From assembly GCA_037501455.1 (NCBI GenBank), contig CM074855.1, positions 57,419,001-57,483,000 on the forward strand: a DNA stretch of 64,000 nucleotides, written 5' to 3'. The notes beneath the pieces were generated by a model, which saw nothing but the letters and a program-made list of their open reading frames with translations, had not been told where the DNA came from and did no database searches. Made by a program: the position numbers and the translations under genes. Below are positions 1 to 64,000 of this stretch, piece by piece. Each line of letters begins with the position of its first letter. The first letter of the stretch is position 1. The DNA is from Lantana camara (lineage: Eukaryota; Streptophyta; Magnoliopsida; Lamiales; Verbenaceae).

Positions 1-1807
1 ACTTAGACTCAAGGATGAACCATATAGACGCACGACGTATGCATAGGCACTTAAGAGATGAAACACTTAGACAAAACTCATATTCAAATCAATTACATTC
101 AATTAAATATGTTACATAGCCCCACATATTCATTTATAATCATTCAACACGTTCATGTGCACAATTAATGCGTATCACAATTTGGAGATACATAAGAAGG
201 TTCATATGTGCCTCGTGCAATCAATTCACATTACTTAAGCAATATAACATGCGTATAAGAATAAATGCACATATATAACCATGTTATAATAGGTTAGGAA
301 CAAGATCAGAGGTGGAAAGATATGCGAAAAACGGAATACAAACACAAAAAGGGGTTTCGAGTGAAATTGGGCCAAAGCTGACAATTTTACCGAAATGCAC
401 AAGCTGCACGAAAATGTGAATATCTTGAGTTTCAAGAATGAGAGCTAAGTTTTGTTTCTTGTACATGAAACTAGATATATAGATCTTTCAAATTGTAGGT
501 GGCTCGCATCATGGTTCAAAGCGAGGCAAAAATGGCGTAGGTTTGAAGTTGGACCATTACAGTATTTCAGCGAAGTGGCGACACAAATTTAAAACGAATA
601 TATCTCCCAAACCACAACAAATTATGGGGTTATTCCAATTGGAATTGTTCTAGACACAAAAAGGTTGATCATATCTGAAAATCAGGTCAATCGGAGTCCG
701 TATGGGGGGGTACCCGGCTGGGGAAAGCATACGGAAAAATTTACCCAGTCGGGGAAAAGCAATGCAGAAACTCTTCTGTAGTAAAGTACCCACCCAGGGA
801 CTTTTCAGTGGGAAAAACTCCCCACCCGGGGAGTCATTCTTGGTACAAGAAACGTAGCAAAAATAGGGTTTAATACGGGAGAAATCAAAATTCACCAAAA
901 CCAGCTCAAATCTTAACGAAAACACTTCAAATTCAAGGCATAAGTTCATATATATATGCTTTATCACATATCCCAAGTTCAAGTCATGAAATCCAGTATA
1001 TAACAAGGTGTCATTAAAGCTCATTTAAGCTCCAACAATGGAGTTTCATACAATACTCAACCAATAACAAGAATTCCTACAAATATACGATAATGGAACT
1101 CACGGAAACAACATACATAAGTCTTAGAGCCAATAATTCAAGAATGGAAGCAAGGGAGCAATTTTTCACAAGAATTCTACTATACATCTTCTTCTCCAAG
1201 ATCAAAGAATCAAGCAAAGAAGTCAAGATTTATTCAAGAAGAATCAAAGCATGTAATGAGAGGATCACAAATCATATATTTAATCTTAGATCGGGTGGTC
1301 GGATGAAGCAAAACTTGAGCTTGAAGAGGCTAGGGCTTGGGAGCTCTTCTCTTGGCTGCTCTAACGTGATGAAGACAGAGATAAATGAGCTGATAAGGGT
1401 ATAAATGGGTCAAGCCATGTGAAAACGGGTCGGGTCAAAAGATCTGGTCCATTCGGATCGGATTTTAAAATGGTTGGGCAATGAAACGACTTTAGAAAAT
1501 AAAAAAAAAGTAAATTCATCGTGTCCGAATCATCGAAAAGAACTCAATGACAAGGTTGGAATTCACATTTGAATTCTCGAGCTCAAGGTAGCCAAGAAGG
1601 CTCAAACACCCTAATTATAATTAGGTCCTTACATAGCAATTATTGGGCGATTGAGTCCAAGTACATTAATTAAATACTAATGCGCATACAATTAAAATAA
1701 GATACAAAGTGACAATTAAGGCATGCGAAGTCGGGTAAAAACGAAATTACAGAATTAAACTCTCTCGTGATGTCATACCTGGATTGCTGCGAAAACGGAG
1801 TGTTACA
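1..1807 (-). mobile_element. Family B LTR, truncated by window start (B3)
   Basis: On the coding (minus) strand this LTR begins at 1807 with TGTAACACTCC and runs leftward off the window. It is homologous to the plus-strand LTR at 61098-64000: both share the AATCCAGRTATGAC start, the AATTAGGGTGTTT segment, and the block that reads GAGCCATATCATTTGAAAG-like in B1 (here about 460-690). It lies inside family A gag/protease sequence that resumes at 1808, so it inserted there. Hairpins such as ACTCCCC-ACCC-GGGGAGT lie around 700-835. The intron-1 donor seen in B1 is not preserved here. No ORF in it resembles a known protein. Confidence 0.8.
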
Positions 1808-2880
1808 ATGCATACAATGGAATGCCATGTATGCTAATAGTACCTTCCACAACAGTGTTAGCATCAACTTCGGCATCCTCTTCCTCTCCTTCCAAAGCAT
1901 ATGCCCTAGCTTGAATAGGAGCTCTCGGAGGAATAGCATTCAAGGGCTGTGGTTTCTTTTTGTTTGGACAAGCATTGATCATGTGTCCGGACTCTCCGCA
2001 TTCGTAACATCTCCCCAATTTCTTTCGACATGTCACCTCGGTATGATTGGCGCCCTTACAATAAGAACATTATATCGGCACCGATAGAGCGGGTACAGCC
2101 GGTACAAGAGGTCGGGCTTTCTTGTTAAAAGTGTTAAAACCTTGGGGCTTGAAAACCGGAGGCCCACCTTGTGGTGCGGGCCTTTTACCAAAGTTCGATT
2201 CGGAGCCCGAACCTTACCCCAAAGAATAAGTTGGGGGCTTCAACCTCAACCTGTGAGCTTCAACTCTTATTACCTTCCTCGTAGCCTTTTCCCAAGTATC
2301 CACAGTAGCAGCCTGCAAAGCATACTGAATCTCGTGCCTCAATCTATGAACAAAAGTTTGAGCTTTCTGAGTGTCATCATTGGTGACGTGGGGAGCATAC
2401 GGAGCAAGTCTTTCAAATTCCAGAATATAATCCTCAATAGATTGGTTCCCTTGTTTTAACTCCGTGAATTCCTGGAGCCTTCTCTCCCGGGCACTCGGAA
2501 GAATATACTTATGACGAAATTCTCTTGTAAAGCTTTCTAAATTGAACTCCTCACCGAACCTCTCTAATCGGGCCCTCATAAGAAGGTGCAGGGCATATCT
2601 CCCATATCCCATAAATTTTGGATAACCACTCCTCAACTTTAATATCATCACCCCCATATCATTTCAGAGGGTTATTGTTCCGAAACTCCCTAAAGGCCGG
2701 TGTAACCTGTCCCTCTTATGCTTCCCCATGTGGGTTATTTCTTTGATTCTGTTGGAGTTGATTTAGAAGGGCCTGAACAATATTCTCGGCATTTAATGGT
2801 GGTGATGGTGGTGCTTGTGGGGGAGGTTGATTAAGCTCTGGTGTCTGTTCCCGGTCTCTCCTTCTTGGAGGTATCCTGAA
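1808..2880 (-). pseudogene. Degenerate gag of a family A chromovirus (A2)
   Basis: The minus strand carries a broken copy of the gag seen intact-like in A1. The zinc knuckle region at about 1950-2040 retains CYECGESGHMINAC (CX2CX4HX4C), followed by a linker ending [14 protein letters not shown] at the gag/protease boundary. The central gag domain is readable at about 2214-2610 ([19 protein letters not shown] and a downstream APYAPHV segment). The N-terminal part at 2660-2870 aligns to the A1 N-terminus but has lost its ATG (now ATA) and has in-frame stops and frame changes. The rest of pol is missing because the B3 LTR sits at 1807. It is a non-functional relic, interpreted by homology to A1. 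Confidence 0.8.
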
Positions 2881-3081
2881 AGTCACAAATCAAATAATAA
2901 CGATGCATGGGGTTCAGTACATGTTCATGTGAACAATTAATATGAATTTAAACAAATAATTCACATAAATATGCAAGTGAATGCAAATAATCACGTTGTC
3001 CTAAGCCAAACGGCCTAAACAGACCTGACACGACTCTAGAGCTCTAGTTTTGCAACCAAGAGCTCTGATGCCACTTTAGGA
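2881..3081 (-). other. A2 5' leader with decayed primer-binding site
   Basis: This non-coding leader lies between the gag start and the 5' LTR of A2. The PBS is at 3062-3073 on the minus strand and reads TGGCATCAGAGC, one mismatch from the initiator tRNA-Met PBS TGGTATCAGAGC. It is separated from the LTR by 8 nt. Just downstream is the GGTTGCAAAAC hairpin also found in A1, H and I. Confidence 0.75.
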
Positions 3082-6000
3082 TGTAGCACCCTGAGCGAAG
3101 GGCACCACATCCCCCGCACTAGAGTCCGATACGTGAAACAAATTGGAAAGTCCGCACACGTATCAAACAGTAGCGAACGGGTGACAAACAAAACTCACCC
3201 TCTAGCTAAGCGGTCTAGACCCTCAATCAGAGTGCATATCAAATAAATAATTTAGTGGAAGCGATTAAACAATTCAAATTCTAAATCCCAAGATCATCTG
3301 CTAGATCAAAAGAGCATATATATACAAGTTATTTACACATTCATGCCTATCCCTGGCCCAAAGATTAAGTATCCAAGTATAACAAAGTACCACAATACAT
3401 ATCTCCCAAAATAGATCACAACTAACAAATCTTAAGCCACTACAATGCAAATGCGACTCGCCCTAAACCAGAAATAAGACTCGATGAAACTTGCCGCCTA
3501 GCTCGACTCTAACTGTACCTGCAACTCAAAAGAAAAGGGGAAAAAGAAGAAACAATAACGAGGGTTAGTCGTAGTGACTAGTGATGGCATAACACATGCA
3601 CCCATAATATGTATAGAGCATAGTACTTAACAAAATTCATAAAGATCCATGAACCGATAATGGTTTTTGTAAGCTAAAGCATTTCCCGTGATAGTAGATA
3701 TATATATCTTTAAAAGAAGTTAAGGGTCATAGGCCAAAATAACAAGTTTAGGTAATTATAAATCCATTCCCATTTCATAGATCAAATTCACACAACTCAA
3801 CGAGAACGAGTTATCCTTCCAACTTCCATACTCAAAGGTATAATCAAAATGAAATCTATAAACCATCCTTTCTCCGGGTGATAGAAGGGTTGACGGCCCT
3901 AACTATTAATCAAATTTCACACGAGCAAAGGCTTAATTACGTCCTTGAAACCTTCGACGGTTGCTTCTTCCGCCTTAAGAGCAACGCCCTTCCTCAACCT
4001 CCTAAGGTTAGGTGGAACTCTCAAAGGAAAGTTTTGATGGGAGAGCTCGACGATCCCACGGCCGTCCCGAGATACCATACCACTCCCCGGGGCCCAAATC
4101 ATAGTTCAAAATCACATTTTCCAACAAAGCTTATCTTTCAAAGCTCAAAGCTCGCTTACCCACACGCTTATCAAACGTTTTCAAATCAAACATAAAAAAG
4201 CTTATATACCTATACAAATCGTTTTTGAAGGTTTTATAACAAATGGGACAAGCCCTCAAAGTACATATCATACATGTATCTAACATATAATATACATAAC
4301 TCACATACAGGATTCAAAACGATTAGGGTTTTAGGTTATTATATCGACAAAACCTCACCTTGAATACGCATGTAGTGGGGACAAAAGTGCAAATCGGACG
4401 CCTAAGGATCAACCTCGTCGTCAACGGGAGGGTTAGCTGTACGAGCCAAACAACAAAGGACACTCTTAGACTAAAATGTACCAAAAAAACGCTCGGTGAA
4501 TGTGTATGAATGTAAATGATGCAAAATGAAATGTAAGAAAATCAAACTTAGGTCACATAAGTTTATATTTTGCATGTGAGCACTTAAATCTCGTTTAAAT
4601 ATTAAAACATAAACTATAACACATCACCTAACATGTCAACAATATAATTAAGTCATAAAGGAAGCATGTAATTTATATAAGAGGTGCAAACATTAAACAA
4701 CAAAGACAACACAAACACTACACGAGAGAATAGAGGGTAACGGGGGTCACTCCTCTCCAAGCTTCTTGAAGTGATTCCCGTTAAAGCTCATAGCAGCAGC
4801 TTCCAAGGAGGTGATGGGGGTTACCAAGCTTCAGTTCAAAAGTCTTAATCCTGTTAATGGAGGCAGGCATGCAGGGTTGGAGAGTAATGTTCATTACTCT
4901 CCCATAGAGGAATCGGGGTAACGGGCATTACCCCTTACAGCTTCCTTCTCGAGCAGCAGGCCATGGAGATCTCCCCTGTTCCATGCTTAAGACAGCAGAA
5001 GCAGGAAGAATGGAAGGAAAAGGAACAAAAGCACAGCAGCAAACAACTTATAAAAGCCATGAAATCAAGCTATACAATCAACCATCAATTAAAACATGCA
5101 TAGGTTCATGAAATATTGCAAGAATTCCAAGGTTGATCCACGCTTAAATAAAGTTCATTAATAGCATATAATATATTACATAACTACCAAGTGTTAAATT
5201 TTTGAAGTTGAAGTTAGCAAGTTCATATGATCAACATATATGCATTAAATCACCAACAATTTAAAGGTATGGCCAGGTTTCAAGAAATGAGATTTAACCC
5301 TTACTATTCATGCATATCTCCAAGCTTATATCAAACCAATATTAAAACATGAATTTCGGGGATTAAAAGAAGTAGAGAAGAGTGAGGATTAAAAAAGTAC
5401 ACTTACCTTCGAGATATGATGAAGTGTGGAAGAGTATTGAGCTGAAAGGATAAAAAATACAATAGTGCTTCTTTTTCTCCTCTTCTTTTCTTCTTGGAGC
5501 TGAATTCTTCTTCTTTGGGGGGGGGGGGGGGGACTCTGATGGAAGCTGATAGGTGGGGGAGAGAGGTGAACTATAGTTAATATTAGTCAAGGTTTAGGTT
5601 TAAATGGGGTTAAGGTGTTCCTACAAATTAAAGACAAGTCAAAGGGTGTCTCTTTGGCGTGAGGGGCACGTTTTGGTGGAACTTTGGAGGTCTAAATGAA
5701 CTTAGAAAGATATGAGGCTTGGTTCATTAAACGCAAATCATCGATACGAATCCAACGGAGTTGACATAATTCAAATCCGAATTCCCTAGCTCAAGATACG
5801 CTGTCGGGAACCCAAGGTGCACTAAATGCTCTAGAACCCCCTTTAGGTCCTGTAACATAAAAACGAGTTAAAAATATAACAAAAAAACTCTAAAACATAC
5901 AATGAGCATATAATCAAATTCATAACTCAATAATTCATATATATAAAAAATTCACAAAAATCGGAATTGAATTCAGATACAAATAGAGCTATTACAAGGC

Positions 6001-6174
6001 ATAAAAGCATAAACGTTCAAAATTCAACTTTATACTTAAACAAATAATTGAAAATAGATTCAAATAATCATCTAAACATTAAAATATCAATTAATTGTAT
6101 AAAGAAATAATTAAATTACGCACGTATCACACCGTAACAGCGTACCTGAAAGTCCGAACGATCGGGATGTTTCA
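3082..6174 (-). mobile_element. Family A 5' LTR (A2), about 3.09 kb
   Basis: On the plus strand the LTR runs from TGTAGCACCCTGAGCG to CGGGATGTTTCA and is clearly but distantly related to the 2994-bp LTRs of A1. The terminal dinucleotides are TG and CA. A candidate two-intron leader is preserved on the minus strand: donor CGAAG/GTAAGT at 5406, acceptor GTACAG at 4437, a 78-nt middle exon, donor AAG/GTGAGG at 4358, branch point CTAAC at 3564-3568 and acceptor TTGCAG at 3519. A run of 16 G lies at 5517-5532. The right end abuts unrelated pol sequence at 6175. The partner LTR is outside the window. Confidence 0.85.
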
Positions 6175-8830
6175 AGGTTGAACTCCAGCCCAGTTTGTTT
6201 CATTTGTTGAGGCGAGTAAACTGGTTCGGGACGGTGTGATAGGTTTTGTGGCCTATCTCCTTAATAAACCTAAAGATCAGGCCAAACTTGAGGAGACGGA
6301 GGTCATCCAAGAGTATGCCGATATTTTCCTTGAGACATTGGGCTCTCTACCGTCTGTTAGCGACATCGAGTTTGTGATAGACCTCTATCCCGGAGTAGAG
6401 CCTTTCTCAAAGACTCCCTATAGGATGGCTCCTGCTGAGTTAAAGGAGTTAAAGGCATAGCTTGATTAGCTTTTAGCTTGCGGGTACATCCGTCCGAGCA
6501 CTTCTCCATGGGGTGCTCCCGTTTTGTTTGTAAAAAAAAAGGATGGAACGCTACGAATGTGCATAGATTACCGCAAGTTGAACAGGATGACCATGAAGAT
6601 CAAATTCCCTTTGCCTCACATCAAGGAGTTGTTCGATATTCTATAGGGTTCTGAGGTTTACTCCAAGTTAAATAGGAGGTAGGGTTATTATCAGCTGCGT
6701 AATAGGGAGAAGGATATTTCAAAGATCGGGATTCATACTCGGTATGGGCATTTTGAGTTCGTTGTGATACCGTTTGGGTTGATGAATACCCCAACTATGT
6801 TTATGGACATGATGCATTGAGTGTTCAGGCCGTGTCTTGACATATTCATGTTGATCTTTATAGACGATATTCTGGTGTATTCCAAGTCCGTTAAAGAGCA
6901 TGCACAACATCTATGCTAAGTTCAGCAAGTGTGAGTATTGGATTGACAGAGTCATATTCCTAGAACATATAATTTCAAGCAAGGGAGTTGAAGTTGATCC
7001 GTCCAAGATTTAGTCAGTGCTTCACTGGGACAGACCGAGAAATGCCTCAGAGATTAGAAGTTTTCTTAGGTTGGCAGGGCATTATCGTAGGTTCGTTAAG
7101 GATTTCTCTAAGATTGCTGCCACGTTGACCCGATTGACAAAGAAAGAGGTACGATTTGAGTAGACTGACAAGTGTTAGGCTAGTTTTCAGACGTTAAATG
7201 TGAAGTTGACTTCAGCACCGGTTCTTACCCTACCCGAGGGTACCAAGGCTTATGCAGTGTATATAGATGCTTCTAAGGAAGGTCTGGGTTGTGTGTTGAT
7301 GCAGAATGGTAGAGTGGTAGCTTATGCTTCAAGGAAATTAAACGAGCATGAGAAGAATTACCCTACCCATGATCTTGAATTATCCACCATTGTGTTTGCA
7401 TTGTTGAAGTGGCGACACTACCTTTACGGTGCAACTTTTTAGGTGTGCACCGATCATCAAAGCCTCAAGTATCTATATTCTTAGAGAGATTTGAAAGTGA
7501 GACAGAGACGTTTGATAGAGTTTTTAGAGGACTATGACTCAACGATTCAGTACCACCCTGGTAAGGCTAATGTGGTAGCCGATGCCTTCAGTAGAAAGTC
7601 AAGTGCGGCTAATGTGGAAGCTAGTTCTTCGAGTTCGGGTTCAGATATTTTGGTGTCAGAAACTTGGTTGGCTAATCTCATAGTTAAGCCAGATTTCAAA
7701 CAGCAGTTGCTAGAGGCTCAGACTTCGGATGCAGAGATTCAGAAGTTAGTTGCTTGATCAAAAGATAATCCGAATTCCAAGTTCAGCTTAGATGATTTGG
7801 ATTTGTTATAGTTTGAAGCGAGAGTATGTGTCCCAGAAGAGCTCAAGAGGCTTGTACTTGAGGAGGCACATCGCTCAAGGTACTCGATCCATCCGGGAGC
7901 TAGCAGGATGTATCGAGATTTGAAACAACAATTCTGGTGGAGTGGCATGAAAAGGGATGTCGCGAGCTTCCTGAAGCGATGTCTAACATGCCAAAGGGTG
8001 AGGGCAGAGCACCAAAAGTCAAGAGGAATTCTCCAACCGCTTTCTATTCCCCGAATGGAAGTCTGAGCAAGTGACAATGGACTTTGTGTCCCGCTTGCCC
8101 AGAGTTAAAGGAGGGTTTGATGGAATATGGGTAATTGTTGACAGGTTCAGTAAGTCAGTTCATTTCCTCAAGGTTCAGATGTCCAACAAGGTACCGAAAC
8201 TAGCCGAGTTGTACTGTAGAGAGATCGTCAGGTTACATGGGGTTCCATCTAGTATTGTTTCAGACTGAGATCCGAGCTTCAAGTTTGGCACCGCTTCGCA
8301 TCTTCATACCGATGGACAATCTGAAAGGTTAATTCAGAGTCTCGAGGATATGCTTAGGGCACGTGCTTTGGATTTTCAAGATAAGTGGTATGAACACCTG
8401 TCGTTGATTGAGTTTGCTTCCAACAACAGTTATCAGGCTTTGATCAAGATGGCTCCGTACCAGGCACTTTATGGGAGAAAGTTTAGGTCGCCTCTATTTT
8501 GGGACATTGAGGATTGGAGGTGGACCGAGAAAGATAACCTTGAGAGACCAGAACCTAAGGAAAAGATTGTTGCTACCATTGAGAAGGTTCAGCAAATCCG
8601 TCAATGGATGAAAGCAGCTCAGGTTCGTCAAAAGAGCTATGCCAAAAAGAGGAGAAGGCCTTTGGAGTTCGAAGTTGGAGACCGAGTCTTTTTAAAAGCA
8701 TCTCCTGGAAAGGGCTTCATTCGAATAGGTAAAGGTGGAAAGCTCAATCCACGATACCTAGGGCCTTTTCAAATGCTAGAACAAATTGGTGAGACGGGGT
8801 ATAGGTTGGACCTAAGGCCAAGTTTAATCG
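6175..8830 (+). pseudogene. Ty3/gypsy pol remnant (RT-RNase H-integrase), heavily decayed
   Basis: This plus-strand copy of pol runs in the opposite direction to A2. Recognisable parts in order are the protease-RT linker (6190-6300), reverse transcriptase (about 6400-7100, with IDYRKLNR and the active-site version FIDDIL near 6860), RNase H (7200-7442, [11 protein letters not shown] and ASRKL), the integrase zinc region (about 7860-7990), the integrase core (8071-8480, MDFVSRLP and DGQSERL) and a GPY/F-like end (RYLGPF near 8760). There are many in-frame stops and at least two frameshifts. About 20 codons around the second catalytic aspartate of integrase are deleted, and there is no chromodomain. 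The 5' end is cut by the A2 LTR. It is a dead copy related to, but distinct from, A1. Confidence 0.85.
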
Positions 8831-9416
8831 AGAAATTAAGGGTATAGATTGGTCGAAAATTTAGATTGGTCGAAAATTTTGGAATGAAGTTGGAGATGAA
8901 TCGAGGCACTTCGGACATTGGAATGGGGTTCGGATTAATTGGAAAAAAAGTTAAGAAATTAATCAATTTTGGGGTTAAATTGGAAGATATGGAGGTACAA
9001 ATGGAAACGGTAAAGAAAGGCAAAGAGTTTTTAGAGAGAGGTTATGCACTCAAGTATGAATACTTGAACGATGAGTTCATTCAACCGTTCGACCTCATAA
9101 AGTATCAATGACAAAGCCTTACTCAAGAAGGATTCAAGTTCAGGAGTCACTATTTCGATTTAAAAAGTTATACAAGTTGGTATAAGGAAACTTTCATTAA
9201 GGTGTTAACTATGGGGAGGAGTCGGACGACAATTGGAAATTAATTCTTGGGAATAAACTAAGACATTAACTTTAGGAGTTTAGGAGAATTCAAATCCGAG
9301 AATCACAACTTCAGATCATAAAGTTATACCAGTTAAAATAACGAAATGGTGATCAAGATGAAAGCTACGGGAGAGATCCAGACAACATTTAGAAATCGAT
9401 ATTCGGGAGCGAAATG
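8831..9416. other. Unassigned non-coding stretch downstream of the pol remnant
   Basis: Similarity to pol stops at about 8830. The stretch opens with a short tandem duplication of ATTGGTCGAAAATTT (about 8848-8880). I recognise no protein, LTR end or PBS here. It could be the 3' untranslated part of the pol remnant, or 5' sequence of the gag-only element that follows. The last five bases, 9412-9416 (AAATG), are the target duplication of the mini-element. Confidence 0.4.
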
Positions 9417-9607
9417 TGTAACGCCCCGATTTTCATTTATTAATATCTTATGTCTAAAATAATTTTATAAATTATAATTTATAATATTTTCATGAAATTC
9501 ATATTAAACTTATAATTTATCTCAAAACTTGAAAATGTTTATTTCGTGAAAATTTATAATATTATTTTAGACATAAGATATTAATAAATGAAAATCGGGG
9601 CGTTACA
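9417..9607. mobile_element. 191-bp palindromic mini-element with LTR-like ends and 5-bp TSD
   Basis: The element starts TGTAACGCCCCGATTTTC and ends with its reverse complement. The arms match perfectly for about 47 bp and then imperfectly toward an AT-rich centre. It is flanked by perfect 5-bp direct repeats AAATG (9412-9416 and 9608-9612). The arms resemble the first bases of the LTRs of families C (11176) and G (39473), and 5-bp duplications are typical of LTR retrotransposon integrase. It has no coding capacity. It could be two LTR starts joined head to head, or a MITE that happens to share the termini. Confidence 0.85.
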
Positions 9608-10025
9608 AAATGGGTTTAAGAAATTTCAATTTCGGGCCATGGATTGGTACAAGTTGATGTTAGAAAATTTTGAAGATTTGGAAGATCGTGGGTAACCAAG
9701 GAATAACCAACAAACCCAAGATAAGCCGTGATTGAAGAAATGAAGATCAAGTTGCTGAGCTAAATTACCGCTACGGTGACAGGTGTATTGCATTCATTGC
9801 ACGACCATCATACATCGCTTTAGATTATTCAAATTCCTTTATTTACTTACGCGTCTTTAATTTAACTGATAACTTGAAGAGCATTGCATCTTATTTGAAC
9901 TTACTTGAATTACTTGGACTTATTTGAACTAGTCGAATTATGTGACTTGAGTACATCTTGTGGTTTTGATTGTGTACATTTGCATTCACTAATCCCACAT
10001 GCATATCTAGTGCATTGATTACAGG
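9608..10025 (+). other. Leader upstream of family C gag
   Basis: This is non-coding sequence between the mini-element and the gag start, including repeated ACTTGAATTACTTGGACTTATT-like words that also occur next to the PBS of element I (reverse strand, about 55440-55540). I see no PBS or 5' LTR, so the 5' end of the C element is missing or unrecognisable. Confidence 0.5.
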
Positions 10026-10814
10026 ATGCCTCAAGGTCACACTCGCCGTAACAGTTCTTCTCGAGTTCCTCCTTGTCCGTCCCCTCCGGTTCAACCTCAA
10101 GATTTTTTCGATTCCTTGGTTCGTTTCGTTGATCAGAAGATAAAAAAGTATGTTTCTTTAGCACCACCAACTACATCACCACAACCAGCACAAATTTCTA
10201 TTATCTTCAAGGAGTTTTCGAACCAGCAAATCCCAAAGTTCTTTAATGGGAATGACATCCCAACCGAGCCATGGCTCAAGAAAGGTGAAAGAGTTTGGGA
10301 ACTTATTCCGTGTGATTCTCAAGAGAAGGTTCGATGCACCACCCCTTTGAATGCAATGAGGTTTAATCCTCAACCTAGACAGGCTTCAAGATCATAATCA
10401 GGATAGAGTTCTAACAAGGGAAAGCGACCTATTTCTCATCATACACCGACACCTCAAGAAGGGTCTCAGAAGAAAAAGAATCGATCACTAGGATCGGGTT
10501 CGGGAGCTTCACGTACCTCGGCTTCAACAACACCTTTTGGGAAGCCTCTCTGTGCTTATTGTGGACATGACACACATACTTACGAGGGTTGTAGAAAGCG
10601 CTTGGGTTTGTGTTTCCGTTGTGGGAGCGCTGAGCACCAAGTAGACACATGTCTAAAGGAACGAGAAAGGTCTGACGGGGGTCAGAGATTACTCATCGTG
10701 GCTCATGCTCATGCCCGGGAAAGAGAGGAGCAGGATGCAAATATGGGTCCGGTCGTGATAGCAGAAGGTATCCATTACACGCATGACATTATCAGCGGTG
10801 AACGGTACACTTAA
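10026..10814 (+). pseudogene. Family C gag with internal deletion
   Basis: The reading begins MPQGHTRRNSSSRVPP, the basic/proline-rich N-terminus typical of these Gag proteins, and continues to a PKFFNGNDIPTEPWL-like motif. It then jumps directly to the region before the zinc knuckles: most of the central capsid-like domain is deleted, and stops follow at about 10395. Two CX2CX4HX4C knuckles remain at about 10550-10655 (CAYCGHDTHTYEGC and CFRCGSAEHQVDTC). The frame ends at 10814 just after a PVVIAEGIHYTHDI-like stretch, corresponding to the gag/protease junction of A1. No pol follows; the 3' LTR begins only 360 bp later. This is a dead gag of a non-autonomous element. Confidence 0.8.
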
Positions 10815-10990
10815 CCATGCATACCACGAGCATCATGGATTTTATTATCGTTGTTGTAGTTCCTTGTTAGTTATACATTGCTTGTTTATGAGTGGTAATT
10901 GATGTGCTAACATGACCTTACTTGCTTATGTGATAAGTATGCAAATGTTTATATAATAATTCTCTTGCATTGTTTTCTCCTTTCTTGTTT

Positions 10991-11094
10991 GAGAGACGGG
11001 GTTCTCTCCTTTCTTGTGGAGAGACAGGGTGCTCTCATTTCGTGTTAGGGAGACGGGGCTCTCTCATTACTTTTCTAAGAGATGGGGCTCTCTT
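10991..11094 (+). repeat. Four tandem hairpins, unit GAGAGACGGGGCTCTCTC-like
   Basis: Four 18-bp inverted-repeat units lie at 10991, 11019, 11048 and 11077 with a period of 28-29 bp. Each can fold as a GAGAGA/TCTCTC stem around a CGGGG-type loop. The fourth unit is AAGAGA...TCTCTT, keeping the outer pair by a compensating change. The same four-unit array, at the same distance class from the polypurine tract, is present in element I (52828-52931, opposite strand). Confidence 0.9.
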
Positions 11095-11126
11095 GTTGCT
11101 TGTGCATAATTTTAAGAGTTGGCAGT

Positions 11127-11172
11127 GGACTTGGGGACCAGGTCCTTTTTAGGGGGGGGGGGGGGGGGGGGG
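11127..11172 (+). other. Pre-PPT hairpin and G-run polypurine tract of element C
   Basis: GGACTTG and CAGGTCC (one G.U pair) flank a GGGAC loop at 11127-11145. A polypurine tract ending in 21 consecutive G (11152-11172) follows. The LTR begins at 11176. This is the expected site for plus-strand DNA priming. Confidence 0.8.
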
Positions 11173-11175
11173 AAT

Positions 11176-12315
11176 TGTAACGCCCCGATTTTTCCATTCA
11201 ATCATTATTGGTTAATTTATAAATTTCATGAAATTAGATTCTTAATATTTCCATGAAATTATATGAAATTATTATTAATGAGAGATTTACATAAATTAAT
11301 TGATAATGTGACTAATTGCTCATATATGACCTTACTTGATCATTTCTTGAGAATGAGGACTTGATTGCATGAAATGAATTGGAGTTATTTGATCATTTCC
11401 CATGGAACAAAACTTGATTGCATGCATTCAATTAATTTAAGGACTTAAATGCAAAATATGGTGTTTCATGTTTGACTAGGGTTTGTTCATCTTGATGTGA
11501 TTCCTTGAATATATGAGTTTAGAAGCATGTTTAGGACCTTTTTGTTTGGAAGCTTTCATGAATTCTTGATTTATATGGAGGTTGGAAGATATCATATTAT
11601 ATAGGGTTTGGTTGAGGAATTCTTGATGATCTATATATGTTTCCATGGGTTATATGATGTTTGATTGATATATATGATCATATACATGTTATATGTTACT
11701 TTGGAGTGATTTAATTGCATTGATTTGGTGTTTAAATGGCTTGGGATCCATTTCTCGCCAAACCCCTGTTTTGCCCCTTTTTCCAGTTCTGGAAGGGTAC
11801 CTGGACCACTTTACCCGGCCGGGAAATTATTCCCTTGAAATTTACCCGGCCGGGTATCCCCTCATCCAGACTCTAAATGACCTGATTTTTAAACCCACGA
11901 AAACCTTTTGAAGTCTGGAACAACCTCCAATTGGAATCACCTCAATATCTTTTATAGTTTATGAGATATAATCAATTCTTTTAGGTGTCATCATTTTCCC
12001 GACAAACTGCACTCGCTTAACTTCAAGCTTATGCCGTTTTTTCCTCGCTTTGGACTAGAAAACGAGCCATATATCATCGGAAATTTATTTATGTCTAGTT
12101 TCATTACCAAGAAAAAAAACTCAATTCTGACTTCTACAATTAAAGATATTCCAGTTTTCCTACAGCATGTGCGTTTCCTAAAATTGTCCGTTTTTGCCAA
12201 ATTTCACCAAAACCTTTCTTATTGCATTCCTTTCACTCTCTTGGCTCCCATATGTGAATTATAATATATATATACTTGATTAATTGATAATTATGCTCCT
12301 AATTGACACTTCTTG
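11176..12315 (+). mobile_element. Family C 3' LTR, 5' portion only
   Basis: The LTR starts TGTAACGCCCCGATTTTTCC and is interrupted at 12315 by the family E insertion. The remainder does not reappear on the far side, so it was lost in a deletion. It contains ACCCGGCCGGG palindromes at about 11812-11855. They are followed by a block of about 240 bp (11879-12117) shared with the LTRs of H and B. Confidence 0.8.
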
Positions 12316-12649
12316 TGTAGCGCCCCTTAACACTACAACCCCGCACCGTTGTACTTCCCGAGTGGATGTGAGACCTAGCACTCGAGAAATACTCCGGCGA
12401 ACGGACAAGACTATACAATACCAGAGTATGAAATTGAAACGCAACGGAAAATAAACTTGAGCAATATAAGGGGACAATACATGACGAAACACATATCATT
12501 AAGTTGGATAAGTAATTACAGCGAAAGATCTAATTTTATAGGAGAGTGCTTATTGACATAGGTACATGCACTCTTAGTATAATCCTGATTGACTAAGATA
12601 TGACACCTTAAAGCTTCAAGATACCTCTAAGGCGTCGCTCCGTGGATTC

Positions 12650-13356
12650 CTGAAATCATGCATTTTAAAACCGGGCGAGAGGGTTAGTCAAAGGGACTAA
12701 GTGAAGGGGGTGTAATAAATTATAAGTATAAATATATGTATATATATATTTATATAATCAAGAAGATCTTGATCAAAATACTGGCAATAGGATATAGCAA
12801 ATAGGGAACGGTTCATAATATTTGTAAAAATAGGGATAGGGGTATTTGGAAATCCTTGTAAAAAAAAATATGAACCGTTGTAACAAGAACTTGAATGCCC
12901 GCAAGCTAGGCCTCTCCATCCGTAACTCCTTAAATCATGATAAAATAGTAACGGTGTTGATCAAGACACCGATACTTCAATAAAACCAATAAAACAATAA
13001 CTCCGCTACTCCTTGGTGTCAATAGGGGAGCCAACCCTAGAGACCATGAACTAGATTCGGGAGGCAGCCATCTCTCCCTCATCCCTTGGCGTGGAGTAAC
13101 TAACCTCCAGTTAAACCGCTACCAAGAGGTGGTGGCAGTCCGCAGCACCAACAATACCCTCGGCCCGATACCTTCCGGGTAATTGCTCGCTACGGATACA
13201 GCCGGGGCCCATAACAGGAATCGAGAACAATATTTTGCTTGCATAACCCGGGATCAATGTTTTGATAAAATGGACTTGAAATATATAATGTTCTAGAAAA
13301 ACGTTGATTCCGGCAAGAAAGTATTTTTCCCTTAAAAGGGATAGTGTAGTAAAGTA

Positions 13357-13388
<32 letters not shown>

Positions 13389-14448
13389 GTAAATCAATAT
13401 GATGGGTAGGCTTGAAAATAGTTTTTATATAGATACGTATGTATAGGCATGATTCCAGTTGAAAACATTTTAACCCTCACCGACTGTCTTGATGGTCTAG
13501 ACAAAATCCTTGGGATTCCACTGTTCAATTATATCCTCGCCTGAAAGTAATAACTACTACTGGCTTAGAACTTGGTTCTAATATTCAAATTAATCAATCA
13601 TACACACCATAAAGTACACATCATGTAATATGTTAAAGATTTCCTAGTAAACCCTAAATTTACCCGTTTAAGGGAATTTGATTAATAATTTAGGGTTAAT
13701 GGGATCTTTAGCTAATCAAATATATATATACCATATGATAATTATAATTATAAGATTTGAAATAAGATTTATGGTTTAATATAGGTTATCTTTTGAAAAT
13801 ATTACATAGTTTACCGATTTTTGGAAAATTCGGGGAAAAATCTTTCTTTAAAATTCCAAAACTCATTTTATAATTATTTTTATAATAATTTCGAAATTAA
13901 TAGTATTTTGGTTGACCAAAAAGTCAAAATTACTATTGGAAACATTTACTATTCAATTTCATGTGAATTAAACACTTTATAACACAAAATCAAATTCACA
14001 CACACACACACATTGATCACGGCACACACATGCACACACACATATTCAAGAACATTATGAACATGTTCTTGAGCTTATTTGAATATTCAAAGAGGGTATG
14101 TAACATGTTCTATCATATTCATATTCATAACATAAGATTGAAGCACAATATAGCAAAATATATGAATTCTCTATGAAAAATAATTCTAAATAAATTACTA
14201 TAGGCATGAATTTAATCAAACAAGATCATAAGTATTTAAATACATATTCACATTATATCATATCATAATTCATGCATTTAATTAAATAAAATTCCATAAT
14301 GTACACACATTGTATTTAAACTAACAACTATGCATATATTTCATAAAATAAATTCCTAAAGCATAATTTAAATAATCCTAGGCATACTACTATTATTTCT
14401 ATACTAAGAACATTATATAAAACATGAAATAATAGAAGAAAAACTCAC
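12650..14448 (-). other. Candidate leader intron in E LTR 1
   Basis: Donor AAG/GTGAGT at 14448, branch point CTAAC at 12683-12687 and acceptor TTTCAG/G at 12650 on the minus strand give an intron of 1799 nt. The same signals are in LTR 2 (17563-19363). This is predicted from motifs only. Confidence 0.55.
13356..13384. repeat. (AT)14 microsatellite in E LTR 1
   Basis: A dinucleotide AT run that is one unit longer in the second LTR, near 18270-18299. Confidence 0.9.
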
Positions 14449-14543
14449 CTTGTAGAGAGAGGGAGAAAGTGGCGTGAGCTAGGGGAGAGAAGAGAGTGAT
14501 TTTTGTGTGTTGATTTGTGAAGTATAAATGAGGCTTGAGGGGG

Positions 14544-14552
14544 TATTTATAG
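14544..14552 (-). promoter_or_regulatory. TATA box of family E LTR 1
   Basis: The minus strand reads CTATAAATACCCC, a textbook plant core promoter. The expected start site is about 25-32 bp downstream (near 14515-14520). That leaves a first exon of about 70 nt before the splice donor at 14448. An identical copy is at 19459-19467. Confidence 0.75.
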
Positions 14553-15676
14553 GTAGTCATGAGGGGTCTCTAAGCAATAAATGAAAGTTTAAGGGAGATG
14601 TGGTTGTCTTAGATTTCAACAAATGCTTGGTAATTAAGTTGGAGATGTGGTTAAATTATAATTGAACAAATGCTAGGTTACTAACTAAGAAATGTGGAGA
14701 AATTATGCCCATTTGTTTAATTCTTCTAGAAGACCATGAGGTCATGGATGATGTCATTTTGATTAAAAATAAATGTAAAAATAATATAAAATTTATTCAA
14801 GAGTCGAGAGATAAAATTTCGATGTAGTGAATTAATAATAGAATGAGTGAAAAGTGAGCTTCGTTTTGATTATAAACATGAAATATTTGGAGTTTTTGTT
14901 TATAAATTATGAACATTGAAGATGATGAAAATCATGAGAAAATTATATAATCGAAGCTAGGATGAAGTTTAAAGTTTGGAAAAATCACCATAATGTAGAG
15001 GAAAATTCAAGGATCGTTTCAAGTATAATTTCGACTATTGAATAAAAGCTAATTTGTTCAAAATAAAATGATGATTTTTAGAAAGGAAAATGTTTATAAA
15101 ATATGCTATGACAAAATCGAGTTTTTGGTAAATGCATGAAAATTCATGAAATAATTTGAGGATCGTTTTGGTTATAATTTTGGATATCAAAAAGTAGAAG
15201 TGTAAGGATTTATTGATGATCGAATCATAAGCTAGGGTTTTCGCCGGTTTTTGATACTACGGGAGTTAGGATGGGAATTATGGTTCTCGGAGAGTATCAC
15301 GATCCTCGAAATAATGTGAGGATTCTTTTGGTTAAAATATTGGGTAATGAAAGTATTTCGGGAAATGTAGGAATATTTTTGAGCTGTAGGGGTATTTTCG
15401 TAATTTCCAACCTAAAACTGTAGGAATGGGTTTTGAAACATATGAAGGGGTTTTAGGTGCTAGAAGGGAATGAATATTAGAATTCTAAGTTTTTATAAAA
15501 AGAATTTCAAGGTACAAGTTAAATAGAAGAAGGAATTAAATTCACGAGCTTTTTATTAAACTATAACATATTAAAGCACATAAGTCACATAATATGCAAT
15601 GCATGAAGAGAATTAATACACTTCCTGAGTTACCCCTTTTACCTTTCTCGACTTGGCCCTGAGTAGGGCTGTTACA

Positions 15677-15875
15677 ATCTTCCCCCCTTTAAAAGAATCT
15701 GTCCTCAGATTCTACTCATGTTTCATAATAGCTTTAGATAATGTTTGTATCCTCTATTCATGATAAACTAGTTTCCAAAGGAGAACTTTACTTTAAACAC
15801 ATATGGCAATTGTTCAGATAAGAAATTTAGATGCACACATAAGTGATGCAATGAATGCGTGTCGCCAGCACCATA
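15677..15875 (-). other. Post-gag segment and polypurine tract of family E
   Basis: Only about 200 bp separate the gag stop from the LTR. On the minus strand it contains the hairpin AGAATCTG-AGGA-CAGATTCT (15694-15713) and the purine tract TTTTAAAGGGGGGAAGATT beside the LTR at 15676. No protease, RT or integrase sequence is present. Confidence 0.85.
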
Positions 15876-16961
15876 TTAAGTAGTAACTGGCGTGTTTAGA
15901 ATGTGTACCGTACCCTCATTATTGGCAAGATTTGGTTTCATGTTTCCTTCCACAGCATAAGCTCGTCCTTTGACCATCGGTTTCCCAGATGTTCCTTCCA
16001 TAGTCTTCCCTTTATTTCTTGGTTTTGGTCTTTTTGGACAATTTTCTATTTGATGATCAGGGTCTCCGCACCATAAACATGTACCAGCCTTCCTTCGACA
16101 TTCCTCCTCAGTATGCCCCCGCCTCTGACAGTACTCACAAATAATCTCTTCCTGAAGTTTTGGTGGTGCCTGTTGGGGCTTGGGCCAGGACTGTACTTGT
16201 TTCTTTCCGGAAGTTGACTTAAATGGTTCAGCGGGACGTTTGGATTCCTGGGATGACTTATAGGGTGGCTCGGAACGATTGTTTGCCAGATGGACTTCCT
16301 TATGTGTGGCCTCCGTTTTCATGGCCGTTTCTACAGCCTTGGTGTAGGTTCCCAATTCAAATGGAGCTAAGGCCCATCGAAGATTGGATCTAAGACCATC
16401 AACAAACCGTTTAATTTTGCGGCGTTCATCATGTAGGATATGTGGGGCATACTGGATTAGCCTAACAAACTGAGCTTCATATTCGGCCACCGATGCTTTG
16501 CCTTGAACTAGATTCATAAACTCTGCTTCTCGGGCATCCCTAGTCACCTGGGGAATATACTTGTCATAGAACACTCTCACAAAGTCATTCCACCCATGAT
16601 TCACCTGATTTTCTGCCCAGACTCGTTTTGTATATTTCCACCAATTTAGGGCTGCTTCTTCTAGCATGAAGACAGCATACTGAACTCTTTCGGGTTCTTC
16701 AGGACTAATACCCATTGCTTCAAAAATTTTCTCAAGACTTGCTATCCAGTTTTCTGCCTTCACATCATCGGGTTCTCCGAAGAACTTAGGTGGATCCATC
16801 CGTAGGAACTTTTCTAAGGACTTCTCATTGTTACCTTTTGATCTATTAGCGCAGGTTTGCACTATCTCTTTTAAAGCATCTACTAGCTCAGAATTTCCTC
16901 CGGCTGAGGATATATCTTCTCTTGGTGGAGTGCTTTCTTGGGCGGTTCTTCGGGGAGACAT
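15876..16961 (-). CDS. Gag protein of non-autonomous (gag-only) element E, intact, 361 aa
   Basis: An uninterrupted Gag begins MSPRRTAQESTPP, the same basic opening as other Gags here. A retrotransposon gag/capsid-like domain spans about residues 50-200 (WIASLEKIFEAMG, ALNWWKYTK, FYDKYIPQ, FVDGLRSNLRW). A basic, Ser/Pro/Lys-rich linker follows. Two CX2CX4HX4C zinc knuckles lie at about 274-308 (CEYCQRRGHTEEEC, CLWCGDPDHQIENC). The protein ends shortly after NEGTVHILNTP, which corresponds to the start of protease in autonomous relatives, and no pol exists between this stop and the LTR. Gag would package element RNA into particles in the cytoplasm; RT and integrase must come in trans. The near-identical LTRs and open frame suggest recent activity. 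The layout matches elements described as TR-GAG. Confidence 0.9.
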   Translation of the reverse strand: MSPRRTAQESTPPREDISSAGGNSELVDALKEIVQTCANRSKGNNEKSLEKFLRMDPPKFFGEPDDVKAENWIASLEKIFEAMGISPEEPERVQYAVFMLEEAALNWWKYTKRVWAENQVNHGWNDFVRVFYDKYIPQVTRDAREAEFMNLVQGKASVAEYEAQFVRLIQYAPHILHDERRKIKRFVDGLRSNLRWALAPFELGTYTKAVETAMKTEATHKEVHLANNRSEPPYKSSQESKRPAEPFKSTSGKKQVQSWPKPQQAPPKLQEEIICEYCQRRGHTEEECRRKAGTCLWCGDPDHQIENCPKRPKPRNKGKTMEGTSGKPMVKGRAYAVEGNMKPNLANNEGTVHILNTPVTT

Positions 16962-17228
16962 TATGAGCTATGATGCATGATGGTTAAGAATGACTAGCAG
17001 ATAATCACTTAAGTAGAAATTTTCCAAGTAGTGACAATCAATACACGTAATATCACATAAATCGTAGCACAGATAAGGCATATAAAGACACAGAAGAATA
17101 ACATGTTAACTTACGGTCCTACTGGTATCTTGAAGCAACCTTAACACATAGTGCAACACACAAGAGGATAGAGCACCCTTTCAGTTAAGTCTCTTCTTAA
17201 CTTAACCGGGCTCTGATACCACTTTAGT
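16962..17228 (-). other. Family E leader with tRNA-iMet primer-binding site
   Basis: The PBS TGGTATCAGAGC lies on the minus strand at 17210-17221, 7 nt from the LTR that starts at 17229. Unlike A, H and I, the bases after the PBS (CCGGTTAAGTTAAG) do not form the GCAA-capped hairpin. Confidence 0.85.
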
Positions 17229-18267
17229 TGTAGCGCCCCTTAACACTACAACCCCGCACCGTTGTACTTCCCGAGTGGATGTGAGACCTAGCACTCGAGA
17301 AATACTCCGGCGAACGGACAAGACTATACAATACCAGAGTATGAAATTGAAACGCAACGGAAAATAAACTTGAGCAATATAAGGGGACAATACATGACGA
17401 AACACATATCATTAAGTTGGATAAGTAATTACAGCGAAAGATCTAATTTTATAGGAGAGTGCTTATTGACATAGGTACATGCACTCTTAGTATAATCCTG
17501 ATTGACTAAGATATGACACCTTAAAGCTTCAAGATACCTCTAAGGCGTCGCTCCGTGGATTCCTGAAATCATGCATTTTAAAACCGGGCGAGAGGGTTAG
17601 TCAAAGGGACTAAGTGAAGGGGGTGTAATAAATTATAAGTATAAATATATGTATATATATATTTATATAATCAAGAAGATCTTGATCAAAATACTGGCAA
17701 TAGGATATAGCAAATAGGGAACGGTTCATAATATTTGTAAAAATAGGGATAGGGGTATTTGGAAATCCTTGTAAAAAAAAATATGAACCGTTGTAACAAG
17801 AACTTGAATGCCCGCAAGCTAGGCCTCTCCATCCGTAACTCCTTAAATCATGATAAAATAGTAACGGTGTTGATCAAGACACCGATACTTCAATAAAACC
17901 AATAAAACAATAACTCCGCTACTCCTTGGTGTCAATAGGGGAGCCAACCCTAGAGACCATGAACTAGATTCGGGAGGCAGCCATCTCTCCCTCATCCCTT
18001 GGCGTGGAGTAACTAACCTCCAGTTAAACCGCTACCAAGAGGTGGTGGCAGTCCGCAGCACCAACAATACCCTCGGCCCGATACCTTCCGGGTAATTGCT
18101 CGCTACGGATACAGCCGGGGCCCATAACAGGAATCGAGAACAATATTTTGCTTGCATAACCCGGGATCAATGTTTTGATAAAATGGACTTGAAATATATA
18201 ATGTTCTAGAAAAACGTTGATTCCGGCAAGAAAGTATTTTTCCCTTAAAAGGGATAGTGTAGTAAAG

Positions 18268-18303
<36 letters not shown>

Positions 18304-20591
18304 GTAAATCAATATGATGGGTAGGCTTGAAAATAGTTTTTATATAGATACGTATGTATAGGCATGATTCCAGTTGAAAACATTTTAACCCTCACCGACT
18401 GTCTTGATGGTCTAGACAAAATCCTTGGGATTCCACTGTTCAATTATATCCTCGCCTGAAAGTAATAACTACTACTGGCTTAGAACTTGGTTCTAATATT
18501 CAAATTAATCAATCATACACACCATAAAGTACACATCATGTAATATGTTAAAGATTTCCTAGTAAACCCTAAATTTACCCGTTTAAGGGAATTTGATTAA
18601 TAATTTAGGGTTAATGGGATCTTTAGCTAATCAAATATATATATACCATATGATAATTATAATTATAAGATTTGAAATAAGATTTATGGTTTAATATAGG
18701 TTATCTTTTGAAAATATTACATAGTTTACCGATTTTTGGAAAATTCGGGGAAAAATCTTTCTTTAAAATTCCAAAACTCATTTTATAATTATTTTTATAA
18801 TAATTTCGAAATTAATAGTATTTTGGTTGACCAAAAAGTCAAAATTACTATTGGAAACATTTACTATTCAATTTCATGTGAATTAAACACTTTATAACAC
18901 AAAATCAAATTCACACACACACACACATTGATCACGGCACACACATGCACACACACATATTCAAGAACATTATGAACATGTTCTTGAGCTTATTTGAATA
19001 TTCAAAGAGGGTATGTAACATGTTCTATCATATTCATATTCATAACATAAGATTGAAGCACAATATAGCAAAATATATGAATTCTCTATGAAAAATAATT
19101 CTAAATAAATTACTATAGGCATGAATTTAATCAAACAAGATCATAAGTATTTAAATACATATTCACATTATATCATATCATAATTCATGCATTTAATTAA
19201 ATAAAATTCCATAATGTACACACATTGTATTTAAACTAACAACTATGCATATATTTCATAAAATAAATTCCTAAAGCATAATTTAAATAATCCTAGGCAT
19301 ACTACTATTATTTCTATACTAAGAACATTATATAAAACATGAAATAATAGAAGAAAAACTCACCTTGTAGAGAGAGGGAGAAAGTGGCGTGAGCTAGGGG
19401 AGAGAAGAGAGTGATTTTTGTGTGTTGATTTGTGAAGTATAAATGAGGCTTGAGGGGGTATTTATAGGTAGTCATGAGGGGTCTCTAAGCAATAAATGAA
19501 AGTTTAAGGGAGATGTGGTTGTCTTAGATTTCAACAAATGCTTGGTAATTAAGTTGGAGATGTGGTTAAATTATAATTGAACAAATGCTAGGTTACTAAC
19601 TAAGAAATGTGGAGAAATTATGCCCATTTGTTTAATTCTTCTAGAAGACCATGAGGTCATGGATGATGTCATTTTGATTAAAAATAAATGTAAAAATAAT
19701 ATAAAATTTATTCAAGAGTCGAGAGATAAAATTTCGATGTAGTGAATTAATAATAGAATGAGTGAAAAGTGAGCTTCGTTTTGATTATAAACATGAAATA
19801 TTTGGAGTTTTTGTTTATAAATTATGAACATTGAAGATGATGAAAATCATGAGAAAATTATATAATCGAAGCTAGGATGAAGTTTAAAGTTTGGAAAAAT
19901 CACCATAATGTAGAGGAAAATTCAAGGATCGTTTCAAGTATAATTTCGACTATTGAATAAAAGCTAATTTGTTCAAAATAAAATGATGATTTTTAGAAAG
20001 GAAAATGTTTATAAAATATGCTATGACAAAATCGAGTTTTTGGTAAATGCATGAAAATTCATGAAATAATTTGAGGATCGTTTTGGTTATAATTTTGGAT
20101 ATCAAAAAGTAGAAGTGTAAGGATTTATTGATGATCGAATCATAAGCTAGGGTTTTCGCCGGTTTTTGATACTACGGGAGTTAGGATGGGAATTATGGTT
20201 CTCGGAGAGTATCACGATCCTCGAAATAATGTGAGGATTCTTTTGGTTAAAATATTGGGTAATGAAAGTATTTCGGGAAATGTAGGAATATTTTTGAGCT
20301 GTAGGGGTATTTTCGTAATTTCCAACCTAAAACTGTAGGAATGGGTTTTGAAACATATGAAGGGGTTTTAGGTGCTAGAAGGGAATGAATATTAGAATTC
20401 TAAGTTTTTATAAAAAGAATTTCAAGGTACAAGTTAAATAGAAGAAGGAATTAAATTCACGAGCTTTTTATTAAACTATAACATATTAAAGCACATAAGT
20501 CACATAATATGCAATGCATGAAGAGAATTAATACACTTCCTGAGTTACCCCTTTTACCTTTCTCGACTTGGCCCTGAGTAGGGCTGTTACA
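17229..20591 (-). mobile_element. Family E LTR 2 (3363 bp), shared by two tandem units
   Basis: This is a near-perfect copy of 12316-15676. It serves as the 5' LTR of the unit to its left. It is also followed on the right by another polypurine tract and gag, so the array is LTR-gag-LTR-gag. The TATA box is at 19459-19467 and the candidate intron at 17563-19363. Confidence 0.9.
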
Positions 20592-21733
20592 ATCTTCCCC
20601 CCTTTAAAAGAATCTGTCCTCAGATTCTACTCATGTTTCATAATAGCTTTAGATAATGTTTGTATCCTCTATTCATGATAAACTAGTTTCCAAAGGAGAA
20701 CTTTACTTTAAACACATATGGCAATTGTTCAGATAAGAAATTTAGATGCACACATAAGTGATGCAATGAATGCGTGTCGCCAGCACCATATTAAGTAGTA
20801 ACTGGCGTGTTTAGAATGTGTACCGTACCCTCATTATTGGCAAGATTTGGTTTCATGTTTCCTTCCACAGCATAAGCTCGTCCTTTGACCATCGGTTTCC
20901 CAGATGTTCCTTCCATAGTCTTCCCTTTATTTCTTGGTTTTGGTCTTTTTGGACAATTTTCTATTTGATGATCAGGGTCTCCGCACCATAAACATGTACC
21001 AGCCTTCCTTCGACATTCCTCCTCAGTATGCCCCCGCCTCTGACAGTACTCACAAATAATCTCTTCCTGAAGTTTTGGTGGTGCCTGTTGGGGCTTGGGC
21101 CAGGACTGTACTTGTTTCTTTCCGGAAGTTGACTTAAATGGTTCAGCGGGACGTTTGGATTCCTGGGATGACTTATAGGGTGGCTCGGAACGATTGTTTG
21201 CCAGATGGACTTCCTTATGTGTGGCCTCCGTTTTCATGGCCGTTTCTACAGCCTTGGTGTAGGTTCCCAATTCAAATGGAGCTAAGGCCCATCGAAGATT
21301 GGATCTAAGACCATCAACAAACAGTTTAATTTTGCGGCGTTCATCATGTAGGATATGTGGGGCATACTGGATTAGCCTAACAAACTGAGCTTCATATTCG
21401 GCCACCGATGCTTTGCCTTGAACTAGATTCATAAACTCTGCTTCTCGGGCATCCCTAGTCACCTGGGGAATATACTTGTCATAGAACACTCTCACAAAGT
21501 CATTCCACCCATGATTCACCTGATTTTCTGCCCAGACTCGTTTTGTATATTTCCACCAATTTAGGGCTGCTTCTTCTAGCATGAAGACAGCATACTGAAC
21601 TCTTTCGGGTTCTTCAGGACTAATACCCATTGCTTCAAAAATTTTCTCAAGACTTGCTATCCAGTTTTCTGCCTTCACATCATCGGGTTCTCCGAAGAAC
21701 TTAGGTGGATCCATCCGTAGGAACTTTTCTAAG
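20592..21733 (-). pseudogene. Second family E gag unit, 5'-truncated and fused to F LTR sequence
   Basis: The polypurine hairpin (20609-20628) and gag duplicate the first unit almost base for base; one substitution seen is Arg to Leu in KIKRFVDG (accg to acag near 21323). Homology stops at 21733, removing about the first 50 codons of gag, the leader, the PBS and the right-hand LTR. The open frame runs on into the adjacent F LTR. It starts at an ATG at 21819 (MTWCVCGRSISYH), giving a 342-codon chimeric reading frame of 29 F-derived plus gag codons. The junction shows 2-3 bp of microhomology (AG). I infer illegitimate recombination or a deletion; the chimera has no evident promoter context. Confidence 0.8.
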
Positions 21734-23469
21734 CACCCCAAGCGGTGGGGCACCACACCCCCCGCACTATGACCCGACACGTGGTACGAAATGGAACGTC
21801 CGCACACGCACCAAGTCACAGCGAACGGGTGACAAACGAAAAATCCAACCTAAGCTAGGCGGTACCCAAACCCCATACAAGTAAAATATGCAAAAACCTG
21901 TATGCGGAAGCGAATCAAAATATGAACTAACAAAAGCTTTAATCAACAACATAAATAAACGGGTTCAACAAATTCCACGAACCTGTCCTAACCTGTCCCG
22001 AATTCAAACATACAACAAAGACGGGTTCAACTAATCCAAGCCCTGTCCTAACCTGTCCCAAAAATTCATATAATCAAAGCATAAACATAATCCTATACGG
22101 AACATGCTATATACATAATTACAAACGGATGCAAATCATTCACAACTTAATCAAATAGATACAGGCTCAAAAGGCATGGACTCAACAGATAAGATACAAA
22201 GCCGCCTAGCTCGAACTCCAAGAACCTGAACCTGCAAACTGAAAACGTAGGTGGGGCGAGGGTCAGTCCACTGACTGAGTGAGGGGGCTGAACTCACACA
22301 TACTATACATAATAAGGAGCAGAGCACGTATCAAAAGAAAGATTATGAACCGGGACTAGGGTTTTGCATACCAAAACCATTTTTCCAAAAAGAGCTCATA
22401 TTTACACATATATTCATATCTTCTTAAGTTTGAAAACTCGTAGGGATTCATAGATTAAAAAACTCATAAGGATTCATAGATTCAGAGACGCATATGGACT
22501 CATATTAAAACTCATAGGGATTCATATTGAAACTCATGAAGATTCTTATATTCATAATAATTCAAAACTTAACATAAAAGTCCCTTATTGAAATCAAAAG
22601 ATCCTATCCCGTTTCATAATCAAAACAACAAAAGAATTTAAATACCCGGCGAGTACGGGTCTCCAAGCTTACTCCTTAATCAAAAGACTCAAAAGATTCA
22701 AACGGAAAGATAAACTCATAAAATTGATAGGACTCATAAATTCGTAGATTCATACTCCCGTATTCCAACCTTTCTCTGGAAGTCTGCACGCGGGTTACAG
22801 GCCCACGTCGTACAACTCAATATACGTGGGGTCGTGAGCCCACAACGTACCTTCTCCGACCTCAACCGAAGGCTCAAAGCACCACGCCTTCTCCATCTCC
22901 CTTAGAGTCGCGCGTAGATACTTCAAAGGAGCATGTGCACAGGGGTGATAACCGGCGACCCCAACAGCCGCACCGGGTCTCCCTTACCCACACCTCCGGA
23001 ACCCGGGGATTCAAATAGATTCAAATAGATTCATAGGAAGCATACCTAACTCGCGAAACATAAAACATTCGATTCACAACTTAAGAAACATACCATGAGA
23101 AACATACCTTACCGTGCAACTCGGCATATGCTATACGCGTACCTCTCCGTGTTTTCCAAATACATAATATGTTGAAGGAAATTCATTGCTTGCTTGATGA
23201 TACAAGGTTTGGAGCATAGCCTCGTTGCAAAACCATTTTTAAGCTTGTATACGCTCATACGTATAATTTCAAAAGAATTCATATCAAATCGAATTAACTA
23301 GATTCATAATATATCATAAGACACGTATTTAATACATATATAATAGTATATTTGCATGTGGGCTTGAAAACGAACATATAGGGTCATAGGTCGCTTTAAC
23401 TAAAACAAAAATCCTAAAACCTCACCTTACACCGACGGAAACGGAAAACCGGAGCCAAGAAGTCCCACT
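21734..23469 (-). mobile_element. Family F LTR, left part (interrupted by A1)
   Basis: It starts CACCCCAAGCGGTGGGGCACCACACCC, lacking only about the first 5 bp of a TGTAGCACCCC terminus. It continues to the A1 insertion point (CCACT at 23465-23469) and resumes at 34156. On the coding (minus) strand it has donor TAAG/GTGAGG at 23425, branch point CTGAC at 22262-22266 and acceptor TTGCAG at 22232. The AGCTAGGCGG/CCGCCTAGCT pair lies near 22200 and 21855. Confidence 0.8.
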
Positions 23470-26463
23470 TGTAGCACCCCGAGCGTAGGGCACCACATCC
23501 CCCGCACTAGAGCCCAACACGTGTAGTGGAATGGAGAATCCATACACGCATCGAGCAATAGCGAACGGGAGACAAACAAAACTCACTCTCTAGCTAGGCG
23601 GCCTAACCCTCAGTCAGAGCACAAAACAGTTCATGGTATAGCGGAAGCGATAAAAGCAATTCATACAAAATTCCCCAAGATCACATATATACATATCACA
23701 TAGTCATAAGAGCATAATATTTCCAATTACAAATTTACAATGCCCTTCCCGGGCCAAAACATTTCAAGTATCAAAGTATTCGGAAAATAAATTTCATAAA
23801 CATAAGACATAAACCACTACGAATGCAATAAAGATGACTCGAGCTATGAAACAAGTAAGACTCGAAGACAACTTGCCGCCTAGCTCGACTCCCACGGTAC
23901 CTGCAACTCAAAGATGGGAAAAAGAAAGGAAAACCACGAGGGTTAGTCCTAATGACTAGTGAGGGGGCTACACACACACTCATAATACATATAGAGCAAG
24001 GCACTTAATCAAAATCATAAAAGGATCCATGAACCGGGGATGGTTTTTGCAAACTAAAACATTTCCCGTGATAATAACTATATATAATGAAAAGAAGTAA
24101 GGGCCATAGGCCAAAATCACAAATTTTAAGTATTTAAGAATCCATTCCCGTTTCATAAATCATACGAATTCACACAACTCGGCGAGTACGAGTTATACCT
24201 CCAACTCCCACAAACAAAGACCTAATCAAAGCAAAATTCATAAACCATCCTTCTTCGGGTGATAGAAGGGTTGACGGCCCTAACTATCGGTCAAATTCAC
24301 ACGAAACAAGGTTAATTACTTCCTTGAAACCTTCGGTGGTTGAATCCACCGGCTCAAGAGAAACGCCCTTCCTCAACCTCCTAAGGTTAGGCGAGACTCT
24401 CAAAGGAAAGTGTTGAGGGAAGAGCCCGGCGACCCCCCGGCCGTCCCGAGAGACCATGCCACTCTCCGGGCCCAAATCATAATTCAAAATTCATAATTTT
24501 CGTAAACTTCTCTTTCAAAGTTCAAAGCTCGCTTACACACTCACACTTAACGAAAGGATTTCAAAACAAATGTAAAATAGTTTATATACTTATACAAATC
24601 GTTTTCAAAAACTTATAACAAAGAGAACAAGTCCTCAAAGTACATACCATACATATATTTAACATATAGTATACATAAATCGCATGCGGGCTTAAAAACA
24701 TTTAGGGTTTTAGGTCATAATATCTAAAAGAAGAAAACCTCACCTTCCGAACACGTAGCGGTGACAAAAGAAAGCGAACCGGACGCCTAAGGGACAACCT
24801 CGTCGTCAACGGGAGGGTCAACTACACAAAACAAATAACAAGGGATACTCTTAGACTCAATATGTACCACATAAAGGCTCGGCAAATGCACATGCGTGTA
24901 AATGATGCAAATGAAATGAGATGAATTCATGTTTAGGTCATATAAGGTCACACATTGCATATGAACTCACATATCATAAACGAGGATGTAAAACGAACTA
25001 TAAATTCATAACATAAATCTTAACACACAATATAACATGTTAGAAGAAGCATGGGGATCAAATTAGTGTTGAGAAAGCGAAAAGAATGCGAAACGAAACA
25101 AGAAAATCGAAGTTTGGGGCAAAAGGAGCCACTGACCTAAATCCACCCCGGTGGATTTTTTTCAAAGGGAAAATCCACCCCCATGGATTTTCCAGGAGTT
25201 TCTGACTCAAATCCACCCCGGCGGATTTTTTTCAAAGGGAAAATCCACCCCCGCGGATTTGAGTCGGAAGCCAAAAAAACTCGAATTTTCAGCCCCAAAA
25301 CTCTCCAAAACTCATCCAAATTCGTGCAAACTCAAGATAGAACATATTAGGATCATAATATGTCATATATTCACTCAATCCATGTCAAAATCCAAGCTAA
25401 ACATCAAGATTCAAGTGAAGGAATGCAAGAGATATACATATCTTCAAGTTTATGCCAAAAACCCAAATTGAAACCTAAAGATTCCTAGATTCTCATGCAA
25501 AATCAGACCATACACTTATATTATAATGTCATAAGATCAATTAGGATGCAAAAACTCCAACAAAACACCAAGAGATCAAGCTATAATTTCAAAATTGGCA
25601 AAACCCTTACTATTCATAGAAATATTCATATCTTGATCAAATCACCACCAAATTGAGCAAATAAGGTATCTAAACAAAGAAGAGAAGATGGAGAAACAAA
25701 TTCCAAGCTTACCTTTCGAAAATGGAAGGATTTGATGAGGATTTGAGCTCAAAAGGTTGGAAGGTGAATAGTAAAATTTTGCTTCCTTCTTGGTCTCGGT
25801 TTTGAGCAGCTATTTCTCTCTTCTCTCCAAGGTTGGAACGAAATGAGGGGATTATGGCTGATAGAGGAGTATGCTAGGAGTATGTGGGGCCAAGGTTTAT
25901 TTAATTTGGTCAAATATATCAAAAGTTATGAATAAAAGAGTGGGCAAAGGTCTAAAATGGCATACGAGGCTTGTTTCGGTTAAATTTCGGAGGTCTACAT
26001 GAGCTTAGAAAAATATGAGGCTATGTTTATTGAACCCGAATCATGGATACGAGTTCAATGGAGGTGACGGAATTCGAATCCGAATTCCCGAGCTCAATTT
26101 GTGCTTCCCGGAACCCCAGGCGCGCTAAATGCTCTTTAGCCTCCTTTAGGTTCCGTCTCCAAAATTAAAATGAAAAGACAAACCAAACAAATTACAAAAT
26201 ATAAAATGAACATATAGTCAAGTTCATAACTCAAGTAATTCACGCATATCAAAAATTCGCAAGAAACAGAATTGAAATCGGACACGAATAGGGCAAAATT
26301 TCAAGCGTAGAGGGTTTAAACGTTCAAAACGAATTCATTCTTAAACCAAATAATTATCAAATATCCACATAAGAATTAATAACTATCAAGTATTCACGTA
26401 ATTAATTAATTAAATCGCGCACATAAAAATATACCTGAAAGTCTGAGCAATCGGGATGTTACA
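23470..26463 (-). repeat. A1 3' LTR (2994 bp)
   Basis: On the plus strand it runs TGTAGCACCCCGAGCG to GGGATGTTACA. The coding-strand leader signals are donor 1 AAAG/GTAAGC at 25712, acceptor 1 GTGTAG at 24822, a 78-nt middle exon (24744-24821), donor 2 GGAAG/GTGAGG at 24743, branch point CTAAC at 23942-23946 and acceptor 2 TTGCAG at 23901. Four AAATCCACC/GGTGGATTT-type hairpins lie at 25139-25260. Confidence 0.95.
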
Positions 26464-26499
26464 AACCTCCCTCCTTCAAAAGGACCTGTCCTCAGGTCC
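26464..26499 (-). other. A1 polypurine tract and pre-PPT hairpin
   Basis: On the minus strand GGACCTG-AGGA-CAGGTCC (26482-26499) is followed by the purine tract TTTTGAAGGAGGGAGGTT, which abuts the 3' LTR. The TGA stop of pol lies inside the hairpin. Confidence 0.9.
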
Positions 26500-29400
26500 G
26501 AAGCGAGGTCTTGAAAAGTTCCGGGTACAACTGTCTCATTTTCTCCTCGGTTTCCCAAGTGGCTTCTTCGGATTTCTGATCACGCCACAAGACTTTTACC
26601 AAGGGGATTTGCCGGTTTCTCAATTCTTGCATCTTCCGGTCCAAAACTTTAACCGGGTACTTCTTGATTGTCAAATCCGGCTCTAGTTGCACCTCTTTGA
26701 TTGGAATTATAGAAGGCTCATCGGGATAGTGTTTCCGGAGTTGAGAGACATGGAAAACATTGTGTATCCCGGTCAAACTCGGTGGTAGATCAAGTCGGTA
26801 GGCTACTTCCCCAACTCGTTCAAGAATTACAAAGGGGCCTAAGTAGCGCGGGTTAAGCTTCCCGCCTTTACCAATCCGAGCAAACCCTTTTCTAGGAGAT
26901 GCTTTTAGAAAAACCTTATCTCCCGCTTCAAACGCCAAGGGTCGTCTTCTTTTGTCCGTATAACTTTTCTGTCGGTCCTGAGCCGCCTTTAGCCTTTGTC
27001 GAATCACTTTCACTTTCTCGATGGTATCTTGGATTTCCTTTGGTTTCTTCGCTCTGTGGAGCTTACCATCCTTTGTCCATCTCCATTCATCAATATCCCA
27101 AAATAAAGGTGATCGACATTTCCTTCCATATAATGCCTCATACGGAGCCATACCAATCGATGTCTGAAAACTGTTATTATAGGCGAACTCAACCAAGTCC
27201 AAATGCTCATCCCACGAGTCTTGATAATCTAAGGCACAAGCACGAAGCATGTCCTCAAGATATTTAATTAACCTCTCAGATTGTCCATCCGTTTGTGGGT
27301 GAGATGCAGTACTAAACTGAAGTTTCGTTCCCATACACTTTTGTAATTCCTGCCAGAAACTCGCTGTAAACCGTGGATCCCTATCTGAAACAATACTGAC
27401 AGGTGCACCATGCAATCTCACAATTTCTTTCCGGTACAACTTGGCCAACTTAGGCACTTTATCGGACATCCGGACCTTGAGAAAGTGAGCCGACTTCGAA
27501 AACCGATCAATTATGACCCAAATTCCATCGAAACCTCCTTTGGTCCTTGGCAAGCCGGACACGAAGTCCATCGTCACTTGCTCCCACTTCCATTCAGGAA
27601 TTGGAAGTGGTTGGAGAGTTCCCCCCGGTTTCTGATGTTCAGCTTTCACCACTTGGCATGTTTGACACCTTCTTACATAATTGGCCACATCTCTTTTCAT
27701 GCCGTTCCACCAATACAAACTTCTTAAATCTCTATACATCTTAGTAGTACCGGGATGTACCGTATAAGCCGACTTATGCGCCTCATCCAACACCAACTGC
27801 TTAAGTTCATCTGGAACACACACCCGAGCCTTAAACCGGAATAATCCCGAAACATCAAACCCGAATTTTGTCTCTGGATCAATCCTTGCCTTAGCTACTA
27901 ATCTTTGAATTTCCAAATCATTAGATTGAGCTTCAATCAATCTTTGCCTCAAATCCGGTTGTACTGATATATTTACCAAACGGGCCTCTGAAACCAAGGA
28001 TATCGAACTCTGTTTACTTGAACCTGCTCCCAAATTCGAGATACTAACCTTTCTGCTCAAAGCATCCGCAACCACATTAGCCTTACCCGGATGGTATTGA
28101 ATTCTACAATCATAGTCCTCAAGTAGCTCAACCCAACGTCTTTGCCTTAGATTTAAATCCTTCTGTGTAAACAAATACTTAAGGCTTTGGTGGTCGGTAA
28201 AAACTTCAAAAGTAACCCCATAAAGATAATGACGCCATTTCATCAAAGCAAAAACAACCGCAGCTAATTCCAAATCATGAGTGGGATAATTTTTCTCGTG
28301 ATCTTTTAACTTCCTCGAGGCGTATGCTACTACTTTACCATTTTGCTTCAAGACACAACCGAGCCCATCCTTCGATGCATCGGTATAAACCGAGTAACCT
28401 TCAGAACCCTCGGGTAGGGTTAAAACCGGTGCCGAAGTCAATCTCTCCTTAAGAGTTTGAAAACTCTTCTCACACGCCTCGTCCCACTCGAACTTAACCT
28501 CTTTCTTTGTTAACCGAGTCAACGGGGAAGCAATCTTCGAGAAGTCTTTCACAAAGCGCCTATAATACCCCGCTAACCCTAGAAAACTTCTCACTTCAGA
28601 GGCATTCTTCGGCTGTTTCCATAAGATAACCGTTTCTATCTTTGCTGGATCCACTTCAACCCCATTCCCTGAGATAAAGTGACCCAAAAATGAAACCCGT
28701 TCAATCCAGAACTCACACTTGCTAAACTTGGCGAACAATCTATGTTCTCGAAGTGTAGATAATACCATTCTCAAATGCCGCGCATGATCTTCAACGGACC
28801 TCGAATACACCAGAATATCATCTATAAAGATGACCACGAATTTATCGAGGTAGGGCCGGAATATTCGGTGCATCATATCCATGAACGCGGCTGGGGCATT
28901 AGTAAGACCAAAAGGCATGACCACGAACTCGAAATGCCCATAACGAGTGTTGAAACCCGTCTTCGGTATGTCTTCCTCCCGGATACGCAACTGATAGTAC
29001 CCTTGTCTTAAATCTAACTTAGAATAAACACACGAACCTTGAAGAAGATCGAACAACTCTTCAATGTGAGGAAGTGGGTACTTATTTTTAACCGTTAACC
29101 GGTTCAGCTCACGGTAGTCAATACACATCCGCAATGTCCCGTCTTTCTTCTTTACAAACAGGACAGGAGCACCCCACGGAGAAGTGCTCGGGCGAATGTA
29201 ACCACACTCTAAGAGCTCATCAAGTTGCGCCTTCAGCTCTTTCAACTCCGCTGGAGCCATCCTGTAGGGAGATTTCGCATAAGGTTCCGCTCCGGGATAG
29301 AGATCTATTACAAATTCGACGTCCCGATCCGGAGGCAAAGACCCCAAATTCTCCGGAAAAACATCGGGGAACTCCTTCACGATCTCTGTCTCCTCGAGCT

Positions 29401-30676
29401 TGGCCTGATCTTTCGGTTTATTCAAAAGATAGGCCACGTAGCCCGTTGCACCGTCCCGGAACAATTTACTTGCTTCCATAAAGGATATAAACGGGCAGGC
29501 CTTCAATCTCTGACCCGCAAATACCGCAGAACCCAATGTCACCTTCTTAGCGAAGCAATCCATCATTGCTCGGTGTCGAAACAACCAGTCCATCCCTAAA
29601 ATTACCCCACATCTCTTGATAGGCATCTCAATCAAATCTGCCGGATACTCTTGATCTTCAACAACAACCGGGCACCCACGAAACACACGGTCCGCTACCA
29701 AACTGCCCCCGAGTGGGGAACTCACAACAAAGGAATCATCAAAGCAAGCAACAGGTAAAGAAAGTGCAGGAACACACCGGGAAGCAATAAAAGAATGCGT
29801 TGCTCCCGGATCAAATAATGCATGTAATGGAATGCCATGAATGCTAATAGTACCTTCAACGACGGCATTTGCATCCACCTCGGCATCCTCTTCTTCACCT
29901 TCAAGTGCATAGGCTCTGGCTTGAATAGGAGCTCTCGGAGGCCTAGTATTCAAGGGTTGAGGATCCTTCTTCTTAGGACAAGCGTTGATCATGTGACCGG
30001 GCTCCCCACAACCATAGCACCTTCCCAATTTCTTTCGGCACGTCTCCTCAGTATGATTGGGACCCCCGCAATAAGAACACTCAATTGGGTCCGGTAGAGC
30101 GGGTACCACAGTTTGTCCTTGGGGTCGGGGCTTCTTATTAAAATGATTAGAACCTTTGGGCTTGAAGACCGGAGGCCCACGTTGAGAGATAGTCCTCTTA
30201 CCCAAGTTTGATCCGGTGCTCGAACCTTGCCCCGAAGAGTAAGCCGGAGGTTTCATCCTCAAATTATGAGCTTCTACTTTCAGTGCCTTCCTTGTAGCCT
30301 TCTCCCAAGTGTCCACATTAGCGGCCTTTAGAGCATTCTGAACGCCATACCTCAGCCCATGAATAAAATTCCGGGCTTTCTGAGTATCATCGTTAGTGAT
30401 GTGAGGGGCATACGGGGCGAGTCTTTCAAATTCCAAAATATAATCTTCAACAGAACGATTCCCTTGTTTTAACTCTGTGAATTCCTGGAGTCTTCTTTCA
30501 CGGGCACTTGGTGGGATATACTTGTGGCGAAATTCTCTTATGAAGCTTTCCCAGTTAAACTCTTCACCCATTCTTTCTAACCGAGCTCTCATAGCCTTCA
30601 ACCAATTAGAGGCGGGACCCTGAACAAAACGAGCCGTGCAAACTGCCTTCTCATGAGATGGTGCAGGGCATATTTC
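26492..30676 (-). CDS. Gag-Pol polyprotein of chromovirus A1, open downstream of one nonsense codon
   Basis: A 4.2-kb open frame continues in the same frame as the Gag N-terminus at 30952. In order: the gag core ([19 protein letters not shown] near 30500); two zinc knuckles ([28 protein letters not shown], near 30090-29985); aspartic protease with a DPGATHSFI active site (near 29800); reverse transcriptase ([10 protein letters not shown] near 29120, FIDDILV near 28820); RNase H ([11 protein letters not shown] near 28380); integrase with an HHCC zinc region (27790-27650) and DDE core (MDFVSGLP near 27560, SDRDPRF near 27385, DGQSERL near 27285); GPY/F motif (RYLGPF near 26850); and a C-terminal chromodomain ([14 protein letters not shown] near 26590). 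There are no internal frameshifts. The DPGA variant of DSGA/DTGA is common in plant elements, so protease may be active. Confidence 0.95.
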
Positions 30677-30952
30677 CTAAATCCCCGAAATTTCTGACAA
30701 CCATTCCTCTGCTTTAATATCATCACCGCCGTACCACTTCGGAGGGTTGTTGTTCCGAAATTCCCTAAAAGCCGGGGTAACTTGACCCTTTTGAGCCTCC
30801 CCATAAGGATTATTCCTTTGATTCTGTTGCAACTGGTTTAAGAGAGCCTGAACAATATTTTCTGCATTCAATGGAGGAGGTGGTGGTGCTTGTGGAGGAG
30901 GTTGATTAAGATCCGGGGTTTGTTCCCTATCATTTCTCCTTCGTGGAGGCAT
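30677..30952 (-). CDS. Gag N-terminal fragment of A1, ended by premature TAG
   Basis: Starts MPPRRRNDREQTPDLNQPPP, with a basic then proline-rich stretch, followed by PPKWYGGDDIKAEEWL, the start of the gag domain. The frame stops at TAG (30677-30679) and the very next codons continue the conserved gag in the same frame. The related copies A2 and H carry TGG (Trp) at this position, so this is one base change (C to T on the plus strand at 30678). As read, Gag would be 91 aa and non-functional unless the stop is suppressed. The immediate context is not one of the well-known plant virus readthrough contexts. Confidence 0.9.
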   Translation of the reverse strand: MPPRRRNDREQTPDLNQPPPQAPPPPPLNAENIVQALLNQLQQNQRNNPYGEAQKGQVTPAFREFRNNNPPKWYGGDDIKAEEWLSEISGI

Positions 30953-31161
30953 CCTGAAAATTCACAAATCAAGAAAATATTGATGCATGGGGTTCAATGT
31001 ATGTTCATGGAAGCAATTAATTAAAATATAAACAATTAACTCACATAATTGTAAAGATGAATGCAAATAATCACATAACCCTAAGCCGAACGACCTAGAC
31101 AGACCCGACACGACTCTAGAGCTCCGGTTTTGCAACCGAGAGCTCTGATACCACCTAAGGA
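30953..31161 (-). other. A1 leader with PBS and GNRA hairpin
   Basis: PBS TGGTATCAGAGC is on the minus strand at 31142-31153, 8 nt from the 5' LTR. It overlaps a hairpin whose inner stem is CGGTT-GCAA-AACCG and whose outer stem pairs AGAGCT with AGCTCT (about 31118-31147). Confidence 0.9.
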
Positions 31162-31592
31162 TGTAGCACCCCGAGCGTAGGGCACCACATCCCCCGCACT
31201 AGAGCCCGACACGTGTAGTGGAATGGAGAATCCATACACGCATCGAACAATAGCGAACGGGAGACAAACAAAACTCACTCTCTAGCTAGGCGGCCTAACC
31301 CTCAGTCAGAGCACAAAACAGTTCATGGTATAGCGGAAGCGATAAAAGCAATTCATACAAAATTCCCCAAGATCACATATATACATATCACATAGTCATA
31401 AGAGCATAATATTTCCAATTACAAATTTACAATGCCCTTCCCGGGCCAAAACATTTCAAGTATCAAAGTATTCGGAAAATAAATTTCACAAACATAAGAC
31501 ATAAACCACTACGAATGCAATAAAGATGACTCGAGCTATGAAACAAGTAAGACTCGAAGACAACTTGCCGCCTAGCTCGACTCCCACGGTAC

Positions 31593-32435
31593 CTGCAACT
31601 CAAAGATGGGAAAAAGAAAGGAAAACCACGAGGGTTAGTCCTAATGACTAGTGAGGGGGCTACACACACACTCATAATACATATAGAGCAAGGCACTTAA
31701 TCAAAATCATAAAAGGATCCATGAACCGGGGATGGTTTTTGCAAACTAAAACATTTCCCGTGATAATAACTATATATAATGAAAAGAAGTAAGGGCCATA
31801 GGCCAAAATCACAAATTTTAAGTATTTAAGAATCCATTCCCGTTTCATAAATCATACGAATTCACACAACTCGGCGAGTACGAGTTATACCTCCAACTCC
31901 CACAAACAAAGACCTAATCAAAGCAAAATTCATAAACCATCCTTCTTCGGGTGATAGAAGGGTTGACGGCCCTAACTATCGGTCAAATTCACACGAAACA
32001 AGGTTAATTACTTCCTTGAAACCTTCGGTGGTTGAATCCACCGGCTCAAGAGAAACGCCCTTCCTCAACCTCCTAAGGTTAGGCGAGACTCTCAAAGGAA
32101 AGTGTTGATGGAAGAGCCCGGCGACCCCTCGGCCGTCCCGAGATACCATGCCACTCTCCGGGCCCAAATCATAATTCAAAATTCATAATTTTCGTAAACT
32201 TCTCTTTCAAAGTTCAAAGCTCGCTTACACACTCACACTTAACGAAAGGATTTCAAAACAAATGTAAAATAGTTTATATACTTATACAAATCGTTTTCAA
32301 AAACTTATAACAAAGAGAACAAGTCCTCAAAGTACATACCATACATATATTTAACATATAGTATACATAAATCGCATGCGGGCTTAAAAACATTTAGGGT
32401 TTTAGGTCATAATATCTAAAAGAAGAAAACCTCAC
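31593..32435 (-). other. Candidate intron 2 in the A1 5' LTR leader
   Basis: Donor AAG/GTGAGG, branch point CTAAC 37-42 nt before the acceptor, a pyrimidine-rich tract, and acceptor GAGTTGCAG/G; 843 nt. The equivalents are 840 nt in A2, 839 nt in H and 760 nt in I. Confidence 0.6.
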
Positions 32436-33404
32436 CTTCCGAACACGTAGCGGTGACAAAAGAAAGCGAACCGGACGCCTAAGGGACAACCTCGTCGTCA
32501 ACGGGAGGGTCAACTACACAAAACAAATAACAAGGGATACTCTTAGACTCAATATGTACCACATAAAGGCTCGGCAAATGCACATGCGTGTAAATGATGC
32601 AAATGAAATGAGATGAATTCATGTTTAGGTCATATAAGGTCACACATTGCATATGAACTCACATATCATAAACGAGGATGTAAAACGAACTATAAATTCA
32701 TAACATAAATCTTAACACACAATATAACATGTTAGAAGAAGCATGGGGATCAAATTAGTGTTGAGAAAGCGAAAAGAATGCGAAACGAAACAAGAAAATC
32801 GAAGTTTGGGGCAAAAGGAGCCACTGACCTCAATCCACCCCGGTGGATTTTTTTCAAAGGGAAAATCCACCCCCATGGATTTTCCAGGAGTTTCTGACTC
32901 AAATCCACCCCGGCGGATTTTTTTCAAAGGGAAAATCCACCCCCGCGGATTTGAGTCGGAAGCCAAAAAAACTCGAATTTTCAGCCCCAAAACTCTCCAA
33001 AACTCATCCAAATTCGTGCAAACTCAAGATAGAACATATTAGGATCATAATATGTCATATATTCACTCAATCCATGTCAAAATCCAAGCTAAACATCAAG
33101 ATTCAAGTGAAGGAATGCAAGAGATATACATATCTTCAAGTTTATGCCAAAAACCCAAATTGAAACCTAAAGATTCCTAGATTCTCATGCAAAATCAGAC
33201 CATACACTTATATTATAATGTCATAAGATCAATTAGGATGCAAAAACTCCAACAAAACACCAAGAGATCAAGCTATAATTTCAAAATTGGCAAAACCCTT
33301 ACTATTCATAGAAATATTCATATCTTGATCAAATCACCACCAAATTGAGCAAATAAGGTATCTAATCAAAGAAGAGAAGATGGAGAAACAAATTCCAAGC
33401 TTAC
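32436..33404 (-). other. Candidate intron 1 plus middle exon in the A1 5' LTR leader
   Basis: Donor AAAG/GTAAGC at 33404; acceptor TTTGTTTTGTGTAG at 32514; then a 78-nt middle exon ending GGAAG/GTGAGG. The structure recurs in A2, B, G, H and I despite sequence divergence. Predicted from motifs and conservation only. Confidence 0.55.
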
Positions 33405-34155
33405 CTTTCGAAAATGGAAGGATTTGATGAGGATTTGAGCTCAAAAGGTTGGAAGGTGAATAGTAAAATTTTGCTTCCTTCTTGGTCTCGGTTTTGAGCA
33501 GCTATTTCTCTCTTCTCTCCAAGGTTGGAACGAAATGAGGGGATTATGGCTGATAGAGGAGTATGCTAGGAGTATGTGGGGCCAAGGTTTATTTAATTTG
33601 GTCAAATATATCAAAAGTTATGAATAAAAGAGTGGGCAAAGGTCTAAAATGGCATACGAGGCTTGTTTCGGTTAAATTTCGGAGGTCTACATGAGCTTAG
33701 AAAAATATGAGGCTATGTTTATTGAACCCGAATCATGGATACGAGTTCAATGGAGGTGACGGAATTCGAATCCGAATTCCCGAGCTCAATTTGTGCTTCC
33801 CGGAACCCCAGGCGTGCTAAATGCTCTTTAGCCTCCTTTAGGTTCCGTCTCCAAAATTAAAATGAAAAGACAAACCAAACAAATTACAAAATATAAAATG
33901 AACATATAGTCAAGTTCATAACTCAAGTAATTCACGCATATCAAAAATTCGCAAGAAACAGAATTGAAATCGGACACGAATAGGGCAAAATTTCAAGCGT
34001 AGAGGGTTTAAACGTTCAAAACGAATTCATTCTTAAACCAAATAATTATCAAATATCCACATAAGAATTAATAACTATCAAGTATTCACGTAATTAATTA
34101 ATTAAATCGCGCACATAAAAATATACCTGAAAGTCTGAACAATCGGGATGTTACA

Positions 34156-36255
34156 CCACTGGAACCCAAACAGCTAACAGACACTCCCTGGAAAACCACT
34201 GAACAACTGAACACACACAGAACTCATGACTCAGACTCCAAACACAACCACAAAGACGCACGGCCATGCACACGAATACAATGATGCACAGTTAGTTCAC
34301 ATTTATCCAATTTAAGTCATTCATGTCGAATCACAATCATTTCACACCTTAGAGGATGCATAACTTATAGAATTCATATCATCCCATATGGAATATAATT
34401 CGAAGCATAATAATTTAATCTCGTCATGGTCCAAATCTCGTGAAGTTAAAACATTGATCATATAACAAATTTGATAAATAAATACATAATGCATAATGTT
34501 TAATATTCCAACAAATAGCATACTTGTTCGATTCATTCAAAATTAAATATAACATATCATTTCATAATTTATTTCTCAAGTTTCATATAATCCCATCATC
34601 AATGTAGTTTTCAAATATTACACTAACACCCTATAAATAAAATATTCTTAAGCAAGTAAGCATAAAACGAGATAATTAAATTCAATAAATTACGAATCAT
34701 GCTTTCATACAACATAACATATTCTCATATATCATACAATTCATAATTTCCATTTATTGCTCATATATGATCACATTATACAATTAAAAACAATTAACGA
34801 AAATAAATACAATAACTTCAAAAAATTCATAACAAATCAACCGAGCATCCGATTGACGAACCGAAAGTGGCGTTGGACTCACCATAACGAAACGGACCTA
34901 CTGTCCAAAATTCATCAGAATACCGCCATCGTAGCCGGCCGAACAGCCACCGGCCTCCACCGGAACACCGCCTCTGGCGGTCGGAAAAATCCCCCGAAGG
35001 ACAGAAACGTGCACGTCGGCCTGCTTGACAAAAGCCCTTAACCAATTTCAGAAAATACCAAACATGCCGGACTTCGTTGACAAAAAACCGAACTAAATTC
35101 CAATTACGAAAACTGAAATTAAACGCTAACCGTAAAAGGAAAATAAAATCCGAGCATACCGTTGGAAAGCTTGTAACGAAGTCTTCGAAAGCCCCTAGCC
35201 AATTTGCCGGAAATATCGTCAGAAAAGGGACCCGCCGGTCCAGGGCCGGTCTGCCGCCGCCACCGGTTCTCGAGTCGTGGCCAACACAATCAGCTACGTC
35301 TCAACATTCCAAGCAACTTTCGTGAAGGAGCAACCACCAAAAACCCACCGGAAAAGGACCAAATCCGCCGCCGAAAAATTGCCGCTGCGCCATCGCCGGT
35401 TCAGCCACCTCCACCACGATTTGCTCCAATCTGATGCCAGAAAAGGAATCAGGGGGCCGGAAAAGGTAGGGAACCGGCCCCTCTCGCCGGAAAGGATCGC
35501 CGGAACGCGGCGGACCTGCTCGCTACAGTGCACGCGCCGCCGCGGAGTGAATTCAGGTGGAGCGTGCACCGCCTTCCGGCCACCAATGGCCGCGCCGTCT
35601 TCAACACTCTAATTGTCAGGACCTCGCGCTCCAAAACCGCCCAAGATTCGATCGATTCCGATGTCGGAGGCCGTCGGAATCCGCTGGCGAAGTGGCGGGG
35701 GTAAATACCACCGCCTGTACCTTGTCGTAGCGCCACCACCGCTGGGTTTCAGGCCTCGATTCTTGTACCATCGTGACGGGCTCGTCGAGCTAATAAATTT
35801 CCACTAGTCACACTTCGAATTCCGTCTAGAAACGAGTGAGAACAGGCTTATGCGTGTAATTTCACCTTGACTGCGTGAATATTGCCAGGGGAACGATGAA
35901 CGTTGGAGGAAGAAGCTGGATTTAAATGGCACGGATTATGAGGATTCGGGGTTTATATCTCGGGTCCTCGTACACAAAAACGGTCAGAAGAACGGGCTAA
36001 CGAAGTCAGAATGCGGCAAACTTAGAGTCTGAGGACTCGTTTCGATGCCCCGAACGCAAAAGAGGGGTCAAAGAGGTCGAACTCTCCACCGAACGAGAAA
36101 TGACCGAATAACCCCTAAAAAGATAAAATTACAAACAGACCCCTAAACTCTAAAAGAGTTCAAAATAGGGCCAGGAGAAACACAAAATAATATAATTAGT
36201 CACATAATAAAGTTGAAACGTGGTGTACCTTATACGTCGGACGAACGGGGTGTCA
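34156..36255 (-). mobile_element. Family F LTR, right part, with GC-rich core
   Basis: Continues the F LTR after A1 and ends ACGAACGGGGTGTCA at 36255. On the coding strand the acceptor GGTTCCAG falls at 34159, directly at the A1 insertion site. The section 34900-35790 is strikingly GC-rich with many CCGG/GCCGG words, unlike the AT-rich surroundings. Several frames are open across it for 60-110 codons, but none resembles a known protein. Confidence 0.75.
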
Positions 36256-37479
36256 CAGTGCGTCATACTTGGTCTCATATTGAGTCTCGTCTCACGAGTT
36301 CCCGTTATTTCTTTTCTTGTCCAGTTTTTCTCCAGGGCGGAGATCTTTGACCGAATACACACCTTCTTGTATCCTTATCTCGTTCCGTCGCTCGTGAGGT
36401 GAGGTTTAATTTTAGATATATGGAAGCCATACAACCCTACGTGATGTTTTCGGTCAAAATGTATCTATATGTCTATAGTTTTCCAAACCTTATTGATTTT
36501 TAACTGATTTCACAAAACGGATTGATTGATTGATTGATTGGGCGAGTAAAGCATGTTCACTTGGGGCCCGAGGGTAGCGTATTGAGCCAACCGGGGAAAC
36601 AAGGGCTGACGGGTAACTCTTGCACTATCCTCACCAATTTTGGGATCACCTCTGAATCCACCAGGAGGTTTCGTGGAGGAAGAAATCCCGTGCGTGGGAG
36701 TCATGTTCCCGATGTACACCATTCGTGGATGGTTGGGTCTGGCAAACCCACCATCACCCGAGGAAGAAGGGTTCATGAAACTGCTAATTGTGCATTGTAA
36801 TAACTTGTATGATAACCATTGAATTGAAACCTAAATATTGATTGTACACTTTTGGAGAAAGGTTGGAGAATTGCCCTCACTCGCCGGGCCACTGATTGAT
36901 TGAATTGCATTTATTGAATTGTAAATTGGACAGTTGTAATCTCAGGCAAAAATTTCTTTAATATTTAAACTCATATTGTTTCTTTTATTAAAACCTTACC
37001 TGAGAATATGACTTGCATGTTATTTGCGCTAATATCTATTTAAACCCCTCACTCAGTCTTTTATAGACTGACACCTCACATTTTCAGGTTGCAGAGTTCG
37101 TGATAGGCGGGATAGAGTCCTTCTTGCTGGTTCTAGCACTAGTCTTCCTCATTTTCTTATACATTAATGATGCATAGATAGATTGTTATATCTCTTGGTA
37201 CCTATGTATTGAGTATGACTTCCTTTGTTATCTATGGGAAATTGGATTTATGTAAATGATGGGAAGCATTATGCTAATGAAGTGAACGAAAATTATGCTT
37301 TCGTTTTATTATTTATGCATGTTGGTATTAAATGAAGGTTAGTCCCGCCTAGCTAGTGGTTTATTATTTTATTTTGTTACCCATTCGCTATAGTTTTGGT
37401 TCATGTACGGATTGTCCATTTCGTATGTGGACTGAACTATAGTGTGGGGGTGTGGCATCTCGGCGTTACGGGTGCTACA
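36256..37479 (+). mobile_element. Family G LTR, 3' part
   Basis: Homologous to the second half of the solo LTR at 39473-43203 (shared CTCCAGGGCGGAGAT) and ends GGGTGCTACA at 37479. It shows acceptor 1 TTTTCTTGTCCAG (36324), a 74-nt middle exon, donor 2 GAG/GTGAGG (36399), branch point CTGAC (37068-37072) and acceptor TTTCAG or TTGCAG (37087/37094). The 5' half is missing where F abuts. A (GATT)n run lies at about 36520-36540. Confidence 0.75.
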
Positions 37480-38311
37480 ACATGAATCAAGCAAAGGTGA
37501 ACGGGAGACCGACAGACTCTCACCTAAGCTAGGCGGGACGTAGACCCTGTCAATTAAAAACAGAGCCCAAAACCAAATGCGTATGCGGAAGCAATTCATA
37601 CATTCACATAATAAATCACAAGCAGCATGTGACAGGTTCAACTAGCATAAACCCGAATATTTACATAAATCGTAAATCATACAGGTTCAAATCTGGTCCC
37701 TAGAAGCCTGTCCTCGAAATCAAAATGCATAACTTAGCAAAGCTTATAGAACAAATTAACATACTTATGCAATATTCAAATAAAATGAAATGCAACCGAC
37801 TCGTGCAAGACAACGACTTGACAGACTCCAAGGACTCAACACGTCTCCTAGCACAAACTCCTCGCGACACCTGCACACTAAAAACAAAAGGGGGGGAGGG
37901 GTTAGTCACACAGAATGAGGGGCTACCCACACACGCTATATACGTATAAGGAGCAACGCATATACAACACACACTGTTCATGAACACAGGGATAGTTTTT
38001 GCACTCTAAAACATTTACCCGTGATACATTTATATATAGGGGTTTCTAATCAAAATGGGAAAAGACCAAATTATCAAATTAATACGTAACGAACATTTTG
38101 AAACAAAACTTATCATTTCAAATCATTTCAAGCATCAAATTATACTTTCAAAAGATTCATATTTTACCTTAATTAATTATTTATCCCCGTTTATTGAACT
38201 TAACAAAGCATGCATACAAAACTCGGCGGGTACGAGTACCTAGTCCCATCCTGGGCTTCTCCGACTAATCAAACAAGCAAAAATACATTCAAACGTAAAA
38301 CATACTGATAC
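37480..38311 (-). mobile_element. Family B LTR (B2), left part, 3' terminus missing
   Basis: Minus-oriented B LTR sequence running up to the H insertion and continuing at 59935. On the coding strand it has branch point CTAAC (37901-37905), acceptor GTGCAG (37871), and the conserved TGCAAAAACTATCCCTG...TTCATGAACA block at 37977-38024. The expected TGTAGCACC end is missing; the G fragment abuts at 37479. Confidence 0.75.
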
Positions 38312-41300
38312 TGTAACATCCCCGCTTGTCCGGCCCTACAGGTACGTTGTAACGAGAATGTTATTTGTGTTTTAAATTAATTAATTAAGCAATGGTGTCT
38401 TATTTTAATTATTACGTAATTATATGAAAGTACTTGAATTATTTGATTTAAATGCCAAAATGTGCCTAAGTGTTTATATTACTTGAAATCTCGTAATATT
38501 TGAATTTATAATCTATGAATTTATTTCCCGAGCATGCTAATTTCGTGAATTATGTGATAAACATGATTTAAGGATGTAATTGTATAATTTTATAATATGT
38601 GGACTTAATTGAAATTTGGTTCTTGGATTTAATTGCAACTTTTTGAATGTTTAGGACTCATTTGAAAAATAAGTCATTTTAGTACACTTGTGTACATTTT
38701 AATTCGTATCTTGAGCTACGGCACTCGGAGTCTTCGGCGTTCATCTCCTTTCGATGATCCGGATCCAATGGAACAAGTTTCATTATTTTTCGATGCCGTT
38801 TAGACCTCCGACGACGCGAATTTCAGCCCCTCGTGCCCTATTACACCCCTATGACCTATGTATTTGAGTTATGGGACCCATCCTTCACCAATTCTTTGAA
38901 CTTAAGCCATTTTGTAGCCACATGTCCCTCTCATTTCTTCCTCCCTCACACGATATTCAGCAGCCAAGAGCTAGGAGGAGAGATTCTTACTATTCATCAT
39001 CTTCAAGCTCAAGATTTGCTCAAGATCTTCTAGTTTTCTTCGACCTTCAACAATCCGAGGTAAGATCCGTAATCCTTATGATTTGTGCCTCAATATATGC
39101 TCCATTTTGTGTCTTATACTTGAGGTTTTATGCAAGATTGGAGAAAAACATGAATAGTTAGGTTTTCTCCAAAATTTTGAATACATGCTCATATGTGTTT
39201 ATTATGAGTTCTAAGCTAGAGAAAGAGTTCATTAACATCCTTATATCTCGTTTCTTTGCATTAAATACATGGTTATGTGTATTAACTTCTATCATTGATG
39301 AACTTGAGCTTATGGAAGAAAAATGGGGGATTTTGGGCTCAAAACCGAACTGCTGTCACAACTCTTAGTTGCTGTCAATATGCTGCTGTTTTAATGAAGT
39401 TTTGCATGAATTTTGAGCATGAAATGCATGGTAAAATAGATTTCGTGGTGCTCTGTGACATGATGTTGTTGCTGTAACGCCCCGGTTTTTCATTTGTACT
39501 AATATGTCGTATGTGTTTATAAATTGTGCATTTTAAATTATTTAATTATGTGATTAATTGTTTATAAGTGTTTTAAATATTTAATTTTATTATATTTAAT
39601 TTGATAATTAAGTGTTAATTATGTGATTAATTATGTGATAATTAAGTGTTAATTATGTGATTAATTATGTGATTAGTTGATTTTATTTCATTTTATTATT
39701 TTATTTTATTACGTAATTAATATATTTAATTTGATAATTAAGTGTTAATGATAATTAATTATATCTTTAATTATACTAATTAATTACAATATTAATCGTG
39801 ACTTTGTTTTAATTGAAAATTAGAATTTAAATTTGTTTATTTAATTTGAAATGTTATGAATTGTCAATGTATTGTTCTTACATGATTTAAACGCGCTTCG
39901 TTCTTATATGATTTGATATCGAAAATTCATGAAAATTTAGTATGTTGTAGATTTATGTGTTATGAACATGTTTATATGCTCGTTTTATGTTTTCGTTTTA
40001 TGGAACCAAATCGGGGGCTAACGGGCAATTAGCGCACCTTTGGTTCCGTAGGTGATATCTTGAGTTAGGAACCTCGGATTCGAGTTTCGTCAACTTCTCT
40101 GAACTCGTAACGAAAATTCGGGTTCAAGGAACTTAGCCTCATATTTTTCTAAGACCGTTTCGATCTTCGAAATTCAACCGAAAACCGAAACCGATACAAA
40201 ATTGCCACACTTTACTAAAAATGCCATAACTCATTCAAGCCTTGACCAAATTAACCATGGTTGGAGGCATTGGAACCCTAATTCAGCCCTTTAACTGATC
40301 CTTATCTCCCACAACCGAACCAATCCTCACCCATAAGGAAAAATCAGGCTAAAGCCCCTGCTCTCCAGGAAATCCCGTCACCATGCCCTACTTGGAGATT
40401 TAAAGCTCAAATATTTTTCATCTTCCATCCAATATACAACGTGAGTTTAGGGTTGTGATATACATTCAATATGTGTCATTTTTAAGCTATGCATACCCAA
40501 TTTTCAGCATGTGAGCATGGGATTTTGAAGGCATAAGTGAAAAGTTAGGTTTGGTGCCATTTTGTTGATCTCTTTCATTCCTTGATGGATTTGGTTGATT
40601 CAACCCATGAATATGGTTGCTTTAACTACCTCTTTGCATTCATGGTAATTTATTTTTTAGTAGTTGAGAGTTCATTGAGAATCCATTCATGAACTTTGAT
40701 GAAATTGGTTGAAACTTGAAGTCTTCTTCTTCCCTCATGTTGAACTACTGCTGCTACGTTTGGGACTAATTTCTTGCTATCATTTGTTGGCTTATTTTCA
40801 CCTTTTTGTTGTTGGATTGATGGTTGAAGTGTGTTTGAGCTTCTGCTATGTTTTTGCATCCATTTGCCCTGTTTTTCTCGCCTTGTTTGCTGTGTATTGT
40901 TGTTGTCCGTTACTGCTCATGTCCTTGTTAAGTTGCTGTCAATTATCAGCTGAATTATGGGAGTTGTTGGTGTTGTTTTGCTGCTGAATGTTTGGTTTAA
41001 TCTACTGCTATCTATTGTTGTGTATTCATGAAGTAAAACAGAGGTTGAAGCTTGTTCGTTGCACGTTTTGCGTCTGTAAGGTATCTCCCCGGGCGGGAAG
41101 ATTTTATTCATGAATAGGCCCGGCCGGGTAGTCCTTTTACAGAAGCTGCTGCACCTTTTCTCCTTTCTTTGTATATGAATGTGTGTTGCTACTATGTTTC
41201 ATGCATGCAGAGTGTGCTTGTGTAATTTATATATGCATGCCTGTTTTATATTTGTCTGAATGCATGCAAATGTGCTTATTTAGTATATAAGGAGTGCATG

Positions 41301-44300
41301 CATGTGTGTGTTACGTGCATATATATATATGTGATGTAATTTGTGCATGAAATGATATATATATATGTGATATAAATTGTGCGTGAAATGTAATGGCTAC
41401 GTGTTTATATATCCATTTTACATACACATATATATATATATATATATTATATATTTAATAGAATGCATGCATGCATTACGTAGAGAACTATATGTATATT
41501 TAGATATATTGGTATATTATGTAAATGCATGATTAAGTATATATGTTTATTATATATTATGTATTGTTTAATTTAATTGAATTATGGAAGTTAAATTGTT
41601 ATTTATTTCATATTCCTATCTAATTTCCAATCTTGATTGAATGTATTTATTTGTCTATTCTATAATTGTGAACGTGTTATAGTACGTGATATGATCGTTA
41701 ATTTGAATTCTTGGATTGAATTGTTATGAAATGTATAAAGATTGAACTTAAATGAATATCAACGCTTTCTGGAACGAATGAATGGCTCGTTTATTTGACT
41801 TAAATACGTTAATCATGCACATGAACACGTTCATTACATAATATCATTTTTTATGCATTCATATCATGTTCATTGCATGTCGTACGTCATATATGGTTCA
41901 TTTGGAGTCTTGAGTCACACGAACACGTTACATTGTCCTTTGCACAGTTTTCTCCAGGGCGGAGATGCCAGGTTCATAGGACACTTTCGAGTCTTCCTTT
42001 CTTCTTGGTTTTGTTCGGTAAGAGGCGTGCAGGTTGGTTTCTCTACTATTTAGTTAAACAACCCTATATACTTCCAATGTGCAAAGATTTCAACCAAAAA
42101 TTAATATATGTATATAGAGTTGTTTTAAGAGTAACTGTTTGCAACGTAAAGCCTTTATTTTATGAACCTACCAAATATTTTGGCGAGAAAGAATGAATGA
42201 ATGCACCGAATGGGGCACAGGGACTTAGTGTGAGTGGTGACCCGATGAGGCATGGGCTGACGGTGATCCCTCACCCTAGTTCCACCAATGAACGGCGTAA
42301 CCGGACCTTGTTAGGAGTTAGCGAGGAATGGACGCTGAGTGCCACCTGGGGAGTGATGTTCCCCTTTTGGTCAATGAATGGACGGTTCGGACCGATCACC
42401 CGGCCATCACCTGGAGGAAGAAGGTGTAAATGTTCATGAATGTGCACAAAAGAATGTAATGCATGAAAGAAAGAAAGAATGAATGAATGTTTAATGAACT
42501 ACACGAGGTGTTGGTTGGAGATAATGCACGCCCACTCGCCGGGCTACAAACGACCTTATGAAAAATGAACGTTATAATCCCTTTTGATGACTTCTTTATT
42601 TCACCCACTTGGGAAATGCTCTAAAAACCTCATTCGGGATTATAACTTGCATGTGAATGTTTAAATATTGTTGTATATGCTATTATGCCTCGTTTTATAC
42701 CCACCAGTCTCGTATAGACTGAACCCGGATTGTTTTCAGTGTTCTTGCAGGTTTGGAGTGCTAGGCGGGAAGTCAAGTCTATTAAGTCTTTCGGTTAAGT
42801 CAGGTTCGCTCCCTGTGCATATTGAATCATGATTTGTTTAAGTTATAGAGAATGTATGAGTTGTATTAATTATTAATATTAACATGAATTCAAGATAAGC
42901 TTACAGGAATAAAGAGAATCTGAAATTGATGTTTTATGATTTTGTTGAATTTCGGGATTAGGTATCTATGCTAGTTGAACCCGTTGCTCTTTGTTTATCT
43001 TGTTATTTATGTATGTACTCTGCTTCCGCGTTGGTAATATTTCAATTTTATTGTCTCCTTGGTTGCGAAAGTTAGCTCCCGCCTAGCTTAGCGAGTGTGT
43101 ATGTCCCCGTTCGCCGTGATTTAGCTCGGGTATGGATTATCCATTTCATATTCAGTTCGGGTCTCGGTGCGGGGGATGTGGTACCTTGCGCTCTGGTGCT
43201 ACAGTTGCCCTACTTTAACCTTCATTTTAGATGCATTATGATTGAGTTTGAGCATGAAACGAACTGCTACACGCTGCTACTTATTGTTACTCGTTTGTTG
43301 TCAGTTTTGTGAAGGTTTGAGCATGATTCTTGCATGATTTTAGGCCTAACTTACATGTCCAGCTCCAACCCTGTTTCATGATCATGTTGCTTGCATTTAA
43401 CCTTCATTTAGATGCAAATTTGAGTTTTAGGCTTGAAAATGGACTGCATAACTGTTGTACATATGCTATCAGTTTTGTGTTTGAGCATGAAATTTGCATG
43501 GTTTTGGCTTGAATTTCATTGCTTAACTACTGCCCTTATTATGTTGTATTAATGCTCACATTAACCATCATTGTAGCTGCAAATGGATGAGTTTTATGCA
43601 TGAAAAGTGACTGGAAAATCTGCTCCTTTCTTACCGAGTTGCTGTCAGGATTTTGTGCCTTGTTTGTTCATTCTTCGAGCTCCATTTCGTGTGAAATTAC
43701 ATGGTTATGAAGTATTTGAGTTTCTTTACATGTTAGCTTTCTTTTCCCAAGCTTTTAACTCTTATTTCAACTCCAAACTTGATGAAATAGCTGCTTGAAT
43801 CCATGTCCTTCCTTGCTCCAATTTTCTTGCACGTTTGAAGTGATCTTGTGTAGATTTCTTGAAATTTATGCATCCTAATTGGTCTTAAGACATCATATAA
43901 TAAGTGTATGGTTGGAATTTGCATGAAAGTCTTGGATTCATTAGGTTTCATTTTGGGTTTTGAAACTTTTGGCATGAATATGAATATATGCACCTCCCTT
44001 GCATTGCTCCTTGTATATCTTCATGTATGCATTTGGTTGAGTTCTGAGTTGGTTTCATGCATTTTGGCCTCCCACTTCGTTCTTGCCCTGTTTTTATTTC
44101 GTTTTGCTGCTGGAGAGGGATCCACTGGCGTTGATCCTTCTCTGTTTTCAGCCTGAGTTTGTTTTGTTTTGTTTACCCCTCAAACGAACTCTGATTTACC
44201 TGATTTTTGAACCCATGGAAACCTCTTGATGTCTAGAATATTCTCCGAATTGGAATTTCCTAAATATCTTTTCCAATTTGTGAGATATAATCAACTCTTT

Positions 44301-46070
44301 TTGGTATCACCACTTTTTCGGAAATCTGCACTCATCCAACTTCGGGCCTACGCCATTTTCACCTCGCTTTGAACCATGATTTGAGCCATATACCATTTGA
44401 AAGGTCTATTTGTCTAGTTTCTTATACAACCAACCAAAATCAATTCCCAGTTCTTCAACACAAGATATTCTCAGTTTTCCACAGCCTATACGTTTCAAGA
44501 ATTTCCTGTTTTGACCTCTTTTTGCCCGGAGCCACCCTTTTTTTGTTTTCTTTCATTTTGCTTGTACTTATCCAACTTGTTTATCTTGTATTTATGTGTG
44601 ATTGAACTAATATGCTTTATGTTTTGCATTTATGTTTTGACTTCAACTTTTGTATACGTATATGAACTTTATTGCTCGACGTGCTTTCTCTTGTTAACTC
44701 TTATGCATCATTTGCATCATATGCACTTGCCGAGCGTATATTTGGTACATTTTGAGTCTAAGAGTATCTCTTGTAATTTCTTTTGTTCAGCTCTTGGTCC
44801 CGTGGGTAGCAAGGAAGTTCCCTAAGCGTCCGTTTGCGTCCGTTGCATATCCTTTTGCTCCACTTACGTGGAAAGGTGAGGTTTTGTTCTTTTAGTTAAT
44901 ATGACCTACAACCCCAATTTGTATTTTGAACCCCCATGCGATGTATATATATATGTATATAAATATGTGTTGAATAAGTATTTCGTGGGATTTATCCCGT
45001 TTTGTAATGAGACTTTGAAAACGCTTTTATACGTATATACACTCTATTTTTCTTTGCTCACTTGAAAAGCTTTGGTAAGTGTGTGTGTGTTAGCGAGATA
45101 AGCTTTGTGATAAGTGTAAGTTCAAGTTTGGGCCCCGGAGGAGTGGTATGTGATCTCGGGTCGGCCATGGGGTCTCCGAGCTCTCTCATCAACACAACTC
45201 CGCAAAATGGAGGCTTAGCCCATCCTCGGGAGGTCGAAGGGAGGGCAGGTCTTCTTGAGCCGACGGTGTGCTACGTGACCCGTCGAAGGAGCGGGCGGAT
45301 CCACCATCTCATTAAGTTTATAAGTGGGGTTGAGGGGTAGCACCTCTCTCCACAAACGGTGTTTAGGTGGGAGTGATTTATGGGTTTTTCTTATGTTATG
45401 GAGTAAGTGGGTTAGAACTCGTTCTCGCCGAGTTAGTTATGCTTTGTTTATTGTTATGAAACGGGGGTGGACTTCTAAACTTTAAAACTTGGTTGATTTT
45501 GGCCTTCGGCCTTAAACCCTCTTCCTTATACGTAGTACCACGGGATAAAATATTTTAGATTGCAAAAACCACACCCGGTTCATGAACCCCCTTTATCTTT
45601 GGTTATGCTTTGGTCTTATATATATACGTATGGATGCGTGTGTTAGCCCCCTCACCAGTCTTTAGGACTGACCCTCGTTGTTGTTTCCCTTTTTTCTCCC
45701 TTTTTGAGTTGCAGGTGCTTCGAGGTTGAGCTAGGCGGTTGTCTTGTGTCGTGGTTATGGATAGCTCGAGTCCCATGCATTGTATTTTTGTATGATTTAA
45801 TTTGGCTCGGGTTGGGCATAGCATGTTTAATTTTTTTAGTTACCCTTAGTCGGAAAGCATGTATGTTTGGCTATTTGAAATCCTGGTGCTTCCGCATTCG
45901 TTATGTATTTTTATTGCGCACTATGAGTAGGGTATAGACCGCCTAGCTTAGGTTGTGTTTAGTTTGTCACCCGTTCGCCATGGCTTGATGCATGGGCAGA
46001 GCCCCCATTTCGTTTCACGTGTCGGGCTATGGTGCAGGGGATGTGGTGCCCTTCGCTCCGGGGTGCTGCA
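38312..46070 (+). repeat. H 5' LTR (interrupted 39473-43203)
   Basis: Starts TGTAACATCCCCGC and ends GGGTGCTGCA. Leader signals: donor 1 CGAG/GTAAGA at 39060, acceptor 1 TTTTGTTCAG at 44790, an 85-nt middle exon, donor 2 AAAG/GTGAGG at 44876, branch point CTGAC at 45668-45672 and acceptor TTGCAG at 45714. The hairpin GAGAGGGATC...GATCCTTCTC is near 44113-44143. Its uninterrupted GAGCCATATACCATTTG (44384-44399) is the empty site for element I. Confidence 0.85.
39473..43203 (+). mobile_element. Solo LTR of family G (3731 bp) with TSD GTTGC
   Basis: Runs TGTAACGCCCCGG to GCTCTGGTGCTACA, flanked by GTTGC at 39468-39472 and 43204-43208. The H 3' LTR shows the uninterrupted site (GATGTTGTTGCCCTGC, 48784-48799). 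Leader signals: donor 1 CAAC/GTGAGT at 40441, acceptor 1 CTTTGCACAG at 41947, a 70-nt middle exon, donor 2 TCG/GTAAGA at 42018, branch point CTGAA at 42719 and acceptor CTTGCAG at 42750. No internal region remains, so it arose by LTR-LTR recombination or similar loss. Confidence 0.95.
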
Positions 46071-46285
46071 TCTTAAAGTGGTATCAGAGCTCTAGGTTGC
46101 AAAACCGGAGCTCTAATGTCGTGTAGGGTTTGTCTAGGTCGTTCGGCTTAGGATTTTGTGTTTGTTTGCATTCATTATCATCCCTACGTGACTTACTTGA
46201 TTTTAATTATATTAATTATTCACATGAACATGCACTACACCCTTTCACGCATCGATATTTTCTTGAATTGTAGTTCTTATCTAGG
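46071..46285 (+). other. H leader with PBS and GNRA hairpin
   Basis: TGGTATCAGAGC at 46079-46090, 8 nt after the LTR, is complementary to the 3' end of initiator tRNA-Met. It is followed by the GGTT-GCAA-AACC hairpin with outer AGAGCT/AGCTCT pairing (about 46086-46114). Confidence 0.9.
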
Positions 46286-47290
46286 ATGTCATCTCAACAC
46301 ACAACCATGGGAGAAGAACAAATGTTGTCGATATAGCAAGAATTCCCGAATTGCAACCCTCCTATGTGGTTTGGAGGTGATGATGTGAAGGCCAAACAAT
46401 GGATTACCGAAATTTCATGGATTTGGGATACTCTACCGGGAACATCATAAGATAAAGTGAATTGCACTTCCCATTTACTTTAAGGACAAGCTTCAATTTG
46501 GTTTAAGGAAATAAGATTGTGGTTTAAGAGATTCGGGGAAGAGTTGACATGGGAGAATTTTGTCCGGGAATTCCACAACAAATACATTCCTTCGAGTGCA
46601 AGAGTAAAGAGATTTCAAGAATTTTTGGATCTCCAACAAGACTTAAGGATGGCCAAAAATTACATAGAGGAACTAGAGAGATCGGACCCGTATGCCACAC
46701 TGGTTATTAATAACTACCGACTTAAGGCCCAAAATTTCATGCAAGCACTCAAGGGTGAAATCCAACAAACCCTCTCTACTTCAACTGTCAACCATTGGTC
46801 GGAGACAATGAAAAAGATGGTTCAACGCGAGATGGATAAGCAACATTTGAAATCTCGTACTCTTCAATTGGGATAAGGATCCAGTTCGAGCTCAAGTTTG
46901 GGCAAGAGACCGGTACCACAAGAAATGCCTCATGGTTCGAAGATGTTAAACCCTCCAAGAAGAAGAAAAGGCCAAGACAATTAAAACCAACTCTGGAGCT
47001 TACTCCAGCAGCTCCAATTCGATGTGCTTATTGTGAGGGTTCCAAACACATGGAAGAACAATACCGGAAGAAGTTAGGTGCTTGATTTAAGTGTGGTGAG
47101 ATCGGACACTTGGTGAATGGTTGCCTATACAAATTCAATCCATTACCTCCAAAGAACCGTAGTTCCGAGATCCCAATTCAAGCTCAAGTGGATGCCGAAA
47201 CTGATACCACCTCTACGGTGAAAGGTACATAAATCATTCATGGCATCTCATCTCATGTATATTTTAATCTCGGGAAAAACCCAAGTGTTT
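46286..47290 (+). pseudogene. Degenerate gag of element H
   Basis: The start MSSQHTTMGEEQ is at 46286. The conserved gag segments PPMWFGGDDVKAKQW and ELTWENFVREFHNKYIPS are readable, but in-frame stops occur (for example near 46335, 46450 and 46874). The first zinc knuckle has lost its last Cys (CAYCEGSKHMEEQY) and the second has its first Cys turned into a stop. Past the conserved linker (VKGT...IIHGI) only about a dozen codons of protease remain (FNLGKTQVF), then homology ends. Gag would have to be supplied by a relative. Confidence 0.85.
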
Positions 47291-47619
47291 ATGCCTTCTT
47301 CTTTATTCCTTGGTGCTTCTTGGTTCATACTTGTTATATGTTTCCTTTTCTTCTTAGTTCTTGCTTGTTGCATACTTTCTTTTCCTTTTGTGTTAACTTT
47401 CTTTTGGAGAGAGGTTGGTGGCGTTGAGTGCTCGAGAGGGTTTGGTGAGTTGTGAGGGTCGAGCTGTTTCCGATGAGCTTGGTTGGAGAAAATATCTTAA
47501 GAAGTCTACCGTTTTCTGAGGTTAGAATGTGGTAGTGGGAGTGTGGAGTTGATTGTCTTTTGAGCCGTTCAAGATTCTACTTAGGACCTGAGGACAGGTC
47601 CTTTTGAAGGAGGGGAGTT
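47291..47619 (+). other. H post-gag segment and polypurine tract
   Basis: Non-coding apart from short open frames. It ends with hairpin GGACCTG-AGGA-CAGGTCC (47584-47601) and PPT TTTTGAAGGAGGGGAG before the 3' LTR. The hairpin is identical to that of A1. Confidence 0.8.
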
Positions 47620-50600
47620 TTTAACATCCCGCTCGTCCGACCCTACAGGTACATTGTAACGAGAATGTTATTTTCATTTTAAATTAATTAATTAATTAAG
47701 CAATGGTGTCTTATTTTAATTATTTCGTAATTATATGAAACTACTTGAATTATTTGATTTAAATGTCAAAATGTGCCTGTGTTTAAATTACTTGAAATCA
47801 CGTAATATGTGAATTTATAATATATGAATTTATTTCCCGAGCATGCTAATTTCGTGAATTATGTGATAAATGTGATTTAAGGATGTAATTGTATAATTTT
47901 ATAATATGTGGACTTAATTGAAATTTGGTTCTTGGACTTAATTGCAACTGTTTGAAAGTTTTGGACTAAAAAAATGAGTCATTTTAGTACACTTGTGTAC
48001 ATTTTATTTCGTATCTTGAGCTACGGCACTCGGATTCGAGTCCCATCTTTGGCGTTTAACTCCTTTCGACGATCCGGATGCAATGGAACAAGTTTCATTA
48101 TTTTTCGATGCCATTTAGACCTCCGACGACGCGAATTTCATCCCCTCGTGCCTTATTACACCCCTATGACCTATGTATTTGAGTTATGGGACCCATCCTT
48201 CACCAATTCTTTGAACTTAAGCCATTTTTTAGCCACATATCCCTCTCATTTCTTCCTCCCTCACATGATACTCAGCAGCCAAGATCAAGGAGGAGAGATT
48301 CTTACTATTCATCATCTTCAAGCTCAAGATTTGCTCAAGATCTTCTAGTTTTCTTCGATCTTCAACAATTCGAGGTAAGATCCGTATTCCTTACGATTTG
48401 TGCTTCAATATATGCTTCATTTTGTGTCTTATACTTGAGGTTTTATGCATGATTGGAGAAAGGCATGAATAGTTAGGTTTTCTCGAAAATTTTGAATACA
48501 TGCTCATATGTGTTTATGATGAGTCCTAAGCTAGAGAATGAGTTCATTTATGTCCTTATATCTCGTTTCTTTCCATTAAATACATGGTGGTTATGTGTAT
48601 TAACTTCTACGATTAATGAACTTGAGATTATGAAAGAAAAATTGGGGATTTTGGGCTCAAAACCGAATTGCTGTCACAACTCTTAGTTGTTGTTAATATG
48701 CTGTTGTTTTAATGAAGTTTTGCATGAATTTTGAGCATGAAATGCATGGTAAATAATCAAATTTCGTGGTGCTCTGTTACATGATGTTGTTGCCCTGCTT
48801 TAACCTTCATTTTAGATGCATTGTGATTGAGTTTGAGCATGAAACGAACTGCTGCACGCTGCTACTTCTTGTTATTCGTTTGTTGTCAGTTTTGTGAAGT
48901 TTTGAGCTTGATTCTTGCATGATTTGAGGCCTAACTTACATGTACAGCTCCAACCCTATTTCATGATCATGTTGCTTGCATTTAACCTTCATTTAGATGC
49001 AAATTGATTGAGGTTTAGGCTTGAAAATGGACTGCATACCTGACGTACATATGCTATCAGTTTTGTGTTTTGAGCATGAAATTTGCATGGTTTTCGCATG
49101 AATTTCATTGATTAACTACTGCCCCTGCTATGCTGTATTAACGGTTACATTTAACCATCATTGTAGCTGCAAAAGGATGAGTTTTATGCATGAAAAGTAA
49201 CTGGAAAATCTGCTCCTTTCTTACCGAGTTGCTGTCAGGATTTTGTGCCTTGTTTGTTAATTCTTCGAGCTCCATTTCGTGTGAAATTACATGGTTATGA
49301 AGTATTTGAGTTTCTTTACATGTTAGATTTATTTTCCCAAGCTTTTAACTCTTATTTCAACTCCAAACTTGATGAAATGGCTGCTTGAATCCATGCCCTT
49401 CCTTGTTCCAATTTTCTTGCACGTTTGAAGTGATCTTGTGTAGATTTCTTGAAAGTTATGCATCCTAATTGGTCTTAAGACATCATATAATAAGTGTATG
49501 GTTGGAATTTCCATGAAAGTCTTGGATTCATTAGGTTTCATTTGGGGTTTTGAAACTCTTGGCATGAATATGAATATATGCACCTCCCTTGCATTCCTCC
49601 TTGTATATCTTCATGTATGCATGAGTTTATGAGTTGATATGGTATTCATTTGGTTGAGTTCTGAGTTGGTTTCATGTATTTTGGCCTCCCACTTCGTTCT
49701 TGCACTATTTTTACTTCGTTTTGCTGCTGGAGAGGGATCCACGGGCGTGGATCCTTCTCTATTTTCTGCCTGAGTTTGTTTTGTTTTGTTTACCCCTCAA
49801 ACGAACTCTGATTTACCTAATTTTTGAACCCACGGAAACCTCTTGAAGTCTAAAATATTCTCCCAGTTGTAATTTCCTAAATATCTTTTCCCATATGTGA
49901 GATACAATCAACTATTTTTGGTGTCGCCATTTCTTCGGAAATCTGCACTTATCCAACTTCGAGCCTACGCCGTTTTCACCTCGCTTTGAACCATGATTTG
50001 AGCCATATATGTAGCACCCCGGACACGTGGAGGTGCCACACCCCCGCACTATAGGTCAATCCACACGCGAAACGGCCAATCCGTACATGAACCAACCTAT
50101 AGCGAACGGGTGACAATGCAATAGACGACAAGCTAGGCGGGAAAACCTATACATGCGACATAATAAAGCGGAAGCATAAAACAATTACTATCAAATATTT
50201 CCATTTACCGAATAGAACATATTCTAACTTACATATCAATACATTATCATCTCCTTAAATAACTAACATATAACAGTAAACATGATTCTCTCGAATAATA
50301 AATAAACAATCAAATAATGCACCGTGTTTGACTCAACTCTAACAACTGGACTCGACTCACTTCCCGCCTAGCACGCACCTGCAATACCTGAAAGGTGGAG
50401 GTGTCAGTCTGTGAAGACCGAGTGAGGGGTTTATATACATATTAGCGCAGATAACATGCAAGTTATATTCTCGGGTAAAGATTATAAAAGATAAATATAG
50501 TATTTCAAGAATAAAGTATTCTTCGCCCGAGAATACAACGGTCAATATTAGATACTAGTTCTTTCATGCAATCGATAAACATGCTTGCTTGATTATAAAT

Positions 50601-50707
50601 TAATAGGTGATCACGCAATTCAATTTCTTTGCAATCGTGCGATAGTGTACTCAATTAGCACATTCATGGAATGAAAATCATGCAATCAATACATGGCTTG
50701 CTTGTAA

Positions 50708-51009
50708 CACGATAGGGTTGTTCTTCCTGTGGTTGGACGGACAACCACTAGCTCTAAGACCAGCCCAACGCCCTCACTAAGGAGAACCTGGCCAGGAGAA
50801 CGCATGTACACGATAGGCCTTTGTTCTTCTTGGGGTTGGACGGACAACCACTAGCTCTAAGACCAGCCCATCACCCTCACTAGGGAGGACCTGGCCAAGA
50901 GAACACACGAACACGATACGGTATTGTTCTTCCTGTGATTGGACGGACAATCACCAGCCCGAAGACCAGTCCAGCGCCCTCACTAGGGAGGACCTGGCCA
51001 GGAGAACGC
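50708..51009 (-). repeat. Three tandem repeats of about 102 bp in I LTR (left)
   Basis: Units start at about 50710, 50811 and 50914. Each contains CGATA, a TGGACGGACAA core, CCAG and CCTCACTAGGGAGGACCTGG-like sequence. They lie inside candidate intron 2. The copy in the other LTR is at 56299-56600. Confidence 0.9.
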
Positions 51010-51448
51010 ACTACTTGCTTTCATGACATGACTTAAAATGATCAATGATTTATAGAGATTATAATTATAAATACCTTTTTGGCCGAAATATCACATAAGG
51101 GATATACGGGTTCTATATAACTAGAAATTAAACCTCACTTGACAGGCGACACACGACTCATGATGGCGTGAACGTGATCATGCTTGACAATCTCCGCCCT
51201 GGAGAATCACTGGACATGAAACGGGACAATGTACGTGCATGAGACCATAATTCCAGCATATTATCTCATATAATGACGCACGGCATGATCATACACGAGA
51301 CATCGAGCAATACACAATGTAACATGATAACATGTTGTTTCGACATATAATCAATCATATAATAGCAATTTGGGGTCAAATAAGCCATTGGAACGAGGGG
51401 CTAAAAATGTAATTTTTATGCAGAAAGTTTCTGCACTACCAGAGAGCT

Positions 51449-51645
51449 GGGAACGGCCGTTCCAGGTTTTAGTTCAAAGTGGGAATGGCCGTTCCCGCTG
51501 TCGGGCTCCCCGAAGATGGGAACGGCCGTTCCCGTCTGTGAGACAAAGTGGGAACGGGTGTTCGCGCCCTCGCCGCTTGACACATTATTCAAACAATGGG
51601 AACGGCTGTTCCCCAATTGCAAAGGGGACGGGAACGGCCGTTCCC
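51449..51645. repeat. Array of six GGGAACGGCCGTTCCC palindromes in I LTR (left)
   Basis: Units start at 51449, 51481, 51518, 51550, 51598 and 51630. Two are perfect 16-bp palindromes and the others differ by one to three bases. They lie in candidate intron 1. The right LTR copy is at about 57040-57236. Confidence 0.9.
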
Positions 51646-52582
51646 ATTACACAGAAGGTTCAGAAACAGGGGAGAAGAACAGGGGAAATACGAACACCCT
51701 TCCAACCTCAACAAAGCTCACATAATTCAATCCTTTATGTTATCATTCATGAAAGGAAACATGTATATATGCATAGAGTGCAATAAAACCCAACATAAAT
51801 ACATGTTTCATGCCTTGAACATCATAATTCGCAATTCAAGCTCATAATTGAGTTTAGCATATAACTTCAAATTCTTCAAGAATTCAAACATTTCAAGCTA
51901 AAAGCATGAAATCATACTCCTAGCATCAAATAATCATGTTAGCTAGCTCAACCACTAACCCTAGTCTCATACATGAATTCCAAGAACTTACCTATGTATA
52001 CCTTGAGATAAAATAATGGAAGAAGATGATAAAATGAATGATCAAGCTTCAAAACTCCCAATTTTCTTGAAAAGAGTTGGTGAATTTGATGAAATCTCCT
52101 TTCCTTTTTGGTATTTGTGGCTCGGTGGAAAAGGGAGAAAGAATGGATGATAATTCTTGATGGAATGAAAAATGAAGAACAAGGAAGAGATGCATACCGA
52201 TATATTTGGGAAAATATGTAATATTTATGAGTTAATCCTCCAATTTCCATAAGTTATGCAATTGAGGATACAAGGTTTGGAAAATGATCAATTTAGTCCT
52301 CAAAGGTTTTCATGCAATTAGGTCCTTAAAGAAAGGGAAATTAACAATTAAGGGCAACAAATTTGGACAATTAATTCATGTAACAATTAAATTCCATTCG
52401 TACAAGAATTCTCAATTTGACACGTATTTCATATAATTTTCACGTAATCATGTTGAACACAATATATAAAAATTAATGTAACACGTTTAAATTAAATAAA
52501 CGAAAATAATAAAATAAAGTCCTAACGCTCGAAACCCACACGTGTCGAGCGTACCTGACTGTCTGAAATTCGGGGCGTTACA

Positions 52583-52640
52583 ACTCTCTCGCCCTTAAGA
52601 GAATCCGTCCTCGGATTCCATGTCCTGAATTTCTAGAATT
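52583..52640 (-). other. Element I polypurine tract and pre-PPT hairpin
   Basis: On the minus strand GAATCCG-AGGA-CGGATTC (52601-52618) precedes TCTTAAGGGCGAGAGAG next to the LTR. The purine tract is interrupted by pyrimidines. Confidence 0.8.
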
Positions 52641-52827
52641 CAATTGGCTCTTACGTGTTCATCCCACGCGGGTTAGCTACTCCCCGTCAAGGATTAGTTC
52701 GAAAGAGATCATCAATCCACAAGGTCCGCCAAGATGTGAAATCACGACCCTCAACATCCCGGAATCTAACACTCGAAAGAAAACCTAACCTTCCACTAGA
52801 ACAACTTGACAAGTAGTTGAAAATACT

Positions 52828-52931
52828 GAGAGTGTCCCGTCTCTCAAACAATTAACGAGAGAACCCCGTCTCCCGAGCAAGTAACAAGAGAGCCCCGTCT
52901 CTTGACAACCCTGAGAGAATCCCCGTCTCTC
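52828..52931 (-). repeat. Four tandem GAGAGACGGGG...TCTCTC hairpins of element I
   Basis: Coding-strand units lie at 52828-52845, 52857-52874, 52886-52903 and 52913-52931, with 27-29 bp spacing. One unit has the compensated stem AAGAGA/TCTCTT. It matches the array in element C. Confidence 0.9.
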
Positions 52932-55581
52932 ACACACACGAAATAAAATTCAGGAAGCAATTAAACAATTAATTACAATTAACACGCAAGGCTCACATAA
53001 AAATTATAATTTACAAATAATGGTTCATGTAAACGGGTAATAACAATTAAGGAGTTATATACGGGAACAATAAAATAATACTAATAAATAAGGAATAACG
53101 TACAAGAATATTAAAATAACAATTAAGTAATGGTGCACGTGGTATGCATGATTGAGTGTACCGTTCACCAAGGATTGGAGTTCTGGAACTGAATTAATTC
53201 AGTTGAATACTTGATTCTTTAGTTGAGATTTTCCCGCTTTGTAGCACTGCGGTTCGATATTCCCATTTCTGATAACCATCTCTGCGCTTGTGCTAATTTC
53301 TAACATAATCCGTAAATCATCATTAATCACCACATCTTCAGACCCGTTTTAATCCCAGATTTGCCGGTTGAACAAGAACTGATTCCCACATTTACTTTCT
53401 GACCTTGAATTGAAAATACCCCTGAGTTTCCGTCATGGTTGTACGTTCAAGCTTAAAAGACTAGCTTTGTGCTCCAAACAAGCTTTTATCTATTTTACAG
53501 AGAGCACAGCTTTTACCATTTCCTCGACCTTGTAATCGAGGTGAAGCAATTTCCGAAGCAAAGATCTTACACCCTTTTTTTTTTTTTGAAATCCGAACGT
53601 TGAGCTCTTATTCTCTTAGTAAGTAGCAAGGTGGGTATTTGCTATAGAGGATCCCGTGAGAGTAATTCAGCAAGCACACTTGCATAGAAGCCGAAAAATC
53701 AGGTCCTAGTGAAACGTCTTCCTTTGACCCCTGAAATTTGATGACATACCTACCAATTCTGCGAAATATCTTGAAAAAGAGGATCAATCAGTCTTCCGTC
53801 CTTCTGAAGTGTTCATGGTACACTGGTATGTTTATGGAGGCAACGGCGACAGCACGTATGAGAGCATGGTGTACTATCACAGGCATCTCTAGGGTATAAG
53901 TAATAACTTCGTAAGAAAACTCTTGTTGGAATTAACCTACTAAAACTGAAGATTGCTTCCAAGTATTACCCAACTGAATCCTTTCTATTTACTGAGTCAA
54001 ATGATATCCTCAGGCTATCGGAGAACTACGGACGGTGTACTCATTTCTGGAAAATGATAATGGAACGAAGGTACTGTCAATAATGGGACTTTCCTTTGAA
54101 TGAGAGGGAGAAAGTTTAGATTATTGACAACCTTCTTCACATGATTCTGATAGAGAATTCCAGGAAGAATTGATTCTCTGAAAATTCCCAACTTCCTTGA
54201 GTGCTATCGAACTTCAGAATTTAAACTTATTTTCAGACCGGCTCTCCCCCTTATGAAAATAGAAATTTTCTTATCCTTTAGATTCATTCTATCTTTTCCC
54301 AATTGCAAGCTTCTCTGCTGACTCAATTCCCGTAACCTTTTCCCTTGTTCTACTTGTTATTAATCAAGATTTTGGATTGAGGATCCTTTTCTAATTCTCT
54401 CTGCCAGCATCATACTCAACTTGAAGCTCCCTGACTGTCACCACTTTGATTTGATATTAAATTTTCCAGCATCCCACAACCCTTCTGCTACTCGTGAAAT
54501 TGTCATATCCTGTACTTACCACCTACTGCTTCTAGATTCAGATTTGCCAAGTAAACACCCTGATTCAGAGCAAGAAAAGTTCTTTTTCCTACCCTTACTG
54601 AATCCCAAAAATGCTGATTAATTTTCTGAAGGTTGAAAGACCCACAGAACATTTATCTGCTTGAACTCATCATCATTTTCCGGTTCCCAAAATTTTCCAA
54701 TATTTATTTCATACCCCTCCTCCTACTAAATCCTGGATCAGTAAATTCTCACAATCCCAAACATTTCTAAGCTTCAAACAGAATCGAATAACCCGGTTAC
54801 CAACATAATATCCGATGATTCAGAGATCTCCTCGTTAACTTCAAATTGATAGAAATAGGAGCAAAGATTGTGCAGAGCATAGGGAAAGCCTATTGACAAT
54901 AAACACTAAATAATGCATGATGGTTAAAATGTCAATGCACGTAGCAATCTACCAACAATTTACAATGCAACACGTTAAAACAATTATATCACTTTGAAGG
55001 TATTCATATAAATAAGGAAATGTAAAGAAAGTAAATAATTTGATCATGTATCCAAAGCATCAAGTAGGAAATTTCAAATACAATTAGAACGACATTTGTA
55101 AATGAAAAGCAATTTAATTAACAATTATGATGCACGTGCTTATGAATGCATTGAAGAACCTGGCACCATTGAAATGTTGTGCTCGATCTTGGTGTCCATT
55201 CTTGGTTGGCCGCATTGCCACTTGGTCCAAGCGGCTGATCATCCTCTTATTTTTAAAAGTTCTCCGGTCTCGATTCATACATTTCCCAAAACCTGTCACA
55301 TAATTGATGCTGATAACAAGAATTTAATATAAATTGAAACAAGTATTTCATCAATATTTAAAATAAACACGTTGGTCACATAAATTTCTAAACAATTCAA
55401 GATCACTCCATGGAAATTAATAGCATGAATTAATACAAAGTACAAGCTATCAAGTATTTCAGGTAATTCAAAGAATCCAAGTACAAATAAAATGCAAAAC
55501 TCTCAGATTATCAAGTAATTCCTACGCCGTACGACCTAGACTCGACACGACACGACACTAGAACCTCGGTTTTGCAACCGG
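52932..55581 (-). other. Element I internal region, no recognisable genes
   Basis: About 2.6 kb of AT-rich sequence with only short open frames. Near 53120-53170 the coding strand shares GTGAACGGTACAC and CATGCATACCACG with the post-gag segment of element C. A T-rich run lies at about 53575-53588. I find no zinc knuckle, RT or integrase motif on either strand. Confidence 0.7.
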
Positions 55582-55593
55582 GCTCTGATACCA
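55582..55593 (-). other. Element I primer-binding site
   Basis: TGGTATCAGAGC on the minus strand, 7 nt from the 5' LTR at 55601. The following bases form CGGTT-GCAA-AACCG, with outer pairing AGAGCC/GGTTCT (including one G.U). Confidence 0.9.
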
Positions 55594-55600
55594 CCTTAGA

Positions 55601-58176
55601 TGTAGCACCCCGGACACGTGGAGGTGCCACACCCCCGCAATATAGGTCAATCCACACACGAAACGGCCAATCCGTACATGAACCAACCTATAGCGAACGG
55701 GTGACAATGCAATAGACGACAAGCTAGGCGGGAAAACCTATACATGCGACATAATAAAGCGGAAGCATAAAACAATCACTATCAAATATTTCCATTTACC
55801 GAATAGAACATATTCTAACTTACATATCAATACATTATCATCTCCTTAAAAAACTAACATATAACAGTAAACATGATTCTCTCGAATAATAAATAAACAA
55901 TCAAATAATGCACCGTGTTTGACTCAACTCTAACAACTGGACTCGACTCACTTCCCGCCTAGCACGCACCTGCAATACCTGAAAGGTGGAGTTGTCAGTC
56001 TGTGAAGACCGAGTGAGGGGTTTATATACATATTAGCGCAGATAACATGCAAGTTATATTCTCGGGTAAAGATTATAAAAGATAAATATAGGATTTCAAG
56101 AATAAAGTATTCTTCGCCCGAGAATACAACGGTCAATATTAGATACTTGTTCTTTCATGCAATCGATAAACATGCTTGCTTGATTATAAATTAATAGGTG
56201 ATCACGCAATTCAATTTCCGTGCAATCGTGCGATAGTGTACTCAATTAGCACATTCATGGAATGAAAATCATGCAATCAATACATGGCTTGCTTGTAACA
56301 CGATAGGGTTGTTCTTCCTGTGGTTGGACGGACAACCACTAGCTCTAAGACCAGCCCAGCGCCCTCACTAAGGAGAACCTGGCCAGGAGAACGCATGTAC
56401 ACGATAGGCCTTTGTTCTTCTTGGGGTTGGACGGACAACCACTAGCTCTAAGACCAGCCCAGCACCCTCACTAGGGAGGACCTGGCCAAGAGAACACACG
56501 AACACGATACGGTATTGTTCTTCCTGTGATTGGACGGACAATCACCAGCCCGAAGACCAGTCCAGCGCCCTCACTAGGGAGGACCTGGCCAGGAGAACGC
56601 ACTACTTGCTTTCATGACATGACTTAAAATGATCAATGATTTATAGAGATTATAATTATAAATACCTTTTTGGCCGAAATATCACAAAAGGGATATACGG
56701 GTTCTATATAACTACAAATTAAACCTCACCTGACAGGCGACACACGACTCATGATGGCGTGAACGTGATCATGCTTGACAATCTCCGCCCTGGAGAATCA
56801 CTGGACATGAAACGGGACAATGTACGTGCATGAGACCATAATTCCAGTATATTATCTCATATAATGACGCACGGCATGATCATACACGAGACATCGAGCA
56901 ATACACAGTGTAACATGATAACATGTTGTTTCGACATATAATCAATCATATAATAGCAATTTGGGGTCAAATAAGCAATTGGAACGAGGGGCTAAAAATG
57001 TAATTTTTATGCAGAAAGTTTCTGCACTACCAGAGAGCTGGGAACGGCCGTTCCAGGTTTTAGTTCAAAGTGGGAATGGCCGTTCCCTCTGTCGGGCTCC
57101 CCGAAGATGGGAACGGCCGTTCCCTCTGTGAGACAAAGTGGGAACGGGTGTTCCCGTCCTCGCCGCCTGACACATTATTCAAACAATGGGAACGGCTGTT
57201 CCCCAATTGCAAAGGGGACGGGAACGGCTGTTCCTGTTACACAGAAGGTTCAGAAACAGGGGAGAAGAACAGGGGAAATACGAACACCCTTCCAACCTCA
57301 ACAAAGCTCACATAATTCAATCCTTTATGTTATCATTCATGAAAGGAAACATGTATATATGCATAGAGTGCAATAAAACCCAACATAAATACATGTTTCA
57401 TGCCTTGAACATCATAATTCCCAATTCAAGCTCATAATTGAGTTTAGCATATAACTTCAAGTTCTTCAAGAATTCAAACATAAATTCAAGCTAAAAGCAT
57501 GAAATCATACCCCTAGCATCAAATAATCATGTTAGCTAGCTCAACCACTAACCCTAGTCTCATACATGAATTCCAAGAAATTACCTATGTATACCTTGAG
57601 ATAAAATAATGGAAGAAGATGATAAAATGAATGATCAAGCTTCAAAACTCCCAATTTTCTTGAAAAGAGTTGGTGAATTTGATGAAATCTCCTTTCCCTT
57701 TTTGGTATTTGTGGCTTGGTGGAAAAGGGAGAAAGAATGGATGATAATTCTTGATGGAATGAAAAATGAAGAACAAGGAAGAGATGCATACCGATATATT
57801 TGGGAAAATATGTAATATTTATGAGTTAATCCTCTAAATTCCATAAGTTATGCAATTGAGGATACAAGGTTTGGAAAATGATCAATTTAGTCCTCAAAGG
57901 TTTTCATGCAATTAGGTCCTTAAAGAAAGGGAAATGAACAATTAAGGGCAACAAATTTGCACAATTAATTCATGTAACAATTAAATTCCATTCGTACATG
58001 AATTCTCAATTTGACACGTATTTCATATAATTTTCACGTAATCATGTTGAACACAATATATAAAAATTAATGTAACACGTTTAAATTAAATAAACAAAAA
58101 TAATAAAATAAAGTCCTAACGCTCGAAGCCCACACGTGTCGAGCGTACCTGACTGTCTGAAATTCGGGGCGTTACA
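55601..58176 (-). repeat. I 5' LTR (2576 bp)
   Basis: Colinear with the 3' LTR, with scattered substitutions. Donor 2 is the consensus CAG/GTGAGG (56729). Acceptor 1 is at 56801, acceptor 2 at 55970, and donor 1 is CATAG/GTAATT (57584). The palindrome array has lost symmetry in the unit nearest the array end. Confidence 0.9.
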
Positions 58177-59934
58177 ATATACCATTTGAAAAGTCTATTT
58201 TTCTAGATTCTTATCCCACCAACCAAACTCAATTCCCATTTATTTAACACAGGATATTCTCAGTTTTCCACAGCCTATATGTTTCGAGAATTTCTTGTTT
58301 TGACCACTTTTCGCCCGGAGCCACCCTTTTTGTGTTTTCTTCCATTTTTGCTTGTACTTATCCAACTTGTTTATCTTGTATTTGTGTGTGATTGAACTAA
58401 TACACTTTATGTTTTGCATTTATGTTATGACTTCAACTTTTGTATATGTATATGAACCTGATTGCTGGATGTGCTTTCTCTTGTTAACTCTTACGCATCA
58501 TTTGCATCATATGCACTTGCTGAGCGTATATTTTGTATATTTTGAGTCTAAGAGTATCCCTTGTCATTTCTTTTGCTCATCTCTTGGTCCCGTGGGTAGC
58601 AAGGAAGTTCCCTAAGCGTCCGTTTGCTTCCGTTGCATATCCTTGTACTCCACTTATGTGGAAATGTGAGGTTTTGTTCTTTCAGTTAATATGACCTACA
58701 ACCCTAATGTTTTTTTAACCCGCATGCGATGTATATATATATGTATATAAATACGTGTTGAATAAGTATTTCGTGGGATTTGTCCCGTTTTGTCATGAGA
58801 CTTTGAAAACGCTTTTATACGTATATACACTCAATTTTTCGTTGCTCTCTTGAAAAGCTTTGGTAAGTGTGTGTGTGTGTGTTAGCGAGATAAGCTTTGT
58901 GATAAGTGCAAGTTTATGTTTGGGCCCCGGAGGAGTGGTATGTGAGTTCGGGTCGGCCATGGGGTCGCCGAGCTCTCTCATCAACACAACTCCCCAAAAG
59001 GGATGCTTAGCCCATCCTCGAGAGGTCGAGGGGAAGGCGGGTCTTCTTAAGCTGACGGTGTGCTACGTGACCCATCGAAGGAGCGGGCGGATCCCCCATC
59101 TCATTAAGTTTATAAGTGGGGGTGAGGGGTAGCGCCTCTTTCCCCAAACGGTGTTTAGGTGGGATTGATTTATGGGTTTTGCTTATGTTATGGAGTAAGT
59201 GGGTTGGAACTCGTTCTCACCGAGTTAGTTATGCTTTGCTTATCGTTATGAAACGGGGGTGGACTTCTAAACTTTAAGACTTGGTTGATTTTGGCCTTCG
59301 GCCTTAAACCGTCTTCCTTATACGTAGTACCACGGGATAAAATATTTTAGATTGCAAAAACCACACCCGGTTCATAAACCCACTTCATCTTTGGTTATGC
59401 TTTGGTCTTATATATATACGTTTGGGTGCGTGTGTTGGCCCCCTCACTAGTCTTTAGGACTGACCCTCGTTGTTGTTTCCCCTTTTTCTCCCTTTTTGAG
59501 TTGCAGGGGCTTGGAGGTTGAGCTACGTGGTTGTCTTGTGTTGTAGTTGTGGATAGCTAGAGTCCCATGCTTTATATTTTTGTTTCCTTACACATTTTTC
59601 TAGTTTTGAAATATGTATAACTTATGCTTTAGAATTTTGGATTTTGGATAATTGTATGAGTTAATTTGGCCCGGGTTGGGCATGCCATATTTAATTGTTT
59701 TAGTTACCCTTAGTTGGAAAGCAAGTATGTTTGGCTATTTGAAATCCTGGTGCTTCCACATTCGTTATGTATTTTTATTATGCACTCTGAGTAGGGTCTA
59801 GACCGCCTATCTTAGGTTGTGTTTTGCTTGTCACCCGTTCGCCATGGCTTGATGCGTGGGTAGAGTCCCCATTTCGTTTCACGTGTCGGGCTATGGTATG
59901 GGGGATGTGGTGCCCTTCGCTCTGGGGTGCTACA

Positions 59935-60955
59935 TACACATTAACCTCCTTCTTTGGTGATAGAAGGGTTACGCGACCCTAGCGATCCATTATAGGTGAG
60001 GGGAGTACAAGCTACACCAAACCCTCAGGATCTCCATTCCCCACCAAACCTCCTAGTGAGTTCAGGGGTAATCCGATCAAGGTGGAGACTACGCTCAGGC
60101 TTAACGCAATGGCCCACTACCGTACCGGGCGTCCTGACTCGCAGGCTCCGGGGCCCAATGTTACCAATACATTACATTATCAATACAATTTAAATCATTA
60201 CCCGTAACATTAAATTGAACATTATCAAATATTAACTTATAAGGAATTAACTAGCAACAACCATGCTATTCATACCTCTCCGTGTCAAATCCTTTACTCT
60301 ATCTTACGGCTCATAAGAGGCACACGATTTGAAGCGTGGTTAATGTTGCAACATATTATGAATCGAACCAAATCAAAACATAACAAGTGTACATAGGCTT
60401 GTACATAACGTATCATACTTGCAAATCCTTAGCAAATTCATAAACTTACATATTTCGCATATATTTACTTATACTTGAAGTTATAGTTCGCATATATAGA
60501 AAATGAGCACGTTTCAATAGGGTTTAACTATAACCTAACCTCACCTTACACCAACGAAATAGAGAACAAGACGATTGATCCACCCTGGAATCAACACGGC
60601 TACGAAACACCACCCGGGTGCACCTGAACAAACTGAAGACAAAAAAGTACACAACATAGACTCAACGATGAACCACATAGATACACGGTGTATGCAAAGG
60701 TACCTAAGAGAGGTAAACACATAGGTAAGGTTCATATTCAAACTCATTTCATACAAAGGAAGGCATTTCACAAAGTGGAGATACATAACAAAATACTAAA
60801 TTAAACTCTCTCGTGACGTCATACCTAGATTGTCGAGAAGATTGGGTGTAATGATTCAAGTATAAAATGCATCAAATAACGTGACATTAAAAACAAATAC
60901 AGAAATTAAACTCACACGTGGCACAAACCTATACGTGTAGTCAAACGGGGTGTCA
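59935..60955 (-). mobile_element. Family B LTR (B2), right part, internally deleted
   Basis: Continues 38311 after H. The coding strand starts TGACACCCCGTTTGACTACACG at 60955. Donor 2 TAAG/GTGAGG is at 60544, acceptor 1 TTGTTCAG at 60624, and the middle exon is 79 nt. Compared with B1, about 1.5 kb of the early LTR (including exon 1 and donor 1) is missing. A second, partly degenerate LTR-start-like segment (TTACACCCAATCTTCTCG) lies near 60850. Confidence 0.8.
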
Positions 60956-61097
60956 TAACCTCCCCTCCTTCAGAGAACCTGGTCCCCAGCTTCGCCTCTG
61001 CACTGAATAACTCGGGGTACAAGCTCATCATCCTCACCTTGGTCTCCCAAGTTGACTCTTTGGACTTCTGGTCGCTCCAAAGAACTCTAAGCAAGGG
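60956..61097 (-). pseudogene. C-terminal pol (chromodomain) remnant and PPT of the B2 element
   Basis: The minus strand reads LLRVLWSDQKSKESTWE...LYPELF, the end of a chromodomain homologous to A1. It continues to a pre-PPT hairpin (60975-60993, GAAGCTG/CAGGTTC around GGGAC) and PPT CTGAAGGAGGGGAGGTTA beside the B2 LTR. The rest of pol is displaced by the B1 LTR inserted at 61098. Confidence 0.85.
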
Positions 61098-64000
61098 TGT
61101 GACACCCCCTCTTCTCGGCAATCCAGATATGACGGCACGAGAGAGTTTAGTTCTGTATTTTCATGAATTATGTGAATTCACATGTCTTACTTGTCAATTT
61201 GTATTTTATTTTAACTACGTGCGCATTAGAATTTAATTAAATGCACTTGGACTCAACTGTCCAATATTTTCAGATTAGGGACCTAATTCTAATTAGGGTG
61301 TTTTAAGCCTTCACGGCTACCTTGAGTTCGGGAATTCGAATTCGAATTTCAAATTCACCATTGGATTCATTTTGATGATTCAGGTCCAATGGATCTAGCC
61401 TCGCCTTTTTCTGAAGCTGTTTGACCTCCCTAAAGATTTAATTTCTAACCGGTTGAACCGAACCGAACCGAACCGGTTTTCTTAGACTCAATCGTCCAAT
61501 ATTTGCGAATTAGGGACCTATTATAATTAGGGTGTTTTAGCCTTCGTGGCTACTTGAGTTTGAGAATTCAAATTACAGTTCTAACCTTGTCATTGAATTC
61601 GTTTCGATGATTCGGATTCAATGAATTAACCTTTTATTTCTTTCTAAAGTCGTTTGATCGGTTTACCGGTTTAAATCTGATCCCTATGGATCGGATACCA
61701 TTTGAACCTACCCGTTTAGCCGACCCATTTCAGCCCTTGAAAGCTAAAAATATCAGCCTTTCTCTCCCTCTCCCACTTTGATCGTTCAAAGCACAAGGAA
61801 GAAAGGAGAAGAAGAAAGCCTCCCCCTTTGGCCTCAAAGCTTTGGCTCGAGCTTGTGCCTCATCTGACCATCCGATCGAAGAACCACGGTAACCATTGTA
61901 TTCCTCTCGTTATGTGTTTTGATTCTACGTGCATTTTGTGGTATGATTCCTTGTCTTCGTGGCTATTTAGGGAAGGAGATAAATAGTGCTGGATTCGGGA
62001 TTTGGTATGTTCGTGCTTGTTTCGGGTGGCCTAACTTGCATTTATGTGATCAACGTGTTATTCTTGTTTCGTGGTATGAATTTTGGGGTGTTTCATGGTT
62101 GTTTGGTGCAAATATGGTCACTCCCACGACCATCCTCCAGGAGATGCCTCTGTTTTGCCTTCGCGGCCACGACTGGCGACGTCATACGTGCTCCGTTTTT
62201 TCTGAATTTTGGACTATAGAAACCCTTTTGAATGTAGAACAACTCCCAATTGGAATTAACTCAAAATTCATTCTAGATTGTAAGTTATAAGCCTTTTAAT
62301 TTTGTGTCGCCACTTCACCGAAATTATGCTTTTGTCCAACTTCAAACCGACGCCATTTTCGTCTCGCTTTGAACCATGATTCGAGTCATATATCATTTGA
62401 AAGATCTATGTGTCTAGTTTGATTTCTAAGAAACAAAACTTAATTCCCGTTTCTCAAACTCAAGTTATTAGCTTTTTCCTACAGCTTGTCCATTTCAGAA
62501 AATTTCCAGCTTTTGCCCATTTTTGCTCCAAACCATTTCTTGTGCTCTTCTTTTGCTTTTCCTGCACTTTTCACTTCCAAACTTGTTCCTAACTTGTTTT
62601 ACCATCTGTATGTGTATGTATTTGTTCTTTTATACATTTTATGTTCCTTAAGTAATGTGAATTGTTTGCACGAATCGCATATGCACCTTGTTAGGTGTTT
62701 AGATGCTTCATTACGCATTAATTGTACACGTGAACATGCTTTAATGCATATTATGAATTTGTTAAGCTATAATACGTGTGTGTTTTTGCACGTCTTGCAT
62801 GAATTTGATACATGTATTAGCTTTGACTAAGTATTTGGATCTTTTACGTGACTAAGCATATGTCGTGCGTTTATATGGTTCATTCTCGAGTCTAAGTCTT
62901 CCATTTTGTCTTCTTTTTGTCTAGGTGCACCCAGGGTGGTGTTTCGTGATCCGAGTTGATTCTGGGGTGAATCATTTGTCTCGTTCTTGGCCACACCGGT
63001 GTAAGGTGAGGTTAGGTTATAGCTGAACCCTAATAAAATGTGCTTGTTTTCTATGCATGCGAACTATAACCTTACTTATATGTAAATACTTGCGAGATAT
63101 GTAATTTTATGAATTTGTCATATGTTTGCAAGTATGATACGCAATGTATGAGCCTACATACGCTCGTTTGGGTTCGTTTTGATTTGTAATGTTTTGGAAC
63201 ATTAAATGACGCTTCAAACCGTGTGCCTCTTATGAGCTGAGAGACACGAGCTAAGGAATATCTTAATGATTTGACACCGAGAGGTACGTAAAGCGTGGTT
63301 GTTGTAAGGTAAGGTATGTAACGTTAATGTTTATATAATGAAAACGTATGTAATGTTTTGTAGCGGGTTAAGTAATGTAATGAAATTGTAACGTAAATGG
63401 GCCCCAGAGTCTGCGAGTCAGGACATCCGGGACGGCATCGGGCTTTCGGAATAAGCCTAAGCGTAGTCTCCATAATGATAGGATTGTTCCTGAACTCACG
63501 AGGAGGTTTGGTGGGGGATGGATATCCTGAGGGTGGAGAAGCTTGCACTCCCGTCGACTGTAATAGATGGTTAGGGCGTATACACCCTTCCATCGTTGAA
63601 GAAGGAGGTTAATATGTAAGTATGTATTCATTTGATTTCATTTGCTTGCATTATTAGTCGGAGGAGCCCAAGATGGGACTAGGTACTCGTATCCGCCGAG
63701 TTATGTATGTATACATATTTGTTAAAGTTCGTGAAACGGAGATAAACTCTTTAATAATATAAAATATGGTAATTTAAAACGTTAGGATACTATATGAAAT
63801 GATTTGTTACGTTTTATACGTATGTTAAGATTGTAAGTTAATTTAAGTTTGTTTTGTTTTAGTTTTGATTTGTTACGACCCTTATATGCATGTATCACGG
63901 GAAAATGATCTGGCATGCAAAACATATCCCTGAGTTCATGAACAATGATATTTAAATGTGTTGTGCTCCTTTATATATGTGTTGCGTGCGTGTGTCGCCC
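61098..64000 (+). mobile_element. Family B LTR (B1), truncated by window end
   Basis: Starts TGTGACACCCCCTCTTCTCGG within pol of the B2 element; the left flank is AAGGG. Leader signals: exon 1 is pyrimidine- and then purine-rich, donor 1 CACG/GTAACC at 61889, acceptor 1 CTTTTTGTCTAG at 62924, an 81-nt middle exon, and donor 2 TAAG/GTGAGG at 63006. The window ends before the intron-2 acceptor. The block at 62200-62433 is shared with the H and C LTRs. Confidence 0.8.
63684..63706 (+). other. Conserved ACTCG...CGAGT hairpin in intron 2 of B1
   Basis: Part of a motif (ACTCGTAYYCGCCGAGTT) found at the matching place in A (24176-24194, reverse strand), H (45416-45434), F and B2. Confidence 0.6.

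What the first reader, a model, noticed from the sequence alone, without database searches (positions are those of the whole stretch)
23470..63010. Two-intron leader hidden inside the LTRs of unrelated-looking families
Every sufficiently complete LTR (A1 both copies, A2, B1, B2, G, H, I) shows the same ordered splice signals on its coding strand: a GTAAG/GTGAG donor after a short leader; a pyrimidine-rich acceptor; a 70-85 nt middle exon; a donor that is AG/GTGAGG in most; CTRAY; a pyrimidine tract; and GCAG. F shows the same signals around a shorter exon of about 42 nt. Intron 2 is 840, 843, 839 and 760 nt in A2, A1, H and I, although the sequences differ greatly. Splice motifs are established; the inference is that these elements make a spliced mRNA with a shortened leader, while the genomic RNA stays unspliced. 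The latter follows because reverse transcription of spliced RNA would erase the introns from new LTRs. I know of no description of a conserved intron pair lying wholly within plant chromovirus LTRs.
Basis: partly seen in the sequence, partly recalled or inferred. Interest (0 to 1): 0.87.

Follow-up and report, generated by a model that had tools for sequence, protein, structure and literature searches.

The report
Spliced leader in plant retrotransposon LTRs
Several kinds of a plant jumping gene carry, inside their repeated ends, what look like real introns that would strip false start signals (and probably the replication primer site) from the protein-making RNA, while the uncut RNA could serve for copying.

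Summary
Ten distinguishable LTRs in this plant window (I and N look like one family) show ordered spliceosomal signals on the coding strand: donor 1, acceptor 1, a 60-85 nt exon, donor 2 (GTGAGG in 9 of 10), and, where that part survives, a branch-point word and acceptor 2. LTR F has no BLAST similarity to the others, yet has a TATA box, an ATG-free leader and the same layout.

The best evidence is start-codon avoidance: 1 ATG in the 800 nt before donor 1 against 26 in the 800 nt after it (8 LTRs). The stretch after acceptor 2 is as ATG-rich as the introns, so it is unlikely to be leader. A further acceptor lies 1 nt before the gag start in 5 of 7 leaders examined. I infer that gag-pol mRNA is exon 1-exon 2-gag, with U5 and the primer-binding site inside the last intron, so such RNA cannot be reverse transcribed and LTR introns are not lost. 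No RNA was available: splicing, start site and poly(A) site are unproven. My searches found no described plant LTR intron; a 2005 paper predicted similar sites in an Athila-lineage element.

The parts
31162..34155 (-). A1 5' LTR (twin at 23470-26463, 99.67% identical, TSD CCACT)
   Evidence: self-BLAST; flanks
33405..33579 (-). A1 exon 1, about 175 nt, no ATG in its last 130 nt; 5' end inferred
32514..33404 (-). A1 intron 1 (GTAAGC...GTGTAG), 25 ATGs
32436..32513 (-). A1 exon 2, 78 nt, no ATG
31593..32435 (-). A1 intron 2 (GTGAGG...CTAAC...GTTGCAG), 843 nt, 22 ATGs
31142..31153 (-). A1 primer-binding-site motif TGGTATCAGAGC, inside the proposed intron from donor 2 to the gag acceptor
   Evidence: sequence; meaning of the motif recalled
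30954..30955 (-). acceptor 3 of A1: ATTTTCAG|G, gag ATG at 30952-30950
   Evidence: rank 1 of 10 acceptors in the leader
23470..26463 (-). A1 3' LTR with the same four junctions (introns start 25712 and 24743, exons start 24821 and 23900)
3082..6173 (-). A2 LTR: intron 1 starts 5406, exon 2 4436-4359, intron 2 starts 4358, exon 3 starts 3518; gag acceptor CTTTCAG|GATACC at 2876
38312..46071 (+). B1 LTR (nested H at 39473-43203): intron 1 starts 39060, exon 2 44791-44875, intron 2 starts 44876, exon 3 starts 45715; gag acceptor ATCTAG|GATGTC at 46284
50009..58176 (-). element C: LTRs C1 50009-52582 and C2 55600-58176, same four junctions (C1: intron 1 starts 51991, exon 2 51209, intron 2 51138, exon 3 50378)
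21733..36252 (-). G LTR split by A1 in its exon 2 (36252-34156 and 23464-21733): intron 1 starts 35865 (tentative), exon 2 starts 34198, intron 2 starts 23425, exon 3 starts 22231
39473..43203 (+). H solo LTR: donor 1 40441 (weak), exon 2 41948-42017, donor 2 42018 (GTAAGA), exon 3 starts 42751
61100..64000 (+). I LTR, cut by the window end: donor 1 61889 (weak), exon 2 62925-63005, donor 2 63006
36300..37479 (+). J partial LTR: exon 2 36325-36398, donor 2 36399, exon 3 starts 37095
59936..60738 (-). N partial LTR: exon 2 60623-60545, donor 2 60544
37480..38312 (-). K partial LTR: CTAAC and TGTGCAG|GTGTCG, exon 3 starts 37870
12316..15676 (-). F LTR: TATAAATA 14551, donor 1 14448, exon 2 13540-13481, donor 2 13480, exon 3 starts 12649
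10023..10028 (+). M element: GATTACAG|GATGCC, acceptor 1 nt before an ATG (10026) that opens a gag-like frame (likeness by eye)

Best explanation
These Ty3/gypsy chromodomain elements start transcription in the LTR, roughly 70-180 nt upstream of donor 1. The pre-mRNA is spliced from donor 1 to acceptor 1, then from donor 2 to the acceptor one base before the gag ATG. In A1 this gives a leader of about 250 nt without upstream ATGs, so that gag is the first ATG. The second intron carries away the rest of the LTR and the primer-binding site. Spliced RNA is therefore the messenger and cannot be a template; unspliced RNA keeps the PBS, is poorly translatable (64 ATGs before gag in A1) and is the genome, so the LTR introns are renewed at each cycle. 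Acceptor 2, inside the LTR, would then be an alternative: most likely the 3' splice site of the terminal exon in the 3' LTR or of short LTR transcripts. Shown: the signals, their conservation, the ATG pattern, the gag acceptor. Inferred: start site, splicing itself, pairing of donor 2 with the gag acceptor, role of acceptor 2, RNA fates.
For: ATGs: 1 in the 100 nt before donor 1 summed over 8 LTRs, 26 in the 100 nt after; 4 in 698 nt of exon 2 in 9 LTRs, none in F's 60 nt; 31.4/kb and 27.4/kb in introns 1 and 2, 28.0/kb after acceptor 2. Exon 1 (130 nt) plus exon 2 hold 5 where random LTR windows hold 42.4 on average (0 of 20000 draws as low). GC is 0.43 and 0.52 in exons 1 and 2, 0.38 and 0.40 in introns 1 and 2; T is low in exon 1 only (0.27; exon 2 0.335, intron 2 0.338). 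Donor-2 words are the most shared 8-mers of the exon-2 zone. CTRAC lies 24-47 nt before acceptor 2 in 7 of 8 LTRs (H has CTGAA). Gag start: AG|G directly before it in 5 of 7 leaders (A1, A2, B1, M, L001; A2's ATG is itself mutated to ATA). AGGATG makes up 44 of 2781 ATGs of the window; binomial P 2e-8 counting A2, or 4e-5 with A1, A2 and B1 as one lineage. The site is the best-scoring acceptor of the leader in 5 of 7. The best donors between LTR and gag score 0.7, 2.9 and 2.0 in A1, A2 and B1, below donor 2 at 4.1. F: TATA box 103 nt before donor 1, no ATG between them.
Against: No transcript was examined. By a Markov estimate from their own composition exons 1 and 2 would hold about 12.5 ATGs, so part of the shortage is composition (1 seen vs 5.5, 4 vs 7.0). 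Donor 1 is weak in H and I, donor 2 weak in F. Other GTs outscore donor 2 in several LTRs, and the part after acceptor 2 holds donors scoring 5.8 in J, 4.3 in G and 3.8 in B1, so another donor for gag is not excluded. L004 has its acceptor 4 nt before the ATG, F's gag acceptor ranks 5 of 16. In L001 only 95 nt precede the assumed gag ATG and the frame is open upstream with another ATG; M's gag likeness is by eye, its best BLASTP match to the A1 gag piece has E = 1.3; B1's gag frame stops after 16 codons. Acceptor 2 is the best conserved acceptor, yet this model gives it no part in the gag mRNA. The first 40 nt after acceptor 2 are ATG-free in 8 of 8 LTRs (0 of 320 positions), which could mean that a short piece of exon 3 is used.
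Confidence: 0.62

Rival explanations
1. One reading: only the two LTR introns are removed; the mRNA runs exon 1-exon 2-exon 3-U5-PBS-gag, perhaps with ribosome shunting over a hairpin formed by the inverted repeat GCTAGGCGG/CCGCCTAGC.
For: Acceptor 2 with its branch point is the best conserved acceptor. Repeat arms were found in 8 of 8 LTRs (imperfect in K and A2) and pair slightly better within than between LTRs (mean -22.8 vs -20.7 kcal/mol, permutation P 0.0086).
Against: The LTR after acceptor 2 is as ATG-rich as the introns and the leader adds more, 17 ATGs in A1. The PBS would stay, so such RNA could be copied and would lose the introns. The acceptor at the gag start would be unexplained. 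Against shuffles the pairing of the exon 3 start with the rest of the LTR is below 5% in 1 of 8 LTRs only (K).
Confidence: 0.16
2. Recursive or other splicing past acceptor 2: donor 2 joins acceptor 2, whose AG|GT or another donor further down then joins the gag acceptor; or acceptor 2 belongs to a short LTR-only or 3'-LTR terminal exon. With a zero-length exon 3 the final gag mRNA equals that of the best explanation.
For: GCAGGT in 7 of 8 acceptor-2 zones; the zero-offset donor is among the four best donors after acceptor 2 in A1, A2, B1, C2 and H; J and G have stronger donors further down (5.8, 4.3).
Against: The regenerated donors score only 0.8 in A1 and 1.9 in B1 and B2 reads GCAGGGGC; AG|GT is common after ordinary acceptors (recalled); a long exon 3 would bring ATGs.
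Confidence: 0.12
3. Fossil promoter module: the first exons of a host gene were captured long ago and splicing no longer matters to the element.
For: Exon 1 and intron 1 are about 50% identical between A1 and A2 although U3 and intron 2 are 72% and 82% identical, so modules were exchanged.
Against: Donor, ATG-poor exons and acceptors persist in LTRs that diverged beyond alignment, and the exchanged exon 1 kept a donor and lacks ATG.
Confidence: 0.05
4. Chance plus motif-hunting: with some 180 GT and 120 AG per LTR, an attentive reader finds chains.
For: Sites were picked by eye, and several single sites rank low.
Against: Counts that need no choice of motif (8-mer enumeration) and the ATG densities agree with the chain.
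Confidence: 0.04

Closest known systems
Diaspora, Athila-lineage element of soybean (PMC1142308; passages read)
   Same: Long LTR; donor sites predicted in the LTR and acceptors predicted around the gag start codon
   Different: Other lineage; prediction only; the paper calls the relevance unknown and says that no intron upstream of gag had been reported; the passages show no architecture shared by several families and no PBS argument
BARE of barley (PMC3735527; abstract and section list read)
   Same: Separate RNA pools for translation and reverse transcription; one pool spliced
   Different: Per the abstract the spliced RNA encodes only Gag and the pools differ by cap and poly(A); an LTR intron is not mentioned there
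EVADE and Ogre (passages of PMC12786077 and PMC6317226)
   Same: Functional introns in plant LTR elements, partial splicing
   Different: The introns described in those passages lie in the coding part, not in the LTR or in front of gag
Foamy virus pol mRNA (PMC7828637; passages read; donor position in the LTR recalled)
   Same: Pol made from spliced RNA while the genome is unspliced
   Different: Gag comes from unspliced RNA (recalled); no intron pair within the LTR is described in the passages
RTBV and CaMV leaders (PMC5902531; passages read)
   Same: Plant reverse-transcribing viruses with a splice donor in a leader full of short ORFs and with the Met-tRNA primer site
   Different: Main long ORF reached by ribosome shunting; no LTR

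Membership tests
Ty3/gypsy chromovirus | gag, protease, RT, RNase H, integrase in that order | tested here: met
   Pfam on five pieces of the A1 ORF: Retrotrans_gag, zf-CCHC, RVP_2, RVT_1, RT_RNaseH and Integrase_H2C2 pass their cut-offs; rve is below its own (28.8 vs 32.6 bits)
Ty3/gypsy chromovirus | C-terminal chromodomain | tested here: met
   PF00385 28.2 bits, cut-off 25.1
Tekay/Del clade | RT phylogeny with named references | not tested
   No labelled references used; long LTRs and overall look recalled as Tekay-like
Plant LTR element with functional intron | spliced transcripts seen | not testable with these tools
   No RNA data
Spliceosomal intron, intron 2 | donor, branch point, pyrimidine tract, acceptor in order | tested here: met
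   (CTRAC in 7 of 8 LTRs), F by sequence
Spliceosomal intron, intron 1 | donor, branch point, pyrimidine tract, acceptor in order | tested here: inconclusive
   Donor and acceptor present; no YTRAY word within 60 nt of acceptor 1 in 9 LTRs; F not tested for it
Leader that is spliced before translation | exons poor in upstream ATG, introns not | tested here: met
   exons 1 and 2 only, not the part after acceptor 2
Intron-mediated enhancement intron | TTNGATYTG-type motif (recalled) enriched in the first intron | tested here: not met
   one mismatch allowed: 2.38/kb in the first 300 nt of intron 1, 2.22/kb in the rest, 5.30/kb in U3; no exact match in these parts (7 LTRs)

The most novel reading that the evidence does not exclude
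A whole clade of long-LTR plant elements uses introns to settle the conflict between translation and replication: the primer-binding site lies inside an intron that starts in the LTR and ends one base before the gag ATG, so splicing makes messenger and intron retention makes genome. The same LTR signals would also settle which poly(A) site is used: in the 5' LTR the exon with acceptor 2 and poly(A) site is skipped in favour of gag, in the 3' LTR, where no gag follows, it becomes the terminal exon.
Probability: 0.38. Interest if true: 0.88.

Novelty: new variant of a known kind. Interest (0 to 1): 0.74.

Why it matters
How one transcript of a retrotransposon serves both as messenger and as genome is called a major question in the BARE paper's abstract. 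A splicing switch written into the LTR, with the primer site in the intron, would be a simple answer, would help explain why such LTRs are long and carry conserved blocks, and can be tested on existing RNA data. It would also warn annotators that solo LTRs of these families can donate ready-made promoters, exons and splice sites to neighbouring genes.

Tried and rejected
Relatives elsewhere: RT pieces against IMG/VR, two scans, no relative; GTDB genomes, one scan, four loci that look like plant contamination or chimeric contigs, of which L001 and L004 reach the gag start; plasmids, three remote hits of no use; protein database with a gag piece, two hits. Rfam gave no match at gathering scores. 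Intron-mediated enhancement motif not enriched. Ribosome shunting over the inverted repeat: weak support, kept only as a rival. A donor near the LTR end (GTGAGT in A1 and A2, GTGAGA in K) paired with the gag acceptor was set aside because exon 3 would bring its ATGs along. No claim of absence from print goes beyond searches in open-licence PMC papers. Passages also read: LORE1 and plant CRM elements, no LTR intron there; sunflower survey, which says Tekay elements were absent from its expressed set; cotton element, LTRs acting as introns of host genes.

Rows dropped before counts: one search used A1, A2, B1, C2, G, H, I, J, N, each for the segments it has; A1b, B2, C1 (twins or decayed), K and L (partial) were left out, and F was not yet known. 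F was added. The acceptor-2 counts use A1, A2, B1, C2, G, H, J, K.

Full report
What is there. The window is plant DNA filled with nested Ty3/gypsy elements. A1 (23470-34155, minus strand) has LTRs of 2994 bp that are 99.67% identical, target duplication CCACT, and gag-pol with gag, protease, reverse transcriptase, RNase H, integrase and chromodomain by Pfam on pieces. The gag frame of A1 is broken by one in-frame stop at 30679-30677. Related LTRs or LTR pieces are A2, B1/B2, C1/C2, G, H, I, J, K, L and N; F is an LTR without detectable similarity to these at 15676-12316.

The observation. The same chain is present in A2, B1, C, G, H, I, J and N as far as each LTR reaches. Exon 2 is 70-85 nt in these and 60 nt in F. 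Acceptor 2 is preceded by CTRAC at 24-47 nt in 7 of 8 LTRs; the eighth, H, has CTGAA in its place. TGCAG stands at acceptor 2 in all 8 aligned LTRs; F has TTCAG. Exhaustive counting of 8-mers, which needs no prior choice of motif, puts the donor-2 words first: 8 of 9 LTRs, against a maximum of 5 in 100 shuffles; TTGCAGGT is shared by 6 of 8 against a maximum of 4. The donor-1 zone shares no word beyond chance, because promoter, exon 1 and intron 1 differ: A1 and A2 are 47% and 50% identical in exon 1 and intron 1 but 82% in intron 2. Donor 1 therefore rests on its consensus score (best or second best of the LTR in A1, A2, B1, C2, and F; weaker in G, H and I) and on the ATG boundary.

The ATG test. 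If the exons are leader of a translated RNA they should lack ATG, and the introns need not. Exon 1 (130 nt, 7 LTRs) has 1 ATG in 910 nt; exon 2 (9 LTRs) 4 in 698; intron 1 278 in 8854; intron 2 162 in 5905; the LTR after acceptor 2 82 in 2932. Across donor 1 the change is sharp: 1 in 800 nt before, 26 in 800 nt after (8 LTRs with F). The shortage in exons is partly base composition: a Markov estimate expects 5.5 and 7.0. The ATG-poor zone extends about 175 nt upstream of donor 1 (2 ATGs in 1225 positions over 7 LTRs) and then ends, which is where I place the start of transcription. In F a TATAAATA box lies 103 nt before donor 1.

The extra acceptor. Between LTR and gag, A1 reads ATTTTCAG|GATGCC, A2 CTTTCAG|GATACC (the ATG itself mutated), B1 ATCTAG|GATGTC, M GATTACAG|GATGCC, and the contaminant contig L001, whose reverse transcriptase piece is 61-62% identical to A1's, TACCTAG|GATGGT. 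L004 has CTATAG|GAGAATG and F CATCATAG|CTCATAATG. So 5 of 7 have AG|G directly before the start codon or its remnant; AGGATG accounts for 44 of 2781 ATGs of the window. The site is the best-scoring acceptor of the leader in 5 of 7. Caveats: only 95 nt precede the start in L001 and the frame is open upstream of it; M is gag-like by eye, without a significant BLASTP match; A1, A2 and B1 are one lineage. Between LTR end and gag the best donors score 0.7 to 2.9 in A1, A2 and B1, 3.3 in M, against 4.1 for donor 2; after acceptor 2 within the LTR some score higher (J 5.8, G 4.3). Donor 2 is the conserved one, so I take it as the partner.

Mechanism. The PBS motif (31153-31142) is then inside the intron. 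Acceptor 2 remains to be explained. I think it serves the 3' LTR, where no gag acceptor follows, as the start of the terminal exon; this is inference. The arms GCTAGGCGG (just after acceptor 2) and CCGCCTAGC (near the LTR end), 208-347 nt apart in 8 LTRs, may fold; pairing is better within than between LTRs (P 0.0086) but against shuffles below 5% in 1 of 8 only.

What is known. Passages of the 2005 Diaspora paper report predicted donors in the LTR and acceptors at the gag start, of unknown relevance, and state that no intron upstream of gag was known. A 2025 review, in the passages read, says plant LTR elements generally lack introns, with Ogre and EVADE as notable exceptions. Phrase searches for an LTR intron found two papers, neither about plant LTRs by title and start of abstract. 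I found no description of this architecture in the library searched.

Limits. No RNA, no second plant genome and no genome-wide set of copies could be examined; the genome search tool did not complete. All LTRs come from one 64 kb window; two contaminant contigs add gag starts only. The clade name Tekay is recalled, not tested. Splice-site weights are recalled approximations.

Noticed in passing
31568-31578 and 31285-31293 (A1, minus), and the same places in A2, B1, C2, G, H, J, K: Inverted repeat GCTAGGCGG ... CCGCCTAGC brackets 208-347 nt between acceptor 2 and the LTR end (arms imperfect in K and A2); possible RNA stem around a poly(A) region.
   Followed up: partly
exon 2 of C, H, J (TCTCCAGGGCGGAGA), I (CACCCAGGGTGG), N (CACCCGGGTG): A short hairpin-like word follows acceptor 1 closely, with different letters but similar self-complementarity in different LTRs.
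   Followed up: no
9417-9607 +: An inverted repeat of about 190 bp made of two LTR starts (TGTAACGCCCCG...CGGGGCGTTACA), self-match 83% identical, like a miniature element built from U3 ends.
   Followed up: no
12307-21733 -: Two 4.5 kb units, each gag plus LTR, 99.87% identical, fused to the G LTR end at 21732: an LTR-internal-LTR-internal array.
   Followed up: partly
about 28-30 nt from the LTR start in A1, A2, B1, C2: CAG|GTA lies close to the LTR start and scores among the top five donors of the LTR.
   Followed up: no
46072-47620 and 52584-55593: Internal regions of elements B and C are short and hold no ORF of 150 aa or more, so they look non-autonomous.
   Followed up: no
32824-32952 (A1 intron 1) and 50700-51011 (C1 intron 2): Short direct repeats with spacings of about 70 and 102 bp lie inside the introns.
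   Followed up: no
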